This document shows positions 1 through 64,000 of a DNA stretch of 64,000 nucleotides, piece after piece (position 1 is the stretch's first letter; each line of letters begins with the position of its first letter). The DNA comes from Streptomyces sp. V3I8 (lineage in GTDB: Bacteria; Actinomycetota; Actinomycetes; Streptomycetales; Streptomycetaceae): the NCBI RefSeq assembly GCF_030817535.1, contig NZ_JAUSZL010000002.1, forward strand, positions 1,798,001 through 1,862,000. Reading direction: 5' to 3'. The position numbers were made by a program, and so were the translations under genes. The notes beneath the pieces were generated by a model. It made no database searches, was not told where the DNA came from, and saw nothing but the letters and a program-made list of their open reading frames with translations.

Positions 1-51
1 GAACCGATCGGCACGAGTCTGCCCCGGCTGCTGCGGGAGCTGGCCGCCTGA
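1..51 (+). CDS. C-terminal tail of a truncated plus-strand gene
   Basis: An open frame from the window edge to a TGA codes for 16 residues ending PRLLRELAA. It points toward the convergent ogt gene, whose stop lies 45 bases further on. Too little remains to name a family; it is listed only because frame and stop position fit a plausible helical C-terminus. Confidence 0.45.
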   Translation, partial: EPIGTSLPRLLRELAA

Positions 52-95
52 CCGGGTGGTGCGCGGACCGGGCCGGCCCGTGACGGCGGCCGGTG

Positions 96-587
96 TCAGA
101 ACAGCGCCGCGGCTCCCTCCCCCCGCTCGAAGTCCAGCAGCCGCTGCTTGCGTGCCAGGCCGCCGCCGTAGCCCGTGAGGCTGCCGTCCGCGCCCACCAC
201 CCGGTGGCAGGGCACGATGATGCCCAGCGGGTTCCTGCCGTTGGCGAGGCCCACCGCCCGGGATGCGCCGGGGTTGCCGAGGGTGTCCGCGAGTTGGCCG
301 TACGTGCGGGTCTCGCCGTACGGGATGCGGCGCAGTTCCGCCCAGACCGAGCGCTGGAACGGGGTGCCGTGCAGGTGGAGCCGGACCGAGAAGTCCTTCG
401 ACTCGCCCGCGAAATAGGCCGCCAGTTCTTCGGTCGCCTCGGCGAACGGCGTGTCGTCCGGGTCGCCGAAGGTCTCCTCGGGCGGGCGGTGGCGCTGGCC
501 GGTCATGTAGAGCCCGGAGAGGACGCCGTCGGTGGCGACGAGTGTGAGCGGGCCGTACGGGCTGTCGATGACGGTGTGCTGTTTCAC
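96..587 (-). CDS. ogt: Methylated-DNA--protein-cysteine S-methyltransferase (Ogt type)
   Basis: This enzyme repairs O6-alkylguanine by transferring the alkyl group irreversibly to its own cysteine. The 163-residue protein has the usual Ogt size. The active-site PCHRV motif is present (IIVPCHRVVGADG), preceded by the DNA-binding helix region with ASRAVGLANGRNP. The GTG start at 587 overlaps the stop of the upstream Ada/AlkA gene by four bases (GTGA), so the two repair genes are probably translationally coupled and co-transcribed. In Streptomyces and Mycobacterium such a pair forms an adaptive alkylation response. Function is secure; inducibility is inferred from the Ada domain next door. Confidence 0.95.
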   Translation of the reverse strand: MKQHTVIDSPYGPLTLVATDGVLSGLYMTGQRHRPPEETFGDPDDTPFAEATEELAAYFAGESKDFSVRLHLHGTPFQRSVWAELRRIPYGETRTYGQLADTLGNPGASRAVGLANGRNPLGIIVPCHRVVGADGSLTGYGGGLARKQRLLDFERGEGAAALF

Positions 588-2089
588 TTCGAGTCCTTCG
601 GTGCGTGGGTCACGTGTCCGGGGAGGAAGTTGACCGGGTGGGTGCTCGTCGCCCAGAGGTACTGGACGGCGTACGCGCGCCAGGGGCGCCAGTCCTCGGC
701 ACGCGCCGTCAGTGCGGCGGGGGTGGTCGGCAGGCCCAGGTCCCGCGCGGCGTACCGGACTCCGAGGTCGGTGACCGGGAACGCGTCCGGGTCGCCGAGG
801 GCACGCATCGCGACGGCCTCGACGGTCCAGGGCCCGAACCCGGGCAGGGCGAGCAGCCGCGCCCTGGTCTCCGTCCAGTCCTGCTCGACGCCCAGGTTGA
901 CCGTGCCGTCCGCCAGCCGGGCCACCAGCGTGGTGAGGGTGGTCCGGCGGGTGGCCGGCATCGCCAGAGTCCCGGGGTCCAGCGCCGCGAGCGCCTCGAC
1001 CGACGGGAAGAGGTGGGTGAGACCGCCCTCGGGGTCGTCGACCGGCTCCCCGTGGGCCGTGACCAGGCGGGCCGCGTGCGTACGGGCCGCCGCCGTGGAC
1101 ACCTGCTGGCCCAGCACGGCCCGCACCGCGAACTCGGCCTCGTCGACCGTGCGCGGCACCCGGCGGCCCGGCGCCTTGTCGACGAGCGGCGCCAGCGCCG
1201 GATCCCTGCGCAGCCGGTCGTCGACCGCGACAGGGTCCGCGTCCAGGTCGAGCAGGCGGCGGCAGCGGCTGATGGCGACGGTCAGGTCGCGCAGGTCGCC
1301 GAGCGTGAGCCGGCAGCCGATGTGCTCGGGCCCCGGGGTGAGCGCGACGACACCGGGGGCGTACGGCAGACGCAGGGTCCGCCGGTACGCGCCGTCGCGC
1401 CACTCCTCCACCCCGGGTACGGCGGTGGCGGCGAGGTGGCCGAAGAGGTTGTCGGGGTTGAGCGGGGCCCGGAAGGGGAGCCGCAGGGTCAGCACCCCGG
1501 GTGTGCCGGTGGAGCGGGAGCCCCTCCTGGGTGCCCTGGCGCGCAGTTCGCCGGGGGCGAGGGCGAAGACCTCGCGGACCGTGTCGTTGAAGGTGCGGAT
1601 CGAGGAGAAGCCCGCCGCGAAGGCGATCTCGGCCATCGGCAGCGCGGTCGTCTCGATGAGCAGCCGTGCCGTCTGGGCGCGCTGGGCGCGGGCCAGGGCG
1701 AGGGGTCCCGCCCCCAGTTCTGCGAGGAGCTGGCGCTCGATCTGCCGGGTGCTGTAGCCGAGGCGGGTCGCGAGCCCCGGTACGCCCTCGCGGTCCACGG
1801 TCCCGTCGGCGATCAGCCGCATGGCGCGGGCCACCAGGTCGGCCCGCCGGTTCCACTCGGGCGAGCCCGGGCTGGTGTCGGGGCGGCAGCGCTTGCACGC
1901 CCGGAAGCCGGCCTGCTGGCAGGCGGCGGCGCTCGGGTAGAACGTCATGTTCTGCGGCTTCGGCGGCACGACGGGGCAGCTGGGCCGGCAGTAGATCCGC
2001 GTGGTCAGGACCGCCGTGAAGAACCAGCCGTCGAAGCGGGCGTCCTTGGACTGGACGGCGCGTACACAGCGCTCGGTCTCGGTGTGCAT
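584..2089 (-). CDS. alkA: Ada-type regulator fused to AlkA DNA-3-methyladenine glycosylase
   Basis: A multidomain protein of 501 residues. It opens with an Ada zinc-binding methylphosphotriester domain (Cys at CRPSCP and CKRC, the four ligands). An AraC-type helix-turn-helix follows (ATRLGYSTRQIERQL, then FAAGFSSIRTFNDTVR), then an AlkA N-terminal domain and a HhH-GPD glycosylase domain with LPGFGPWTVEAV and the catalytic Asp in FPVTDLGV. It should sense methylated DNA backbone, activate transcription and excise 3-methyladenine. I place the start at ATG 2089, which has GGAGAACGGG upstream. An earlier ATG at 2113 would lie inside a hairpin. It overlaps ogt by four bases. Confidence 0.93.
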   Translation of the reverse strand: MHTETERCVRAVQSKDARFDGWFFTAVLTTRIYCRPSCPVVPPKPQNMTFYPSAAACQQAGFRACKRCRPDTSPGSPEWNRRADLVARAMRLIADGTVDREGVPGLATRLGYSTRQIERQLLAELGAGPLALARAQRAQTARLLIETTALPMAEIAFAAGFSSIRTFNDTVREVFALAPGELRARAPRRGSRSTGTPGVLTLRLPFRAPLNPDNLFGHLAATAVPGVEEWRDGAYRRTLRLPYAPGVVALTPGPEHIGCRLTLGDLRDLTVAISRCRRLLDLDADPVAVDDRLRRDPALAPLVDKAPGRRVPRTVDEAEFAVRAVLGQQVSTAAARTHAARLVTAHGEPVDDPEGGLTHLFPSVEALAALDPGTLAMPATRRTTLTTLVARLADGTVNLGVEQDWTETRARLLALPGFGPWTVEAVAMRALGDPDAFPVTDLGVRYAARDLGLPTTPAALTARAEDWRPWRAYAVQYLWATSTHPVNFLPGHVTHAPKDSK

Positions 2090-2110
2090 CCCGTTCTCCA
2101 TGCCCACCAG

Positions 2111-2133
2111 CATCGCCCTCGGTCAGGGCGATG
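2111..2133. terminator. Hairpin between beta-galactosidase and the Ada/AlkA gene
   Basis: A perfect 9-bp stem (CATCGCCCT and AGGGCGATG) closes on the 5-base loop CGGTC. It lies just 3' of the minus-strand beta-galactosidase gene and just upstream of the Ada/AlkA start. No U-tract follows, as is common in Streptomyces terminators. An alternative is an attenuator for the repair genes. Confidence 0.5.
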
Positions 2134-2193
2134 GCTGGCGGAAAACCGACATCTGGTCGGTCCGGACGGACCGCGCGGAACGGACCGGTGGGG

Positions 2194-6201
<4,008 letters not shown>

Positions 6202-6286
6202 CTAGGACCCGAACACAACGGGAGCAATGACCGTGTCGAACTCTGTGTGTTCCTGAGGGCTCCGGCGGACTGCTCACCCGGCCGGA

Positions 6287-6796
6287 TCAGCCGGCCTGCG
6301 CCGCGAACGCCTCGTACGCCTGCTCGTCGAAGAGGACGAATCTGACCTCGGTCACCGCCGTCCTCGTGTCCCGCACCGTCCCGACCGCGATACGGGCGGC
6401 GTCGTCCATCGGCCATCCGTAGATGCCGGCGGAGACGGCCGGGAACGCGACGGTCCGCGCGCCCAGTTCGTCGGCGACGCGCAGCGATTCCCGGTAGCAG
6501 GAGGCCAGCAGCTCGGACCGGTCCTCGCTGCCGCTGAAGACGGGGCCCACGGTGTGGATCACCCAGCGCGCGTCCAGCCGGCCGGCGGTGGTGGCGACCG
6601 CCTGGCCCGTGCGCAGGCCCTTTCCGTAGTGCGAGGCGCGGAGCTTGCGGCATTCGGCCAGGATCTCGGGGCCGCCGCGCCGGTGGATGGCGCCGTCCAC
6701 GCCTCCGCCGCCCAGCAGCGAGGAGTTCGCCGCGTTGACGACGGCGTCCACGCTCTGCAGGGTGATGTCGCCCCGGACGAGTTCGATCGTGGTCAT
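6287..6796 (-). CDS. Macro-domain protein (ADP-ribose binding/hydrolysing)
   Basis: The 169-residue protein is a single macro domain. [18 protein letters not shown] is the hallmark ADP-ribose binding loop, with the second loop [10 protein letters not shown]. Members of this O-acetyl-ADP-ribose deacetylase type remove ADP-ribose or its acetyl ester. I choose ATG 6796 because it forms an ATGA overlap with the stop of the upstream oxidoreductase; a longer frame starts seven codons earlier. The overlap indicates coupled translation, but a functional link to the oxidoreductase is not obvious. Confidence 0.92.
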
Positions 6797-8211
6797 GAGC
6801 GGCGCAGCCTCTTCCATACGGCCTTCGCGGCGTTGTGCCCCGACATGCCGTGCACGCCGGGGCCGGGCGGGGTGGCCGAGGAGCAGATGAACACCGCCGG
6901 GTGCGGGGTGTCGTACGGGAACAGCGACAGCCGGGGGCGCAGCAGGAGCTGCAGGCCGGAGGCCGCGCCGCAGCCGATGTCACCGCCCACGTAGTTGGCG
7001 TTGCGGGCGGCGAGTTCGGGCGGGCCGGCCGTGGCGCGGGCGAGGACACGGTCGCGGAAGCCGGGTGCGAACCGCTCCAGCTGGCGCTCGACGGTGTCCG
7101 TGAGGTCCCCGGTCCAGCCGCTCGGGACGTGCGCGTACGCCCAGAACACGTGCTTGCCCTCCGGCGCCCTGGACGGGTCCACGACACTGGGCTGCACGGT
7201 GATCAGGAACGGCGCGTCGGGCGCCCGCCCTTCCTTTGAGGCCGCGCGCAGGGCGGCGCCGATCTCCCCGCTGTCCGCGCCGATCTGCACGGTGCCGGCC
7301 CGGCGGGCCTCCTCGGCGGTCCACGGCACCGGCCCGTCGAGGGCGTAGTCGATCTTGAAGACGCCCGATCCGTAGCGGTAGTGCTCGTAGTAGCGCCCGA
7401 AGCCCGCGATACGGCTCAGCGCGGTGGGTGAGGTGTCGAAGACGTACGCGCGCGCGGGCGGCAGGTCGTCGAGGCGCTTGACCTCGTAGTCGGTGTGGAC
7501 GGCCCCGCCCAGGTCCTTGAGGTACGCGGTCAGCGCGTCCGAGATGGCCTGGGAACCGCCGCGGGCGACGGGCCAGCCGCGCGCGTGCGCGGCCAGTGCG
7601 AAGACGAGGCCGACGGCGCCGGTGGCGAAGCCGCCCAGCGGGGCCATGACGTGCGCGACCAGCCCCGCGAACAGGGTCCTGGCCCGCTCGTCGCGGAACC
7701 GCCGCATCAGCCAGGTCGCGGGCGGCAGGCCGGCCAGGCCGAACCGGGCGAGGGTGACCGGGTCGCGGGGCAGCGCGCTGAGCGGCAGCGCCATGAAGTC
7801 CCGTACCAGGTCGTCCCACCGGTGGGTGAAGGGCTCCACCAGCCTGCGGTACGTGCCCGCGTCGCGCGGTCCGAACGAGGCGGCCGTCTCGGCCACGGAC
7901 CGCGAGAGCACGGCGGCCGTGCCGTCCAGGAAGGGGTGCGCCATGGGCAGTTCGGGCTGGAGCCAGTCCAGTCCGTACCGGGCCAGGGGCATCGCCCGGA
8001 AGGCGGGCGAGTTGATGCCCAGGGGGTGCGCGGCCGAGCACGGGTCGTGCCGGAAGCCGGGCAGGGTCAGCTCCTCGGTGCGGGCGCCTCCCCCGACGGT
8101 GTCGCGGGCTTCGAAGACGGCCACGGAGAAGCCGCGGCGGGCCAGCTCCACGGCAGCGGTCAGTCCGTTCGGTCCCGCACCCACCACGACGGCATCGAGC
8201 ATCGACGGCAC
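6793..8211 (-). CDS. Phytoene-dehydrogenase-like FAD-dependent oxidoreductase
   Basis: A 472-residue flavoprotein of the CrtI/amine oxidase superfamily. The Rossmann motif [13 protein letters not shown] and the following [12 protein letters not shown] occupy the first 45 residues, and the C-terminal FAD segment [15 protein letters not shown] closes the fold. The substrate is unknown; such proteins are widespread in actinobacteria outside carotenoid clusters, and no carotenoid genes are nearby. The GTG start at 8211 has AAAGGAG seven bases upstream; a later ATG three codons in is the alternative. It overlaps the macro-domain gene by four bases. Confidence 0.88.
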
Positions 8212-8323
8212 CTTCGGACTCCTTTGTCAGCCGGTGGCCACTGGGTGTCAGGATATGCCGGGCGCCGGGCGGACCTGCCGCGGCCCCGCACCACCGGGCG
8301 CCGGACACCTCCCGGCGCCGCGC

Positions 8324-9172
8324 TCAGGCGTCGCCCTGCGACAGCAGCTCCACCACGCGGCGGGCCGTGGCCGCGTCGCGTGCCGCCGTGAACGGGAGCG
8401 TGTTGCCGCCGGTCGTGCGGAACGGCTCCCCCGAGAGCGTCAGGTGCACGCCGCCCGCCTCCTCGACGAGCAGGATCCCCGCCGCGTGGTCCCAGGCGGC
8501 CTCCCAGGAGAACGCGGTGGCGTCCAACTTGCCGCGCGCGACGGCCAGGTACTCCAGACCGGCCGAGCCGCAGGGCCGCGGGGCGACGCCGTCCGTGCGC
8601 AGGCCGAGGAGCGCGTGCTTCTGGTCGTCCGTCGTGTAGTCCGGGTGGGACGTGGCGACTTCGAGAACGGCGCCGGGGGCGGGTGAACCGGCGCGCAGCG
8701 GCACACCGTCGAGCAGGGCTCCCCGGCCCCGTACGGCGACGGCGAGTTGGTCGCGGGCCGGCGCGTACGTCCAGGACGCCAGCAGGACTCCGTGCCGCAC
8801 GAGCGCGACCAGTGTGCAGAAACCGGGGTCGCCGTGCACGAACTGGCGGGTGCCGTCGACCGGGTCGACTATCCAGACGGGCGCGTCGCCCTGGATCGCC
8901 CCGTACGTCGCCGGGTCGGCGTGGACCGCTTCCTCGCCGACCACGACCGAGCCGGGCAGCAGCTTGCCCAGCACCTCGGTGAGGTACAGCTCGGCCTTGC
9001 GGTCGGCGTCCGTGACCAGGTCGTGCGGGCCGCTCTTCTGGTCCACCTCGTGCGCCGCGAGCTGCCGGAAGCGCGGCATGATCTCGGTGGCGGCCGCCCT
9101 GCGGATCGCCGCCTCGACGTCGGCGGTGCGGTGTGCGAGAAACTCGTCGATGGTTTCCATGTGTTCGATCAT
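8324..9172 (-). CDS. Inositol monophosphatase-family phosphatase
   Basis: A 282-residue member of the Li-sensitive, Mg-dependent phosphatase family. Metal-binding motifs are clear: VVGEEAV (first Glu), IVDPVDGTRQF (two Asp) and WEAAWDHAAG (third Asp). Sequence alone does not decide between inositol-1-phosphatase, histidinol-phosphatase or 3'-phosphoadenosine-5'-phosphatase. Two in-frame ATGs (9172 and 9160) are possible starts. The gene is separated by 112 bases from the oxidoreductase upstream of the macro protein and appears to be its own unit. Confidence 0.88.
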   Translation of the reverse strand: MIEHMETIDEFLAHRTADVEAAIRRAAATEIMPRFRQLAAHEVDQKSGPHDLVTDADRKAELYLTEVLGKLLPGSVVVGEEAVHADPATYGAIQGDAPVWIVDPVDGTRQFVHGDPGFCTLVALVRHGVLLASWTYAPARDQLAVAVRGRGALLDGVPLRAGSPAPGAVLEVATSHPDYTTDDQKHALLGLRTDGVAPRPCGSAGLEYLAVARGKLDATAFSWEAAWDHAAGILLVEEAGGVHLTLSGEPFRTTGGNTLPFTAARDAATARRVVELLSQGDA

Positions 9173-9347
9173 GCCTCCATGAGAGCACGCGGCACTGACA
9201 ATCCCCGCCCGGCGGGTGCATCACGGGTGGAATCCGCATGAACAACGAACGTTCGGGCACTGCGGAGCGTGACCGTCCGGTGGCTCCCGGGTCGCCTGCG
9301 GGGTCCTGGGGCACCTGGGGGCCCGGGCCGGCCGGACGGGTCCCGGG

Positions 9348-11306
9348 TCAGCGGCCGACCGCGTACCCCTGCATCCCGCGCGGATTCGCCGCCGCCGACA
9401 GCACTCCGGTCCGCGGGTCCCGTGCCACCGCGCACAGCCGCCCCTCCGACCAGGCCTCGCCGATCTGGACGTCGTGGCCGCGGCGCCGCAGTTCCCCGAC
9501 GACCCCGGGGTCCGTGCGGGACTCGACGGTCACACTGCCGGGGCGCATGCCGCGCGGGTGGAAGGAGCCGGGGAAGCTGTCGTTGTGCCAGTTCGGGGCG
9601 TCGATCGCGCCCTGCAGGTCCAAGCCCCCGCGCACCTGCGCGCGCAGGGCGACGGCCAGGAAGAAGTGCAGCTGCCACTGGTCCTGCTGGTCGCCGCCGG
9701 GCGTGCCGAACGCCATGACGGGGACCCCGTCCCGCAGCGCGAGCGACGGCGTGAGGGTCGTGCGCGGACGGCGGCCCGGAGCAAGGGAGTCGGGCAGCCC
9801 CTCCTCCAGCCGGGCCATCTGGAGCCGGGTGCCGAGCGGGAAGCCCAGCTCGGGCACGACGGGGTTGGACTGCAGCCAGCCCCCGCTGGGCGTGGCCGCC
9901 ACCATGTTGCCCCAGCGGTCGACGACGTCGAGGTGGCAGGTGTCGCCCCGGGTTCCGCCGTCCGCCGAGACCTCCGGTTCGCCGGGCACGGGGGACGTCG
10001 GCGGTTTCGCCACGGTGGGTTCGCCCGCGCCCGGCGCCCCGGGCGGGCCCGCGACGTACTCCCCGGCGGCCACCGCGCGCGCGTGCCCGCTGATCCGCGG
10101 GACCCGCCCGCCGGGACTGCCCGGCCGCAGTTCGTACGAGGCCCTCTCCCCCACCAGCGCCCGCCGCCCGGCGTTGTACTCCTGCGACAGCAGGTCGGCC
10201 AGCAGCTCGGCCGGGGGCACCTCGCCCGTGTCCCCGTACCAGGCCTCCCGGTCGGCCATCGCGAGCTTGCACCCCTCTATGAGCAGGTGCACGTACGCGG
10301 CGGAGCCGTACCGCGGCAGCTCGGGCGGCAGCAGGGCCAGTTGCTGGAGCAGCACCGGGCCCTGGCTCCAGGGCCCGGCCTTGCACAGGGTCCAGCCCCG
10401 CCAGTCGTACGTCGCCGGCGCCTCGTACGTGGCCGACCACCCGGCCAGGTCGGCCGCCGTCAGCGTGCCGCGGTGACGCTCACCGCTGGTGTCCAGCGTG
10501 GGCCGGCCCGCCTGCCGCACGAGCGCCTCGGCGATGAACCCCTCCCGCCAGATCCGCCGCGCGGCCTCGATCTCGGCGACCCGGACGCCGGCGGCCGGGG
10601 CCGCGGTCTCCCGGGCGCCCCGCTGCTCCCGGGCGGCTCCGGACGTCTGCGTGAGCGTCGACCCCTCCGTGACCGCCGCCGTCTTCGTGACCGCCGCCGC
10701 CTCCTCCGTGGCCTCCGCGATCAGTCGTCGCCAGGTCGCCGCCAGGGCGGGGTTGCGGAACAGCTCGCCCGGCCGCGGGGGCTCCCCGCCGGGCAGGTAC
10801 ACCTCGGCCGACGACGTCCACTCGGTCGCGAAGAGCTCGCGTACCGTCCCGACGGTCTCGCCGACGCGCTCCACGGGCGCGTGCCCGTCCTCGGCGTACC
10901 CGACGGCGTATTTCAGGACGTCCGCCAGGGACTTCGTGCCGTGATCGCGCAGGAGCAGCATCCACGCGTCGAAGGCGCCGGGCACGGCGGCCGCGAGGGG
11001 GCCGGTGCCTGGCACGAGGTCCAGGCCGAGCCCCCGGTAGTGGGCGACCGTGGCCGCGGCCGGCGCCACCCCCTGCCCGCACAGCACCCGCACCTCGCCG
11101 CCGGCCGGGGCGAGGAGGACCGGCACCTCGCCGGCGGGCCCGTTGAGGTGCGGCTCGACGACGTGCAGCACGAATCCCGCGGCGACGGCGGCGTCGAACG
11201 CGTTGCCGCCGTCCTCCAGCACGGCCATCGCCGACTGCGAGGCGAGCCAGTGCGTGGAGGACACCATTCCGAAGGTGCCCTGAAGGGTGGGGCGGGTCGT
11301 GAACAC
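9348..11306 (-). CDS. Gamma-glutamyltransferase-family protein
   Basis: A 652-residue Ntn-hydrolase of the GGT family, which normally self-cleaves before a Thr to give large and small subunits. The predicted cleavage site is GDTCHLDVVDRWGN near residue 456; the residue after the Thr is Cys where Thr is usual. The glycine-rich FGTPGGDQQDQW motif follows. No signal peptide is visible, so the enzyme is probably cytoplasmic, unlike the second GGT at 25.1-26.9 kb. An Ala/Thr/Glu-rich stretch (about residues 200-240) looks like an insert. The GTG at 11306 with AGGAG seven bases upstream is preferred over the GTG at 11321. Confidence 0.85.
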   Translation of the reverse strand: MFTTRPTLQGTFGMVSSTHWLASQSAMAVLEDGGNAFDAAVAAGFVLHVVEPHLNGPAGEVPVLLAPAGGEVRVLCGQGVAPAAATVAHYRGLGLDLVPGTGPLAAAVPGAFDAWMLLLRDHGTKSLADVLKYAVGYAEDGHAPVERVGETVGTVRELFATEWTSSAEVYLPGGEPPRPGELFRNPALAATWRRLIAEATEEAAAVTKTAAVTEGSTLTQTSGAAREQRGARETAAPAAGVRVAEIEAARRIWREGFIAEALVRQAGRPTLDTSGERHRGTLTAADLAGWSATYEAPATYDWRGWTLCKAGPWSQGPVLLQQLALLPPELPRYGSAAYVHLLIEGCKLAMADREAWYGDTGEVPPAELLADLLSQEYNAGRRALVGERASYELRPGSPGGRVPRISGHARAVAAGEYVAGPPGAPGAGEPTVAKPPTSPVPGEPEVSADGGTRGDTCHLDVVDRWGNMVAATPSGGWLQSNPVVPELGFPLGTRLQMARLEEGLPDSLAPGRRPRTTLTPSLALRDGVPVMAFGTPGGDQQDQWQLHFFLAVALRAQVRGGLDLQGAIDAPNWHNDSFPGSFHPRGMRPGSVTVESRTDPGVVGELRRRGHDVQIGEAWSEGRLCAVARDPRTGVLSAAANPRGMQGYAVGR

Positions 11307-11379
11307 GGGAGGACTCCTCACGGCGGGGCGGGCCCGCGAACCGCGCCGCGGGCGTCCGGCGATGGTACGCAGGCCCCCG

Positions 11380-12018
11380 CTAGCGGGCTTGCGAGGGCTG
11401 CCAGGCCGTCGTCCCCAGCACGTTCTCGGGGCCGATGTCGAGCGGGTACGGAGGCTGGACGGTCACGGTGGTGTCACCCTGTCGCGGGGCGACGCGGAGG
11501 TACACGCCGGGCGTGTTGTGCATGCGCCAGTACAGGGCCGCGTGCGCGCTCCGGCCGGGGGCGAGGGTGAGCGGCCGGGGGCCGGGGTCCTCCGGTGCCA
11601 TGGGCACCTGGTCCGTGCCCTCGACGGTCCGCACGCCGGGGAACGGGTCGCCCGAGCCGTCGAGGACGGTGACGGCCGGATAGCCGTTCAACGTGTACGG
11701 ACGGTCACCGCAGTTGGTGACGTCGAGGCCCATGGCGCGCAGCCCCATCGCGGCATCGCCCCGGTCGGCCGCGAAACGCAGACCGGACTTCGGGCAGCCC
11801 TTCACCTGCCGACCGGGGACGGACGGGGACGGCGCGGGGGTCGCGTCCGGGGGCGGGGGCGACGGTTTCACCACCGCCGGGCTCGGCGTCGGCGTGGGGG
11901 TGCGGCCGGGGTTGGCCTCGCGGTCCAACTCGGCGGAGAGGCCGCATCCGTTCGCCGTCAGCACCAGCAGGCAGAACAGGGCGGCGCTGCGGAACGGCCC
12001 CGGGCTTGTCGCACTCAC
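11380..12018 (-). CDS. DUF4232-type lipoprotein
   Basis: A 212-residue protein starting at GTG 12018. A hydrophobic segment ends in a lipobox (VLTANGC), then a Pro/Thr/Ser-rich linker, then a DUF4232-like beta domain with paired Cys (GCPKSGL and VTNCGDRPY). It should be anchored to the outer face of the membrane. The family is abundant in Streptomyces and has no defined role. Its neighbour is a two-component system, but the 96-base gap and lack of overlap do not prove an operon. Confidence 0.8.
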   Translation of the reverse strand: MSATSPGPFRSAALFCLLVLTANGCGLSAELDREANPGRTPTPTPSPAVVKPSPPPPDATPAPSPSVPGRQVKGCPKSGLRFAADRGDAAMGLRAMGLDVTNCGDRPYTLNGYPAVTVLDGSGDPFPGVRTVEGTDQVPMAPEDPGPRPLTLAPGRSAHAALYWRMHNTPGVYLRVAPRQGDTTVTVQPPYPLDIGPENVLGTTAWQPSQAR

Positions 12019-12114
12019 GGGCCGATCATCACACAGGACCTCGGCGGAGGCTGCCGCTCCGCCTCTCCCGTGCCGACGTGCCACCGCGCCCCGGCGCTGC
12101 TGTGCCGTGCCCGC

Positions 12115-12783
12115 TCACTGCGCCCGCCCCCGCGCCGTGACCAGCCCCGACTCGTAGGCGAACACCACCAGTTGGGCGCGGTCCCGGGCGCCGAGCTTGG
12201 TCATCGCGCGGCTGATGTGCGTCTTGGCGGTGAAGGGGCTGATGACCATGTGCGCGGCGATCTCCTCGTTGGTGAGTCCGCGGGCGGCGAGCGCGGTGAC
12301 CTCACGTTCGCGGCGGGTGAGGCACTCCAGGCCGGGCGCCGCCGCCCGGTCGGGGGGCCGGGCCACGAACTCGCCGATCAGCGTGCGGGTGACCGACGGC
12401 GACAGCAGGGCCTCGCCGCGCGTGACGACCTCGATGGCCTGGAGCAGGTCCGCCGGCTCGGTGTCCTTGAGCAGGAAGCCGCTGGCACCGGCCCGCAGGG
12501 CCTCGAAGACGTACTCGTCGAGGCCGTAGTTGGTCAGCATCACCACGCGCACGCCGGACAGCAGCGGGTCGGCGGCGATCCGGCGGGTCGCCTCGATGCC
12601 CGTCATCACCGGCATCTGGACGTCGACGAGGGCGATGTCCGGCACCTGTGCGCGCACCAGCGCCACCCCCTGCTCGCCGTCGGCCGCCTCACCGACCACC
12701 TCGATGCCCTCCTCGGCCTCCAGGAGGGCCCGGAACCCGGCCCGCATGAGGGCCTGGTCGTCGATGAGCGCGACGCGGATCAC
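12115..12783 (-). CDS. NarL/FixJ-type response regulator
   Basis: A 222-residue two-component response regulator. The receiver domain shows acidic LIDDQ, the phosphoacceptor Asp in ALVDVQMPVM, Thr/Ser in VVMLTNY and Lys in LLKDTEP. The C-terminal LuxR-type helix-turn-helix reads LTRREREVTALAARGLTNEE. The GTG start at 12783 overlaps the upstream histidine kinase stop by four bases (GTGA), so the pair is coupled. The signal and targets are unknown. Confidence 0.95.
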   Translation of the reverse strand: MIRVALIDDQALMRAGFRALLEAEEGIEVVGEAADGEQGVALVRAQVPDIALVDVQMPVMTGIEATRRIAADPLLSGVRVVMLTNYGLDEYVFEALRAGASGFLLKDTEPADLLQAIEVVTRGEALLSPSVTRTLIGEFVARPPDRAAAPGLECLTRREREVTALAARGLTNEEIAAHMVISPFTAKTHISRAMTKLGARDRAQLVVFAYESGLVTARGRAQ

Positions 12784-13880
12784 GCGTGCTCCAGCGGCAG
12801 GCCCGCCCGCACCCGGAAGCCGCCTTCCTCACGCGGCGCCGCGTGCAGGGTGCCGCCGAGCGCGGTGACCCGTTCGCGCATGCCGGTGAGTCCGATGCCC
12901 TCGACGGGCGGCCGGCACGGCTCGGCGCAGCCGTCGTCGTCGACGCGTACCGTCAACTCGGTCTCCCCGTAGTCGAGTCGCACGGTGACCTCGGCGGGTC
13001 CGGCGTGACGGGCGGCGTTCGTGAGCGCTTCCTGGACGATGCGGTACGCGGCCCGGTCCACGGTCGCCGCCAGCGGGCGCTCGCGGCCCGTCACGGTCAG
13101 GTCGACGGCGAGGCCCGCCGCGCGGGCGCGCTCCACGAGCAGCGCGGGCGTCCCCGTCGGCTCGTCGGTGCGCAGCACGTCCAGGGTGGCGCGCAGTTCG
13201 CGCATGGCCTCCCCGCCGGCCTCCTGGATGGCGAGCAGGGCCGGGGGTATCTCCTCGCCGCGCTTGCGCGCCAGGTGGACGGCGACGCCCGCCTGGAGCT
13301 TGACGATCGAGATGCTGTGGGTCAGGGAGTCGTGCAACTCGCGGGCTATCCGCAGGCGTTCCTCACCGGCCCGGCGCAGGGCCGCCTCCTCGCGGGTGCG
13401 CTCGGCCTCCAGGGCGCGCTGTTCCGTCTGGCGGAGGTACGCCTGCCAGTTGCGGCCCGCGAGGCCCGTGACGACGGCGCACAGGAACCAGCCCGCGAGC
13501 AGGGCGGTCCGCTCGACGGTGCCGTGCGTCATGGGGCCCGCCGCGAGGTACGCGCCGAGGAGGACGGCTCCGGCGGCCGCGCCCACGCCGCGGTGTCCCG
13601 CCTGCGCGGCGGTGTGGACGGCGGCCAGCACGGGGAGGGCGGACGACGGTCCGGGCTGGGCGTGCAGTACATGGACGCCCAGGGCCGCCGTGGTGACGGC
13701 GAGCACCGCGCGGGGCGCTGTGCGGTACGCGGCCAGCGCGAGCGAACCCGCCACGATCAGGGCCTGGTCGAGCGGTGTGGTGTCCTCGTCGAAGGCCGCC
13801 GCGGTCACCGTGACGACGCCGATCACGACGGCGAGCGCCACGTCGGCGAGCCGCTTGCGGGTGACCTGGTCCGCGTCCAT
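12780..13880 (-). CDS. Membrane sensor histidine kinase
   Basis: A 366-residue kinase of the NarX/DesK type. Several hydrophobic membrane segments fill residues 10-150. A DHp helix follows with the phosphoaccepting His in ARELHDSLTHSISIV, then a HATPase domain (EALTNAARHAG, VDDDG, GIGLTGMRERV). ATG 13880 is chosen because the hydrophobic N-terminus begins there; a longer frame extends to 14057 without membrane character. It is coupled to the response regulator downstream. The ligand is unknown; there is no large extracellular domain, so it probably senses the membrane or an intramembrane cue. Confidence 0.93.
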   Translation of the reverse strand: MDADQVTRKRLADVALAVVIGVVTVTAAAFDEDTTPLDQALIVAGSLALAAYRTAPRAVLAVTTAALGVHVLHAQPGPSSALPVLAAVHTAAQAGHRGVGAAAGAVLLGAYLAAGPMTHGTVERTALLAGWFLCAVVTGLAGRNWQAYLRQTEQRALEAERTREEAALRRAGEERLRIARELHDSLTHSISIVKLQAGVAVHLARKRGEEIPPALLAIQEAGGEAMRELRATLDVLRTDEPTGTPALLVERARAAGLAVDLTVTGRERPLAATVDRAAYRIVQEALTNAARHAGPAEVTVRLDYGETELTVRVDDDGCAEPCRPPVEGIGLTGMRERVTALGGTLHAAPREEGGFRVRAGLPLEHA

Positions 13881-14047
13881 GTCCGTACCGTAGACCGCCG
13901 GACCGACAGGGGCGTCAGCCCTGTGGACAACCTCGGCACTACTCCCGCCGCAGTAGCGGGACGTGCGGGGCGGTCGCGTCAGCGCACCGGCGACCGCCGC
14001 CCGCCGTACGACGCGTGAAGGCACCTCCGCGCGCCAGGGTTCATCCC

Positions 14048-15196
14048 ATGACCACACCGTCCGGGAGCACCCGGCCCAAGGCCGCGCAGTCCAAGGCCGC
14101 GCCGTTCATGTCCCTGCCGTTCACGACCACGCCCTTCCGCCACACCGAGCCCCCGCCGCCCAGGTCGGCCACCGGCCGCACCGCCGAGGTCCACCGGCAG
14201 ATCGCGCGGGACTTCGGGATCGAGGCTCCCCCGACCTTCGTCGTCCTGTCCTCCTCGCCCGACCTGCTCGCCGCCACCTGGGCGCTGATGCGCGAGTCGC
14301 TGCTCGCGGGCGACGGCAGCCGCACCGGCAAGGAGCTGGCCGCCCTCGGGGTGTCCCGCGCCAACAGGTGCCCGTTCTGCGTGGACGCGCACACCGTCCT
14401 GCTGCACGCCACCGGTGACCACGCCCTCGCCGAGCGCCTGGCCCGCGGCGGCACCCCCGAGAAGGAGGTGCAGGCGCGCATGGTGGCCTGGGGCGAGGCG
14501 ACCCGCGTCCCGGGCAGCCCGGAACTCACCCCGCCGCCCTTCTTCGTCCGGCACACCGCCGCGTACGTGGGCACGGCCCTGTCGTTCCACTTCATCAACC
14601 GGATCGTCTCGGCCCTGCTGACCGAGAACCTGCTGCCGGGCAACGTCCAGCGGTTCAGGCCGGTCCGCTCCCTCGTCGGCCGTTCCGTGGCGAGGACCCT
14701 GCGCCGGCGCCTCGTCCCGGGCACGAGCCTCGCCCTCCTCGACGGCGACGCGGGCCCCGGCCCGGACTGGGCGGCCGGGACGGCGGTCGGCCCGGCGTAC
14801 GCGGCACTGCGGACGGCGGCCACCGCGGGCGCCGGACTGCTCACCGGGGCCGACCGGTCCCTCGTACGGCAGACCGTGGCGCTCTGGGACGGTACGCACC
14901 AGCCGCTGGTGTGGGACGCCCTGCCCGACCGCGCCGACCGGCCCGGGGCCCGGCTGGCGATACTGGCCGCGCTGGCTCCGTACCGGATCACCGACGAGGA
15001 CGTGGCCGCCTGGAAGAAGCCGCCGTACACGGACCGCTGCCTGGTGCGGCTGATCGCGTACGGCGCGTTCACGGCCGTGGACCGCATCGAGCGGGCGCTG
15101 CCCCTGGAAGCCGCCGTACCCGCCACACCCGCCGTACCCGGAGCGACCGGAGCGACCGGTGCGGCCGGTGCGGCCGCCGGCCGACAGGAACCGTAG
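14048..15196 (+). CDS. AhpD-like carboxymuconolactone decarboxylase-family protein
   Basis: A 382-residue all-helical protein with the AhpD/CMD active-site signature RCPFCVDAH (Cys-x-x-Cys plus His). This suggests a thiol-dependent peroxidase/disulfide reductase rather than a true decarboxylase. It is about twice the size of a single AhpD domain; the C-terminal half has weaker similarity and ends in an Ala/Gly/Pro/Thr tail. It is divergent from the histidine kinase gene. ATG 14048 is preferred; an upstream GTG at 14015 lacks a better ribosome site. Confidence 0.75.
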   Translation: MTTPSGSTRPKAAQSKAAPFMSLPFTTTPFRHTEPPPPRSATGRTAEVHRQIARDFGIEAPPTFVVLSSSPDLLAATWALMRESLLAGDGSRTGKELAALGVSRANRCPFCVDAHTVLLHATGDHALAERLARGGTPEKEVQARMVAWGEATRVPGSPELTPPPFFVRHTAAYVGTALSFHFINRIVSALLTENLLPGNVQRFRPVRSLVGRSVARTLRRRLVPGTSLALLDGDAGPGPDWAAGTAVGPAYAALRTAATAGAGLLTGADRSLVRQTVALWDGTHQPLVWDALPDRADRPGARLAILAALAPYRITDEDVAAWKKPPYTDRCLVRLIAYGAFTAVDRIERALPLEAAVPATPAVPGATGATGAAGAAAGRQEP

Positions 15197-15306
15197 CTGC
15201 TGTCACCGCGCGGGCACGGAGCGAGTTCTCACTTCCGCCCTACAGCCACTCGTGTGACACTGGCGTCCCGTCCGCCGTGCGGGCCCTCCGCACCGTCCCC
15301 CACGAA

Positions 15307-15969
15307 ATGTGCGCCGTGCGTTCCCTTCCGCTCACCCTCGCCGCGCGTCTGGCGCCGGTCGTCGTGCTCGCCACGGCGGGCTGGGCGCTGTCGTCCGGGC
15401 CGCTCGCCGCGCCCGCGGCCGCGGAGAAGAAGTCCGCCCCCGACGGCGCGGCCTCGCCCTCCGCACCGGCGACCGCCGCCGCCAGCCGTACCTACCGTGA
15501 CTCGCCCGCGCCCTGCGAGGGCGTGACGAAGAAGACGGTGGCCTCGCTGGTGCCCGGCGCCAAGCCGGCCGGCAAGGAGATCCCCTCGACCGACGAGTCC
15601 CTGCGCCGCACCTGTTCCTGGAACGCGCTCAAGGACTTCGACTACCGCTGGCTCGACATCTCGTACGAGATCAAGAAGTCCGACGAGACCGCCCTCGCCG
15701 CGTACAAGCAGCGCACCACGGAGAAGAGCGGCGGCGGTGAGGTCCCCGGCGTCGGCGACGAGGCCTACTCGGTCGTGAACCTCACCACCGACAAGAAGCA
15801 GCAGACCCGTGAGGGCATGGTGATCGTCCGCGCGTCCAACGCCCTGGTGGTCGTCACGTACAACGGCAGTGACTTCGAGACCGGGAAGGCGCCCGGTACG
15901 GACGAGATCAACAAGGGTGCCATCAAGGCCGCCAAGGAGGGGATGGCCGCGCTGGAGGCCGTCCGGTAA
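15307..15969 (+). CDS. Secreted DUF3558-like protein
   Basis: A 220-residue exported protein. Residues 1-40 form a signal peptide (hydrophobic RLAPVVVLATAGWALSSG, cleavage near APAAA). The mature part begins with a Ser/Ala/Pro-rich linker, then a domain with two Cys (APCEGV and RRTCSW) and a GVGDEAY motif typical of DUF3558-like actinobacterial surface proteins. No catalytic residues are recognisable. ATG 15307 is chosen; GTG 15277 and GTG 15316 are alternatives. It faces the convergent permease gene. Confidence 0.7.
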   Translation: MCAVRSLPLTLAARLAPVVVLATAGWALSSGPLAAPAAAEKKSAPDGAASPSAPATAAASRTYRDSPAPCEGVTKKTVASLVPGAKPAGKEIPSTDESLRRTCSWNALKDFDYRWLDISYEIKKSDETALAAYKQRTTEKSGGGEVPGVGDEAYSVVNLTTDKKQQTREGMVIVRASNALVVVTYNGSDFETGKAPGTDEINKGAIKAAKEGMAALEAVR

Positions 15970-15998
15970 CGGCGGCGCCCGGCGCGGCCGGCCCGCCG

Positions 15999-17567
15999 TC
16001 AGGCGACTTCGCGTGCGGACTCCTCCCGTTCGGCCCGTGCCAGGGGCGCCATCAGCGCGACGTACAGGACGAGCGACGAGGCGACGCCGACCGCCCATCC
16101 GTAGTCGGCGAGCGGCTTGAGGAACGGGACGAGTCCGTCGACCGGGAACGGGCCGAGCTTCGCCCCCTCGGCGTCGACGGTCGAGTACGAGCCGCCGACG
16201 GCCAGGACTCCGCCGACCACGAAGGCCAGCACCGCCCGCCAGTTCCAGCCGTTCGTGTACCAGTAGCGTCCGCCGGGCGTGTAGAGGTCCGCGAGGTGCA
16301 GGACCGTACGGCGGACGATCCAGTAGTCGGCGATCAGGATGCCGGCGACCGTGCCGAGCAGACCGCCGACCACCCCGAGCCAGGTGAAGATGTAGAACTC
16401 CGGGGTGGAGATCAGCTTCCAGGGGAAGATCAGGATGCCGACGACACCCGTGATCAGCGCGCCGGTACGGAAGTTGATGAACTTCGGCGCCAGGTTGGAC
16501 AGGTCGTACGCCGGTGAGACCACGTTCGCCGCGATGTTCACGGAGATCGTGGCGATCAGCACGATGAAGAGCGCGAAGAGCAGACCGAAGGCGCTGTCCG
16601 TCTTGGCCGCCAGAGCCACCGGGTCCCAGATGGCCTCTCCGTAGACGGCCTCCGAGCCGGAGGTGACCAGCACGGCGAGGATCGCGAAGAGCGTCATCGT
16701 CGTCGGCAGCCCCAGACTCTGCCCCCAGGTCTGTGCCTTCTGGCTGGCGCCGAAACGGGTGAAGTCGGGGATGTTGAGCGACAGCGTGGCCCAGAAGCCG
16801 ATCATGCCCATCAGGGACGGGAAGAAGACCGGCCAGAAGTCGGCGCCCCAGCCCAGCTCCGAGGGCTGGTCGAGCAGCGCGCCGAAGCCGTCGGCCTTGA
16901 CGGCGATCCAGATCAGCAGCGCGAACGCACCGACGATCACCACGGGCGCGGCCCAGTTCTCGAAGCGCCGCAGGAAGTCCATTCCGCGGTAGATGATCGC
17001 GATCTGCACGGCCCAGAAGAGCAGGAAGCACAGCCACAGCGGCCAGGGGTTGCCCGCGATCCGCCCTGCCTTCTCCCACTCCCCGCCGGTCAGCTTGGAC
17101 CCGAGGGCGAAGATGCCGCTGCCGCCGATCCAGGTCTGGATGCCGAACCACCCGCAGGCCACGGCCGCCCGGATGAGCGCCGGCACGTTGGCCCCGCGCA
17201 GCCCGAAGGAGGCCCGGGCCAGCACGGGGAAGGGGATCCCGTACTTGGGTCCCGCGTGCCCGGTGGCCAGCATCGGCAGCAGCACGATGACGTTGGCCAG
17301 CGCGATCGTGAAGACGGCCTGCTTCCAGTCCATGCCGAGGGCGACCAGACCGGAGGCCAGGGTCCAGCTGGGGATGCAGTGCGCCATGGAGATCCACAGC
17401 GCCGCGAAGTTGTACGTCGTCCACGTGCGCTCGGCGACCGGGACGGGACGCAGATCCTCGTTGGCGAAGGGGCTGTCGGCGGGAAAAACCCCGGGGCTGA
17501 GTTCGATCCGCCCCTCGGTGTCGGCGGACTGGGATATCGGTGGCCCCGTGGGGACGGTTTCGGTCAT
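15999..17567 (-). CDS. NCS1-family nucleobase/allantoin/hydantoin permease
   Basis: A 522-residue membrane transporter with about twelve hydrophobic segments. NCS1 hallmarks include the N-terminal motif NEDLRPVPVAERTW, the WIGG segment after TM3 and SLNIPDFTRF. The family imports uracil, allantoin or hydantoins by Na+ or H+ symport. It lies at the 3' end of the minus-strand pyrimidine-degradation group, which fixes the likely substrate as a pyrimidine base, dihydropyrimidine or hydantoin. The ATG at 17567 has only a weak ribosome site. Confidence 0.9.
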   Translation of the reverse strand: MTETVPTGPPISQSADTEGRIELSPGVFPADSPFANEDLRPVPVAERTWTTYNFAALWISMAHCIPSWTLASGLVALGMDWKQAVFTIALANVIVLLPMLATGHAGPKYGIPFPVLARASFGLRGANVPALIRAAVACGWFGIQTWIGGSGIFALGSKLTGGEWEKAGRIAGNPWPLWLCFLLFWAVQIAIIYRGMDFLRRFENWAAPVVIVGAFALLIWIAVKADGFGALLDQPSELGWGADFWPVFFPSLMGMIGFWATLSLNIPDFTRFGASQKAQTWGQSLGLPTTMTLFAILAVLVTSGSEAVYGEAIWDPVALAAKTDSAFGLLFALFIVLIATISVNIAANVVSPAYDLSNLAPKFINFRTGALITGVVGILIFPWKLISTPEFYIFTWLGVVGGLLGTVAGILIADYWIVRRTVLHLADLYTPGGRYWYTNGWNWRAVLAFVVGGVLAVGGSYSTVDAEGAKLGPFPVDGLVPFLKPLADYGWAVGVASSLVLYVALMAPLARAEREESAREVA

Positions 17568-17710
17568 GAGCAGGCCAATCGATGAGGCGGGACGGGAAAG
17601 GCCGTGCGGGTGGCGCCGTGGGGATGCGGGGAGCGGGTGCCGCGGTCCCCTTCCCGGGGAGGCGGGAAGGGGACGGCCCGGGGACCGCCGTCGACGGTCG
17701 ACGGCAGGCA

Positions 17711-17768
17711 TGACGGCCGTCAGCCGTTGACGGCGGGGATGACCGCCGTCAGCCGTTGACGGCGGGGA
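17711..17768. repeat. Tandem 29-bp duplication covering the 3' end of the LLM oxidoreductase gene
   Basis: Two adjacent 29-bp units (17711-17739 and 17740-17768) differ at one base. The right copy contains the last codons and TGA of the oxidoreductase (PAVNG-stop). The left copy repeats them just after the stop. It is a recent small duplication with no effect on the protein. Confidence 0.85.
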
Positions 17769-18768
17769 TGATGTCCGCCCCGTACGCCTCGATGACCGCT
17801 TCCTGCGCGTCATGCATGTCGTACAGGGCGAACTGGTCGACGCCCAGCGCGCGCAGGGCGTTCAGTTTCGCGATGTGCTGCTCGGCGGTGCCGATCAGGC
17901 AGAACCGGTCGACGATCTCGTCGGGCACGAACCGCGTGTCCGGGTTTCCGCTGCGGCCGTGGTGGGAGTAGTCGTAGCCCTCGCGGGACTTGATGTAGTC
18001 GGTGAGTTCCTCCGGGACGGCCGCGGAGTGCTCGCCGTACCTGGCGACGAGGTCGGCGACGTGGTTGCCGACCATGCCGCCGAACCAGCGGCACTGCTCG
18101 CGCGCGTGGGCGAGCGCCGCGGGCGAGTCGTCCTCGGTGACGTAGGCGGGCGCGGCCACACAGATCGTGATCTCGGCCGGGTCGCGTCCCGCTCCGACCG
18201 CCGCGGTCCGCACCGTCTCGACCATGTACTCGGTGAGGTACGGGTCGGCGAGCTGGAGGATGAACCCGTCGGCCTCCTCACCGGTCATCCTCAGGGCCTT
18301 GGGCCCGTACGCGGCCATCCAGACGGGGAGTTCGGCGCCCGGTCCGACCCACGGGAACTTGACCACCGTGCCGCCGAGGTCGGCCTCCTCGCCCCGGCCG
18401 AGGGCGCGGATCACCTTCATGGCCTCGCTGATCCGCGCGAGGGTGTTGGGCTTGCGGCCGGCCACCCGCATCGCCGAGTCGCCGCGTCCGATGCCGCAGA
18501 CCGTGCGGTTGCCGAACATGTCGTTGAGCGTGGCGAAGGTCGAGGCGGTGACCTCCCAGGCGCGGGTGCCCGGGTTCGTCACCATCGGGCCGACCTTCAA
18601 CGTCGTGGTGTTGGCGAGGATCTGGCTGTAGATCACGAAGGGTTCCTGCCAGAGCACGGCGGAGTCGAAGGTCCAGCCGTACGTGAAGCCGTTGCGCTCG
18701 GCCCGCTTCATCAGGCTGATGACGCGGGAGGCGGGTGGGTCGGTCTGCAGGACGAGTCCGAAGTCCAT
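17749..18768 (-). CDS. LLM-class (F420-type) oxidoreductase of a pyrimidine-degradation group
   Basis: A 339-residue luciferase-like TIM-barrel protein. The family signature is visible in MDFGLVLQTDPP at the start and the barrel segments VGPMVTNPGTR and CGIGRGDSAMR. Such enzymes use F420 or FMN for hydride transfer. The gene sits directly downstream of dihydropyrimidinase and upstream of the permease. No classical dihydropyrimidine dehydrogenase is present, so reduction of a pyrimidine ring is a reasonable but unproven role. The ATG start at 18768 has GGAG nine bases upstream. A 29-bp duplication follows its stop. Confidence 0.87.
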   Translation of the reverse strand: MDFGLVLQTDPPASRVISLMKRAERNGFTYGWTFDSAVLWQEPFVIYSQILANTTTLKVGPMVTNPGTRAWEVTASTFATLNDMFGNRTVCGIGRGDSAMRVAGRKPNTLARISEAMKVIRALGRGEEADLGGTVVKFPWVGPGAELPVWMAAYGPKALRMTGEEADGFILQLADPYLTEYMVETVRTAAVGAGRDPAEITICVAAPAYVTEDDSPAALAHAREQCRWFGGMVGNHVADLVARYGEHSAAVPEELTDYIKSREGYDYSHHGRSGNPDTRFVPDEIVDRFCLIGTAEQHIAKLNALRALGVDQFALYDMHDAQEAVIEAYGADIIPAVNG

Positions 18769-18806
18769 GGGCGCCACTCCTGGTCGCTCAGAGAAGGTAC
18801 TGACAG

Positions 18807-20210
18807 TCAGAGGAGGTACTGACAGGTGGAGCGGGGGGTGTAGGTGCCGTGCCCGGCGCGGCCGGTGAACTCCCGCTCGGTGATGACGGGTTCGCCGCGC
18901 GACAGGACCGTCTCGACGCGGCCGGTGGTGCGCCTGCCCTCGTACGCCGAGTAGTCGACGTTCATGTGGTGGGTCTCGGCGGACATGACCTGCTCGGCGT
19001 GCGGGTCGTAGATGACGACGTCCGCGTCGGCGCCCGGCGCGATCGTGCCCTTCTTCGGGTACAGGCCGAACATCCTGGCCGGGGTGGCGCAGGCGATCTC
19101 GATCCAGCGGCGGCGCGAGAGGTGCCCGTCGACCACGGCCTGGTGCAGCAGGTCCATCCGGTTCTCGACGCCCGGCAGGCCGTTGGGGATCTTCGAGAAG
19201 TCGCCCCGGCCGAGCTCCTTCTGGCCCACGAAGCAGAAGGGGCAGTGGTCGGTGGAGACGACCTGGAGGTCGTTCGTGCGCAGGCCCCGCCACAGGGCGG
19301 CCTGGTGCTCCCTGGGCCGCAGCGGTGTCGAGCACACGTACTTCGCGCCCTCGAAGTCCGGTTCCGCGAGGTTGTCCGTCGACAGGAACAGGTACTGCGG
19401 ACAGGTCTCGCCGAACACGTTCAGGCCCTCGTCGCGGGCCCGGGCCAGCTCGGCGACGGCCTGCGTCGCCGAGACGTGCACGACGTACAGCGGGGCGCCG
19501 GCCACCTGGGCCAGCTTGATGGCGCGGTGGGTGGCCTCGGCCTCCAGCAGCGCCTTGCGGACCTCACCGTGGTGGCGGGGATCGGTCTCGCCGCGCGCGA
19601 GCGCCTGCTCCACCAGCACGTCGATCGCGATGCCGTTCTCGGCGTGCATCATGATCAGGCCGCCGTTCTCGGCGGAGCGCTGCATGGCGCGCAGGATCTG
19701 GCCGTCGTCGCTGTAGAAGACGCCGGGGTAGGCCATGAACTGCTTGAAGGAGGTGACGCCCTCCTCGACCAGCAGGTCCATCTCCTTGAGGGTGTCCTGG
19801 TTGACGTCGGAGACGATCATGTGGAAGCCGTAGTCGACGGCGCACCTGCCGTCGGCCTTGGCGTGCCAGGTGTCGAGTCCCTCGCGCAGGGAGCAGCCGA
19901 CGCTCTGGACCGCGAAGTCGATGATCGTGGTCGTGCCGCCCCAGGCGGCGGCGCGGGTGCCGGTCTCGAAGGTGTCGGAGGCGAAGGTGCCGCCGAAGGG
20001 CAGTTCCATGTGGGTGTGGGCGTCGACGCCGCCCGGGATCACGTACTTGCCGCTCGCGTCGATGGTCCGCTCGGCCGTCCAGGCCGCGGCGGCGGGGGTG
20101 CCGGTGGCCGCCAGGGCCGCGATGCGGCCGTCCTCGATGAGGACGTCCGCGTGGAGTTCGTCCGACGCGGTGATCACCAGACCACCGCGGATGACTGTAC
20201 GGCTGCTCAT
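18807..20210 (-). CDS. hydA: Dihydropyrimidinase / D-hydantoinase
   Basis: A 467-residue amidohydrolase that opens dihydrouracil or hydantoin rings to N-carbamoyl amino acids. Binuclear-metal ligands are all visible: VDAHTHME (two His), the carboxylated Lys in TSFKQFMAYPG, VHVSAT, and the Asp in STDHCPFCF. Length and motif order match cyclic imidases closely. The ATG start at 20210 has AAGGAGACGAACC before it. Upstream lie the aminotransferase and amidohydrolase genes for the next two steps, all on the minus strand. Confidence 0.96.
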   Translation of the reverse strand: MSSRTVIRGGLVITASDELHADVLIEDGRIAALAATGTPAAAAWTAERTIDASGKYVIPGGVDAHTHMELPFGGTFASDTFETGTRAAAWGGTTTIIDFAVQSVGCSLREGLDTWHAKADGRCAVDYGFHMIVSDVNQDTLKEMDLLVEEGVTSFKQFMAYPGVFYSDDGQILRAMQRSAENGGLIMMHAENGIAIDVLVEQALARGETDPRHHGEVRKALLEAEATHRAIKLAQVAGAPLYVVHVSATQAVAELARARDEGLNVFGETCPQYLFLSTDNLAEPDFEGAKYVCSTPLRPREHQAALWRGLRTNDLQVVSTDHCPFCFVGQKELGRGDFSKIPNGLPGVENRMDLLHQAVVDGHLSRRRWIEIACATPARMFGLYPKKGTIAPGADADVVIYDPHAEQVMSAETHHMNVDYSAYEGRRTTGRVETVLSRGEPVITEREFTGRAGHGTYTPRSTCQYLL

Positions 20211-20317
20211 GGTTCGTCTCCTTGTCTGTCCTGACGGGGCGGGCACCCCCGGGTCCGTCCTCACGGGGCGCCCCGGCGGAGGGCGGACGGCACCGTGCGG
20301 GCCGGGTGCGGCCGGTC

Positions 20318-20337
20318 GCGCAGTTCCCCGCGCCCCT
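20318..20337. repeat. Streptomyces interspersed repeat, copy 1
   Basis: A 20-bp core, GCGCAGTTCCCCGCGCCCCT, lies between the aminotransferase and dihydropyrimidinase genes. An identical core occurs at 44466-44485. This sequence is familiar from intergenic regions of Streptomyces, usually just downstream of genes; its function is unknown. Confidence 0.7.
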
Positions 20338-20436
20338 TCGGGCGCTCAGGAAGCCGTCGGGGCCGTACGCCTCCGGCCCGCCGCCGCCGAGCCGCACGCC
20401 GGTCACCGCCTCGGGCTCCCCGCAACCGGCTCCTCC

Positions 20437-21774
20437 TCAGGACCGGGCGCTCCGCAGGGCGCGCTCCAGCATCGCGGCGCCCTCCTCGGCCTCCGCGACG
20501 GTGAGCGACAGGGGCGGGGCGATGCGCAGGACGCTGGTGCTGTGGCCGCCGCCCTTGCCGATCAACAGGCCCTCCTCACGCGCCGCTTCGAGCACGGCGG
20601 CGGCCGCGTCCGGGTCGGCCAGGTCGGTGCCGGGCTTCACCAGCTCGACGCCGATCATGAGTCCGCGGCCCCGGACCTCCCGTACGCCCGGAATCTGCGC
20701 GGCGACGGCCCGCAGCCGTTCGAGGAGCAGCCCGCCGACCCTGCGGGCGTTGCCCTGGAGGTCGTGTTCCAGGAGGTACGTGAGGTTGGCGAGGCCCGCG
20801 GCCATGGTGACCTGGGTGCCGCCGAAGGTCGAGATGGAGTTCGAGTCGAGGCAGTTCATGATCTCGGCGCGCGCGACGACCCCGCCGATGGACATGCCGT
20901 TGCCGATGCCCTTGGCGAAGGTCAGGATGTCGGGCGGGCCGCTCTGTCCGTGTGCCTGCCAGCCCCAGAAGTGGTCGCCGGTCCGGCCCCACCCGGTCTG
21001 CACCTCGTCGGTGATCCACAGGATGCCGCGCTCGGCGAGTACCTCACGGAACGCCGCGTACAGGCCGTCCGGCGGGGAGGTGAAGCCGCCGACGCCCTGG
21101 ATGGGTTCGGCGATGAGGGCCGCGGGCGCGCGGACGTGGCCGAGCAGGTCCTCCAGGTCGGCGACACAGGCCGCGACGAACTCGGTGTCATCGAGATCGG
21201 CGTACGGGCCGCGGGTGCGGACGCCGCCGTGCACGTACAGCGTCTGGAGGGGGGACAGGCTGGTCGGCGACCAGCCCTTGTTGCCGGTGATGCCGACCGC
21301 GCTGAACGAGCGGCCGTGGTAGCTGTTGCGCATCGCCAGGATCTGGTTGCTGCGGCGGTACGCGGTGGCCAGCAGCAGCGCGGTGTCGTTGGCCTCGGTG
21401 CCCGAGGTCGTGAAGAAGACGCGCGCGTCCGGGATGCCCGACAGCTCGGCGATCCGTTCGGCCAGGTCGACCATCGGCCGGTTGAGGTACAGCGTGGAGG
21501 AGTGGTTGATCCGGCCGGCCTGCTCGCTGACGGCCTTCGTCACCTCGGGCAGGGCGTGCGCGGTCATCGTGGTGAGGATGCCGCCGAAGAAGTCGAGGTA
21601 CTTGGTGCCGTCGGCGTCCCACACGTGGCGGCCCTCGCCGTGGGTGAGTTCGAGGGGCTCGCCGTAGTAGAGGGCGAGCCAGTCGGGCAGGACGGCCCGG
21701 TGGCGCCGCAGCAGGTCCTTGTCGGGACCGCGGACCGAGCCCTGGGAAGAGTTCCCGGACGTGTCTGTCGTCAC
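20437..21774 (-). CDS. Class III PLP aminotransferase (beta-alanine/omega-amino acid type)
   Basis: A 445-residue fold-type I transaminase. The PLP-binding region shows FFTTSGTEAND, ITDEVQTGWGRTG (Asp contacting the PLP ring) and the catalytic Lys in LTFAKGIGNGMS. In this neighbourhood it most likely moves the amino group of beta-alanine or beta-aminoisobutyrate, the final products of reductive pyrimidine degradation. The GTG start at 21774 overlaps the stop of the amidohydrolase by four bases, so translation is coupled. Confidence 0.92.
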   Translation of the reverse strand: MTTDTSGNSSQGSVRGPDKDLLRRHRAVLPDWLALYYGEPLELTHGEGRHVWDADGTKYLDFFGGILTTMTAHALPEVTKAVSEQAGRINHSSTLYLNRPMVDLAERIAELSGIPDARVFFTTSGTEANDTALLLATAYRRSNQILAMRNSYHGRSFSAVGITGNKGWSPTSLSPLQTLYVHGGVRTRGPYADLDDTEFVAACVADLEDLLGHVRAPAALIAEPIQGVGGFTSPPDGLYAAFREVLAERGILWITDEVQTGWGRTGDHFWGWQAHGQSGPPDILTFAKGIGNGMSIGGVVARAEIMNCLDSNSISTFGGTQVTMAAGLANLTYLLEHDLQGNARRVGGLLLERLRAVAAQIPGVREVRGRGLMIGVELVKPGTDLADPDAAAAVLEAAREEGLLIGKGGGHSTSVLRIAPPLSLTVAEAEEGAAMLERALRSARS

Positions 21775-22613
21775 GGCTGCACCAGTCCTTCGTACGCGTC
21801 GGGGCGGCGGTCCCGGTAGAACGCCCACTGCTGCCGGACCTCCTCGATCAGGTCGAGGTCGAGGTCGCGGACGACGAGTTCCTCGCTCTTGTCGCTCGCG
21901 GGCTCGCCGACGAACTGGCCCCGCGGGTCGACGAAGTACGACGTCCCGTAGAAGTCGTTGTCCCCGTACTCCTCCTCGCCGACCCGGTTGATCGCGGCGA
22001 TGAAGTACTCGTTGGCGACGGCGGCGGCCGGCTGCTCCAGCTGCCACAGGTGGGCGGACAGGCCCCGGGAGGTCGCCGACGGGTTGTAGACGAGCTGGGC
22101 GCCGTTCAGGCCGAGCTGGCGCCAGCCCTCCGGGAAGTGCCGGTCGTAGCAGATGTAGACGCCGACCTTGCCGACCGCGGTGTCGAAGACGGGCCAGCCG
22201 AGGTTGCCCGGTTTGAAGTAGTACTTCTCCCAGAAGCCCTTGACCTGCGGGATGTGGTGCTTGCGGTACTTGCCGAGGTACGTGCCGTCGGCGTCGACGA
22301 CCGCGGCGGTGTTGAAGTAGAAGCCGGACTGCTCGACCTCGAACACCGGGACCACGACGACCATGCCGGTCTCGCGGGCCAGTTCTTGCATCCGGGTGAC
22401 GGTCGGGCCGTCCGGTACGGGTTCCGCCCAGCGGTAGTGCTCCGGCTCCTGCACCTGGCAGAAGTAGGGGGCGTTGAAGACTTCCTGGAATCCGATGATC
22501 TTCGCACCCTGACGGGCCGCCTCGCGGGCGTGCTCCTCGTGTTTGGCGACCATGGATGCGGTGTCGCCGGTCCAGGTGGCCTGGACCAGAGCGGCGCGTA
22601 CGACGTTGGCCAT
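21771..22613 (-). CDS. Nitrilase-superfamily amidohydrolase, probable beta-ureidopropionase
   Basis: A 280-residue C-N hydrolase with the Glu-Lys-Cys triad: E44 in GFQEVFN, K118 in YRKHHIP and C155 in YICYDRHFPE. It is closest in character to N-carbamoyl-beta-alanine/N-carbamoylputrescine amidohydrolases. Its place at the head of the operon with dihydropyrimidinase favours hydrolysis of N-carbamoyl-beta-alanine to beta-alanine, CO2 and NH3. It is the first gene of the group, with a palindrome (22646-22659) in its upstream region. Confidence 0.92.
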   Translation of the reverse strand: MANVVRAALVQATWTGDTASMVAKHEEHAREAARQGAKIIGFQEVFNAPYFCQVQEPEHYRWAEPVPDGPTVTRMQELARETGMVVVVPVFEVEQSGFYFNTAAVVDADGTYLGKYRKHHIPQVKGFWEKYYFKPGNLGWPVFDTAVGKVGVYICYDRHFPEGWRQLGLNGAQLVYNPSATSRGLSAHLWQLEQPAAAVANEYFIAAINRVGEEEYGDNDFYGTSYFVDPRGQFVGEPASDKSEELVVRDLDLDLIEEVRQQWAFYRDRRPDAYEGLVQP

Positions 22614-22645
22614 GAGCTGCTCCTTCGACGTGACGTCAGAGAGCC

Positions 22646-22659
22646 TCTACGCACGTAGA
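22646..22659. promoter_or_regulatory. Palindrome upstream of the pyrimidine-degradation operon
   Basis: TCTACG-CA-CGTAGA is a perfect 6-bp inverted repeat 33 bases upstream of the amidohydrolase start. Position and symmetry suit an operator, but no regulator gene is adjacent, so the binding protein is unknown. Confidence 0.4.
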
Positions 22660-22890
22660 CACGAGGCGTGGAGCCCTGAAAGTAAGCCTCGCCGCAGCGC
22701 TGGACAAGACCATCGCCGTTAACCGGCGGAGTCGATCATGTTTCACACCCCTGTGGGTGAGCGGGGCGGGGCCCCGAGGCGCCCCGCTCCTCGCCGGGGC
22801 CGGACGCCGGGCCGCCGGGCCCGGCCGGCCGTCGGACTGGACGTCAGACGGGCGTCAGACCGTGTGTCCGGCCGGGCGTCAGACCGGGCG

Positions 22891-24885
22891 TCAGGCCGTG
22901 TGTCCGGCCACGCGCAAGGCGTGGACCAGGTCCCAGTGCCGCTGCTCCGAGACGTCGCGGGCCGCCGCCAGGAGGAGCGGGGCGAGGAGCTGCGGATCGG
23001 CGTCGATGCTGCGGACGGCTTCCTCGGGGGCGCGGATGCGGACATACGCGTCGACCAGGGCACGGACCTCGCGGTGCCGGCCCGCCCGGACCAGCCCCAG
23101 GACGGCCTCGCCGATCTCCGGGGCCGGGCGGGCCACGCCCTGGCGCAGCATCTGCTCCCCGTCCGCCGTGCGGCCGGCGGCGACCAGCGCGTCGGCCGCG
23201 GCGACCAGCCGGTCGGCGGGCAGCGAGACCGCCTCCCACAGGAGGGTGGCCCAGTCGGCGCCGAGACCGGCGCGGTGCAGTTCGGCGGCGAGCAGCGGGA
23301 GGCGGGCCGCGGGCCAGTACGCGGCTTCGACCAGCACCGCGTGCGCCTCGCCGGTACGGCCCTCGCCGCGCAGCCGGACCAGCTCCGCGACGGTCTCGAC
23401 CGTGGTGCGCCGCGCCTCGTCGTCCAGCGCCTCACGCCGCGGTTTCGCCTGCCCGCCCTCCTCGGCGCCCCCGGCGAACCGCGCTCCCCGCGGGGTGCGC
23501 GCGGCGGGCTGCGCCACGGGAGCGGGGCCCGCGGGGTCGCCGGCGCCCTCTTCCGGGTCCGCCACCGCATCCGCCGCACCGGCGAACCGGGCACTGCCGC
23601 GGGCACCCCCTCGGAGACGGCGCCGCGAGCGCTGCTTGGGAGCGGCGGGGACGGCCGCACCGGCAGACTCCTCCTCCGGGTGAGGGGCGGCGAACTCGGG
23701 CGGGGCGGGGGCGTGCGGGGCGGCGGCGTAGGGAGCGGGTCCGCCGTACGGGGCCATGCCCGCGTCGAAGGCGCGGCCCCTGTCGAAGACGGAATCCATG
23801 TCGGAGGCGGGTCCTGCGCCGACGGGGCCCGTTCCGGGGCCGGGGCCAGGTCCCGTGCCGGGGCCAGGTCCGGAGCCCGTGCTGTGTCCGGGACCGGGGC
23901 CGACCCCGGACCCAGCACCGGACAGCGGGCCGGTACCGGAAGCCGGGCCGGTACCGAACGCCGAGCCGGAGCCGGACACCTGGCCGGTACCGAACGCCGA
24001 GCCGGTGCCGAACGCCGGGCGGGAGCCGGACACCGGGCCAGAGCCGGAGCCGAACGCCGGGCCGGAGCCGGACACCGGAGCCGTGTCGGGAGCCGGGAGC
24101 GGCTCGGAGGCCGGGGCGGAATCCCGGTGTGCGGCCCGGTCCGCCATGCCGCCGCCCCGGAGGTCCGGCCAGTCGTCCGCGCCGGACGCCGACCGCTGGA
24201 CGCCCCTGCGCGAGGCGGCCGCCGCGACGGCCCCGTCCCCGCCGGACCCGGCGGCCTCGTCAGCGGCACGGCCCTTCTCCGGAGCACGGTCCTCCTCCGG
24301 CCCGTCGATCCATACCGCACCGCCGCCGTCGACGGCCGACGGGATCGCCAGGGTCTCCTGCGCGTGTCCGCCGACCGTGCGCCGGTCCAGTTCGTCCATG
24401 CGGGTACGCAGTTCCGCGCAGCGGGCCGTCGCGCGGTCGTGGTCGTCGCGGGCCCAGGCCAGGTCCAGGCCGAGCGCGTCGGTCTCGGCCCGGGTGGCGG
24501 CCGCCGGGAGTGCGCGCCCCAGCTCCGCGAGCCGCTCGGCGGCGTACCGCTGTTCCCGCAGCATGACGTCGAGGCGGTCGCCGAGGGCGTCCCGGCCGCC
24601 GGGCCGCGCGTCGTACGCGGCGAGGGACGCCCCGTGCAGCGCGCGGGCCCGCTCGGACTCCTGGGCCGCGGCCCGGTCACCGTGCGCGGCGGCCAGGTCC
24701 TGCAGGACGGCCTGCACGACGTCCCAGGGCGGCACCTCCGCCCCGTCCAGACAGGCCCGCATCCCGTCGGGGTCGCGCTGCCAGAACACACCGCACCAGC
24801 CGCCGCCCTGGTCGAGCCGGGACAGCAGGCCACCGAAGTACTGCGCGAACTCCCGTACCTGTCCGGGGAGTTGTTCCACTGCCAT
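22891..24885 (-). CDS. Large low-complexity Streptomyces protein of unknown function
   Basis: A 664-residue protein with three parts. Residues 1-180 are a helical N-terminal domain with aromatic FAQYFGGLLSRLDQGGGWCGVF and a possible coiled coil. Residues about 180-470 are disordered and Gly/Ser/Pro/Ala-rich, with many copies of motifs such as FGTG and SGSG. The last 170 residues form a helical-repeat domain (LVRLRGEGRTGEAHAVLVE). The architecture resembles unnamed Streptomyces proteins sometimes labelled tegument-like; I cannot give a function. There is no signal peptide or membrane segment. ATG 24885 with GGGGTG upstream is preferred over a GTG three codons earlier. Confidence 0.75.
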   Translation of the reverse strand: MAVEQLPGQVREFAQYFGGLLSRLDQGGGWCGVFWQRDPDGMRACLDGAEVPPWDVVQAVLQDLAAAHGDRAAAQESERARALHGASLAAYDARPGGRDALGDRLDVMLREQRYAAERLAELGRALPAAATRAETDALGLDLAWARDDHDRATARCAELRTRMDELDRRTVGGHAQETLAIPSAVDGGGAVWIDGPEEDRAPEKGRAADEAAGSGGDGAVAAAASRRGVQRSASGADDWPDLRGGGMADRAAHRDSAPASEPLPAPDTAPVSGSGPAFGSGSGPVSGSRPAFGTGSAFGTGQVSGSGSAFGTGPASGTGPLSGAGSGVGPGPGHSTGSGPGPGTGPGPGPGTGPVGAGPASDMDSVFDRGRAFDAGMAPYGGPAPYAAAPHAPAPPEFAAPHPEEESAGAAVPAAPKQRSRRRLRGGARGSARFAGAADAVADPEEGAGDPAGPAPVAQPAARTPRGARFAGGAEEGGQAKPRREALDDEARRTTVETVAELVRLRGEGRTGEAHAVLVEAAYWPAARLPLLAAELHRAGLGADWATLLWEAVSLPADRLVAAADALVAAGRTADGEQMLRQGVARPAPEIGEAVLGLVRAGRHREVRALVDAYVRIRAPEEAVRSIDADPQLLAPLLLAAARDVSEQRHWDLVHALRVAGHTA
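23820..24085. repeat. Degenerate G/C-rich coding repeats
   Basis: Imperfect copies of a unit around GCCGGxxCCGG encode Ser-Gly-Ser-Gly and Phe-Gly-Thr-Gly motifs in the disordered middle of the preceding protein. Copies vary and have no constant spacer, so this is protein low complexity and not a CRISPR array. Confidence 0.7.
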
Positions 24886-25083
24886 TGCGTTCACCCCATG
24901 CCGGACCGGAATACTCCAATCCGGTAGAAAACACCATCCGTGTTACGGAAGCGCTACGCCGACTTTTCGCCCCGGCCGCGGAGTACGGCCGTCACCCCGC
25001 GCCGTCACCCCGCGCCTCACCCCGCGCCGCGACACGCCCGGGCCGGGCCCTGCCGGGGCGCGGGAGACCGCGCGGCAGGCCGG

Positions 25084-26895
25084 CTACCGCGCCGGCCGCA
25101 CCACCATCGCCGACCCTCCGCCGCGCCGCACGGTCTCCGCGGCCGCCAGCCACTTCCCGTCCGGCAGCCGCTGGACCCCCGTCGCCGCGCCGATCTCCGG
25201 ATTCTGCCGGAACCCGTGCCCGAGGGCTTCCAGCCGCGCCCGCACCGGGCTGCCCCACAGCCCCGGTTCGAGTTCCGTGGTCGTCTGGTTGCGCTGGCTG
25301 GCCCGCGGAGCGGCGATCGCGTCCACGAGCGGCAGCCCGCGGTCGAGGAACCCCGTCAGCGTCTGCAGGACCGTCGTGACGATGGTCGCGCCACCGGGCG
25401 ACCCCAGCGCCACCACCGGCTTCGCGTGCCGGTCCAGCACGATCGTCGGCGAGATCGACGAGCGCGGCCGCTTGCCCGGTCCGGGCAGGTTCGGGTCGTG
25501 CACGGCCGGATCGGCCGGCGCGAAGGAGAAGTCGGTCAGCTCGTTGTTGAGGATGAACCCGCGGCCCGGGACGGTGATCCCGCTGCCGCCGGTCTGCTCG
25601 ATGGTGAGGGTGTAGGCGACGACGTTGCCCCACTTGTCGGCCACCGTCAGATGGGTCGTGTTCTCGCCCTCGTACGTCGTCGGCGCGGCCGTGCCGCCGG
25701 TCGCGCAGGCGGCCGGACGACGCGGGTCGCCCGGCGCCAGCGGACTCGTGAGCACCGCGTCGTCCTTGATCAGGCACGCGCGCGAGTCGGCGAACTCCTG
25801 CGACAGCAGTTCCTTCGCCGGTACGTCCTCGAAGGCGGGGTCGCCCACCCAGCGCCCCCGGTCCGCGAACGCGATCCGGCTGGCCTCGATGTACCGGTGC
25901 AGGTACTGGACGTCGGTGGCCTTCGAGAGGTCGGTGTTCTCCAGGATGTTGAGGGCCTCGCCGACGGTCGTGCCGCCGGAGGAGGAGGGCGCGATGGAGT
26001 AGACGCCCAGACCGCGGTACGAGGTCTTCGTGGGCGCCTGCCGCTTGGCCCGGTACGCCGCGAGGTCCTTCAGCGAGAGGTCGCCCGGGCGGGCGTCGTA
26101 GCCCGATCCCGGCGCCACCGGCGGCTCGTTGACCGTGTCCACGATGTCCTGGGCGAGGCCGCCCCGGTAGAGCGTCCCCACGCCCTTGCGGCCCAGCTCC
26201 TGGTACGTACGCGCCAGGTCGGGGTTCTTGAACGTCGAGCCGACCACCGGCAGCGAACCGCCCGGCAGGAACAGTTCGGCCGTGTCCGGGAAGTTCCTGA
26301 ACCGCGCCTCGTTGGCCTCGGTCTGCGAGCGGAACGTGGCGTCGACGGTGAACCCGTCCCGCGCGAGCCGCTCTGCGGGCTTCAGCAGCGACCCGAGCCC
26401 CTTGCTGCCCCAGCTGTCCAGCGCCGTCCGCCAGGTGGCGGGCGTGCCGGGCGTGCCCACACCGAGCCCGCTGGTCACCGCGTCGGCGAACGGGATCGGC
26501 CGGCCGTCCTCCAGGAAGAGCCCCTCGTCGGCCGTCAGGGGCGCCGTCTCGCGCCCGTCGATCGTCCGCACCGTACGGGACTTCGCGTCGTAGTAGACGA
26601 AGTAGCCGCCTCCGCCGATGCCCGACGAATAGGGCTCGGTGACGCCGAGGGCGGCCGCCGTGGCGACGGCCGCGTCGACCGCGTTGCCGCCCTTGCGCAG
26701 GATCTCCACCCCGGCGGCCGAGGCGTGGGCGTCGACGCTCGCGACGGCCCCGCCGTATCCGACGGCGACCGGAGCCTTCTCCGCCGGTCCCGAGCCGCCT
26801 GCGGCGCCCCCCGAGGAGGGCGGCGCCGCTCCCACCGACACCATGGCGGCCAATACCGCCGGCACAGCAAACCTCCGCGCGACCGAGCGCCCCAT
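25084..26895 (-). CDS. ggt: Secreted gamma-glutamyltransferase
   Basis: A 603-residue exported GGT that hydrolyses or transfers the gamma-glutamyl group of glutathione and related peptides. The signal peptide (MGRSVARRF then a hydrophobic stretch to about residue 25) is followed by the large-subunit start VDAHASAAGVEILRKGGNAVDAA. The self-cleavage and nucleophile Thr is in NTTHLTVADKWGN, and GSPGGATI lies in the small subunit. The ATG start at 26895 has GGAGGTACGG before it. It differs clearly from the cytoplasmic family member at 9.3-11.3 kb. Confidence 0.94.
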   Translation of the reverse strand: MGRSVARRFAVPAVLAAMVSVGAAPPSSGGAAGGSGPAEKAPVAVGYGGAVASVDAHASAAGVEILRKGGNAVDAAVATAAALGVTEPYSSGIGGGGYFVYYDAKSRTVRTIDGRETAPLTADEGLFLEDGRPIPFADAVTSGLGVGTPGTPATWRTALDSWGSKGLGSLLKPAERLARDGFTVDATFRSQTEANEARFRNFPDTAELFLPGGSLPVVGSTFKNPDLARTYQELGRKGVGTLYRGGLAQDIVDTVNEPPVAPGSGYDARPGDLSLKDLAAYRAKRQAPTKTSYRGLGVYSIAPSSSGGTTVGEALNILENTDLSKATDVQYLHRYIEASRIAFADRGRWVGDPAFEDVPAKELLSQEFADSRACLIKDDAVLTSPLAPGDPRRPAACATGGTAAPTTYEGENTTHLTVADKWGNVVAYTLTIEQTGGSGITVPGRGFILNNELTDFSFAPADPAVHDPNLPGPGKRPRSSISPTIVLDRHAKPVVALGSPGGATIVTTVLQTLTGFLDRGLPLVDAIAAPRASQRNQTTTELEPGLWGSPVRARLEALGHGFRQNPEIGAATGVQRLPDGKWLAAAETVRRGGGSAMVVRPAR

Positions 26896-27031
26896 CCGTA
26901 CCTCCAGTGAACGACCGTCCGCGCAGCGTAACTTCCCCGGCACGGCCGCGTCAGGCCCCTCTCGAACACCGAGGCGTGTGACCGCCACCATGCGCGCCCA
27001 TGACTGACGACGTGCGCAACACCGTCCCGGG

Positions 27032-27210
27032 GTGATCGCGGCGGGTCTCGGCGCCTCGCTGGGCTGGATCGCCCGGACCTGCCGGTGGAAGCGCAGGCTC
27101 CGCCGCAAGCAGGCCTTCTCCGGGCTGCCCGACCACTCCGAGTCGCTGCTGGTGGTCAACCGCGACGCGGGCGGCCCCGATCCGGCCGTCCACCGCTACG
27201 ACGTGTTGCA
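27032..27210 (+). pseudogene. Truncated 5' end of a conserved Streptomyces membrane-anchored protein
   Basis: A GTG-started frame encodes a short membrane anchor and basic stretch (WIARTCRWKRRLRRKQAF), then GLPDHSESLLVVNRDAGG and PDPAVHRYDV. I recognise this as the beginning of a much longer conserved Streptomyces protein. After about 57 codons similarity stops, and the frame runs on through non-homologous sequence into a terminator hairpin. The gene therefore appears cut by a deletion or insertion event at about 27205, the left edge of the accessory region. Confidence 0.55.
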
Positions 27211-27242
27211 CAGCCGACGTCCAGCTGCGCAGCAGTACGCAA

Positions 27243-27282
27243 ACGGCCGCTGCCCGGGAACGAAGTCCCGGGCAGCGGCCGT
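27243..27282. terminator. Very strong rho-independent-type hairpin (17-bp perfect stem)
   Basis: ACGGCCGCTGCCCGGGA and its exact complement are separated by the 6-base loop ACGAAG. The stem is GC-rich and flanked on the left by AAA, so minus-strand transcripts would end in a short U-run. It terminates minus-strand transcription that includes the structured stretch at 27289-27404, and probably acts in both directions. Confidence 0.85.
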
Positions 27283-27285
27283 GAA

Positions 27286-27408
27286 GAGTGTGGTCGTGGA
27301 GGGCGGTCGCCTACGCGGCGAAAGGCTCCATGAGGCTTCAGCCGAACGATCGTCCTCATGGGCAATAGGTGAGGCCCGGGGACACTGTCCCCTCCACAAC
27401 CACATTCC
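27286..27408 (-). ncRNA. Candidate structured RNA (multi-branched) ahead of a strong terminator
   Basis: Two arms (27289-27303 and 27390-27404) pair over 15 positions. The single non-Watson-Crick pair is G-U if the minus strand is transcribed but C-A on the plus strand, which favours minus-strand RNA. Inside lie three hairpins: GGGGAC/GTCCCC (27378-27392, sharing three bases with the closing arm), an 8-bp CCATGAGG/CCTCATGG stem with an 18-base loop (27328-27361), and CGCC/GGCG (27308-27320). The terminator follows at once. It could be a small RNA, a structured 3' UTR of the small membrane gene, or a single-strand origin of a decayed rolling-circle element. Confidence 0.45.
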
Positions 27409-27464
27409 TTCCAACCAGCACGCGTTCGCGAATGTTCCCCATCCCGGACAGCGGCCGGGGGACG

Positions 27465-27677
27465 TCAGCGGCCGGTGTCGTTGATACCTGCGGCAAGCTG
27501 CCCGGCCATATCGGTGACCCACTGCCCAAAAGCTGTCGGGGCGACCAGTACGCCGAAGACCAGCACGATGAGAACGGTCAGCTGTTCATCGGTACGCTTC
27601 CGCGCCTCTGTACGGCGCCGGAGCCGGACGACGATGACGACCGCCAGGAGAACCGCAACATTGATCGACAGAACCAT
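27465..27677 (-). CDS. Small two-helix membrane protein, conjugative-element type
   Basis: A 70-residue protein with two hydrophobic segments (INVAVLLAVVIVV and TVLIVLVFGVLVAPTAFG) separated by a basic linker RLRRRTEARKRTDEQ. The ATG at 27677 has GAAGGAGGGG six bases upstream. Size, topology and the TVLIVLVFGVL...WV pattern resemble small membrane proteins encoded next to transfer/spread genes of Streptomyces integrative elements and plasmids. No tra, rep or int gene is intact nearby, so it may be an element remnant. Function is inferred only from resemblance. Confidence 0.6.
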   Translation of the reverse strand: MVLSINVAVLLAVVIVVRLRRRTEARKRTDEQLTVLIVLVFGVLVAPTAFGQWVTDMAGQLAAGINDTGR

Positions 27678-27837
27678 GAGCCCCTCCTTCGCACGTGCAC
27701 CCCTGGATTCAGAAGTAGCGAGCGCGGACAGCGGCGGCAGCCCGGATACGTGGAGATGGCAACAAAGAGCGCAGGAACGGCCGGAACGGCCGGCTTGCGC
27801 CCCTGCGGTGGAGCGGACCATCGAGACGCGCCGCACG

Positions 27838-28020
27838 ATGACAGCCGGCGCGCGGTACGCGTACTACCCCGGCGTCACCGCCCCGGGCGGGCTGCACATC
27901 GACCCTACGGCGCCCCTGACCGAAGCCCGGGACTCCCGCGCCGTCACCGCGTACTGGCAGACCATGATGACCGACAGCGAGCGGCGCAGGTGCCGACTCC
28001 GGGCACAATCGGCACACCGC
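27838..28020 (+). pseudogene. Possible gene fragment, unknown family
   Basis: An ATG-started frame encodes MTAGARYAYYPGVTAPGG, then LHIDPTAPLTEARDSRAV and TAYWQTMMTDSE before losing protein-like character. Composition and codon use of this 50-residue piece look real, and no antisense frame explains it. It has no good ribosome site and no conserved end, so it may be an internal piece of a larger lost gene of the same decayed element as the small membrane gene. I do not recognise the family. Confidence 0.3.
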
Positions 28021-28026
28021 GCGCCT

Positions 28027-28599
28027 TCAGTGCACCAGGAGCTCGATGGCGACCTTCAGGCGCTCGAGGTAGGACTCCCGCGTTGCGACCTGGTGCTTGA
28101 GGCCGATCGATGCGCTGATCATCGTCTGCGCGACGGGGGCGGCCGTCTCCTGTCCTGACTCGGCGGCGATCGCACCCGTGATCAATTCCTCGAAACGCCG
28201 TGGAGCGGTCCGTGCGATCTCTCCGAGGAGGTCGGGGTTGTCCGCCATGACCGCAGCGACATCGCGTGCCAGCGGGCCGACGTAGCGGCCCGCCCATTGG
28301 TCGAAGGCTTGGACGAGGCGCTCCGGAAGAGGACGGTCGGCATCGGCCAGGACGTCTTCGACCACTGCGATGTCACGTTCCAGGGCCTGGGTCGCGGCGG
28401 CACGGAACAGAGCCTCCTTCGAGGAGAAGAGGAAGTAGAGCCCGGGGCGGGAGATGCGCGCCGCCCGCGCCACTTCCTCCATCGAGGTCTTCCCGTAGCC
28501 GAATCGAGCGAACGTCGCGAGAGCGGAATCCAGAACCGCGGTCCGACGGTCGGTATCGGTGGTTGGCGGCGACAGGGGGCCGGCCTCGGAGCTGCTCAT
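28027..28599 (-). CDS. TetR-family transcriptional regulator
   Basis: A 190-residue repressor. The N-terminal helix-turn-helix reads FARFGYGKTSMEEVARAARISRPG with the usual LYFLFSSKEALF after it. The C-terminal ligand domain is typical in length. It is divergent from the SDR gene at 28664; the 64-base gap holds two overlapping inverted repeats, so it most likely represses itself and that gene. Confidence 0.93.
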   Translation of the reverse strand: MSSSEAGPLSPPTTDTDRRTAVLDSALATFARFGYGKTSMEEVARAARISRPGLYFLFSSKEALFRAAATQALERDIAVVEDVLADADRPLPERLVQAFDQWAGRYVGPLARDVAAVMADNPDLLGEIARTAPRRFEELITGAIAAESGQETAAPVAQTMISASIGLKHQVATRESYLERLKVAIELLVH

Positions 28600-28619
28600 G
28601 AGGTGAGCATAAGAGAACG

Positions 28620-28655
28620 AGACTGACTATACAAGTTCAGTCTAATATGTATAGT
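28620..28655. promoter_or_regulatory. Overlapping inverted repeats, probable TetR operator
   Basis: AGACTGA (28620-28626) pairs with TCAGTCT (28637-28643), and ACTATAC (28626-28632) pairs with GTATAGT (28649-28655). The block is strikingly AT-rich against the surrounding DNA and fills the gap between the divergent TetR and SDR genes, where both promoters must lie. Confidence 0.65.
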
Positions 28656-28663
28656 TCCGTTGC

Positions 28664-29635
28664 ATGACGGCTCGCACACCTCTCTCCACGTCCTTCACCG
28701 CCTCCAGCACCGCGGACGAGGTGGCACGGAGCGTTGACCTCACCGGCATCCGCGCGATCGTGACGGGAGCTTCCTCCGGGATCGGAATCGAGACGGCTCG
28801 CGCGTTGACCGCAGCTGGGGCACAGGTGACGCTCGCCGTGCGGAACACGGCTGCGGGGGACGCCGTCGCAGGATCGATCGAGAGATCGAGCGGAGGGATC
28901 CGCCCCCGAGTCGTCCGTCTGGACCTTGCCGACAGGGCCACCGTCACGTCGTTCGTCGACGCGTGGAGCGACCCACTTCACCTGCTGGTCAACAACGCGG
29001 GCGTGGTCACCGGTGGCCTCGAACGCACCCGTGAGGGCTGGGAGTTGCAGTTCGCGACAAACCATCTGGGTCACCTCGCACTCGCCATCGGCCTGCACCG
29101 CGCCCTGACCCTCGGAGCGTCCGACCGCGACGGGGCACGGATCGTCTCGGTCAGTTCGACGGCGCACATGCGTTCCGGCATCGCCTTCGACGACCTCCAC
29201 TTCGAGCGGCGCAGCTACGACCCGCAGATCGCCTACGCCCAGTCGAAGACGGCGAACTCCCTGTTCGCCGTTGAAGCGACCCGTCTGTGGGCGTCCGACG
29301 GCATCGTCGCCAACGCGGTGAATCCTGGCGGCGTCGCGACGGGTCTGCAACGGAACTTCACCGCGCAGCAGAAGCAGTCGCTCGATGCAGCCGAGGCCGC
29401 CGGAGTCTTCACGTACAAAACGGTCCAGCAGGGAGCCGCCACCACCATGGTCGCGGCCGTCACCCCGCAGTTCGCCCACTCCGGAGGCCACTACCTCGAC
29501 GACTCGCAGGAGGCCTACACCGTGCCGAACGATGCCGACCTCGCGCAACACCCGCACGGCGTCAAGGAATGGGCGCTCGATCCCGCCATCGCCGAGCGCC
29601 TGTGGGCGGTCTCGGCCGACCTGCTCCGCACCTGA
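28664..29635 (+). CDS. Short-chain dehydrogenase/reductase
   Basis: A 323-residue SDR of the retinol-dehydrogenase/WW-oxidoreductase-like type. The cofactor motif TGASSGIG, the NNAG motif in LLVNNAGVV, the catalytic Ser in SVSST and the YAQSK catalytic pair are all present. Substrate unknown. It is divergent from its likely TetR regulator. The ATG at 28664 has no clear ribosome site and lies 9 bases after the operator, so the message may have a very short leader. Confidence 0.9.
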   Translation: MTARTPLSTSFTASSTADEVARSVDLTGIRAIVTGASSGIGIETARALTAAGAQVTLAVRNTAAGDAVAGSIERSSGGIRPRVVRLDLADRATVTSFVDAWSDPLHLLVNNAGVVTGGLERTREGWELQFATNHLGHLALAIGLHRALTLGASDRDGARIVSVSSTAHMRSGIAFDDLHFERRSYDPQIAYAQSKTANSLFAVEATRLWASDGIVANAVNPGGVATGLQRNFTAQQKQSLDAAEAAGVFTYKTVQQGAATTMVAAVTPQFAHSGGHYLDDSQEAYTVPNDADLAQHPHGVKEWALDPAIAERLWAVSADLLRT

Positions 29636-29871
29636 TCTCCCGGCGCCACGACACCCCGCACCCGACTTTCCAGGCAGCGACGGGACACTCCGGTCGGAGC
29701 TTTCACCCTTTCGGGTGGCGGGGATTCCGGTCCGGCGCGTCGGGGGAAGCACCGCCGGCACCTCGGCTTCACGGGCTCTCGCCTGTGGGCTGGGCGCGTG
29801 CGCGGCGCAACCGAGCCGGCTCCTCCGGTGTCACCCGCGGAGCCTACGGCCCAGGGCTCCCGGACGGGCGC

Positions 29872-30435
29872 TCAGCGCCTCGTCTCGTACCTGGTCAGGA
29901 TCACGCCGCAGGGAAACGTCCGCGTCTCCACCAGGTTCAGGTTCACCCAGTTGTCCAGCGCGGTGAAGAACGGCGTGCCGCCGCCCACCAGGACCGGCGC
30001 GGTGGCCAGCACGTACTCGTCGATCAGCCCGGCCCGCATGGCCGCCCCGGCGAGCGTCGCGCCGCCGATGTCCATCGGGCCGCCGTCCTCGGCCTTGAGC
30101 CGGGTGATCTCGGCGACCGCGTCGCCGGTGACCAGGCGGGTGTTCCAGTCGACCTTGTCGGTCGTCGAGGAGAACACCACCTTCGCCATGTCCCGCCAGC
30201 GGCGCGCGAACTCGATCTCCGCCGGGGTGGCGTTGGGCTGCTGGTCGCCGGTCGGCCAGTAGGAGCTCATCGTCTGCCACAGCTTGCGCCCGTACAGCGA
30301 CAGGTCGGTCGCCTGCAACCGGTCGGACCAGAACTGGAACAGCTCGTCGCTCGGCACGCTCCAGCCGATGTCGTCGCCGGGCGCGGCGGTGTAGCCGTCC
30401 AGAGTCAGGTTCATGCCGTAGATCAGTTTCCGCAT
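29872..30435 (-). CDS. RibD C-terminal/dihydrofolate reductase-like protein
   Basis: A 187-residue single-domain protein of the bacterial bifunctional deaminase-reductase C-terminal family. It opens MRKLIYGMNLTLDGY and contains DIGGATLAGA and a C-terminal VETRTFPCGVILTRYE. Such Streptomyces proteins are NADPH-binding reductases of unknown substrate rather than true folate enzymes. It is flanked by 236 bases (29636-29871) and 414 bases (30436-30849) of non-coding DNA and is apparently a single-gene unit. Confidence 0.85.
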   Translation of the reverse strand: MRKLIYGMNLTLDGYTAAPGDDIGWSVPSDELFQFWSDRLQATDLSLYGRKLWQTMSSYWPTGDQQPNATPAEIEFARRWRDMAKVVFSSTTDKVDWNTRLVTGDAVAEITRLKAEDGGPMDIGGATLAGAAMRAGLIDEYVLATAPVLVGGGTPFFTALDNWVNLNLVETRTFPCGVILTRYETRR

Positions 30436-30754
30436 GGCGCCAGCCTTCCGTAAGTCGGTCTCACGCGTACAGACCGGCGCGGCGCGGGAAACTCATCGGT
30501 GCGCGATCCGAGCTCGTTTGCAGTCCTGGTGCCCGGTGGCTCAGCCGCAGACTCATCGTTCCGCCGAGGAAATGGCATAGATCTGAGATCGATCTTGGGG
30601 AGCCTGCGCATCCAGCCCGCCGGTGACGCCGGAAGCCGCCAGGACCGGCAGTGCGCGCACCGCGCCCACCCGGTTCCGCACGGCTCCTGCCCTGCGCTCT
30701 GCGGCCAGCCATGACGAGCCCTGTCCTGTCCGGGCTCCGCGGCCAAGCCGACGA
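30436..30754. other. Non-coding stretch upstream of the TetR promoter
   Basis: Between the reductase-like gene and the TetR promoter I see no convincing coding frame; open frames on the minus strand lack family motifs and ribosome sites. The stretch contains no recognised repeat. Confidence 0.5.
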
Positions 30755-30755
30755 T

Positions 30756-30809
30756 TTGACCGGATGCTGCCTCCGTTTTACTCTCGGATACATGCGGAGG
30801 CAGCATCCG
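30756..30809 (+). promoter_or_regulatory. Promoter with perfect 15-bp inverted repeat operator upstream of TetR gene
   Basis: TTGACC (30756-30761) and TACTCT (30779-30784), 17 bases apart, resemble a housekeeping sigma promoter. CGGATGCTGCCTCCG (30761-30775) lies between the two hexamers. Its exact complement CGGAGGCAGCATCCG (30795-30809) lies around and after the expected start point, with a 19-base spacer. This is a classical autoregulatory arrangement for the TetR protein at 30850. Confidence 0.75.
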
Positions 30810-30849
30810 TTTTGATGCGGCCGCAGGGTCGAGGCAGACAGGAGGGCGT

Positions 30850-31443
30850 ATGAGCGCCGGTGAACAGCGGGGACGCAAGCCCCGCGCGGACGTGCAGCGC
30901 AACCGCGCCGCCCTCCTGGAGACCGCGCAGCGTCACTTCCTGCAGCATGGGGTCGGCACGTCCCTGGAGGCGGTGGCCAAGGAGGCGGGCGTCGGGCCCG
31001 GCACCCTGTACCGGCACTTCCCCACCCGGGAGGCGCTCCTGGCGGCCGTGCTGCAGACCCGCTCCGAGGAGTTGGTGGCCCGCCAGGCGGGCATCGAGCA
31101 GCTCGACGACCCCGCCGAGGCGCTGGAGCAGTGGCTGCGGGCGATGGAGGACTACTTCAGCGCCTTCAGCGGGCTGCCGGAACCGCTCATGGCTGCGGCC
31201 AGGGCCCAGGAGCCGGACAACCCGCTCACGATCCCCTGCGACATCCTCATTACCGCCACCGATCAGTACGTGGAAGCGGCGCAGGGCGCGGGGCACGTGC
31301 GCGCGTCGGTGCGGGGGCACGACCTGTTCCTCGCGGCCTGTTCCGTTGCCTGGATCAAGGGCACCGGCATGGAGGAGGAGCCGCTCGACCGGCTCCGCAC
31401 GCTCATCGCCAGCGGCTACCGAGAGCGGAACACCCGGGCGTAG
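30850..31443 (+). CDS. TetR-family transcriptional regulator
   Basis: A 197-residue regulator. The helix-turn-helix spans HFLQHGVGTSLEAVAKEAGVGPGTLYRHF, with basic residues before it (RGRKPRADVQRNR). A GGAGGG ribosome site precedes the ATG. It reads in the same direction as the reductase-like gene 105 bases downstream, so it probably controls both from the promoter at 30756, through the 15-bp inverted repeat. Confidence 0.93.
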   Translation: MSAGEQRGRKPRADVQRNRAALLETAQRHFLQHGVGTSLEAVAKEAGVGPGTLYRHFPTREALLAAVLQTRSEELVARQAGIEQLDDPAEALEQWLRAMEDYFSAFSGLPEPLMAAARAQEPDNPLTIPCDILITATDQYVEAAQGAGHVRASVRGHDLFLAACSVAWIKGTGMEEEPLDRLRTLIASGYRERNTRA

Positions 31444-31548
31444 CCGCAAGCCCCCCCAACCCGGCCCCCGCAACACCGAGTGGCATCGCCACCCGGCCAT
31501 CACATCCCGCTGCCCTCAGGGGCAGTGCAACCACCCAAAGGACAAATC

Positions 31549-32286
31549 ATGAAAATTACCGTGATAGGCGCTGGCGCCATCGGCGGGAACCTCGCTGCCA
31601 AGCTCAGCACGGCCGGTCACGACGTCCAGGTGGCCGACGCCCGCGGCCGTGCGGTCGTTCGGGCCGAGGTGCTGGAATCCGGTGCCCGCGCGGCGGAGCT
31701 CGCCGACGCCGTACAGGGCCGGGACGTCATCGTCCTGTCGATCCCGTTCGGGGTGGCGGGCCAGTTGGCGGACCTGTTCGCGTCGGTGCCCGAGGAGACG
31801 GTGGTCATCGACACCTCGAACTACTACCCCGGCATGCTCAGCGAGCCGATCGAGGCGGTGGACAACGGCCAGGTGGAGAGCATGTACACCGCCGAGCTGC
31901 TCGGCCGCCCCGTGGTCAAGGCGTGGAACGCAGCCCTGGCCGGAACCCAGCAGACCCGGGGCGTTCCGGCCGGAACGCCCGGCCGCCTCGCCATCCCCGT
32001 CGCCGGCGACTCCGAGGAGGCGCGGCGGGTGGCGATGCAGCTCGTGGACGACACCGGCTTCGACCCCTACGACGCCGGCACGCTGGCCGAATCCTGGCGC
32101 CAGCAGCCGAACAGCCCCGCCTACTGCACCGAGCTGACCCTCGACGAGCTGCCGGCGGCCCTGGCCGCGGCCGACCGCGCCAAGGACGCGCGCATCCGCG
32201 ACAGCGTGCCGGAACGCTTCGCCGCCCTCCCGGCCGCGGCCACTTTGGAGGACGTCGTCGAGATGAATCGCGCCGCCCACCGCTAG
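31549..32286 (+). CDS. NADP/F420-reductase-like oxidoreductase
   Basis: A 245-residue Rossmann protein similar to NADPH:F420 reductases and NADP-oxidoreductases with the coenzyme-F420-dependent fold. The N-terminal MKITVIGAGAIGGNLAAKL binds the dinucleotide, VIDTSNYYPG is the mid-domain signature and VKAWNA follows. The start at ATG 31549 has AAAGGACAAATC upstream. It is downstream of, and probably regulated by, the TetR gene. Whether it uses F420, FMN or another acceptor is unresolved. Confidence 0.85.
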   Translation: MKITVIGAGAIGGNLAAKLSTAGHDVQVADARGRAVVRAEVLESGARAAELADAVQGRDVIVLSIPFGVAGQLADLFASVPEETVVIDTSNYYPGMLSEPIEAVDNGQVESMYTAELLGRPVVKAWNAALAGTQQTRGVPAGTPGRLAIPVAGDSEEARRVAMQLVDDTGFDPYDAGTLAESWRQQPNSPAYCTELTLDELPAALAAADRAKDARIRDSVPERFAALPAAATLEDVVEMNRAAHR

Positions 32287-32433
32287 GACGTGTCGTCCGG
32301 ATCAGGCGAGGCGGACGGTTCGAACGAAACCGCCTGGTGCGACCAGGTCGGTGACGACTACTCGCTCATGCACGCCGCCACAGCGTAAACGGGCAGGTCG
32401 TGACCGGGCAGGTGCTGTGGGTCTCTCCCTCCT

Positions 32434-32844
32434 TCACGGTGCCGCTTCGAACCGGGCGCGGGCAGCCAGTAGTTCGATCTCGTGGGTGACCGCCCACCGG
32501 CCGAGTGCGAACAGCGGCTCCTGGAGTGAACGGCCGAGGTCGGTGAGGGCGTATTCGGTCCTTGGGGGCACGCTCGGGTGGACCGTCCGGCTGATGAGCC
32601 CGTCACGTTCCAGCGAGCGCAGGGTGCGTACCAGCATGCGACGGCTGAGGCCCTCGACGGAGCGGTCGAGTTCGTTGAAGCCGTAGCTGCGTCGCGACAG
32701 CAGTGACAGCAGCAGCGGGCTCCATTTGTCCCCGATCCGGGACAGCAGCGCCGTTGCCGGACAGTACTGATGATCGGCGACGGTGACCGGCGAAGTGACT
32801 CCGGCAGCGGGCTCAACTTCCGGCATCTCATGGGGAGGTGACAT
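32434..32844 (-). CDS. HxlR-family transcriptional regulator
   Basis: A 136-residue winged-helix regulator. The N-terminal Cys typical of many HxlR proteins (HQYCPATALLSRIGDKWSPL) is present, followed by FNELDRSVEGLSRRMLVRTLRSLERDGLI and the wing RTEYALTDLG. The Cys may make it redox- or electrophile-responsive. It is divergent from the NmrA-like gene at 32922, its likely target. Confidence 0.93.
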   Translation of the reverse strand: MSPPHEMPEVEPAAGVTSPVTVADHQYCPATALLSRIGDKWSPLLLSLLSRRSYGFNELDRSVEGLSRRMLVRTLRSLERDGLISRTVHPSVPPRTEYALTDLGRSLQEPLFALGRWAVTHEIELLAARARFEAAP

Positions 32845-32921
32845 CAATGTGCCTTCTTCCGGGAGCAACGTGGGTCGCCAATCATCAGGTTACGCACACG
32901 GCGCAGACAGAGGAGAGCTTC

Positions 32922-33791
32922 ATGATCATGGTGAGCGGGGCATCGGGGAACCTGGGTCGGCGGACCGTTCAACACCTCGTACAGCGCATCGACGCTTCCC
33001 GCGTCCTCGCGCTGTCGCGAACCCCGGACGCGATCGGCGATCTGGGGGTCCGTTCCCGCCACGCCGACTTCGACGAACCGGATTCACTGGTCCGGTCCCT
33101 GGACGGTGCGGAACGGCTGCTGATCGTCAGTATCGGGACCGGCGACCGGCTGCCCAAGCACGCCCGGGCCATCGACGCCGCGGCGAAGGCCGGGGCCGGC
33201 CATATCGTCTTCACCTCGCTCACCCGCGCCGCCGAACCGGGCCATCCCAGTCCCCTCGTTCCCGACTACGGGGCCACGGAGCGGCTGCTGGCGGAATCCG
33301 GGGTGCCGTTCACGGTGCTGCGCTTCAACGTATGGGTGGAGATGCTGACCCTGGTCGGGGTGGCCGGCCGAGCCGTGGCCACCGGAGTCCTTCCCAGCAA
33401 TGCGGGAAGCGGACGGGTCGGTCATCTCACGCGCGACGACAGTGCCTCGGTGGCCGCCGCCGTACTGGCCGACGGCGGCAGCCTGGGAGAGGTGGTCGAG
33501 GTCACCGGGCCGCAAGCAGTGACCGACGCCGACATCGCCGCCGCGCTGACCGAGGCCACCGGCCGCCGCGTACGGCACGAGGAGGTCAGCGACGACAAGC
33601 AGCCCCAGCGGCTCGTCGAACAGGGGATCACCGAGCAATTCGCCCACGCCTGGAGCGCCTCGGGCATCATCAAGCGCAACGGCTGGTTCGACATCACGAC
33701 CCACGCGGTGGAACGGCTCACCGGGCGAGCACCCACCCCGATCGTCGACTACTTCATCGCGCGCCGGGCCGAGCTGGTCACCCCTCGATAG
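32922..33791 (+). CDS. NmrA/atypical SDR NAD(P)-binding protein
   Basis: A 289-residue atypical short-chain protein (NmrA/quinone oxidoreductase 2-like). The glycine motif VSGASGNLGRRTV is near the start; HIVFTSLTRA and the extended C-terminal lobe VTGPQAVTDADIAAALTEAT fit the family. It may be a quinone/aldehyde reductase or a redox sensor. ATG 32922 follows AGAGGAGAGCTTC. The divergent HxlR gene suggests induction by electrophiles. Confidence 0.88.
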   Translation: MIMVSGASGNLGRRTVQHLVQRIDASRVLALSRTPDAIGDLGVRSRHADFDEPDSLVRSLDGAERLLIVSIGTGDRLPKHARAIDAAAKAGAGHIVFTSLTRAAEPGHPSPLVPDYGATERLLAESGVPFTVLRFNVWVEMLTLVGVAGRAVATGVLPSNAGSGRVGHLTRDDSASVAAAVLADGGSLGEVVEVTGPQAVTDADIAAALTEATGRRVRHEEVSDDKQPQRLVEQGITEQFAHAWSASGIIKRNGWFDITTHAVERLTGRAPTPIVDYFIARRAELVTPR

Positions 33792-34054
33792 AGGCAGAGA
33801 CTGCCCGGACACAGACGGCCCTCATCCGTCGGGTCTGCCCGGACAGGACGCCGACGGGATGCCGGGAAGGTCTCAGCGGCGGTGTGGTCTGCGTCGGCGG
33901 GGGCCGCGGCGTGAGCGGACGGGAGGTATGCCCCGCACCATCGGGCGCCGATCCCACACGCGAACAAGTTCTGGGCGATCGCCGTATCGCGGCTCGGTGC
34001 CGGTGAACCCATGCCCGAGGGAGCTGCACCCGAAGTCGCACCTGGTGCCTGGTC

Positions 34055-34912
34055 TCAGATGCCGGTTCCGGTGAGAGCGGCGGTTGCCTGCCAGAGCCTC
34101 TTGGCGACGGCCCCGTCCAGGCCGGCCCGGCTGGGCTTGCGGACCAGTGGGGAGCCCGTGAAGCTGAACAACCCGTCCGGACCGACGTAGGCGTTGCCAG
34201 GAACGTCTTGCGTGGCCGCGTACATGAGCGGCAGCGCTCCGTGTTCCACGTCCTGGACCAGGAACGGGAGCCGGTTGACGAGTCTCAGCGGCGAGTGCGT
34301 GACCAGTCCGGTCCGCGCGACGCCAGGGTGAGCGACGACCGAGCGGACATGGCTGCCCGAGGCGGTCAAGCGGCGCTGCAACTCCAGCGAGAACAGCACC
34401 ACGGCGAGCTTGGACGCCTCGTAGACGGCCAGCCCGTTGTACTTGCGGGTGCGCCAGTCGAGGTCGTCGAGGTCCAGCCTGCCAAAGCGGTGCAGCTGGC
34501 TGGAGACCGTCACCACGCGGTCGGTCAGCCGGGGCAGCAGCAGGTTGGTGAGCACGAACGGCCCGAAATAGTTCGTCGCGGTCTGAACGTCCAGGCCCTG
34601 CGCGGTGCGCGCCGCCGGGATATCCATCACCCCAGCGTTGTTGATCAGAACATCGACGGCACCGGTGTACGCGGCCGCGAACGCGTGGACCGAGTCCAGA
34701 TCGGCGACATCGAGGTGCCGGACATCGAAATCTCCGCGCATACCGGCCACTGCCCGGCGCGCCTTGTCGACGTTGCGCACGGCCAGCACCACGTGAGCGC
34801 CGGCCCGTGCAAGTTCGCGAGCGGTCACCAGCCCGATCCCCCCACCGGCGCCGGTGATCACTACTGTCACGCCGGTCATGCTCGGCAGCCGGTCCGCAGT
34901 CCATTCGGCCAT
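34055..34912 (-). CDS. Short-chain dehydrogenase/reductase
   Basis: A 285-residue SDR with TGAGGGIGLVTA, LINNAGVM, SSQLH and YEASK motifs, of the same retinol-dehydrogenase-like subtype as the SDR at 28.7 kb but clearly a different gene. Substrate unknown. It is divergent from the XRE-type regulator at 35083, with 170 bases between the starts. The 263 bases on its 3' side (33792-34054) hold no gene I can support. Confidence 0.9.
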   Translation of the reverse strand: MAEWTADRLPSMTGVTVVITGAGGGIGLVTARELARAGAHVVLAVRNVDKARRAVAGMRGDFDVRHLDVADLDSVHAFAAAYTGAVDVLINNAGVMDIPAARTAQGLDVQTATNYFGPFVLTNLLLPRLTDRVVTVSSQLHRFGRLDLDDLDWRTRKYNGLAVYEASKLAVVLFSLELQRRLTASGSHVRSVVAHPGVARTGLVTHSPLRLVNRLPFLVQDVEHGALPLMYAATQDVPGNAYVGPDGLFSFTGSPLVRKPSRAGLDGAVAKRLWQATAALTGTGI

Positions 34913-35082
34913 GGTGAAACTCTCCAGACGCTCTCTTACCGGGTTCCTGACGTCGTCCAGTACAAAGGGCCTGTGTCGGCGGATGAAGGACTTGCCCAGC
35001 CACTGAATGGCAGGGCGTGGCTACCCGCGTTCACCTGCCGGACAATGAGGTGGAGGCAGACAGCGTGCGAAGTGGGGAGCAC

Positions 35083-35937
35083 ATGGCGGACACGGCACTG
35101 GACAGTGATGGTCTGGCCGATTTCCTGCGCGGACGCCGGACGTCCCTGCAACCCGAGGACGTCGGGCTGCGCCGCGGTGTGCGACGGCGCACGATCGGGC
35201 TGCGCCGGGAAGAGGTCGCCGAACTGTGCGACATGTCGGCCGACTATCTGGCCCGCTTGGAACGCGGCAGCGGTTCCCAGCCGTCGCAGCAGATGGCGGC
35301 GGCCATCGCCCGGGGCCTGCGCCTGACCCCGGACGAACGCGACCACCTGTTCCTGCTGTGCGGGCACCGCCTCCCGACACGGCACCTACGCGAAGCGCAC
35401 ATCAGTCCTGGGCTGCTGCGCGTCATGGACCGGCTTCAGGACACCCCGGCACAGATCGTGGGCCCGGTCGGTGAAACGCTGCAGCAGACGCCGCCCGCCG
35501 TAGCGCTGCTCGGCAACGAAACGCACCACACCGGCCCGGCGCGCAGCGCCCTCTACCGATGGTTCAACGACCCCGGCGCCCGCCATCGGTACCTGCCCGA
35601 AGACCACCATCAGCACAGCCGCGTCTATGTCTCCACCCTGCGCGCCGGCGCCGCCGCGCAAGGGCCCGGGTCCTCAGCCGCGCTACTCGTGGCCGACCTG
35701 CAGCACAACGAGGAATTCGCCGAGCTTTGGAACCGCCATGAAGTGGGACTGCGGTGGAGCGGCGCCAAACGCTTCGTCCACCCTCAGATCGGACGCATCG
35801 ACGTGTACTGCCAGACACTGCTCGACCCCGACCAGGGACAGTCGCTACTCATCTTCACCGCCACACCCGGCACGGAGAGCCACGACAAGCTCGCCCTGCT
35901 GACCGTGCTCGGCACCGACACATTTGCAGGCTCCTGA
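35083..35937 (+). CDS. XRE-family regulator with MmyB-like ligand domain
   Basis: A 284-residue regulator. The N-terminal XRE helix-turn-helix reads GLRREEVAELCDMSADYLARLERG, preceded by the RGRR...RRGVRRRTIGL stretch common to this family. The C-terminal 190 residues match the MmyB-like domain thought to bind a fatty acid or similar ligand (HHTGPARSALYRWFNDPGAR). Such genes are typically divergent from SDR genes in Streptomyces and regulate them, as seen here. ATG 35083 has GGGGAGCAC upstream. Confidence 0.92.
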   Translation: MADTALDSDGLADFLRGRRTSLQPEDVGLRRGVRRRTIGLRREEVAELCDMSADYLARLERGSGSQPSQQMAAAIARGLRLTPDERDHLFLLCGHRLPTRHLREAHISPGLLRVMDRLQDTPAQIVGPVGETLQQTPPAVALLGNETHHTGPARSALYRWFNDPGARHRYLPEDHHQHSRVYVSTLRAGAAAQGPGSSAALLVADLQHNEEFAELWNRHEVGLRWSGAKRFVHPQIGRIDVYCQTLLDPDQGQSLLIFTATPGTESHDKLALLTVLGTDTFAGS

Positions 35938-36240
35938 CCCACTTGCGGCTTCGGCCGTCAACCTTCTTCTCGCCGTCGAAGCCCCTGGCTGCGGCACTCA
36001 CCGCCCTGATCACCGAAAGCAATACCCGAGCACGTGTGCTCGTTGGATGCATCTCGTCGTTCTGAATTACCGGTGAGGCACGTCCAGTTGAGGGATGTGG
36101 CGAGAGGGGGGCCGGGGGGCGGGAGGCTACGGTAACCGTCGTCATTCCCCGATGGGGGCACTGCCGGACGCAGGTCCTCCCGGCGTCACCTGCGGCACCG
36201 CTGCCGGGGAGGCCGCCCGCGCCGCTGAGGAAAGAGGTCC
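35938..36240. other. Intergenic stretch without a recognised gene
   Basis: Short open frames occur on both strands but none has a family motif. The last 20 bases carry the ribosome site (GAGGAAAGAGG) of the following gene. A G-rich run (GAGAGGGGGGCCGGGGGGCGGG) lies at about 36103-36124. Confidence 0.5.
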
Positions 36241-36888
36241 ATGATGCCCACGCCCGGCTTCCCGCCGCATACGCTCGATCCCGAAGGAATGCCGATATGG
36301 ATCACTGATCTGGCCTCCGAAGACCCGTACCACATCCTGCACGTCGTGCACGGCGTCGAACCGGCGGAGGCGCTGGAAAGGCTCGGCGCCAGGACGAGGT
36401 TGACGCAGCCCTGCGAACTGCCCGACAGCAGGCCGGACGAGTGGACGTCACTGCCGTGCGCGGCTCTCGGTATGGACCCGGGATCGTCCGCGGCGCTGTT
36501 GGCGGGACGCGTCGGCGAGTGGACCTTCGTCTACGACGACTCCGGGTTCACCTCCGAGAACGCGGCGAAGGCACTGTCCGCCGATGGACGGACGGCGGCC
36601 ACGAGCGTGTTCAGCATCAACGGGGACGCCAGCCTCACCTATGCCGTCGACGGCAAGCAGGTCGCCTGGGTCGACGTCGGCGGTCTCGCCCCGGAGAAGG
36701 ATCTTCCCCGTATGCCCGCCGAACTGCGCGCGGCCTTCGAAGCCGCCGGCACCGTGGAGGAGGAAGGCATCGAGCCGGGCGAGGCCGACAGCTCCATCGC
36801 CATGCGTGCCGTCTGCGCTCTGGCCGGCCTCCCGCTCACCCTGAGCGCCCTGCGTCAGGTCCCGCTGGTGGTCCTGCCGTTCGGCTGA
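36241..36888 (+). CDS. DUF6461-type protein
   Basis: A 215-residue soluble protein. The motif GVEPAEALERLGA with the following WTFVYDDSGF and SINGDASLTYAVDGK fits the DUF6461 family, common in Streptomyces as isolated genes. No enzyme motif or signal peptide is visible. ATG-ATG start behind GAGGAAAGAGG. Role unknown. Confidence 0.75.
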   Translation: MMPTPGFPPHTLDPEGMPIWITDLASEDPYHILHVVHGVEPAEALERLGARTRLTQPCELPDSRPDEWTSLPCAALGMDPGSSAALLAGRVGEWTFVYDDSGFTSENAAKALSADGRTAATSVFSINGDASLTYAVDGKQVAWVDVGGLAPEKDLPRMPAELRAAFEAAGTVEEEGIEPGEADSSIAMRAVCALAGLPLTLSALRQVPLVVLPFG

Positions 36889-37040
36889 CGGTGCGTCGGT
36901 CGGGCGAGCGGCACCGTCCAATCCGCCGGAGGAGCCTTCGGGAGTCTGCGCGTGGCGCCCTGTCGTCGACCGCCAACGGGTGTTTCCTGCAGGGGAGATG
37001 CGTCGACGCCGCCCTCCGCTTCGCTCGGTACGGTGCGCCC

Positions 37041-37904
37041 ATGACATCTGCGATACGGGCCCGGTTCCGTCCCTTCCGTGAAAAAGCCGAGGTCCACGGC
37101 GTGCCGGCCGACGATGTGGAGCGGTGGCTGGCCACAGCCCGTCCCTGCGCCACCCTGACACTGTCCGACGACGACCCCGGACCGGTCGTGGGACGGTTCG
37201 GCGGCCCCCTGCTGCTTGCGGCCGACACCCCGGACCCCGGACACCCCTTCGTGGCCTCGGTCGACCTGGCCGCACTGCCGGCCGGCGCGACGGACCTCCT
37301 CTTGCCGCCCGACGGCCGGTTGCTGTTCTTCGCCCTGCCCGAGGCCGGGGACGACACCTCCATGGGAACGGTGATCCACGTGCCGGCCGACGCGGCCGTC
37401 ACACGTCGGGATCCGTACGCCTGGAACTCGGCGAACATCGCCGAGGACGACAGGGTGTTCGCGAGCTATCCGGAGGGGCCGCTCCGCGTGCGGACCGACG
37501 TGTCGCTCCCCCACCACCAGTTCATCGTTCCCGCCGGTGAGGAGGAAGCCGTACACCTTCCCGGGCATCCCTACTGCTCCGAACTCGTCGAGATCTGGGA
37601 GGACACCAAGGACCTCATCGCTCCCTCGGCGCAGATGCAGCTCGGAGGATACGCGGACGAGGAGGCCGTGGAGTTCGACCCGGTCGACGTCGCGGCGTCC
37701 CTCGCGGCGCAGGCGGTGGACGCCGGCCACTGGGACGGTCCCGTCTCGGACGACGTGGCCGACTGGGTGCTCCTCGCCGACTGGTACGCCGGCAGGGACG
37801 TGAAGGGGCGGGAAGGCGCGACCGTCCACTGGGTGATCCAGCGCGAGGACCTCGCGGCCCGACGCTTCGAGCGCGTGTTCACCACCGTCTTCTGGAACCC
37901 CTGA
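37041..37904 (+). CDS. DUF1963-family protein
   Basis: A 287-residue protein with the DUF1963 pattern: FGGPLLLAAD, then FVASVDLAALP and LLLPPDGRLLFFALPE, and near the end LGGYADEEAVEFDP. The family is sometimes annotated as YwqG-like and has no known biochemical role. The preceding 152 bases show no clear promoter. It sits in the same orientation as the DUF6461 gene. Confidence 0.8.
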   Translation: MTSAIRARFRPFREKAEVHGVPADDVERWLATARPCATLTLSDDDPGPVVGRFGGPLLLAADTPDPGHPFVASVDLAALPAGATDLLLPPDGRLLFFALPEAGDDTSMGTVIHVPADAAVTRRDPYAWNSANIAEDDRVFASYPEGPLRVRTDVSLPHHQFIVPAGEEEAVHLPGHPYCSELVEIWEDTKDLIAPSAQMQLGGYADEEAVEFDPVDVAASLAAQAVDAGHWDGPVSDDVADWVLLADWYAGRDVKGREGATVHWVIQREDLAARRFERVFTTVFWNP

Positions 37905-38040
37905 GCAGGCCATGACGGGGGCGCGGCTCTTCTCCGTAGCTCTCGCCTCCGAGGACCGACTTCCGTGGGGAAACGCTCCCACGACGCGATGGTTCCGCTT
38001 CGGTCGCGTTCACCATGCACGGACGGCGTGGGCCTCGGCT

Positions 38041-38400
38041 TCAACTGCGCGTATGCCGCTGGTCGTAGCGGGAGCGGGAGGCGTCCACCGTGTCGAGGTG
38101 ATTGCCCACCCACCTCAGCAGGGTCTGCAGAGGGTCCTGGAGGGTGCGCCCCAGAGGGGAGATGCGGTACTCGACCGCCACGGGCTCGGTGGACAGGATC
38201 ACTCGCTCGATCACGCCGTTGCGTTCCAGCCGCCGCAGGCATGCCGTCAGGGATTTCGGGGTGACCGCGGGCAGGTGCTGGCGAAGCTCGTTGAAACGCC
38301 GGGGGCGATCGCACAAGGCGTCCAGCACCAGTAGCGACCACTTGTCGAAGAGCTGGTCGAGTAGTTGTCGACCGTTGTCACCGAGCTCTATGTGGGTCAC
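38041..38400 (-). CDS. HxlR-family transcriptional regulator
   Basis: A 119-residue winged-helix regulator: FDKWSLLVLDALCDRPRRFNELRQHL then CLRRLERNGVI and EYRISPLG. It starts at GTG 38400. Unlike the HxlR at 32.4 kb it lacks the N-terminal Cys but has Cys in LDALCD. It is divergent from the crotonase gene. A perfect 14-bp inverted repeat in the 98-base gap is almost certainly its operator. Confidence 0.93.
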   Translation of the reverse strand: MTHIELGDNGRQLLDQLFDKWSLLVLDALCDRPRRFNELRQHLPAVTPKSLTACLRRLERNGVIERVILSTEPVAVEYRISPLGRTLQDPLQTLLRWVGNHLDTVDASRSRYDQRHTRS

Positions 38401-38442
38401 GTCGGTCTCCTCGGGGATACCTGATTTCGTTGCAGTATACCA

Positions 38443-38477
38443 GAACTACTAGATATACGTTGGATATCTAGTAGTTC
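38443..38477. promoter_or_regulatory. Perfect 14-bp inverted repeat, HxlR operator candidate
   Basis: GAACTACTAGATAT and ATATCTAGTAGTTC are exact complements separated by ACGTTGG. The site is AT-rich and lies 21 bases upstream of the crotonase start and 42 bases from the regulator start, so binding would control both. Confidence 0.8.
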
Positions 38478-38498
38478 GATCCGTGAGGAAGGCTCCCT

Positions 38499-39338
38499 AT
38501 GGCCGACACCTACTCGACCCTGCATGTCTCTGTCACCGACGGTGTGGCGTACGCCATCATCGACAACCCTCCCGTCAACCTGCTCGATGCCGCCCTCATG
38601 ACGGACTTGGACCGGTTCACGGGCGCCATGTTCGCCGCCGCCGACGTCCGAGTGATCGTTTTCGACAGCGCGGATCCGGACTTCTTCATCGCGCACGGAG
38701 ACATGCGCATCGCCGAGGACCCTCAGTCGTTCGCGGCGCTTGATATCGCCTCGGAGCAGGACCCCTCCTTGAATCCGATGATGCGCCTGCACGAACGCAT
38801 CCGGACCCTGCCGCAGATCACCATCGCCAAACTGCGCGGGCTGGCACGCGGAGGCGGTGCGGAACTGCTGTCCGCGATGGACATGAGGTTCGCGGCTCGT
38901 GAGCATGCCGGCTTGGCCCAGCCGGAAGACACGATGGGCATCATCCCGGGCGCGGGAGGCACCGTCTATCTGCCCGGCCTCGTCGGCCGCGCACGCGCGC
39001 TGGAGATCATTCTCAGCGGCCAGCTGGTCGATGCCCCGACCGCGGAACGGATGGGCTGGGTGAACCGGGCCGTGCCGGCTGCCGAGCTCGACCACGTCGT
39101 CGACACCCTGGCCGCCCGCATCGCCGCCCTGGCGCCCGGCGTTGCCCGCGCCACGGTCGAGGCGGTGGACGCCGCAGCGGTGTCCACCGCCGGTGGCCTG
39201 GCCACGGCGAACGAACTGTTCGGCCAGCTCTTCAGCACTCCCGACGCGGGCCGCCGCGGAGAGGCGGCACTGGCCGCCGGCGCGCAGACCCGGGACGGAG
39301 AGCGCCACCTCGAGGCCCTGATCGACGGCCTCGCCTGA
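38499..39338 (+). CDS. Enoyl-CoA hydratase/isomerase-family (crotonase) protein
   Basis: A 279-residue crotonase. Both catalytic Glu positions are kept (GGGAEL and LAQPEDTMGIIPGAGGT). The first oxyanion-hole segment reads IAHGDMRIA rather than the common SAGADL. It may hydrate or isomerise a CoA ester, or act on an unusual substrate. ATG 38499 follows GAGGAAGG. It is divergent from its presumed HxlR regulator; no acyl-CoA ligase or dehydrogenase is adjacent, so a full beta-oxidation role is unlikely. Confidence 0.9.
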   Translation: MADTYSTLHVSVTDGVAYAIIDNPPVNLLDAALMTDLDRFTGAMFAAADVRVIVFDSADPDFFIAHGDMRIAEDPQSFAALDIASEQDPSLNPMMRLHERIRTLPQITIAKLRGLARGGGAELLSAMDMRFAAREHAGLAQPEDTMGIIPGAGGTVYLPGLVGRARALEIILSGQLVDAPTAERMGWVNRAVPAAELDHVVDTLAARIAALAPGVARATVEAVDAAAVSTAGGLATANELFGQLFSTPDAGRRGEAALAAGAQTRDGERHLEALIDGLA

Positions 39339-39412
39339 AGCAGCTTGGTGAACTCTTCTCGTCCTGGGGTCTGAGGTTGATGACGAAGGGCTGACGGGAG
39401 TGCGTGACGTGG

Positions 39413-39473
39413 CAGGGCTCCTGGTCGTCCGGTTGGTGATCCCACTCATCGACGTCTCGACACAGGAGCCCTG
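39413..39473. repeat. Inverted repeat CAGGGCTCCTG, likely insertion-sequence end
   Basis: CAGGGCTCCTG (39413-39423) and CAGGAGCCCTG (39463-39473) are exact complements 39 bases apart, just before the first transposase remnant. The inner copy is where an IS5-type left end would be expected, 18 bases upstream of the transposase ATG. Confidence 0.5.
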
Positions 39474-39490
39474 TTGGCCCGTATCGAGCC

Positions 39491-39718
39491 ATGCTCGACA
39501 TCCCGCACGAGGTGGTTGAGCATGATTCCTGGCTCATCTGCGCCGGAAGGCGTGAACTGCGTGCGCGTTGGCGGCGGCTGAGCTGCTTCCAGCAGGCTTT
39601 CCTTGTGCTGGTGCACCTGCGCAAGAACGAGACGCTGCACCGGGTGGGAGCCGGGTTCGGTGTCTCCACCGCCACCGCCACCGCCACCGCCACCGCCACC
39701 GCCACCGCCGGACGGTAG
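39491..39718 (+). pseudogene. IS5-type transposase, N-terminal remnant
   Basis: The frame encodes MLDIPHEVVEHDSWLICAG, then RWRRLSCFQQAFLVLVHLRK and VGAGFGVSTAT. This is the helix-turn-helix start of an IS5/IS1647-like DDE transposase. It breaks inside a (CCACCG)7 tandem repeat, which adds an Ala-Thr tail, and the DDE catalytic domain is absent. Not functional. Confidence 0.7.
39666..39709. repeat. (CCACCG)7 tandem hexanucleotide repeat
   Basis: Seven perfect copies of CCACCG plus a partial copy join the plus-strand transposase remnant to the opposite-strand one. It lies exactly at the junction of the two remnants, suggesting slippage or recombination there. Confidence 0.9.
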
Positions 39719-40190
39719 ATGATGCTCACTGCCCGTCCTGCCCCGGTCAACGGGGCTTCGTCCGGTCTTGGCTCCCCCGTCAACGCCCGGATGTGGAAGC
39801 CGTCGACCGCCGCGCGGGAGAAGTCCAAGCCTTTGCGGCGCGCAGCGCTGCGAGGAGGGCCTGGTGCAGCTGAGGCCACACGCCGGCCTCGGTCCATCCG
39901 GCCAGGCGGCCAGGCGGCCAGGCGGCCAGGCGGCCAGGCGGCGCCAGCATGTCATGCCCGAGCCGAAGCCAAGTTCCTGCGACAGATGTTCCCAGGCGAT
40001 CCCGGTATGCAGCACGAATGGGATGCCCTGGAACACCAGCCGGTCCGGATGGCGCTTGCGCCCTGGATGCCGGGTCCGGCGCTAGATCTTGGGCAGCAGC
40101 GGTTCGACCACTGCCCACAGCTCGCCGTCGGCTTCCCACGGCTTCGGCCGTGCCACCCCGCACCCCCACCTCGTCGATCCTGGAGCGATC
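39719..40190 (-). pseudogene. IS5-family transposase remnant, multiply disrupted
   Basis: Read on the minus strand, the pieces are ELWAVVEPLLPKI-stop, FQGIPFVLHTGIAWEHLSQEL and GFGSGMTCWRRL, then an expanded repeat, TEAGVWPQLHQALLAALRAA, SRAAVDGFHIRALTG and TGRSPVDRGRTGSEHHL. Together they trace a typical Streptomyces IS5-family transposase from start to mid-DDE domain. An in-frame TAG (40082-40084), a 40-bp repeat expansion and at least one more frameshift inactivate it. It ends at the (CCACCG)7 repeat. Confidence 0.8.
39901..39940. repeat. Five tandem copies of an 8-bp unit (GCCAGGCG)
   Basis: Five perfect copies lie inside the minus-strand transposase remnant between the CWRRL and TEAGVW segments. 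A 40-bp expansion is not a multiple of three and shifts the frame. It is a slippage product. Confidence 0.9.
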
Positions 40191-40207
40191 CAATCACCTC
40201 GAAGATC

Positions 40208-40640
40208 ATGGGATTCGGCTCGGGGCAGACCTGCCGGCGGCGCCTCGAACGGTGGCAGCAGACCGGAGCCTTCGACCGACCGCACCGCATCCTGCTCGCC
40301 AGACTGCACGCGGCCGGCGAACTGGACTGGTCCGGGGCATGCGTCGACGGCTCCCACGGCCGCGCCAAAAAAGGGGAGCCGACACCGGTCCGTCGCCGGC
40401 CGAGCGGCGGAAGACGGGCAGCAGACACCACCTGATCCGCGACGGACATGGCACCCCGCCAAGGTCATCACCACCGCGGCAGGCGTCAACGACGTCACCC
40501 GGACCCTCGCCCTGGTCGACGGCGTCCCGCCCGTCGCCGGCCGCCCGGGCAGGCCCCGCCGCCGCCCCGAGACCCTCCTCGGAGACAAGGGCACCACCCA
40601 CCGGGCCTCCTGGGAAGCCTGTGGCGGATCTCCATGGCGT
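40208..40640 (+). pseudogene. Third IS5-family transposase remnant
   Basis: Plus-strand pieces read MGFGSGQTCRRRLERWQQTG, LDWSGACVDGSHGRAKKG, then in other frames ADTGPSPAERRKTGSRHHLI, KVITTAAGVNDVTRTLALVD and PRRRPETLLGDKG. This is a common Streptomyces IS5-family transposase broken by at least two frameshifts and missing its C-terminus after DKG. The first catalytic Asp (VDGSH) and second Asp (LLGDKG) regions survive, but in different frames. Confidence 0.8.
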
Positions 40641-41090
40641 CTGCCGTGGCGTCTGCCGGGGCACCTCCCGGGGGCGACAACCCGACCGGCGCAGCTGACC
40701 TTCCGCCCGCCGCGGCCGACCCGTCGTACCGGTCGGTCCCGCTGCGCGAGCAGTGATCTCCGGCTGCTGCCGGACGGGCCATTGCCCTTCGCCACCGCGT
40801 GCCCGGCAGCAGCGTCCCCGGGTCGGCCGAGGCGCCTTCGACAGCCTCTGTCACCGCGGGGATGAACGACAAAGCGTAGTCGAGGCCCGGCCCGGCGGGC
40901 CCACCGGCACGGTGGAGCCACGCACCGGAGCCGGCGGACGGCGTCGATTCGGCTGTACGGTCGGCGAGTTGGGCCCCACCACAGGCTCTGCGGGAGGCGT
41001 GCGGGCGGCGGGAGGCGACCGCGGGGAAAACGTCGGACGCCGCCGGACGGGGCGTTCACGTGCCGTACGGGTCATGATCATGCCCATCGC
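40641..41090. other. Non-coding stretch between IS debris and the ABC ATPase gene
   Basis: No frame here carries a family motif; long open frames on both strands are composition artefacts. In other Streptomyces the binding-protein and permease genes would stand here, downstream of gluA, and they are absent. Confidence 0.5.
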
Positions 41091-41834
41091 TCAGTGTGTG
41101 AGGATTTTGGAGAGGAAATCCTTTGCCCGGTCGCTGCGCGGGGCGGTGAAGAACTCCTCCGGGGTCCGGTCCTCGACGACGGCGCCGTCGGCCATGAAGA
41201 CGACACGGTTGGCCGCCGAGCGGGCGAATCCCATCTCGTGGGTGACGACGACCATCGTCATTCCGTCACGCGCGAGCTGCTGCATGACCTCCAGGACCTC
41301 GTTGATCATCTCCGGGTCGAGCGCCGACGTCGGCTCGTCGAAGAGCAGCGCCTTGGGGTCCATGGCGAGCGCGCGGGCGATGGCCACACGCTGCTGCTGG
41401 CCGCCGGACAGCTGCGCCGGGTACTTCGGCGCCTGCGAGGCGAGCCCCACCCGGTCGAGCAGTTCGAGCGAGCGCCTGTCGGCCTCGGCCTTCTTCCGGC
41501 CGCGCACCTTCATCTGTCCCAGCGAGACGTTCTGCAGGACCGTCTTGTGCGCGAAGAGGTTGAAGGACTGGAACACCATCCCCACCTCGGCACGGAGCCT
41601 CGCGAGGTCCTTGCCCTCCTGTGCGAGGGGCTGCCCGTCCAGCCTGATCTCACCCGACTGGACGGGCTCCAGACGGTTGATCGCCCTGCAGAGGGTCGAC
41701 TTGCCCGACCCCGAGGGGCCGATGACCACGACCACCTCCCCCCTGCCGACGGTGAGGGTGATGTCCCGCAGGACGTGCAGTTCCCCGAAGTACTTGTTGA
41801 CGTCACGCAGCTCGATCAACGGATCAACGGCCAT
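41091..41834 (-). CDS. gluA: Orphan glutamate/polar amino-acid ABC transporter ATPase
   Basis: A 247-residue ABC ATPase of the GlnQ/GluA type. It has Walker A GPSGSGKST, Q-loop VFQSFNLF, signature LSGGQQQR, Walker B LLFDEP and the switch His in VVTHEMG. In Streptomyces gluA normally heads gluABCD. Here the downstream side is IS debris and no gluB, gluC or gluD follows. The protein looks intact, so it may serve permeases encoded elsewhere or be a leftover. Confidence 0.93.
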   Translation of the reverse strand: MAVDPLIELRDVNKYFGELHVLRDITLTVGRGEVVVVIGPSGSGKSTLCRAINRLEPVQSGEIRLDGQPLAQEGKDLARLRAEVGMVFQSFNLFAHKTVLQNVSLGQMKVRGRKKAEADRRSLELLDRVGLASQAPKYPAQLSGGQQQRVAIARALAMDPKALLFDEPTSALDPEMINEVLEVMQQLARDGMTMVVVTHEMGFARSAANRVVFMADGAVVEDRTPEEFFTAPRSDRAKDFLSKILTH

Positions 41835-41961
41835 CCTCAGCCCTACCCACTCTCAGCCGTGTCGCGGTCGCCGCAAACTATCCACACCTCGAGCGGGGCA
41901 AATACGCGACACGCACTTATCGGGCATTAGCCGTATTTATCCCGCTGGTCCAGGCCAGGAC

Positions 41962-42402
41962 TCACGTCTCCGCCACCTCGGCGTAGAGCTGGGACAGTTC
42001 GGGAACTCCGCTGGCCGCCCACGCGTGGCCCGAGACGACCACGTCGATCTCCCGTCCCGACTCCAGCCGCACGACGGGCTGCCCGTTGGGCCAGACCTCC
42101 CAGACCGCGCCGGGGACCGAGCGGACGATGACCGTGCCGAGGTAGAGGCCGGCGTCGTTGCCGAGCCAGGGCAGGCTCTCCTCGTCGTCGCGCCAGCGCG
42201 GCAGCAGCTGGTCCAGCGCCTCCAACGAGGCGGCCGAGTCGTCGAGTTCGATTCCCGCCTGCTGGGCCTGGGAGCGGAGCAGTTCGCATTCGGAGAGCAG
42301 TCCGGCCACCCCCTCGTGGTCGCTCTCGCCGTCCGAGAAGATCGCGACTCCCCTGGCGGGGCCCCGCTTCTTGCGCCAGTTGCCCAGGAAAGGGATGTTC
42401 AT
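41962..42402 (-). CDS. DUF6278-type small protein
   Basis: A 146-residue soluble acidic protein (NIPFLGNWRKKRG, then FSDGESDHEGVAGLLSECELL and YLGTVIVRSVPGAVWEVWPNGQP). It matches the DUF6278 type common in Streptomyces, with no known role. ATG 42402 is preferred because AAAGG is nine bases upstream; a GTG two codons earlier is too close to it. It is divergent from the secreted GDSL hydrolase. Confidence 0.7.
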   Translation of the reverse strand: MNIPFLGNWRKKRGPARGVAIFSDGESDHEGVAGLLSECELLRSQAQQAGIELDDSAASLEALDQLLPRWRDDEESLPWLGNDAGLYLGTVIVRSVPGAVWEVWPNGQPVVRLESGREIDVVVSGHAWAASGVPELSQLYAEVAET

Positions 42403-42598
42403 ACACACAGCCTTTCATTCGTATCACCCGGTGCACCACAGGGCGCGCGGCCCGCCGTTCCCGGCGCGTTCGCACGCAGTTCGCGCCTGTCTCATTGACG
42501 AGTCCCTGTCGTCTCCTTAGCTTCACTGTGCATCTGTCGCCTCGTCGGTGAGCACCGGCGATGCACCGGTGAGCAGCCGCGAGTGGGAGGAGTTCGGT

Positions 42599-44386
42599 GT
42601 GCGCCGACGTGTGTGGGGCGATGCCGTCGCCCTTGCTCTGCTGTCGACAACGGTTCCCGTCGCACTGGCGGTTCCCGTGGAGGCCGCGTCACGGGCCGCG
42701 GTGCGGCCCGTCCCCCTGGAACGGCACTTCGACAACACGGCCGTGAGCGACGACACGCGGCCCGCCGAGGCGGACTTCGACGGCTCGGGCGGCTCCCTGT
42801 CGGCGCAGGACCTGGCCGCCGCCGGCTGGACGCCGGGGCGCTCGCTGACGGTCCAGGGCGCCCGGCTGACCCTGCCCCGCCGGACGCCGGGCGAGCCCGA
42901 CAACGTACGCGCCGACGGGCAGTCCGTGCGGGTACGCGGCCACGGTGACGCGCTCGCCTTCCTGGTCGCGGGCACGGGTGGCGGCGAGGAGAGCGGCACG
43001 GGTGCGGTGCGGTACCGCGACGGTTCGCGCTCCTCCTACCGGCTGACCGCGCCGGACTGGCGCGGCGGGCCGCTCGCCACCAAGGCCGTGGCCCTGCCGC
43101 ACGTCAACACCCCCGGCGGGCAGCTCGCCGGGAAGACGAAGCTGTACGTCGTGACCGTGCCCCTCGCCCGGGGGCGCGCGGTGGACTCCGTGCGGCTGCC
43201 GGTCAACGGCGACCTGCATGTGTTCGCCCTGTCCGTACGCCCCGAAAGCCGTGGCTGGACCGGGAGTTGGGCCGCTTCCTCCTCGGGCTACACCGCGGTC
43301 GGGCCCTGGACGGACCGGACGCTGCGCCTGGTGGTGCACACCTCGGCCGGCGGGCCGCGGGTGCGCATCCGGCTCGACAACACCTTCGCCGCCGCACCCG
43401 TACGGATCGGCGGCGCGACGGTGGCCGTGCAGGCGTCCGGGGCGGCTCCGCGCGGCGCTCCCGTGCCGCTGTCCTTCAAGGGCTCCGCCGGTCCGGACCT
43501 TCCGGCCGGGGCCCAGGAGTTCAGCGATCCGCTGGGCTTCGACGTGCCCGCGGACAGCAATCTGCTCGTGAGCCTCCATCTGCCGGGGACGGTGACGGCG
43601 GCGCCCGTGCACAGTCTGGCCGTGCAGCAGTCGTACGTCAGCGAGCCCGGTGACCACGCGGCGGACGCCGGGCCGGACGCGTACACCTCGACGATCCTCG
43701 GCTGGCCGCTGCTGACCGGTGTCGACGTGGCCGGCGGGCCGGGGTCCGTCGTGGTGCTCGGCGATTCCATCACGGACGGCGAGAAGTCCACGCGGGACGC
43801 CAACCGGCGCTGGCCCGACCTGCTGGCCGACCGGCTCCGGGCGCAGGGCGCGGTGCCGCGCTACGGGGTGCTCAACCACGGGATCTCGGCGAACCGGGTG
43901 GTCACGGACCGGTACGCCGGCGACGGGGTGTCCACCGACACGGGCGGGGTGAGTGCGCTGCACCGGCTGGACCGGGACGTTCTGGCGCAGACGTCCGCGC
44001 GGACGGTCGTCGTGTTCCAGGGGGTGAACGACGTGCGGTGGGGAGCGAGCGCGGAACAGGTCGTCGAAGGGCTGCGGGAGGTCGCGGAGCGTGTTCGCGG
44101 CCGCGGGCTCCGGGTGGTGGCCGCGACGATCGCGCCCTGCGCGGGGGAGGCACGGTGCACGGGCGCCGTCGACGCGGAGCGCTCCGCCGTGAACGGGTGG
44201 ATCAGGGAGCAGGCCGGCGCGGGGGCCGGGGCCGCCGTCGACGGCGTGCTGGACTTCGACGCCGTGCTGCGGGATCCGGCCGACCCCGCGCGGCTGCTGC
44301 CCGCCTACGACAGCGGGGATCATCTGCATCCCGGGGACGCGGGGCTCGCCGCGCTGGCCGATTCCGTGGACCTGGAGTTGCTGTAG
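42599..44386 (+). CDS. Secreted SGNH/GDSL-type hydrolase
   Basis: A 595-residue exported esterase-like protein. GTG 42599 has GGAGGAG six bases upstream, and the protein then begins RRRVWGDAVALALL, a clear signal peptide with a cleavage site near VEAAS. The C-terminal third is an SGNH hydrolase: block I VVLGDSITDG (nucleophile Ser), GISANR, block III FQGVNDV and block V DHLHPGD (catalytic Asp/His). The N-terminal 380 residues are beta-rich and may hold a carbohydrate-binding module. It probably deacetylates a polysaccharide or hydrolyses a lipid ester. Confidence 0.9.
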   Translation: MRRRVWGDAVALALLSTTVPVALAVPVEAASRAAVRPVPLERHFDNTAVSDDTRPAEADFDGSGGSLSAQDLAAAGWTPGRSLTVQGARLTLPRRTPGEPDNVRADGQSVRVRGHGDALAFLVAGTGGGEESGTGAVRYRDGSRSSYRLTAPDWRGGPLATKAVALPHVNTPGGQLAGKTKLYVVTVPLARGRAVDSVRLPVNGDLHVFALSVRPESRGWTGSWAASSSGYTAVGPWTDRTLRLVVHTSAGGPRVRIRLDNTFAAAPVRIGGATVAVQASGAAPRGAPVPLSFKGSAGPDLPAGAQEFSDPLGFDVPADSNLLVSLHLPGTVTAAPVHSLAVQQSYVSEPGDHAADAGPDAYTSTILGWPLLTGVDVAGGPGSVVVLGDSITDGEKSTRDANRRWPDLLADRLRAQGAVPRYGVLNHGISANRVVTDRYAGDGVSTDTGGVSALHRLDRDVLAQTSARTVVVFQGVNDVRWGASAEQVVEGLREVAERVRGRGLRVVAATIAPCAGEARCTGAVDAERSAVNGWIREQAGAGAGAAVDGVLDFDAVLRDPADPARLLPAYDSGDHLHPGDAGLAALADSVDLELL

Positions 44387-44465
44387 ACGTGTGCGTGAGC
44401 CGGGCGCAGGGCGGTTCCGGGGCCGGTCGGGCCGGGATCCGGGTGCCGGTCGGCTGTGGCCGGGC

Positions 44466-44485
44466 GCGCAGTTCCCCGCGCCCCT
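44466..44485. repeat. Streptomyces interspersed repeat, copy 2
   Basis: An identical copy of the 20-bp core at 20318-20337 lies between the convergent GDSL hydrolase and exonuclease III genes, within 15 bases of the exonuclease stop. Confidence 0.7.
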
Positions 44486-44499
44486 GAGGACGGGCCGCT

Positions 44500-45279
44500 C
44501 TAGACGTCCAGGTCCACGACCACCGGGGCGTGGTCCGAGGCGCCCTTGCCCTTGCGCTCCTCCCTGTCCACGTAGGCGTCGGTGACCGCCTTCGAGAACG
44601 GGGTGTTGCCGTAGACCAGGTCGATGCGCATGCCCCGGTTCTTGGGGAAGCCGAGCTGGCGGTAGTCCCAGTACGTGAACGGGTGGTCGTACTTGAGGGG
44701 GCGCGGGACCACGTCCGTGAGGCCGGTGCCGCGCAGGGCGGCGAGGGCGGCGCGCTCCGGTTCGGTGACGTGGGTGGAGCCCTCGAAGAGGGACCGGTCG
44801 AAGACGTCGTCGTCCGTCGGCGCCACGTTGTAGTCGCCCAGCACCGCGAACGGGCGGCCGCCCGCCGCGTCCTCGGCGACCGCCGCTCTCAGGGCCTCGA
44901 ACCACTGGAGCTTGTACGCGTAGTGCGGGTGGCCCACCTCGCGGCCGTTCGGCACGTAGACCGACCAGACGCGGACCGGGCCGCAGGTCGCGGAGACGGC
45001 GCGCGGCTCCTCGACGCCCTCGTAGTCCGGGCCGCCCGGCAGGCCGCGCACGATGTCCTCGAGGCCCACCCGGGACACCACCGCCACGCCGTTCCACCGC
45101 CCCGTCGCGTTCACCGCCGACTCGTAGCCCAGCTCGCGGAGTTCGTCGGACGGGAACTGCTCGGCCGTGGTCTTGGTCTCCTGGATGCACAGCACGTCCG
45201 TGCCGGTGCTCTCCAGCCAGGCCAGCACCCTCGGGAGACGGGCGGTGACCGAGTTCACGTTCCAGGTGGCGATACGCAT
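44500..45279 (-). CDS. xth: Exodeoxyribonuclease III
   Basis: A 259-residue AP endonuclease/3'-5' exonuclease. Motifs are complete: MRIATWNVNSV, CIQETKT (metal Glu), NGVAVVSR, LGDYNVAP (catalytic Asp/Asn), FTYWDYR, RIDLVYGN and the terminal GASDHAPVVVDLD. It functions in base excision repair. It is convergent with the GDSL gene and followed upstream by the metallo-hydrolase gene on the same strand. Confidence 0.97.
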   Translation of the reverse strand: MRIATWNVNSVTARLPRVLAWLESTGTDVLCIQETKTTAEQFPSDELRELGYESAVNATGRWNGVAVVSRVGLEDIVRGLPGGPDYEGVEEPRAVSATCGPVRVWSVYVPNGREVGHPHYAYKLQWFEALRAAVAEDAAGGRPFAVLGDYNVAPTDDDVFDRSLFEGSTHVTEPERAALAALRGTGLTDVVPRPLKYDHPFTYWDYRQLGFPKNRGMRIDLVYGNTPFSKAVTDAYVDREERKGKGASDHAPVVVDLDV

Positions 45280-45309
45280 GGTTCACAACCTACCGGGCAC
45301 CTCCGACAC

Positions 45310-45945
45310 TCACAGGTCGGCGGTCTCTCCCGGCGCCAGCCTCAGGTGCTCGCAACCGCCCAGCGTGCCGATCTGCCGGTCGTACGCGGGGCGCGCCAGG
45401 TCGGTCAGGAGGGCGTCGTGGATGTCGTACGCGCGCTGCGGCTTGACCTCACGGACGTAGTCGATGACCTCGGAGATCTTGCTCCAGGGTGCCTGCACGG
45501 GCAGCATCAGCGTCTCGACCGCGTGGTCGGGGACGGTGAGCGCGTCGCCCGGGTGGAAGACGCGCCCGCCGTCGACGAGGAAGCCGACGTTCGTGATGCG
45601 CGGGATGTCGGGGTGGATCACGGCGTGCAGTTCACCGTGGACCTGTACGTCGAATCCCGCGGCGGTGAACGTGTCACCGTGGCCGACGGTGTGCACCCGC
45701 CCCGGGAACGCGGCCGAGAGCTGGTCGGCGACGGACCTCAGCGTGTAGATCTGCGCCTCGGGGTTGGCCTCCAGACCGGCCCGCAGGTGCCCTTCGCTGA
45801 AGTGGTCGGGGTGCTCGTGCGTGACGAGGATCGCGTCCACGCCCACCGCGGCGTCCGCCTCGCTGAAGAGGCCGGGGTCGATGACGAGGGCGCGGCCGTC
45901 CTTCTCCAGGCGGACACAGGCGTGCGTGTTCTTCGTGAGTCTCAT
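45310..45945 (-). CDS. Metallo-beta-lactamase-fold hydrolase
   Basis: A 211-residue UlaG/YtnP-like metal-dependent hydrolase. The HxHxDH motif is THEHPDHF and the other metal ligands fit GELHAVIH and VFHPGDAL. The substrate is unknown. ATG 45945 has GGGAGGC directly upstream, preferred over a longer frame to 46002. It lies 30 bases upstream of exonuclease III on the same strand and may be co-transcribed. Confidence 0.9.
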   Translation of the reverse strand: MRLTKNTHACVRLEKDGRALVIDPGLFSEADAAVGVDAILVTHEHPDHFSEGHLRAGLEANPEAQIYTLRSVADQLSAAFPGRVHTVGHGDTFTAAGFDVQVHGELHAVIHPDIPRITNVGFLVDGGRVFHPGDALTVPDHAVETLMLPVQAPWSKISEVIDYVREVKPQRAYDIHDALLTDLARPAYDRQIGTLGGCEHLRLAPGETADL

Positions 45946-46002
45946 GCCTCCCATCCTGCCTCCGGGCGCCGGCGCGGGCTCACCCGAGGGGCCCCGCGGC
46001 AC

Positions 46003-47301
46003 TCACTCCTGCGGTGTGGTCTCCTCCCGGATGACCTGCTGCGCCACCTTGAAGGCGCTGTTCGCCGCCGGTACGCCGCAGTAGACGGCCGCCTGGAGGA
46101 GCACCTCCTTGATCTCGACCGGGGTGAGGCCGTTGCGGAGGGCGGCCCGGGTGTGGAAGGCCAGCTCGTCGAGGTGGCCGCCCGCGACCAGGGCGGTGAG
46201 CGTGACACAGCTGCGCGAGCGCCGGTCGAGACCGGGCCGGTCCCAGATCTCGCCCCACGCGTAGCGGGTGACGAACTCCTGGAAGTCGCCGGAGAACTCG
46301 TCGGCCTGGGCCAGCGCCCGGTCCACGTGGGCGTCCCCGAGCACCTCGCGGCGGACCTTGAGGCCGGCGTCGTACGGATCGGCCCGGCCCACGACCGCCT
46401 CGGGCTGGGGGGCGGGGGCGATCTCGGCGACGGGTGACATCTGCTGCTGCGCGGCGGGCACCGGGTGCGCCGGCGGGACGACGACCGCCATCTGTCCGGT
46501 GGACGAGTCGTAGGCCGGCTGCTGCCAGGCGGTGGAGAAGTGCCGTACGAGGAGGTCCGTGACCGCGGCGGGCTGTTCGACGGGCACCAGGTGGGAGGCG
46601 CCGGGCACGACCGCGAGGCGGGCGTCGGGTATCCCGGCGACCAGGGTGCGGGCCTCGGCGGGCCCCGTGACCTGGTCGTCCGAGCCGACCAGGACGAGGG
46701 TCGGCACCCCGATCCGGCCGAGTTCGGCGCGGATGTCGAACGCGGCGAGCGCCTCGCAGGCGGCGATGTAGCAGCCCGGGTCCGTGGTGCGCACCATCTG
46801 CACGGCCCATTCGGTGATCGCGGGCTGCGCCGCGGCGAAACCGCTCGTGAACCAGCGCTCGGGGGACGTGCGCGCGATGGGGTCCAGGCCGTTCGACCGG
46901 ACGATCACACCGCGCTGGCGGAACTCGTCGGCCGTGCCGAAGCGCGGGGAGGCCGCGATCAGCGTCAGCGAGGCGAGACGGTCCGGGCGGCGCAGCGCCA
47001 GTTCGGCGCCCACCGCGCCGCCGAGCGCGCAGCCCGCGTAACCGAACCGCTGGACGCCGAGCGCGTCGAGGGTCGCCAGCAGCCGCTCGGCGAGCTCGGT
47101 GACCGATCCGGCCGGGTGCGCCGGCGCCCCGCCGTGGCCCGGCAGATCGAACCGGAAGATCCGCCACTGCTTGGCCAGCTCCGGAACCTGCCGGTCCCAC
47201 ATGTGCCAGGTGGTGCCGAGGGACGGCCCCAGGATCAGCACCGGGGCGTCCTCCGGCCCGTCAAAGCGGTACTGCAGCGTATTGATCATGGCTTCGGTCA
47301 C
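46003..47301 (-). CDS. pcaL: PcaL-type fusion: enol-lactonase-like plus 4-carboxymuconolactone decarboxylase
   Basis: A 432-residue fusion. Residues 1-260 are an alpha/beta-hydrolase like 3-oxoadipate enol-lactonase (PcaD), with oxyanion GPSLGT, acid Asp in VGSDDQV and His in GASHLVP. Residues 310-425 are a PcaC domain (RRSRSCVTLTALVAGGHLDEL, VEIKEVLLQAAVYCGVP). The nucleophile elbow reads GCALGG, with Ala where Ser is expected and Cys just before. The pathway would be protocatechuate degradation, but no other pca gene is adjacent. Confidence 0.88.
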   Translation of the reverse strand: MTEAMINTLQYRFDGPEDAPVLILGPSLGTTWHMWDRQVPELAKQWRIFRFDLPGHGGAPAHPAGSVTELAERLLATLDALGVQRFGYAGCALGGAVGAELALRRPDRLASLTLIAASPRFGTADEFRQRGVIVRSNGLDPIARTSPERWFTSGFAAAQPAITEWAVQMVRTTDPGCYIAACEALAAFDIRAELGRIGVPTLVLVGSDDQVTGPAEARTLVAGIPDARLAVVPGASHLVPVEQPAAVTDLLVRHFSTAWQQPAYDSSTGQMAVVVPPAHPVPAAQQQMSPVAEIAPAPQPEAVVGRADPYDAGLKVRREVLGDAHVDRALAQADEFSGDFQEFVTRYAWGEIWDRPGLDRRSRSCVTLTALVAGGHLDELAFHTRAALRNGLTPVEIKEVLLQAAVYCGVPAANSAFKVAQQVIREETTPQE

Positions 47302-47313
47302 GGGTTCACACCT

Positions 47314-47565
47314 TCATCTGTCACGATCCGTCACACACCCCCCCGCGAGACCTCCCCATACCTCCGCTGCTGGAGGCAGGTCCGCCACGTCCGGCTTCAC
47401 GTACCACTTCTCGGTCGTTTCCACATCGATGTGCCCGGCCCGCACGGCGAGTGGGTGATCCGGCACCCCGTTGTCCGCCAGGCAGGTCAAGCACGACGCC
47501 CGAGCATCGTACAGACGGACTCCGCGAGGGCCGTTCCCGTCCGTGGTTTCGCGGTCCCGAACGCG
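47314..47565 (-). pseudogene. C-terminal remnant of a tyrosine site-specific recombinase
   Basis: The minus-strand frame encodes GVRLYDARASCLTCLADNG, then VPDHPLAVRAGHIDVETTEKW and YVKPDVADLPPAAEVWGG. This matches the end of Streptomyces phage/element integrases: box II Arg region (LxDARxS, with His of DARH replaced by Ala), AGH, and the nucleophile Tyr in KWYV. The N-terminal and core domains are missing. It marks an old integration event beside the biosynthetic cluster. Confidence 0.65.
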
Positions 47566-47887
47566 CAACCGATGGCGGGAAGAGCCGCTCCGGTCTTCAA
47601 CCGGCCGTACGGACACGTGAAATCGGGCAGAAGACCGTCCGGCTGCCCCGCCTGCGCACACCGAGAATCCCCTGCGCCGGATGCAACAGGAGAGATCCGC
47701 GAGATATCGGCCTTTCGACACCGCGCCAGAAACCGCGTGAATTGCGGCCTCTTTCGGCGATGCGCTCGAATTGTGCGGCACGGGAGGCCTGTTCGAGTCC
47801 GGAAGGAGCAAGGGCATGACGGAATCCGAAGGGTCTGCCTCCGCCGACGGCCGGAAAGCGGAAGACGATCGCACCCTCGGCCGGAGC
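47566..47887. other. Non-coding stretch at the left edge of the biosynthetic cluster
   Basis: No supported gene or repeat. The upstream continuation of the recombinase is not recognisable, and no tRNA-like cloverleaf or attachment core could be identified by eye. Confidence 0.45.
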
Positions 47888-48994
47888 CTAACTCGGCCGG
47901 CCTGTGGAGTACGGCCCGGTGGGCTGGTAGTACTCGGTGAACAGCCGCCCCACCAGCTCCCCGCGGCTGGACACGCCGAGCTTTTCGAAGATCGCTTTGA
48001 TGTGGTCGCGCACGGTGTGCGGCGAGAGATGGAGCTCCTCGGAGATCCCGCTGGTGGACAGTCCGCGCGCCACCTGCTGGGTGACCTCGAGCTCCCGCTC
48101 CGACAGCTCGTAGGCCTGCACGACGAGCGGTGTGACGTCGGAGACCGGAGCGCGTTCGATGATCACCGCGGAGACGCCCAGGTGCCCGTCGGGCCCGCGC
48201 AGGCAGGACGCGTGGCACACCAGCCAGCGGCCGGTGCGGGTGCGCATCCTGATGCGCGCGGTGCCCCCGCCGCGCTCCTCGGCGATCGCCCTGGCCCGCA
48301 TCGCGGTGCCGTACGCCCACAGGGGTACGCGCAGACCGAGCGCGGTGAGCGAGGCGGGACCCTTCGGCATCTCCTCCAGATAGCGCCGCGCCTCGTCGTT
48401 GACCGAGACGAGGGTGCCCTGGGCGTCGAACAGCAGCAGTCCGGTGCCGGTCAGGGCGTCGCCGGAGGGATCAGGGCGCTGTTTGGCGTACGCCCTGATC
48501 AGGCGCGCGACCGGCGTGCTCAGGTCCTCCACGAACCTGCGCTCCCCGGCGGAGAACTCGGCCCGCCCCTTCTCCCGGAACAGGCTGACGTACCCGTGGG
48601 GGCGGCCGTCCACCCGGAGCACGGCCCGCAACTCGTCGTGCACTCCGCGCGGCGCCAGGAACCCCCGGTACAGGGAGCTGCGCTCGGGTTCGCCCCCCGT
48701 GGTGTCCCACAGGCTGACCACCGGCACCGGCGCCAGCGCGAGGTCCCGGAACAGGTTGATCTTCTCCGTGAACAGCTCGTACTGCCAGTAGACGGCACAG
48801 CTGTGATCCTCGATGTTCTCCGCGAAGATCGGCGACGTGATCATGCCGGTCTCCGGGTCGGTGGCCCGCCAGACGGCGGCGTCGTACGGGACCGCCCTGC
48901 GCAGTTGTGTCGCGAGCGTGCTGAACAGCGTGTGCGGGCTGTCCGCGCGTCCGGCGCGCAGGAGGAGCTCGTCACGACCGGGCGCAGTGGGCAT
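47888..48994 (-). CDS. LuxR-family regulator with sensory domain
   Basis: A 368-residue regulator. The N-terminal 290 residues resemble GAF/PAS sensor regions (AVPYDAAVWRATDPETG; GTGLLLFDAQGTLVSVNDEA is PAS-like). The C-terminus is a LuxR helix-turn-helix: YELSERELEVTQQVARGLS and LHLSPHTVRDHIKAIFEKLG. It lies at the edge of the 3-amino-4-hydroxybenzoate cluster on the same strand as its first genes, so it is a plausible cluster regulator. Boundary membership is inferred. Confidence 0.88.
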   Translation of the reverse strand: MPTAPGRDELLLRAGRADSPHTLFSTLATQLRRAVPYDAAVWRATDPETGMITSPIFAENIEDHSCAVYWQYELFTEKINLFRDLALAPVPVVSLWDTTGGEPERSSLYRGFLAPRGVHDELRAVLRVDGRPHGYVSLFREKGRAEFSAGERRFVEDLSTPVARLIRAYAKQRPDPSGDALTGTGLLLFDAQGTLVSVNDEARRYLEEMPKGPASLTALGLRVPLWAYGTAMRARAIAEERGGGTARIRMRTRTGRWLVCHASCLRGPDGHLGVSAVIIERAPVSDVTPLVVQAYELSERELEVTQQVARGLSTSGISEELHLSPHTVRDHIKAIFEKLGVSSRGELVGRLFTEYYQPTGPYSTGRPS

Positions 48995-49113
48995 CTGCGG
49001 CACTCCGTTCCGGGGTGGTCCACGGATGATGAGGTGACCCTTGCCTGTCCCAACTCCACACCACCGTACGCCACTCGGCGGTTCCCGGCCGGTGACGGCG
49101 GCGGAGCCGGCCG

Positions 49114-49476
49114 TCACCACACCTCGTCCGGCAGCCACTGCGCGTACCGCCGCGAACCTACGAGGACGGGCCCGTCCCCGCAGACGTCCACGGCCGGCAG
49201 GTCGGCCGCCTCCGGCATCCTCGGTATCTCCGGTCCGACGTAGAGCGCGTCGATCCGGACGTGCTGGATTCCGAGTGGCCGCAGCAGCGCCAGGAGTGCG
49301 GGCCAGGACAACCGGATCCACCGCTGGGTGGGTCCCAGCGCGGCGTGGAGCCGTTCTTCGCCGGTGAAGGCGAGGCCGACCCGCTCCTGGCCGGCACCCG
49401 GCCGGGCCGTACGCACGACGGCCGCCGCACCACCGAGGTCGTCGCCCCGGACCGGGACGTACAGGAGCGCGTCCAC
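49114..49476 (-). CDS. SAV_915-type small protein
   Basis: A 120-residue protein opening with DALLYVPVRGDDLG, followed by VGLAFTGEERLHAALGPTQRWIRLS. This matches the Streptomyces SAV_915 family of unknown role. It starts at GTG 49476, four bases after the stop of the dehydroquinate-synthase-II-like gene, so it could be co-transcribed. No enzyme motif is visible. Confidence 0.75.
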   Translation of the reverse strand: MDALLYVPVRGDDLGGAAAVVRTARPGAGQERVGLAFTGEERLHAALGPTQRWIRLSWPALLALLRPLGIQHVRIDALYVGPEIPRMPEAADLPAVDVCGDGPVLVGSRRYAQWLPDEVW

Positions 49477-49480
49477 CGCG

Positions 49481-50587
49481 TCACGTCTCGAGGCAGAACT
49501 CGTCGAGCGGGTATCCGACGTGCCGGTCCTCCGTCGGCAGGAAGCCGAGCACCTTGTCGCCGGGCTTGAGCTCGGTGCTGTTGAGGACCTTGCCGCCCGG
49601 GCCGAGCACCCGTACGTGCCAGTCGTCCTGCAGGATCAGATTGACCTCATGGCCGTCGGCGGAGACCGCGTTCACCGAGATCAGCGGCCTGGTCTCGATC
49701 TTGACCCGGCCGACGGTGACGAGCCTGGTGCGGCCCTCGACGTCGGACGCCACGACCTTGCTGCCGGCCTTCAGTTCGCTGAGGTAGTTGGTGCGGCCGT
49801 CCTTGGACAGCGTGTACGAGTGGATGGCGCCGGCGTTCACCCGGAACGGGCGGGTCGGCATGTACGGCAGCGGATGTGTCTCGCTGACGCACAGGATCAT
49901 GCCCTTGGAGTGCGACCCGACCAGGATGCCCTCGTCCTTGCGGAAGTAGGTGCAGGTGTCGACGCAGGCGCGCTCGCCCATGCCCACGTGCTCGGTGCCG
50001 ACGACCTCGAGTTCGGTCAGGGTCAGGTCGGGGGTCTCGGCGTTGACCACGGTCTTCAGGGCGGTGGCGTCGCCGACCTTGCGGGGCGCCATCATGACGC
50101 CGTCGGAGCCGTGCTCGAGCACGCCGAAGATGATCTCGGCCTCCTCGACGTCGGCCGCCACCGTGATCAGGCTGCCCCGGGAGGAGGCGGACGCCGCGAT
50201 GACGATCTCCAGCGGGATCTTGGTCGGGTCGCGGAAGAGCAGCAGGCTCCACTGCTCGGTGCGCGCCGACTGGCAGGCGTCCTCCAGCGTCCCGGCATCG
50301 ACGATCTCCACGAACCGGCCGAATTCCAGCCCCGGGTGTTCGAGCTTCAGCTCGGCGGGGGTGATTTTGTGGAAGTCGGGGTCCACGATGACCACGGTCG
50401 CCTCGCCGAAGTCCTCCGGAAGGGTCTTGCCGCGGGGGAACAGCACCTTGGTGACGGTCGGGGGCAGGCCCTCCAGGGCTGCCGGGTCCGCCACGACGAT
50501 GCCGTCGACCCGCTGGTGCAGCGCCTCCTGGACGATGGCGTCCCGCGCCTCGTCGACGTTGCGGATGTCCAGCCAGCTGAGCTTCAT
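49481..50587 (-). CDS. griH: GriH-type 3-amino-4-hydroxybenzoate synthase (dehydroquinate synthase II family)
   Basis: A 368-residue member of the archaeal-type dehydroquinate synthase II family. In grixazone biosynthesis GriH converts the C7 product of GriI into 3-amino-4-hydroxybenzoate without oxidation. Family features include MKLSWLDIR, FGVLEHGSDGVMMAPR and GERACVDTCTYFRKDEGILVGSHSKG. It lies 18 bases downstream of the GriI-type aldolase, the invariant partner. The pair is diagnostic for 3,4-AHBA-derived metabolites. Archaeal shikimate function is unlikely because the gene is in a cluster with the aldolase and a tyrosinase-like oxidase. Confidence 0.93.
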   Translation of the reverse strand: MKLSWLDIRNVDEARDAIVQEALHQRVDGIVVADPAALEGLPPTVTKVLFPRGKTLPEDFGEATVVIVDPDFHKITPAELKLEHPGLEFGRFVEIVDAGTLEDACQSARTEQWSLLLFRDPTKIPLEIVIAASASSRGSLITVAADVEEAEIIFGVLEHGSDGVMMAPRKVGDATALKTVVNAETPDLTLTELEVVGTEHVGMGERACVDTCTYFRKDEGILVGSHSKGMILCVSETHPLPYMPTRPFRVNAGAIHSYTLSKDGRTNYLSELKAGSKVVASDVEGRTRLVTVGRVKIETRPLISVNAVSADGHEVNLILQDDWHVRVLGPGGKVLNSTELKPGDKVLGFLPTEDRHVGYPLDEFCLET

Positions 50588-50605
50588 GTGCGGGGCTCCT
50601 AGAGG

Positions 50606-51379
50606 TCACTCGCTGTGGATGAGGTCGGCCAGCTTCGCGGCCATGACGCCGGGATCGGGCGCCTCGAAGACGTTGCGGCCCATGGCCACGCCCGCGACGC
50701 CCGCGCTCAGCGCCTCGCCGACGTGGGCAAGGACCTGGCCCTCGTCGTCGTTGCGCGGACCGCCGACGGTGATGACCGGGACGGGAGAGCGGGAGGTGAT
50801 CTCCTTCATCTCCGTCACCGAGCCGACGTACGGGGCCTTCACCAGGTCGGCGCCGAGATCAGCGGCCAGGGTCACCGCGTGCGCCACCAGTGCGGGGTCG
50901 CGCGGATCGCTGATCCGGGGGCCGCGGGGGTACATCATCGCCAGCAGCGGTACGTTCCAGCGGTCGCAGGCTTCGGCGACCGCCGCCAGATCGGATATCT
51001 GCCGCTGCTCGCCGTCCGAGCCCAGGTTGACGTGCACGCTCACCGCGTCCGCGCCCAGCCGCAGGCTCTCCTCGACGCCGGCCACCAGGTACTTGGCGTC
51101 CGGGTCGGGAGCGTGCACGGTACTGGCGCTCAGGTGGACGATGAGCGAGGTGCTGCCGAACCAGGCGGGATCGACGTGCCGGAGACTGCCTTTGTGCAGG
51201 ACGATCGCGTCCACCCGGTTGGCGGCCAGCCGGCCCACGAGCGTGTCGAGCCCTTCGGCGCCGGTGATCGGTCCCTGGCTCACCGAGTGGTCCAGCGGCA
51301 CGATGAACAACCGTTCGGAATCGTTTCGGTAGAGGCGCCGCAGACGGAGTCGCCTGCCGAACGCGCCGTTGGAGATCAT
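50606..51379 (-). CDS. griI: GriI-type aldolase (DhnA/AroA' family)
   Basis: A 257-residue class I aldolase of the DhnA type. GriI joins aspartate-4-semialdehyde and dihydroxyacetone phosphate to the C7 precursor of 3-amino-4-hydroxybenzoate. Visible motifs are VPLDHSVSQGP, VSVHVNLGSD, MMYPRGP, the Schiff-base Lys in ADLVKAPYVGS and VITVGGPRNDDE. ATG 51379 has GAGGAAACCCC upstream. It is divergent from the ammonia-lyase gene; the 160-base gap between them must hold promoters for both arms of the cluster. Confidence 0.94.
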   Translation of the reverse strand: MISNGAFGRRLRLRRLYRNDSERLFIVPLDHSVSQGPITGAEGLDTLVGRLAANRVDAIVLHKGSLRHVDPAWFGSTSLIVHLSASTVHAPDPDAKYLVAGVEESLRLGADAVSVHVNLGSDGEQRQISDLAAVAEACDRWNVPLLAMMYPRGPRISDPRDPALVAHAVTLAADLGADLVKAPYVGSVTEMKEITSRSPVPVITVGGPRNDDEGQVLAHVGEALSAGVAGVAMGRNVFEAPDPGVMAAKLADLIHSE

Positions 51380-51454
51380 TGGGGTTTCCTCATTTCTCCG
51401 TGCCGGTCTTGCACCAACCCTGAAGAGGGCAGCTATCTTCGGTGTCTCATTCAC

Positions 51455-51481
51455 ATATCGCGTGCGACGCCTTTCCGATAT
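51455..51481. promoter_or_regulatory. Inverted repeat in the divergent promoter region
   Basis: ATATCG (51455-51460) and CGATAT (51476-51481) flank 15 bases in the gap between the aldolase and ammonia-lyase genes. Short arms make this a weak operator candidate, but its position allows control of both directions. Confidence 0.3.
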
Positions 51482-51539
51482 CGACGGGGAACATCAGCGG
51501 TCAAGACTCTTGGGAAACCGGCGAGAAAGGTGTCCACAA

Positions 51540-53138
51540 GTGACGACCATGAAAATTGACGGGCACGGCCTGAGCATCGCCCAGACCGTGGCCGCCGCGT
51601 CCCGCGAAGGTTCGGAATTCGCGGTCTCCGAGGACGCGTTACGGGCGATGAACGCCTCCCGGAACCTGAAATTGGAGATCCTCGCGACCGGCAAGCCCAT
51701 CTACGGGGTGACGACGGGTTTCGGCGACAGCGTCAACCGGCAGATATCGCCGGAGAAGACCGCGCGACTGCAGAACGAGCTGATCCGCTACCACCTGAAC
51801 GGAACCGGCCCGCTGGCCTCCGACGAGGTCGTGCGCGCCACCCTGCTGATCCGCGCCAACTGCCTGGCCCGGGGCAACTCCGGCGTCAGCCTCCCCGTGG
51901 TGGACCTGCTGCTGGACTTCCTCCGGCACGACATCCTGCCGACCGTCCCCGAGCGCGGCTCGGTCGGCGCCAGCGGCGACCTCGTCCCGCTCTGCTACCT
52001 CGCCCACGCCCTGACGGGCCAGGGCAGGGTGCGCCACCACGGCGAGACACGTCAGGCCGCGGAGGTGCTGGCCGAACTGGGCCTGGAGCCGGTGACACTG
52101 GAGGCCAAGGACGGGCTGGCGCTGATCAACGGCACCTCCTTCAGTTCGGCGTTCGCGGTCCTGAACACCGAGGCGGCGGCCGAACTCGCCGACGTGGCCG
52201 ACATCTGCACCGCCCTGGCCAGCGAGGGGATGCTCGGCAACCGGGGCCACTACGCGCCGTTCATCCACAACGAGAAGCCGCACGCCGGCCAGGGCGACAG
52301 CGCCGCGTTCGTCCACGATCTGCTCGAGGGCTCCTCACTGGCGATGACGTACGACCAGGTCGTCGACCTGAACGTCCCGCTGGACGGCCGGCACTACCAG
52401 AAGCTCACGCGCAGCATCCAGGACCGCTATTCGCTGCGCTGCGCCCCGCATGTCAACGGCGTCCTGCGGGACATGCTCGACTGGGTCCGCGCCTGGATGA
52501 CGGTGGAGATCAACTCCTCCAGCGACAACCCGCTGTTCGACCCCTCCACGGGCGCCGTGTACAGCGGCGGCAACTTCTACGGCGGGCACGTCGTCACCGC
52601 GATGGACTCGCTGAAGACGGCCGTCGCCGGCATCGCCGACCTGCTCGACCGGCAGCTCGCGCTCCTGGTCGACGAGAAGTTCAACAACGGCCTCACACCG
52701 AACCTGATCGCCCGGGTGGCCGACGACGACACCGAGGCCGGGCTCCAGCACGGCTTCAAGGGCATGCAGATCGCGTGCTCGTCGCTCACCGCCGAGGCAC
52801 TCAAGCACGCGGGACCGGCCTCCACGTTCTCCCGCTCCACCGAGGCCCACAACCAGGACAAGGTCAGCATGGCCCCGATCGCGGCGCGCGACGCGCGCAA
52901 CGTGATCGAGCTGACCCGTGAGGTCGCGGCCATCCACCTGCTCGCCGCCTGCCAGGCCGTCGAACTGCGCGGCGTCGACGAGATGAGCCCTCGGACCAAG
53001 GCCGTGCACGCACGCATCCGCAAGGAGGTCCCCTTCGCCGCCAAGGACCGGCAGATGGACGGTGACATCGCCGCGGTCGTGGAGATGATCATCTCCGGCG
53101 CCGTCACCGAGGCCGCTCGGGCGGGAGGGAACCTGTGA
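51540..53138 (+). CDS. MIO-dependent aromatic amino acid ammonia-lyase (probable tyrosine type)
   Basis: A 532-residue lyase. The Ala-Ser-Gly triad that forms the MIO group is in GSVGASGDLVPL (residues 144-146), the catalytic Tyr in PIYGVTTGFGD, and INSSSDNPLF and GGNFYGGHVV are conserved. The substrate dyad is Tyr84-His85 (IRYHLNG), neither the SH of histidase nor the HL or FL of typical TAL and PAL. Context (UbiD decarboxylase, AHBA genes) favours tyrosine to p-coumarate. GTG 51540 has GAAAGG nine bases before it; ATG 51549 is the alternative. Confidence 0.9.
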   Translation: MTTMKIDGHGLSIAQTVAAASREGSEFAVSEDALRAMNASRNLKLEILATGKPIYGVTTGFGDSVNRQISPEKTARLQNELIRYHLNGTGPLASDEVVRATLLIRANCLARGNSGVSLPVVDLLLDFLRHDILPTVPERGSVGASGDLVPLCYLAHALTGQGRVRHHGETRQAAEVLAELGLEPVTLEAKDGLALINGTSFSSAFAVLNTEAAAELADVADICTALASEGMLGNRGHYAPFIHNEKPHAGQGDSAAFVHDLLEGSSLAMTYDQVVDLNVPLDGRHYQKLTRSIQDRYSLRCAPHVNGVLRDMLDWVRAWMTVEINSSSDNPLFDPSTGAVYSGGNFYGGHVVTAMDSLKTAVAGIADLLDRQLALLVDEKFNNGLTPNLIARVADDDTEAGLQHGFKGMQIACSSLTAEALKHAGPASTFSRSTEAHNQDKVSMAPIAARDARNVIELTREVAAIHLLAACQAVELRGVDEMSPRTKAVHARIRKEVPFAAKDRQMDGDIAAVVEMIISGAVTEAARAGGNL

Positions 53139-54463
53139 CCGCCACCGCGAACACCGGGGTGGCCCCCTCCGGTCCGGCGTCCGGCCCGCTGCCGGCCATC
53201 GGTGACTGGAAGTCCTTCGACGAACTGCGGGCGCTCCAGCAGGAGCGGATCGAGCCGACGCTGTGGCACGCCCTCGACTCACCGTTCTACGCCGAGCGTC
53301 TGAAGGCCGGGCAGAAGCTGTCCACGGTGGGCCTCACCGGGAAGTCGGACCTGCGCGACAGTTACCCGTTCGGCATGCTCGGCGTGCCCAGGGAGCGGCT
53401 GGCCTCCTACCACGAGTCCAGCGGCAGCACCGGCAACCCGACCCCCGCCTACTTCACCCAGGCGGAGTGGACCGACCTGGCCGACCGGTTCGTCCGCAAG
53501 GCCGTCCCGCTCGGTCCGCAGGACACCATGCTGGTGCGCATCCCCTACGGACTGGTGCTCGCCGGGCACATGGCCCACTGGGCCGCCATGCGCAGCGGTG
53601 CGACCGTCGTCCCCGGCGACTGCCGCTCGCTCGCGGTGCCCTACGCGCGGGTCGTGCGCGTGCTGCGCGACCTCGAGGTGACGCTGACCTGGTCGACGCC
53701 GAGCGAGAGCCTGCTGTGGGTCGCCGCGGCCAAGGCCGCCGGCCACCCCGCCGATTCCTTCACGTCGCTGCGGGCTCTGTACGTGGCGGGCGAACCGATG
53801 AGCAACGCGCGCCGCCGCCGGATCGAGGAGATCTGGGACGCCCCGGTGATCGAGGAGTACGGCTGCACCGAGGTCGGCCCGCTGGGCAGTGACTGCCCGT
53901 ACGGCCGGATGCACTTCTGGGCCGACCGGGTGCTGCCGGAGATCTACGACCCGCAGACCGGGGAGATCGCCGCCGAGGGCGCCGGGCAGCTGGTCATCAC
54001 CCCGCTGTACCGCGAAGCGATGCCTTTGGTGCGCTACAACCTCGAGGACCTGGTGGAACTGCGGTACGAGGACTGCCCCTGCGGGTGGAACCTCCCCACC
54101 GTGCGGGTCATGGGCCGGCTCGGCCAGGGCCACACGGTGGCCGGACGGCGTCTCGGGCAGATCCAGGTGGAGGAGATGGTCCACCGGCTTCCCGCCTCCC
54201 ACGGCGTGCTGTTCTGGCGGGCCAGGGCCGAACAGGACCGTCTGGTGGTCGAGTTCGAGGCGCCCGGTCCGGACGGCGAAGAGGCCGCCGCGTCGCTCGC
54301 GGCGTCCGTCGAGACGGAGCTCGGGGTGCCCTGTGCGGCCGGCGCGGTGCCCGAGGGCACCCTGGTGCCGACCGCGTTGCTGGCGGAGCAGCTGGACGCC
54401 ATGAAGCCGCGCAAGCTGTTCGGGCCCGACGAGGACTGGGGGCAAGCCGTTGTCCGGGGTTGA
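53135..54463 (+). CDS. PaaK-like AMP-forming ligase
   Basis: A 442-residue adenylate-forming enzyme of the phenylacetate-CoA ligase type. The P-loop reads HESSGSTGNPTP, the adenine-binding motif YGCTEVGPLGSDC and the later VRYNLEDLVEL; CPCG is the family's Cys motif. Its GTG start overlaps the lyase stop by four bases. In bagremycin/ferroverdin-type clusters a ligase of this kind is expected to activate 3,4-AHBA for ester formation with p-vinylphenol, or p-coumarate. The exact acceptor cannot be read from sequence. Confidence 0.88.
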   Translation: MTATANTGVAPSGPASGPLPAIGDWKSFDELRALQQERIEPTLWHALDSPFYAERLKAGQKLSTVGLTGKSDLRDSYPFGMLGVPRERLASYHESSGSTGNPTPAYFTQAEWTDLADRFVRKAVPLGPQDTMLVRIPYGLVLAGHMAHWAAMRSGATVVPGDCRSLAVPYARVVRVLRDLEVTLTWSTPSESLLWVAAAKAAGHPADSFTSLRALYVAGEPMSNARRRRIEEIWDAPVIEEYGCTEVGPLGSDCPYGRMHFWADRVLPEIYDPQTGEIAAEGAGQLVITPLYREAMPLVRYNLEDLVELRYEDCPCGWNLPTVRVMGRLGQGHTVAGRRLGQIQVEEMVHRLPASHGVLFWRARAEQDRLVVEFEAPGPDGEEAAASLAASVETELGVPCAAGAVPEGTLVPTALLAEQLDAMKPRKLFGPDEDWGQAVVRG

Positions 54464-54466
54464 GAC

Positions 54467-55501
54467 ATGGTGATCGTGATGGCGCCACAGGCCACCGCGT
54501 CGGACATCGCCGCGGTCGTCGCGCGGGTCGAGTCGGCGGGCGGCAAGGCCTTCGTCAGCCGTGGGACGAGCCGCACCGTCATCGGACTGGTCGGCGACAT
54601 CGAGCAGTTCGGCACGCTCGACCTCGGCGTCCTGCGCGGGGTCGCCGAGGTGGTGCGCATCTCGGCGCCGTACAAGCTGATCAGCAGGGAGAGCCACCCG
54701 GACCGCTCGGTGGTCCTGGTGGGCGGGACGCCGATCGGTCCCGGCGCGCCGACGCTGATCGCCGGGCCCTGCGCGGTGGAGACGCCGGAGCAGACGCTGC
54801 GGGCGGCGCTGATGGCCCGGGCGGCCGGCGCGACCGTACTGCGGGGCGGCGCCTTCAAGCCCAGAACCTCTCCCTACGCCTTCCAGGGCCTGGGGGAGGC
54901 CGGGCTGAGGATCCTCGCCGACGTGCGCGCCGAGACCGGCCTGCCCGTCGTCACCGAGGTGGTCGACGCCCACGACGTCGAACTGGTCGCCTCGTACGCC
55001 GACATGCTGCAGATCGGCACCCGCAACGCGCAGAACTTCGCGCTGCTGCAGGCCGTGGGCGACGTGGGCAAGCCGGTCATGCTCAAACGGGGGATGTCCG
55101 GGACCATCGAGGAGTGGCTGATGGCCGCCGAGTACGTGGCGCAACGCGGCAACCTCGACATCGTGCTGTGCGAACGCGGCATCCGGACGTTCGAGACGGC
55201 CACGCGCAACACTCTGGACATCTCCGCCGTGCCCATCGTCCAGCGGCGGTCGCACCTTCCCGTCATCGTCGACCCCTCGCACTCGGGTGGGCGGCGCGAC
55301 CTCGTGCTTCCCCTGACCCGGGCGGCGCTGGCCGTCGGCGCCGACGGGATCATCGTCGACGTGCACCCCGACCCGGCGACCGCGTTGTGCGACGGACCCC
55401 AGGCGCTCGTCCACGAGGACATGGAAGAACTCGGCGCGGCCATGCGCGGCGAGACCGCCGTGAGGCGCCGGGTCCTCGACGGGGTCGCCTCCCTGCTGTG
55501 A
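54467..55501 (+). CDS. aroF: DAHP synthase (AroF, type I-beta)
   Basis: A 344-residue 3-deoxy-D-arabino-heptulosonate-7-phosphate synthase of the Thermotoga/Bacillus subtype. An N-terminal ferredoxin-like regulatory domain (about 75 residues, DIAAVVARVESAGGKAFVSR) precedes the barrel with AGPCAVET, RGGAFKPRTSPYAFQGLG, MLQIGTRNAQNF and DPSHSGG. In a cluster it supplies extra shikimate-pathway flux, here for tyrosine. It starts three bases after the ligase stop, forming a tight lyase-ligase-synthase operon that ends at the terminator at 55506. Confidence 0.93.
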   Translation: MVIVMAPQATASDIAAVVARVESAGGKAFVSRGTSRTVIGLVGDIEQFGTLDLGVLRGVAEVVRISAPYKLISRESHPDRSVVLVGGTPIGPGAPTLIAGPCAVETPEQTLRAALMARAAGATVLRGGAFKPRTSPYAFQGLGEAGLRILADVRAETGLPVVTEVVDAHDVELVASYADMLQIGTRNAQNFALLQAVGDVGKPVMLKRGMSGTIEEWLMAAEYVAQRGNLDIVLCERGIRTFETATRNTLDISAVPIVQRRSHLPVIVDPSHSGGRRDLVLPLTRAALAVGADGIIVDVHPDPATALCDGPQALVHEDMEELGAAMRGETAVRRRVLDGVASLL

Positions 55502-55505
55502 CCAC

Positions 55506-55541
55506 GACCGGCCGCCGGGCCCCGTCCCCCGGCGGCCGGTC
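55506..55541 (+). terminator. Terminator after the lyase-ligase-DAHP synthase operon
   Basis: A perfect 14-bp stem (GACCGGCCGCCGGG and its complement) with an 8-base loop lies immediately after the DAHP synthase stop. Its stability and position make it a strong transcription stop or attenuator before the next promoter. Confidence 0.8.
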
Positions 55542-55591
55542 GCCGGTCGCCGCATCCTCCCCAAACGGGGGATGGGATGCGTCTCCCGCGG

Positions 55592-55620
55592 TTGAAAGAG
55601 TCCTCACATCCCGATAAACA
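55592..55620 (+). promoter_or_regulatory. Putative promoter of the flavoenzyme gene
   Basis: TTGAAA (55592-55597) and TAAACA (55615-55620) are separated by 17 bases and lie just after the terminator and 23 bases before the ATG. Similarity to a housekeeping sigma promoter is moderate. Confidence 0.45.
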
Positions 55621-55642
55621 ACCGGGTCCTGGAGGACTGAGG

Positions 55643-57019
55643 ATGACGACAGGCAAGAGCATCGTGAGGCCGACCGCGGCGGAACTCTCCGAACGGCTGC
55701 GCGGCCGGGTCCTGCTGCCGGGAGACGACGACTTCGCCGAGGAGCTGGACGGGTTCAACCAGATCACCGAGCACTCCCCGGACCTGATGGCCGTCGTGGC
55801 CGGGGCCGAGGACGTGCGTGAAGCCGTGGCCTTCGCCGCCGTCCGCGGGATACCGATCGCCGTCCAGGCCACCGGCCACGGCCCGTCCGCCGCGGCGGAC
55901 GGCGGACTGCTGATCAGCACCCGCCGGATGCGCGGCGTGAGCATCGACCCGGCCGCACGGACCGCCCGGGTCGAGGGCGGCACGCAGTGGTTCGAGGTGG
56001 TCGAGGCGGCCGCCGAGCACGGCCTCGCCCCGCTCAACGGCTCCTCGCCGCTGACCGGGGTGATCGGCTACACCCTCGGGGGCGGCCTCGGGCTGATGGC
56101 CCGCAGGTACGGCTACGCCGCCGACCACGTCACCGCCGTCGAGATCGTCACGCCCGACGGGCGCTCGCGCCGGGCCACCGCCGTCCAGGACGCCGACCTC
56201 TTCTGGGCCGTGCGCGGCGGCAAGGGCAACTTCGGCGTCGTCACCGCCCTCGAGTTCGGCCTCGTACCGGTGACACGGCTGTACGGCGGTGGGCTGTTCT
56301 TCCCCGGCGAGGCCGCCGTGGAGGTGCTGCACGCCTGGCGCGCGTGGACCTCGGTCGTGCCCGAGGACCTCACCTCCTCGCTGGCACTGCTGCGGATGCC
56401 GGACGTCGAGGAGATCCCGCCCTTCCTGCGCGGCCGGCTGACCGTGCACGTGCGGATCGCCTATCTGGGCTCGGCGGAGGACGGGAACAAGCTGGTCGAG
56501 CCGCTGCGCGCCGCCGGTCCGCTGGTCGTCGACACCCTCGCCGACATGCCGTACACGAGGTTCGGGGAGATCCACAACGACCCGACCGAGCCGATCCCCT
56601 ACAGCGAGCGGTCGATGATGCTCCGCGAGCTGGACACGGCGGCGGTCGACACGCTGCTGGAGCTGGCGGGCCCGGGTGCCGACTGCATCGACCTGGTCGT
56701 GGAACTGCGGCAGCTGGGCGGCGCGGTCGGCCGGCCGCCCGAGCGGCCGAACGCCGTCGACCACCGGGACGCCGCATTCGCGCTGTCGACCCTCTCACTG
56801 CCCGACAACCGCCCCCCGCTCGTGGTGGACGGCATGGCGGCATGGGGCACCGGACGGCGCTATCTCAACTTCCTGGCCAGTCCGGACACCGCGCACCTCG
56901 CCGAGAGCGGTTATGAACCGGCCACTTTCGCCCGGTTGACCGAGATCAAGACCCGCATCGATCCGGACAATCTTTTCCGATTCAACCACAATATCGTGCC
57001 ACGCCCCTCGTCGGCCTGA
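55643..57019 (+). CDS. Berberine-bridge-type FAD-linked oxidase
   Basis: A 458-residue flavoprotein of the BBE/PCMH class. The FAD domain has VQATGHGPSAAADGG, in which His79 fits the 8-alpha-histidyl attachment site. The second (6-S-cysteinyl) site is absent, since SSPLTGVIGYTLGGGLG has no Cys. The C-terminal BBE domain ends YLNFLASP and KTRIDPDNLFRFNHNI. It may oxidise a phenol, alcohol or the nitroso/amino product; no role is established in this pathway. The ribosome site is GGAGGACTGAGG. A decayed relative lies at 61.1-61.7 kb. Confidence 0.9.
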   Translation: MTTGKSIVRPTAAELSERLRGRVLLPGDDDFAEELDGFNQITEHSPDLMAVVAGAEDVREAVAFAAVRGIPIAVQATGHGPSAAADGGLLISTRRMRGVSIDPAARTARVEGGTQWFEVVEAAAEHGLAPLNGSSPLTGVIGYTLGGGLGLMARRYGYAADHVTAVEIVTPDGRSRRATAVQDADLFWAVRGGKGNFGVVTALEFGLVPVTRLYGGGLFFPGEAAVEVLHAWRAWTSVVPEDLTSSLALLRMPDVEEIPPFLRGRLTVHVRIAYLGSAEDGNKLVEPLRAAGPLVVDTLADMPYTRFGEIHNDPTEPIPYSERSMMLRELDTAAVDTLLELAGPGADCIDLVVELRQLGGAVGRPPERPNAVDHRDAAFALSTLSLPDNRPPLVVDGMAAWGTGRRYLNFLASPDTAHLAESGYEPATFARLTEIKTRIDPDNLFRFNHNIVPRPSSA

Positions 57020-57158
57020 CCCCGCCCCACCTCGAAAAGTCCACACGGCGCCGCTCGCACGCGCACTCCCGACCGGAAAAATACCCCGCCGATATATGTC
57101 CTTGAAAGTCTGGTGGGAATGCTTGCCGCTGTTTGTGATTGTTGATGGGAGAACAAAA

Positions 57159-57527
57159 ATGAAACGACGTGACGTGATGAAGGGCGTGGCGGGCGCCGCC
57201 GCGGTCGTGGCGGCGCCCGCCGCCGTCATCCACGCAGGCAACACCTGGGCCGCGTCCAACGACGACACGGCCGCGACCCGGGCCGCCGACGAGTCCGGGG
57301 ACCTGTACACCGAGCAGTACAAGGGCCGCACGATCACCGTGTCGAAGAGCACCGAGAAGGTGCACATCGACGGCAGCGAACTGCACCTGATGAAGCTGGG
57401 TGAGGACGCCTACCTCAGCTCGATGTGCCACTACCGGTTCGAGCCCACCCCGCTGGCCGCCGGCCGGCAGGCCGTCGACGAGCTGCGCGGGGCGAACCTG
57501 CTGCCCTCCGGCGGCCACCATGCCTGA
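57159..57527 (+). CDS. MelC1/GriE-type copper chaperone for the tyrosinase-like oxidase
   Basis: A 122-residue tyrosinase cofactor protein. It begins with a twin-arginine-like signal (MKRRDVMKGVAGAAAVV) followed by a domain with YKGRTITV, DGSELHLMKLGEDAYLSSMCHY and the C-terminal HH. The Met/Cys/His residues are typical of copper-delivering MelC1 proteins. It is directly upstream of the copper oxidase with 34 bases between, the invariant order in Streptomyces. It may carry its partner through the Tat pathway, as MelC1 does, or act inside the cell as GriE does. Confidence 0.93.
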   Translation: MKRRDVMKGVAGAAAVVAAPAAVIHAGNTWAASNDDTAATRAADESGDLYTEQYKGRTITVSKSTEKVHIDGSELHLMKLGEDAYLSSMCHYRFEPTPLAAGRQAVDELRGANLLPSGGHHA

Positions 57528-57561
57528 CCGGGCCGCCGGAGAACCGAGAGGGAAGAAACCG

Positions 57562-58485
57562 ATGGTTCCCGTTCGCAAGAACCACCTCGCCATGACCGCC
57601 AGGGAGAAGGGACGCTTCATCCGGGCGCTGCTGCGGGTCAAGGAGACGGGCGTCTACGACGAGCTGGTCCGGCTTCACATAAAGATCAACTCGGGTGACT
57701 ACCTGGACAAGGACGGTGGCGTCGGCAAGCGCTGGGGCCACATGAGCCCGGGCCTGTTCCCGTGGCACCGCCAGTACCTGCTGGTCCTGGAGCGGGCGCT
57801 GCAGCGGATCGATCCCACCGTCACCATCCCGTACTGGGACTGGACCAAGGACCAGAGCCTCGACTCGCCCCTGTGGGCCGACACCTTCATGGGCGGCAAC
57901 GGCCGGCCCGGCGACGGCATGGTCACCACCGGCCCGTTCGCCCGCCGCAACGGCTGGAAGCTCAACATCAGCGTGGTGCCGGTGGGCGACGAGCACCCGG
58001 CGTTCAACGGCCACTACACCACGGACGACCGGGACTACCTGGTCCGCGACTTCGGGACCGTCAACCCCGACCTGCCGACGACGAAGGAGCTGGAGGACAC
58101 CCTCGCCATCCCGACGTACGACACGCCGCCCTACAACTACACCTCGGGGTACGGCACCGAGACGCAGTCCCTGCGCAACCACCTGGAGGGGTACGCGAAG
58201 TTCCCCTACGAGGCCAACCTCGGCAAGCTGCACGGCGCCGGCCACACCTGGGTGGGCGGCCACATGCTGTACATCGGGTCGCCCAACGATCCCATCTTCT
58301 TCATGCACCACTGCTTCCTCGACAGGGCCTGGTCGATCTGGCAGAAGCAGCACCCGGACGTTCCGCAGTACCTGCCGGTGGAGGACCACCCGGACGTCCC
58401 CTCGCTGCACACGAAACTCGCGCCCTGGTACACGATGACGCCGGCCGATCTGCTGGACTCCACGAAGTTCTACCGCTACGAATAG
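57562..58485 (+). CDS. Tyrosinase-like copper oxidase (GriF/NspF type, o-aminophenol oxidising)
   Basis: A 307-residue type-3 copper enzyme. CuA ligands are H39 (RLHIK), H60 (WGHMSPG) and H69 (PWHRQY); CuB ligands are H224 and H228 (KLHGAGHTW) and H250 (FMHHCF). The residue after the first CuB His is Gly, whereas tyrosinases have Asn there, so monophenol hydroxylation is probably lost. GriF oxidises o-aminophenols to phenoxazinones and NspF makes o-nitrosophenols. In an AHBA/vinylphenol cluster a nitroso-forming role is favoured. ATG 57562 with GAGAGGGAAG is preferred; ATG 57520 overlapping the chaperone stop is possible. Confidence 0.92.
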   Translation: MVPVRKNHLAMTAREKGRFIRALLRVKETGVYDELVRLHIKINSGDYLDKDGGVGKRWGHMSPGLFPWHRQYLLVLERALQRIDPTVTIPYWDWTKDQSLDSPLWADTFMGGNGRPGDGMVTTGPFARRNGWKLNISVVPVGDEHPAFNGHYTTDDRDYLVRDFGTVNPDLPTTKELEDTLAIPTYDTPPYNYTSGYGTETQSLRNHLEGYAKFPYEANLGKLHGAGHTWVGGHMLYIGSPNDPIFFMHHCFLDRAWSIWQKQHPDVPQYLPVEDHPDVPSLHTKLAPWYTMTPADLLDSTKFYRYE

Positions 58486-58544
58486 CGCCGCCCCGGGGGG
58501 CATCAAAAAATAGCCTGCACGACGGATCCACCGTGCCACCGACG

Positions 58545-58601
58545 ACAGTTGCCATCGACATTCTCACCGATGCCGATGGCAACTGTATTGGCACAGTTGC
58601 C
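58545..58601. promoter_or_regulatory. Repeated ACAGTTGCC elements upstream of the SARP gene
   Basis: ACAGTTGCCATCG (58545-58557) is an exact inverted copy of CGATGGCAACTGT (58574-58586), and ACAGTTGCC recurs at 58593-58601. The cluster of sites lies 55 bases upstream of the regulator's ATG. It is a strong candidate binding site for the SARP itself, the LuxR or the MarR protein. Confidence 0.65.
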
Positions 58602-58655
58602 GGCGTTCACACGCTCATACGTCAACACTCGCACATCACTAACGGGGGTATAGAT

Positions 58656-59651
58656 ATGTGCGCCGCCTACGAATTCCGAATACTAGGCCCACTGTTCGTG
58701 ACGAACGGAGGGGAACAGATCGAAATAAGCGGGATCCGCCGGCAGAAGTTACTGGCGGCGCTGCTTCTTCAGCCGAATCAGACGGTCAGCCTGGACCGGC
58801 TCGTCGACGCCATGTGGGACGACAAGCCGCCCGCGTCCGCCCACGGACAGATCCGCATCTGCGTCTCCGGTCTTCGCCGCCTGCTCAGGGGAGGAGAGCG
58901 CGACAGCGTGATCGAGACCCATCCCTCCTGCTACCGGATCAACGTCCACGACGAGGACGCCCTGGACCTGTTCACGTTCGAACGGCTGGTCTCCCAGGGA
59001 CGGGCGATGGTCCGCGACAACCAGCTGGAGCGCGCCGAGAGGCTGCTGAAATCGGCGCTCGCGCTGTGGCGCGGACCGGTCGTGGCGGGCCTCGACAGCC
59101 CGGCGCTGGCCTCGCTCGTCGTCAAGCTCCACGAGGACCGGCTGACCCTGCAGGAGGAGTACTTCGACGTGGCGCTGAAGCTGGGGCGCCACCAGCAGAT
59201 CATCGGCGATCTGTCCGGCTTCGTCACCGAGAACCCCTTCAGGGAACGCGCCTGTGCCCAGCTGATGCTCGCGCTGTACCACTCGGGTCGCCAGGCGGAC
59301 GCCCTGGAGACCTTCCGCACCACCAGGATGCGGTTCTCCGAGGACCTCGGCATCGAGCCGACCCGCGACCTGCACGTCCTGCACCAGTCGATCCTGGCGG
59401 GACAGCTCTCCTCCACGGCCGCACGCCCTTCGGCCTCGGTGGCACCGCCCTCTCCCCACGCGAACGGCCACCGGGGTCGTCCGGCCTGCCTCTCACTGCT
59501 CTCACAGGCCTCGCCGGACATCACCGGCGACCCGATGGAGCAGCTGCGGCTGGAGAACGACCTGCTCCGCATGGAACGCGACGGGCTCCGCGGGATCCTG
59601 TCCCTGTGGCTGGACCTGAACGACGGCGATGCAGGCGCCGCGGCCTCCTGA
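58656..59651 (+). CDS. SARP-family transcriptional activator
   Basis: A 331-residue pathway-specific activator. The OmpR-like winged helix fills residues 5-95 (EFRILGPLFV, RRQKLLAALLLQPNQTVSLDRLVDAMW, then HGQIRICVSGLRRLL) and the bacterial transcriptional activator domain follows (LFTFERLVSQG, ALWRGPVVAGL, LMLALYHSGRQADAL). A C-terminal tail contains a short coiled coil (EQLRLENDLLRMERD). SARPs bind heptameric repeats near -35 and switch on their cluster; GriR plays this role in grixazone. The 170 bases upstream hold three ACAGTTGCC copies. Confidence 0.93.
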   Translation: MCAAYEFRILGPLFVTNGGEQIEISGIRRQKLLAALLLQPNQTVSLDRLVDAMWDDKPPASAHGQIRICVSGLRRLLRGGERDSVIETHPSCYRINVHDEDALDLFTFERLVSQGRAMVRDNQLERAERLLKSALALWRGPVVAGLDSPALASLVVKLHEDRLTLQEEYFDVALKLGRHQQIIGDLSGFVTENPFRERACAQLMLALYHSGRQADALETFRTTRMRFSEDLGIEPTRDLHVLHQSILAGQLSSTAARPSASVAPPSPHANGHRGRPACLSLLSQASPDITGDPMEQLRLENDLLRMERDGLRGILSLWLDLNDGDAGAAAS

Positions 59652-59657
59652 ACCGTC

Positions 59658-59729
59658 GTACGGCGTCTCTCCCTCCCGTCCGCGACGGAGCGGACCGGAG
59701 GGAGGGACGTTCCCACCTCGGCGCCGTAC
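59658..59729. terminator. Bidirectional terminator between the convergent SARP and MFS genes
   Basis: An 8-bp plus 6-bp stem (CTCCCTCC-c-GTCCGC with GCGGAC-c-GGAGGGAG, 59669-59704) has one mismatch. It is nested within an outer GTACGGCG/CGCCGTAC pair (59658-59665 and 59722-59729). Confidence 0.8.
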
Positions 59730-59732
59730 GCG

Positions 59733-61091
59733 TCAGGCCTCCTGCTGCACCCGGGCGGGCGGGAGCGTCAAGGCGATCAGGCCGGCCAGCAGCGGGAGAA
59801 CCGCGACGACGGCGAGCGCGCTGGTGAGGTCCATGTGCTCGGAGAGGGTCCCGGCCGCGGCCGAGCCGATACCGCCGCCCACGAAGAACAGCAGGTTGAG
59901 CACGCCCATGGCGCCACCGCGCTGAGCGGGCTCGAGGCGGCTGGAGAGCACGGCGGTGGTGAGCACCTGCGTAGCGGCGAACGTCGCCATGCCCATGGAG
60001 GTGCCGATGAGCATGACGACGATGCCGCCGTCGACGAGACCGACGATGCCGAGGAACACCGCGCAGCTCACGGCGGTCACGGCGAGCAGCAGGCTGCCGC
60101 CCTTGCCGGCGGCGAGCTTGCTGGCCACACGAGCGGCCACGGCGCCGACGACCGCGCCCGGCAGCAGCCAGGCACCGATCTTGAACACGCCCCAGCCGTA
60201 CTGCATGGCAAGGATCTGCGGCACCGCGTACATCGCGGCGAACAGTCCGGCGTAGCCGCCCACGCCGATCATCGCGGAGGTCAGGAAGGTGCGGTCGGTG
60301 GCCAGTTCACGGGGGAGGAAGCCGTCGGGCCGCCTGCCGATGTGCACCAGCAGGCCGGCCACCGACACCACGAGGAGCACTGCCAGTCCGATCACCGGCA
60401 AGGTGTCGAGGTCGAGGGAGGAGGCTTGGATGAGCAGGAGCAGCGAGGTCGCGCCGGCGCTCAGCAGGACCCCACCGGTCACGTCGACGGCCTTGCCGTA
60501 GCCAGGGCGGGAGGCCGCGAGCTCCAGGCAGAAGGGCACCATCAGCAAGGAGAGCGCCGGCAGCACCAGGGTCAGCCGCCAGTCCAGCCAGTCCGTCACC
60601 ATGCCGCCCATGAGGGTGGCGGTGGAGGAGAACAGCGCCATGGACGCGCCGAAGATGGCCAGGATCTTCGTCCGGAGTGCGGGCGCCGCCGCCGAGGCGA
60701 GCGTGAGGGCGCTGGAGGTGATGGCGCCGGAGCCCACCGCCTGCACGAACCGGCCGGCGATCAAGGTGCCGAAGCCCGGGGCGACCAGGCACAGGACCGC
60801 GCCCACGGCGAGGAACAGGGCGCCGGTGAGGAGGGTGTTGCGCACCCCCCACTTCTCGGAGAGCCGCCCGAAGAACGCGGTGCCCACACCGAGCGCGAGG
60901 GCGTGCGCGGTCAGCACCCAGCCGGCGACGGCAGGGCGGACCTCCATCTCCATGGCGACGTCGGGCAGCGCCACGCCCGCGGCGGTCACCCCGAAGATCA
61001 CGGGGCCGAAGAGCGCTCCGAGCCTGAGTCCGGTGGAGCCCGCACCGGGTGCGGTTCGCGGCGGGGCCTGCACCGCACTGTTGGTCGTCAT
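59733..61091 (-). CDS. MFS drug-efflux-type transporter
   Basis: A 452-residue membrane protein with about fourteen hydrophobic segments of the DHA2 type. Motif A appears as GRLSEKWGVRNTL after TM2 and the antiporter motif region as GRFVQAVGSGAI. Placed inside the cluster with a MarR gene nearby, it probably exports the product and gives self-resistance. ATG 61091; a decayed frame upstream on the same strand ends with an ATGA overlap on this start. Confidence 0.92.
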   Translation of the reverse strand: MTTNSAVQAPPRTAPGAGSTGLRLGALFGPVIFGVTAAGVALPDVAMEMEVRPAVAGWVLTAHALALGVGTAFFGRLSEKWGVRNTLLTGALFLAVGAVLCLVAPGFGTLIAGRFVQAVGSGAITSSALTLASAAAPALRTKILAIFGASMALFSSTATLMGGMVTDWLDWRLTLVLPALSLLMVPFCLELAASRPGYGKAVDVTGGVLLSAGATSLLLLIQASSLDLDTLPVIGLAVLLVVSVAGLLVHIGRRPDGFLPRELATDRTFLTSAMIGVGGYAGLFAAMYAVPQILAMQYGWGVFKIGAWLLPGAVVGAVAARVASKLAAGKGGSLLLAVTAVSCAVFLGIVGLVDGGIVVMLIGTSMGMATFAATQVLTTAVLSSRLEPAQRGGAMGVLNLLFFVGGGIGSAAAGTLSEHMDLTSALAVVAVLPLLAGLIALTLPPARVQQEA

Positions 61092-61684
61092 CGAGAGTCG
61101 TCCCTTCCAGGATTCCTGAGGTGTGCCGGGTCGGCGTCTTCGTGCGGTCGGGGGTTCTTCACGCGGGACGTTCGGACGGCCCTCGCACGCGGCGGGAGGG
61201 TGCGGTCGAACCGGAAGGGGTTCTCCGGGTCGTACCGGGCCTTGACCCCGCCCGGCCGCGCGTGGCCGGGCGGGCGGGCGTGGCCGGCCGGGACCGCGTG
61301 GCCGGCCGGGACCGCGCGGTCCCGGCCGGGCGGTCCCCGGTCCGGCGGGGACGGGGAGGCCGGGACGGCTGCGGCCCGTTCCGTGGTGTGCCATGCCGTC
61401 CACGACGTGTTCCGGGCGTCCCGCGCGCCGGCCTCGGCCCGGACGACCCGGGCCACGGGGCCGGTGGTCACGCCGGTCGCCCGGCGGGCGCCGACGAGCG
61501 GTCCGGTCCCGGCGGCGAGCGGTCCGGTCCCGGCCGCGAAGGCGACGGCCTTGCGCACCTGCGGGGCGTCCCGTGCGGCGGGGCCGTCGCGGGCCGATGC
61601 CGGGGGCCCGGCCGAACCCGGCGGCCCCGGCCGCACGTCCCTCGCCCCCGGCCCCCGGCACCGGGCCGGGAAGGCGGTCGACAA
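61088..61684 (-). pseudogene. Decayed berberine-bridge-type oxidase remnant
   Basis: The frame is mostly low-complexity Pro/Ala/Gly/Arg, but near its end (61190-61252) it reads GGVKARYDPENPFRFDRTLPP with one residue shifts, the unmistakable C-terminal BBE motif (compare KTRIDPDNLFRF in the intact gene at 55.6 kb). A weaker match, VRKAVAFAA, resembles the FAD-domain start. The middle is missing. The frame ends in an ATGA overlap with the MFS gene, suggesting the intact ancestor was co-transcribed with it. Two perfect 18-bp tandem units lie at 61280-61315. Confidence 0.55.
61280..61315. repeat. Tandem 18-bp repeat in the decayed oxidase
   Basis: Two perfect copies of GTGGCCGGCCGGGACCGC lie side by side inside the decayed frame and are followed by a related inverted stretch. 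This is typical of slippage in GC-rich DNA no longer under selection. Confidence 0.85.
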
Positions 61685-61786
61685 GCCCTTGCGCGGTTGC
61701 CGGTCCGTACATGTGTCAGCCCTCCCAGTCGGAGCCAGTCGGTTCGCTGATCACACTTCCAGCGCCGGCTCGGAGGGCCCATCCCT

Positions 61787-62242
61787 CTATTGAGGGGAAG
61801 TGGACTGCGGCATGTCGCCCAGGACACGGAGCATCTCGACCAGTTGCCCCATCCGCTTCTCGCCCAGCAGCTCCTCCACCCGCGCGTGCAGTCGCGCGGC
61901 CTCCTCGACCGCCTCGGCCAGGCGCCGGCGGCCGGCGCCGGTGAGGGCGACGATGCGGCGTCTGCGGTTCGCCGGGTCCATCTCCTTGGTCAGCAGGCCG
62001 CGCGCCTCCAGACGGTCCAGCAGGACGGTGAGCGTGGAACGGTCGACGGCTGCCAGGGCACCCAGCGCGGACTGATCCAGGCTGCCGTGGTCGTCCAGGG
62101 CGAGCAGCACCGCGAACTGAGGACTGGTCAGGTCGGGCAGGCGCTGCTGCCACAGCGCCGTCCAGGTCTGTCCGGCCCGGCGCAGCTGATGCGGCAGCGC
62201 CTCTTCCAGTTGTGGCCGCGGTCGGGGGCTTGTGTTCGTCAT
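61787..62242 (-). CDS. MarR-family transcriptional regulator
   Basis: A 151-residue winged-helix repressor: LTSPQFAVLLALDDHGSLDQSALGALAAVDRSTLTVLLDRLEARGLL, wing MDPANRRRRIVALTGAG. MarR proteins often sense phenolic compounds. It is divergent from ubiX, with a 12-bp direct repeat and a palindrome in the 60-base gap, so it likely controls the decarboxylase operon and itself in response to a pathway phenol. Confidence 0.93.
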   Translation of the reverse strand: MTNTSPRPRPQLEEALPHQLRRAGQTWTALWQQRLPDLTSPQFAVLLALDDHGSLDQSALGALAAVDRSTLTVLLDRLEARGLLTKEMDPANRRRRIVALTGAGRRRLAEAVEEAARLHARVEELLGEKRMGQLVEMLRVLGDMPQSTSPQ

Positions 62243-62252
62243 GGCGACCACT

Positions 62253-62284
62253 ATATTCAGTACAAGGATATTCCGTACACGGAA
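62253..62284. promoter_or_regulatory. Direct repeat and palindrome between MarR and ubiX
   Basis: ATATTCAGTACA (62253-62264) and ATATTCCGTACA (62268-62279) match at 11 of 12 positions with a 15-base period. TTCCGT-AC-ACGGAA (62271-62284) is an overlapping palindrome. AT-rich and centred between the divergent starts, this is the probable MarR site. Confidence 0.6.
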
Positions 62285-62302
62285 GGTTTCGGTGGAGGCA
62301 GG

Positions 62303-62941
62303 ATGCGACTGATCGTGGGAATGACCGGCGCCACCGGTGCGGCGCTGGGCGTTCGGCTGCTCACCGAGTTGCGCGGGAACCCGCAGGTGGAGACGCATCT
62401 GGTGCTCAGCCGCTGGGCGCGCACGACGGTGGAGCTGGAGACCGGGCTGAGCGCCCGCGAGGTGGCCGCGCTGGCCGACGTCACCTACTCGCCCGACGAC
62501 CAGGGGGCGGCGATCTCCTCCGGCTCGTTCCCCGCCGACGGCATGGTGATCGTCCCGTGCAGCATGAAGACGCTGGCCGGCATCCGGGCCGGGTACGGCG
62601 AAGGGCTGATGGTCCGCGCCGCCGACGTGACGCTCAAGGAGCGGCGCCGGATGGTTCTGGTGCCGCGGGAGACGCCGCTCAACGAGATCCATCTGTCGAA
62701 CATGCTGGAACTCGCCCGCATGGGCGTCTCGATCGTGCCGCCCATGCCCGCCTTCTACAACCGGCCGGAGTCGGTGGACGACATCGTCGGCCACATCGTC
62801 ATGCGAGTCCTCGACCAGTTCGGGCTCGGGACCGCCGGCGCCCGGCGCTGGGACGGCTTCCCGCGGCCGCCGGCCGGCCCCGCGGCCGACGCCCCCGCGA
62901 CACGCCACAACGGCACGAAACAGAGGAGCGCCCGTTCATGA
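62303..62941 (+). CDS. ubiX: UbiX-type flavin prenyltransferase
   Basis: A 212-residue flavoprotein that makes prenylated FMN, the cofactor of UbiD decarboxylases. Motifs are MRLIVGMTGATGAALGVRLL, HLVLSRWA, SSGSFPADGMVIVPCSMKTLAGI and PRETPLNEIHLSNML; all are characteristic. ATG 62303 has GGAGG eight bases upstream. The stop overlaps the UbiD start by four bases (ATGA), the normal coupling of the pair. A C-terminal Arg/Pro/Ala tail of about 25 residues is extra. Confidence 0.96.
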   Translation: MRLIVGMTGATGAALGVRLLTELRGNPQVETHLVLSRWARTTVELETGLSAREVAALADVTYSPDDQGAAISSGSFPADGMVIVPCSMKTLAGIRAGYGEGLMVRAADVTLKERRRMVLVPRETPLNEIHLSNMLELARMGVSIVPPMPAFYNRPESVDDIVGHIVMRVLDQFGLGTAGARRWDGFPRPPAGPAADAPATRHNGTKQRSARS

Positions 62942-64000
62942 CCGACCCCACGGCCGACCCCACGACCAGCCCCACGACCGACCCCACGGCCGGGCCGGTG
63001 ATCCGGTTCGGTGAACTGCGCGGTTACCTCGACGCACTGGAGGCCCTCGGCGACCTGCACCGCGTCACACGACCGGTGAGCGCCGACCTGGAAGCCGCCG
63101 CGATCAGCCGTCTGTCCTGCGAACGGCAGTCCGCCGCCCCGCTGTTCGAGAACGTCGAGGGCGTCGCGCCGGGCTTCCGGTTGCTCGGGGCGCCCGCCGC
63201 GCTCAGCTCCGCTCCCGGCAAGCCGCTGGCCCGGGTCGCCCTGTCCGTCGGCCTGCCCGCCGGGACCACCGCCGCCGAACTGGTCGACCACCTGGCCCGC
63301 ACCCGCGAGGCGAAGCCCGTGCCCCCTCGGCCGGTCGCACGGGAGGACGCGCCCTGCAAGCAGAACGTGCTGCTGGGCGACGACGCCACCCTCGACCGCT
63401 TCCCGGTGCCCCGGGTCCACGAGTTCGACGGCGGACCCTACGCCAACACCTGGGGCATCATCGTCGCCAGGACACCGGACGGCCGGTGGACCAACTGGTC
63501 CATCGCCCGGATCATGCTGATCGACGGCAGGCACATGACCGGCCTGGTGATTCCGGCGCAGCACATCGGCATGATCTGGTCGCAGTGGGTGGAGATCGGC
63601 GAGCCGATGCCGTACGCGCTGGTGCAGGGCGGCGACCCGGCCATCCCGTTCGTCGGGGGCGTTCCGCTGCCGCCGGGAGTCGACGAGGCCGGCTACATCG
63701 GGGCGCTGCACGGCGAGCCGGTCGACGTCGTGCGGTGCGAGACGGTGGATCTGGAGGTGCCCGCGGGCGCGGAGATCGTCATCGAGGGGCATCTGTCCGT
63801 CGGCCGCGACGCGCGGGAGGGACCGTTCGGCGAGTTCGCCGGATACGGCTCCACCGAGACGTCGATGCAGCCGGTGTACACGGTCGAGGCCATCACCCAC
63901 CGCGACGACCCGATCTGGCCGCTGGTGGCCGAGGGCCGGCCGGTGGACGAGTTCCACACCGTGACGGGCGTCGGTCAGGCGGCCGAAGTCCTGGCGGAGC
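62938..64000 (+). CDS. ubiD: UbiD/Fdc-type prenylated-FMN decarboxylase (runs off the window)
   Basis: The first 354 residues are visible. After a Pro/Thr/Asp-repeat extension (DPTADPTTSPTTDPTAG), the UbiD fold begins at IRFGELRGYLDALEALGDLHR. Metal/cofactor residues are seen in PYANTWGIIVA and NWSIARIMLIDGRHMTGLV, and the catalytic Glu region in EGPFGEFAGYGS. The NWSIAR segment is typical of Fdc1-like cinnamic/ferulic acid decarboxylases. Here it should turn p-coumarate into p-vinylphenol, using cofactor from the coupled ubiX gene. The C-terminus lies beyond position 64000. Confidence 0.92.
   Translation, partial: MTDPTADPTTSPTTDPTAGPVIRFGELRGYLDALEALGDLHRVTRPVSADLEAAAISRLSCERQSAAPLFENVEGVAPGFRLLGAPAALSSAPGKPLARVALSVGLPAGTTAAELVDHLARTREAKPVPPRPVAREDAPCKQNVLLGDDATLDRFPVPRVHEFDGGPYANTWGIIVARTPDGRWTNWSIARIMLIDGRHMTGLVIPAQHIGMIWSQWVEIGEPMPYALVQGGDPAIPFVGGVPLPPGVDEAGYIGALHGEPVDVVRCETVDLEVPAGAEIVIEGHLSVGRDAREGPFGEFAGYGSTETSMQPVYTVEAITHRDDPIWPLVAEGRPVDEFHTVTGVGQAAEVLAE

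Follow-up and report, generated by a model that had tools for sequence, protein, structure and literature searches.

A predicted bagremycin/ferroverdin cluster of the fev/bag kind in Streptomyces sp. V3I8, with fevA1 reduced to a remnant

Introduction

The fev/bag clusters of Streptomyces lunaelactis MM109 (PMC6692506), Streptomyces sp. WK-5344 and Streptomyces sp. Tu 4128 have a gene set in common with the locus described here, in which fevA1/bagK, by contrast, is reduced to a remnant. The gri and nsp clusters also contain genes for AHBA synthesis, an o-aminophenol oxidase with its chaperone, SARP and LuxR regulators and, as here, one FevA-type flavoenzyme, whereas a tyrosine ammonia-lyase, ester synthetase, DAHP synthase, UbiX/UbiD pair and MarR regulator are not found in them in the available text of PMC6692506. 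The ahb cluster of S. argillaceus, discovered via SARP genes and responsible for the ahbamycins, resembles the present locus in its AHBA genes and acyl ligases, but its 31 genes include methyltransferases, reductases and kinases, and the fev set is absent from it as far as the accessible part of PMC10179220 goes.

According to the portion of PMC9221444 (2022) available, the enzymes of the pathway had been neither inactivated nor characterised for substrate selectivity. A natural fevA1-null cluster therefore makes one open assignment directly testable, and the value of the locus is one of comparison: it offers a single useful gene loss.

Results

The window is the whole 64,000-nucleotide stretch analysed here; extended coordinates continue its numbering past the end. 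In an NCBIfam profile search, 14 proteins of the locus score above the curated cut-offs of fev/bag-specific models (NCBI BagX/FevX; see the table), with bit scores that exclude chance, and the genes follow the order in Table 1 of PMC6692506 for S. lunaelactis, which in the part available supplies order and no strands. The fev/bag identity is thereby supported gene by gene at the sequence level, and we consider it very probable that this is a fev/bag cluster with bagremycins and ferroverdins as its predicted core products. The cluster as such is already explained, as a member of the known bagremycin/ferroverdin kind. An earlier note had proposed this identity from a list of parts, and the whole list is present, including the GriF/NspF-type copper oxidase and its chaperone (FevF and FevE). 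Its further suggestion, that the locus might be set apart by how its genes are arranged and by an additional flavoenzyme, is not supported: the order is that of S. lunaelactis as tabulated in PMC6692506, and the flavoenzyme in question is the standard FevA2. The locus has one flavoenzyme fewer than standard, because fevA1 is a remnant.

Features of the cluster in the window, with profile score and cut-off in bits where a model applies
Feature	Coordinates	Strand	Evidence
fevT/bagY, LuxR-family regulator	47888..48994	-	NF041232, 765/700
fevO, SAV_915-domain protein	49114..49476	-	NF042914, 60.8/40
fevH/bagC, 3,4-AHBA synthase (GriH type)	49481..50587	-	NF041224, 819/750
fevI/bagB, DhnA-type aldolase (GriI type)	50606..51379	-	NF041223, 559/500
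fevV/bagA, MIO tyrosine ammonia-lyase (Tyr to p-coumarate)	51549..53138	+	NF041222, 1145/1000
fevW/bagE, PaaK-like bagremycin/ferroverdin synthetase	53135..54463	+	NF041217, 910/800
fevY/bagF, DAHP synthase	54467..55501	+	NF041229, 726/700
fevA2/bagG, FAD-linked oxidase	55643..57019	+	NF041227, 938/850
fevE/bagZ, copper chaperone, open frame	57159..57527	+	NF041221, 235/200
fevF/bagH, o-aminophenol oxidase	57562..58485	+	NF041220, 669/630
fevR/bagI, SARP activator	58656..59651	+	NF041231, 589/500
fevB/bagJ, MFS exporter	59733..61091	-	NF041228, 886/800
fevA1/bagK remnant	61092..61712	-	blastn to three fevA1 genes; FevA1 model 26.8/800
fevM/bagL, MarR regulator	61787..62242	-	NF041230, 288/230
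direct repeat ATTCAGTAC / ATTCCGTAC, 15-bp period, candidate FevM operator	62255..62278		fevM-fevK gap alignment
fevK/bagM, UbiX-type flavin prenyltransferase	62303..62941	+	NF041218, 434/420
fevL/bagN, UbiD/Fdc-type decarboxylase	62938..64000, continuing to extended 64467	+	NF041219, 1081/1000

Two starts in the table are choices: that of fevT is where the model match begins in frame, and that of fevR an ATG picked by eye upstream of a match beginning at 58698. FevO has no fev-specific match listed, and its counterpart occurs in all ten reference clusters at 53-84% identity. Apart from fevA1, each of the 15 genes in the table has an open frame within the window; fevE is among them, whereas its counterpart bagZ in Streptomyces sp. 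Tu 4128 is listed as a pseudogene in the source text available. The order shared with Table 1 of PMC6692506 runs from a prephenate dehydrogenase and FevL through to FevT. Looking beyond 64 kb, as the earlier note advised, we find that FevL is completed 467 bases past the window end and is followed by the prephenate dehydrogenase (extended 64674-65759); that note had missed both this overrun and the fevA1 loss. Beyond FevT, the same published table has a carboxymuconolactone decarboxylase where the window has a PcaD-PcaC fusion (PcaDC), a correspondence of position, and none of the ten reference loci has a match to this neighbour.

A cluster of the grixazone/nsp type, with a phenoxazinone or nitrosobenzamide as its product in place of a vinylphenyl ester, would account for the SARP and LuxR regulators, AHBA genes, o-aminophenol oxidase, chaperone and FevA-type flavoenzyme, all of which it shares with the window (PMC6692506). 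However, FevV, FevW, FevY, FevK, FevL and FevM each exceed the cut-off of a fev-specific model and are not found in gri or nsp in the text available, so that gene content contradicts the gri/nsp reading and we regard that reading, rejected on the presence of lyase, ester synthetase and UbiX/UbiD, as extremely improbable. An ahb-type cluster was likewise rejected, the S. argillaceus gene set differing from the fev set in the accessible part of PMC10179220. A search for a second AHBA cluster found a single FevH copy in the genome at E 1e-10, and among plasmid records seven gave partial matches, none reaching 80% query coverage.

Ten reference fev/bag loci have the same core as far as their stretches reach: L007 and L009 end inside FevL, L014 and L015 inside FevB, and the contig of L010 stops after FevW. 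The window and all ten references have T, O, H, I, V, W and A2; wherever the stretch covers them, E, F, R, B, M, K and L are present as well (L010 is uncovered for most). The variable genes are A1 and Y. No fevY was found in six of the ten reference genomes, while an open fevA1 is retained, and with it both FevA genes, in nine of the ten clusters.

The enzymes keep the residues we looked at. FevV has the MIO motif Ala-Ser-Gly at 141-143 and His82-Leu83, present in all ten references, and we take the latter pair to be the His-Leu of tyrosine-type lyases. FevL has Arg191, Glu294 and Glu299, conserved in the seven references that cover these positions (7/7) and presumably the Arg-Glu-Glu of UbiD enzymes. 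FevW is 76-92% identical to its counterparts in the ten reference clusters and at most 62% to its next relatives, with AjiA1 as best solved relative; that of FevA2 is mitomycin radical oxidase (9r43, 431 bits). For FevF it is SmNspF (9t62), and FevF carries six copper-binding histidines, an Asn43 selector and a seventh histidine, His249; an Asn selector is the published nitroso-forming residue, and the seventh histidine has been reported for NspF. The analogy with NspF is imperfect because HisB2+1 is Thr in FevF and Gln in NspF (Val in GriF). FevR, FevT, FevM and FevB all pass their model cut-offs.

What remains of fevA1 is roughly its first 0.33 kb joined to roughly its last 0.29 kb, the middle of about 0.8 kb being gone; further small indels are present, and reading frames shift between blocks. 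The remnant matches fevA1 of L006, L007 and L009 in blastn (best E 2.8e-65), and the size of the loss was taken from these blocks. A permissive gapped alignment of the remnant, with many gaps in its 616 columns and 86% identity, was set aside as overfitted. The FevA1 model falls far short of its cut-off on the expected stretch and scores 757 against 800 on FevA2. Of the FevA1/FevA2 pair, FevA2 is present and fevA1 is only a remnant. No close second fevA1 copy was found in the genome. As a replacement we considered the nearest FevA2 paralogue (53%, at C2:1367162) and rejected it, its neighbourhood looking unrelated. A transposase-like gene lies near this paralogue, judged by eye from the translation.

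One reference, S. malachitofuscus JCM 4493 (L008), is also without fevA1, has fevY and shows the identical order; FevA1 is therefore treated as accessory and not as defining. Only a 26-base piece and one of 43 to 61 bases of its fevA1 are recognisable, and the breakpoints differ from those in the window. In a midpoint-rooted tree of cluster proteins only, three taxa having missing proteins, fevA1-bearing clusters separate the window from S. malachitofuscus (supports 100 and 93), which places the two losses apart, as apparently separate events.

Discussion

Identity, order, frames, residues and remnant come from this analysis; the pathway steps described next come from the literature. FevI and FevH would turn dihydroxyacetone phosphate and aspartate semialdehyde into 3-amino-4-hydroxybenzoate, and FevV tyrosine, probably fed by FevY and the adjacent prephenate dehydrogenase, into p-coumarate. 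With prenylated flavin supplied by FevK, FevL would decarboxylate p-coumarate to p-vinylphenol. FevW is predicted to adenylate the benzoate and then join it to p-vinylphenol, giving bagremycins, which are antibiotics, and FevF, loaded with copper by FevE, would oxidise the aminophenol to its nitroso form; under iron excess, nitroso monomers would chelate Fe(II) as the green ferroverdins. Export would fall to FevB and regulation to FevR, FevT and FevM. We infer that this strain makes bagremycins, and ferroverdins when iron is in excess.

What might the loss of fevA1 mean? Because this cluster and that of S. malachitofuscus lost the gene separately, FevA1 is probably dispensable for the core pathway, with FevA2 perhaps covering its role. 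Nevertheless, without FevA1 one of the products might be changed or no longer be made. It is a credible, if less than even, possibility that FevA1 has a part in tailoring or redox chemistry that FevA2 does not fill, so that this lineage makes bagremycins only or a changed set of ferroverdins, a reading that concerns FevA1 alone and is compatible with the cluster identity. The modest resemblance of the window FevA2 to reference FevA1 proteins (62-69% identity) and the retention of both genes in nine of ten references suggest distinct roles, and the available part of PMC9221444 raises cluster oxygenases as possible ligand-modifying enzymes; two separate losses with a conserved remainder, however, fit dispensability equally well.

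The FevA pair is perhaps not made up of biosynthetic oxygenases, because two lineages separately dropped FevA1 and kept the rest. Tentatively, the two may be oxidases resembling mitomycin radical oxidase, one copy being enough in some strains, or FevA1 may set the balance of amino to nitroso products. As oxidases of this type they would keep reduced or radical aminophenol and nitroso products oxidised, for self-protection or redox balance; if FevA1 sets the balance, strains without it would be shifted to one product. Our literature search, with most subscription journals outside its coverage, found no functional study of FevA1, nor any fev/bag cluster without fevA1, the accessible part of PMC7408125 included.

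It could also be that fevA1, a remnant with many indels, is the first casualty of a decaying cluster whose pathway is already non-functional in this strain. We think this improbable: each of the remaining 15 genes has an open frame, active-site residues are conserved wherever tested, and dN/dS stays below 0.6 throughout. The pairwise values, for window genes against four relatives, run from 0.12 to 0.58 (59 comparisons, those of FevL with L007 and L009 on short pieces only); such low values may mostly mirror the time before the loss and are by themselves no proof of a working cluster.

As regards control, a plus-strand scan of the window and 40 kb beyond found no iron box with at least 13 matching bases, and other iron control is possible; the query was a 19-base, nearly palindromic sequence that we take to be the DmdR/IdeR-type consensus. 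The repeat ATTCAGTAC / ATTCCGTAC is exact in eight of ten aligned fevM-fevK gaps, the window's included.

A ferroverdin/bagremycin cluster that has lost fevA1

Gene calling relied on codon-position composition and covered the window (C2:1798001-1862000) plus the 40 kb that follow it in its host genome (9.3 Mb, four contigs), and the called genes of the region were scanned against NCBIfam and Pfam. Fourteen proteins passed the curated cut-offs of models specific to the ferroverdin/bagremycin (fev/bag) cluster, bearing out the parts list drawn up in the earlier note: this is a genuine fev/bag cluster, complete except for fevA1, and we hold its identity and core products to be highly probable. 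The same note had supposed that gene order and an extra flavoenzyme might distinguish the cluster. Neither does: the genes follow the order published for the fev cluster of Streptomyces lunaelactis, as far as Table 1 of PMC6692506 goes, and the supposed extra flavoenzyme is FevA2/BagG, which belongs to the usual set.

Features of the cluster and its surroundings (window numbering, carried past 64000)
Feature	Position	Strand
Frame with HTH_Tnp_4	39491-39718	
PcaD-PcaC fusion	46003-47289, past FevT	
FevT, FevO, FevH, FevI	from 47888	minus
FevV, FevW, FevY, FevA2, FevE, FevF, FevR	after FevI (FevA2 55643-57019)	plus
FevB, fevA1 remnant, FevM	after FevR (remnant 61092-61712)	minus
Direct repeat	62255-62278	
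FevK, FevL	up to 64467	plus
Prephenate dehydrogenase	64674-65759, next after FevL	

The prephenate dehydrogenase looks dedicated to the cluster because a second copy, 77% identical, is present elsewhere in the genome. The PcaD-PcaC fusion is without a match in the ten reference fev loci (L006-L015). The short frame with a transposase helix-turn-helix is likely an insertion-element fragment.

What sets the window cluster apart is a loss. The fevA1 site, between FevB and FevM, holds a remnant whose two blocks correspond, in the 1443-base stretch of S. sp. E2N166 (L009) that contains fevA1, to bases 1-332 (74% identity) and 1151-1443 (76%), gaps counted (E 2.8e-65); about 0.8 kb between the two matched blocks is absent from the window, and the pieces sit in differing frames. 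The histidine motif of intact FevA1, whose histidine we take to bind FAD, falls in the match gap or opposite sequence without histidine, and the FevA1 model reaches 26.8 bits where the cut-off is 800. A search of the whole genome with FevA2 at a threshold of E 1e-10 recovered, besides the query itself, three matches, the nearest at 53% and the other two at 33-36%.

Probably separate losses of fevA1 and patchy occurrence of fevY

Nine of the ten fev loci have an open fevA1, read within the locus in seven (L006, L007, L009, L012-L015), on a different contig of the same genome in L010 (458 aa) and past the first fetched stretch in L011 (454 aa). All that S. malachitofuscus (L008) retains is one piece of 26 bases and one of 43 to 61, and, FevA2 aside, its genome gave no further match above 45% identity. 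We built a midpoint-rooted cluster tree from 14 concatenated proteins (4647 columns, LG+F+G4, 1000 ultrafast bootstraps), in which L010 lacks eight of the 14, L007 and L009 lack FevL, and genes with a split match are represented by the best piece alone. The window groups with L007 and L009 (support 100); L006 comes next, and the split that sets these four apart from L008 and the others has support 93. As fevA1 is present in L006, L007 and L009, its losses in the window and in L008 are separate events, barring a regain. Such repeated loss makes the role of fevA1 testable; the interest of the cluster, low to moderate, rests on it.

fevY is an accessory gene, since it is present in four fev loci (L007, L008, L009, L011) and a search of the remaining six genomes (L006, L010, L012-L015) at E 1e-60 came back empty, an absence least sure for S. 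bobili, whose cluster is divided between contigs. In the genome-wide searches, the genomes of L006, L010, L011 and L012 were paired with their loci through contig coordinates.

Intactness and pathway

Fifteen frames of the window cluster are open, with the FevT start taken one codon off and FevR read from a later GTG. Pairwise dN/dS against L009, L007, L006 and L008 lies between 0.12 and 0.58 (n=59 comparisons; FevL against L007 and L009 based on short pieces, L006 without FevY) and is highest for FevO. Residues kept in the references include Ala-Ser-Gly 141-143 and His82-Leu83 of FevV (10/10), Arg191, Glu294 and Glu299 of FevL (7/7 covered) and His79 of FevA2 (9/9 covered). In S. fulvorobeus (L012), fevA2, fevR and fevK matches are fragmented across frames, through draft-sequence errors or decay.

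In the o-aminophenol oxidase FevF, all nine covered references share with the window the six copper histidines, Asn43, a seventh histidine (249) and Thr229. In the part of PMC12982950 drawn on here, replacing Asn43 of GriF abolishes nitroso formation, and the seventh histidine, present in NspF and missing from GriF, is linked to affinity for carboxylated substrates. On that account FevF shares Asn43 and the seventh histidine with NspF, whereas its residue at HisB2+1 (Gln in NspF, Val in GriF) is its own.

Following the discussion section of PMC6692506, FevI/FevH would supply 3,4-AHBA, FevV and then FevK/FevL p-vinylphenol, and FevF/FevE the nitroso acid; FevW would join the two halves, and iron would set the choice of product. 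The best solved relatives of FevL, UbiD-like decarboxylases and after them several Fdc1 entries, are in line with decarboxylation of a cinnamate; that of FevW is AjiA1. A plus-strand scan of the window and 40 kb beyond showed no iron box.

Among solved structures, FevA2 is closest to a mitomycin radical oxidase, 9r43 (431 bits), which from its title we take to be McrA; EncM trails at 216 bits. McrA is described, in the portion of PMC9570651 consulted, as an FAD-dependent oxidoreductase that re-oxidises the hydroquinone form to the quinone and gives self-resistance. Because of this kinship, the FevA pair may act as oxidases, not oxygenases.

The fevM-fevK gap

A direct repeat, ATTCAGTAC/ATTCCGTAC, lies between the divergent fevM and fevK. 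When the gap was aligned between the window and nine references, the repeat proved exact in eight of the ten sequences; a single base is changed in L006, and S. smaragdinus (L013) has the two halves altered similarly (GTAC to GTGTAC), as a binding site, perhaps one for FevM, might show. Four of the ten references (L011, L013, L014, L015) carry the FevL-FevK-FevM block, together with FevA1-FevB, in the opposite orientation to the window.

Distribution of FevW

A close FevW, the PaaK-like ester synthetase, occurs in five of 392 genomes drawn from the genus, the window's own counted. Among the best 120 of 640 protein database matches, the ten that rank directly below the window's own entry have 77-91% identity, with a drop to 62% at the one that follows. 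A pattern-based scan of an 84,980-species collection found 21 loci: L006-L015 (76-92% to FevW) are fev clusters, and the other 11 (51-57%) are not. FevI and FevH adjoin the ligase in nine of the 11, where other fev genes were not found; in L025 both genes accompany a ligase match that is split, and L022 has the ligase alone. The unit of FevI-FevH and FevW-like ligase (L016-L021, L023-L026), beside which no further fev gene was found, occurs in Streptomyces, Actinomadura and other actinomycetes, and is possibly a separate AHBA-activating cluster type.
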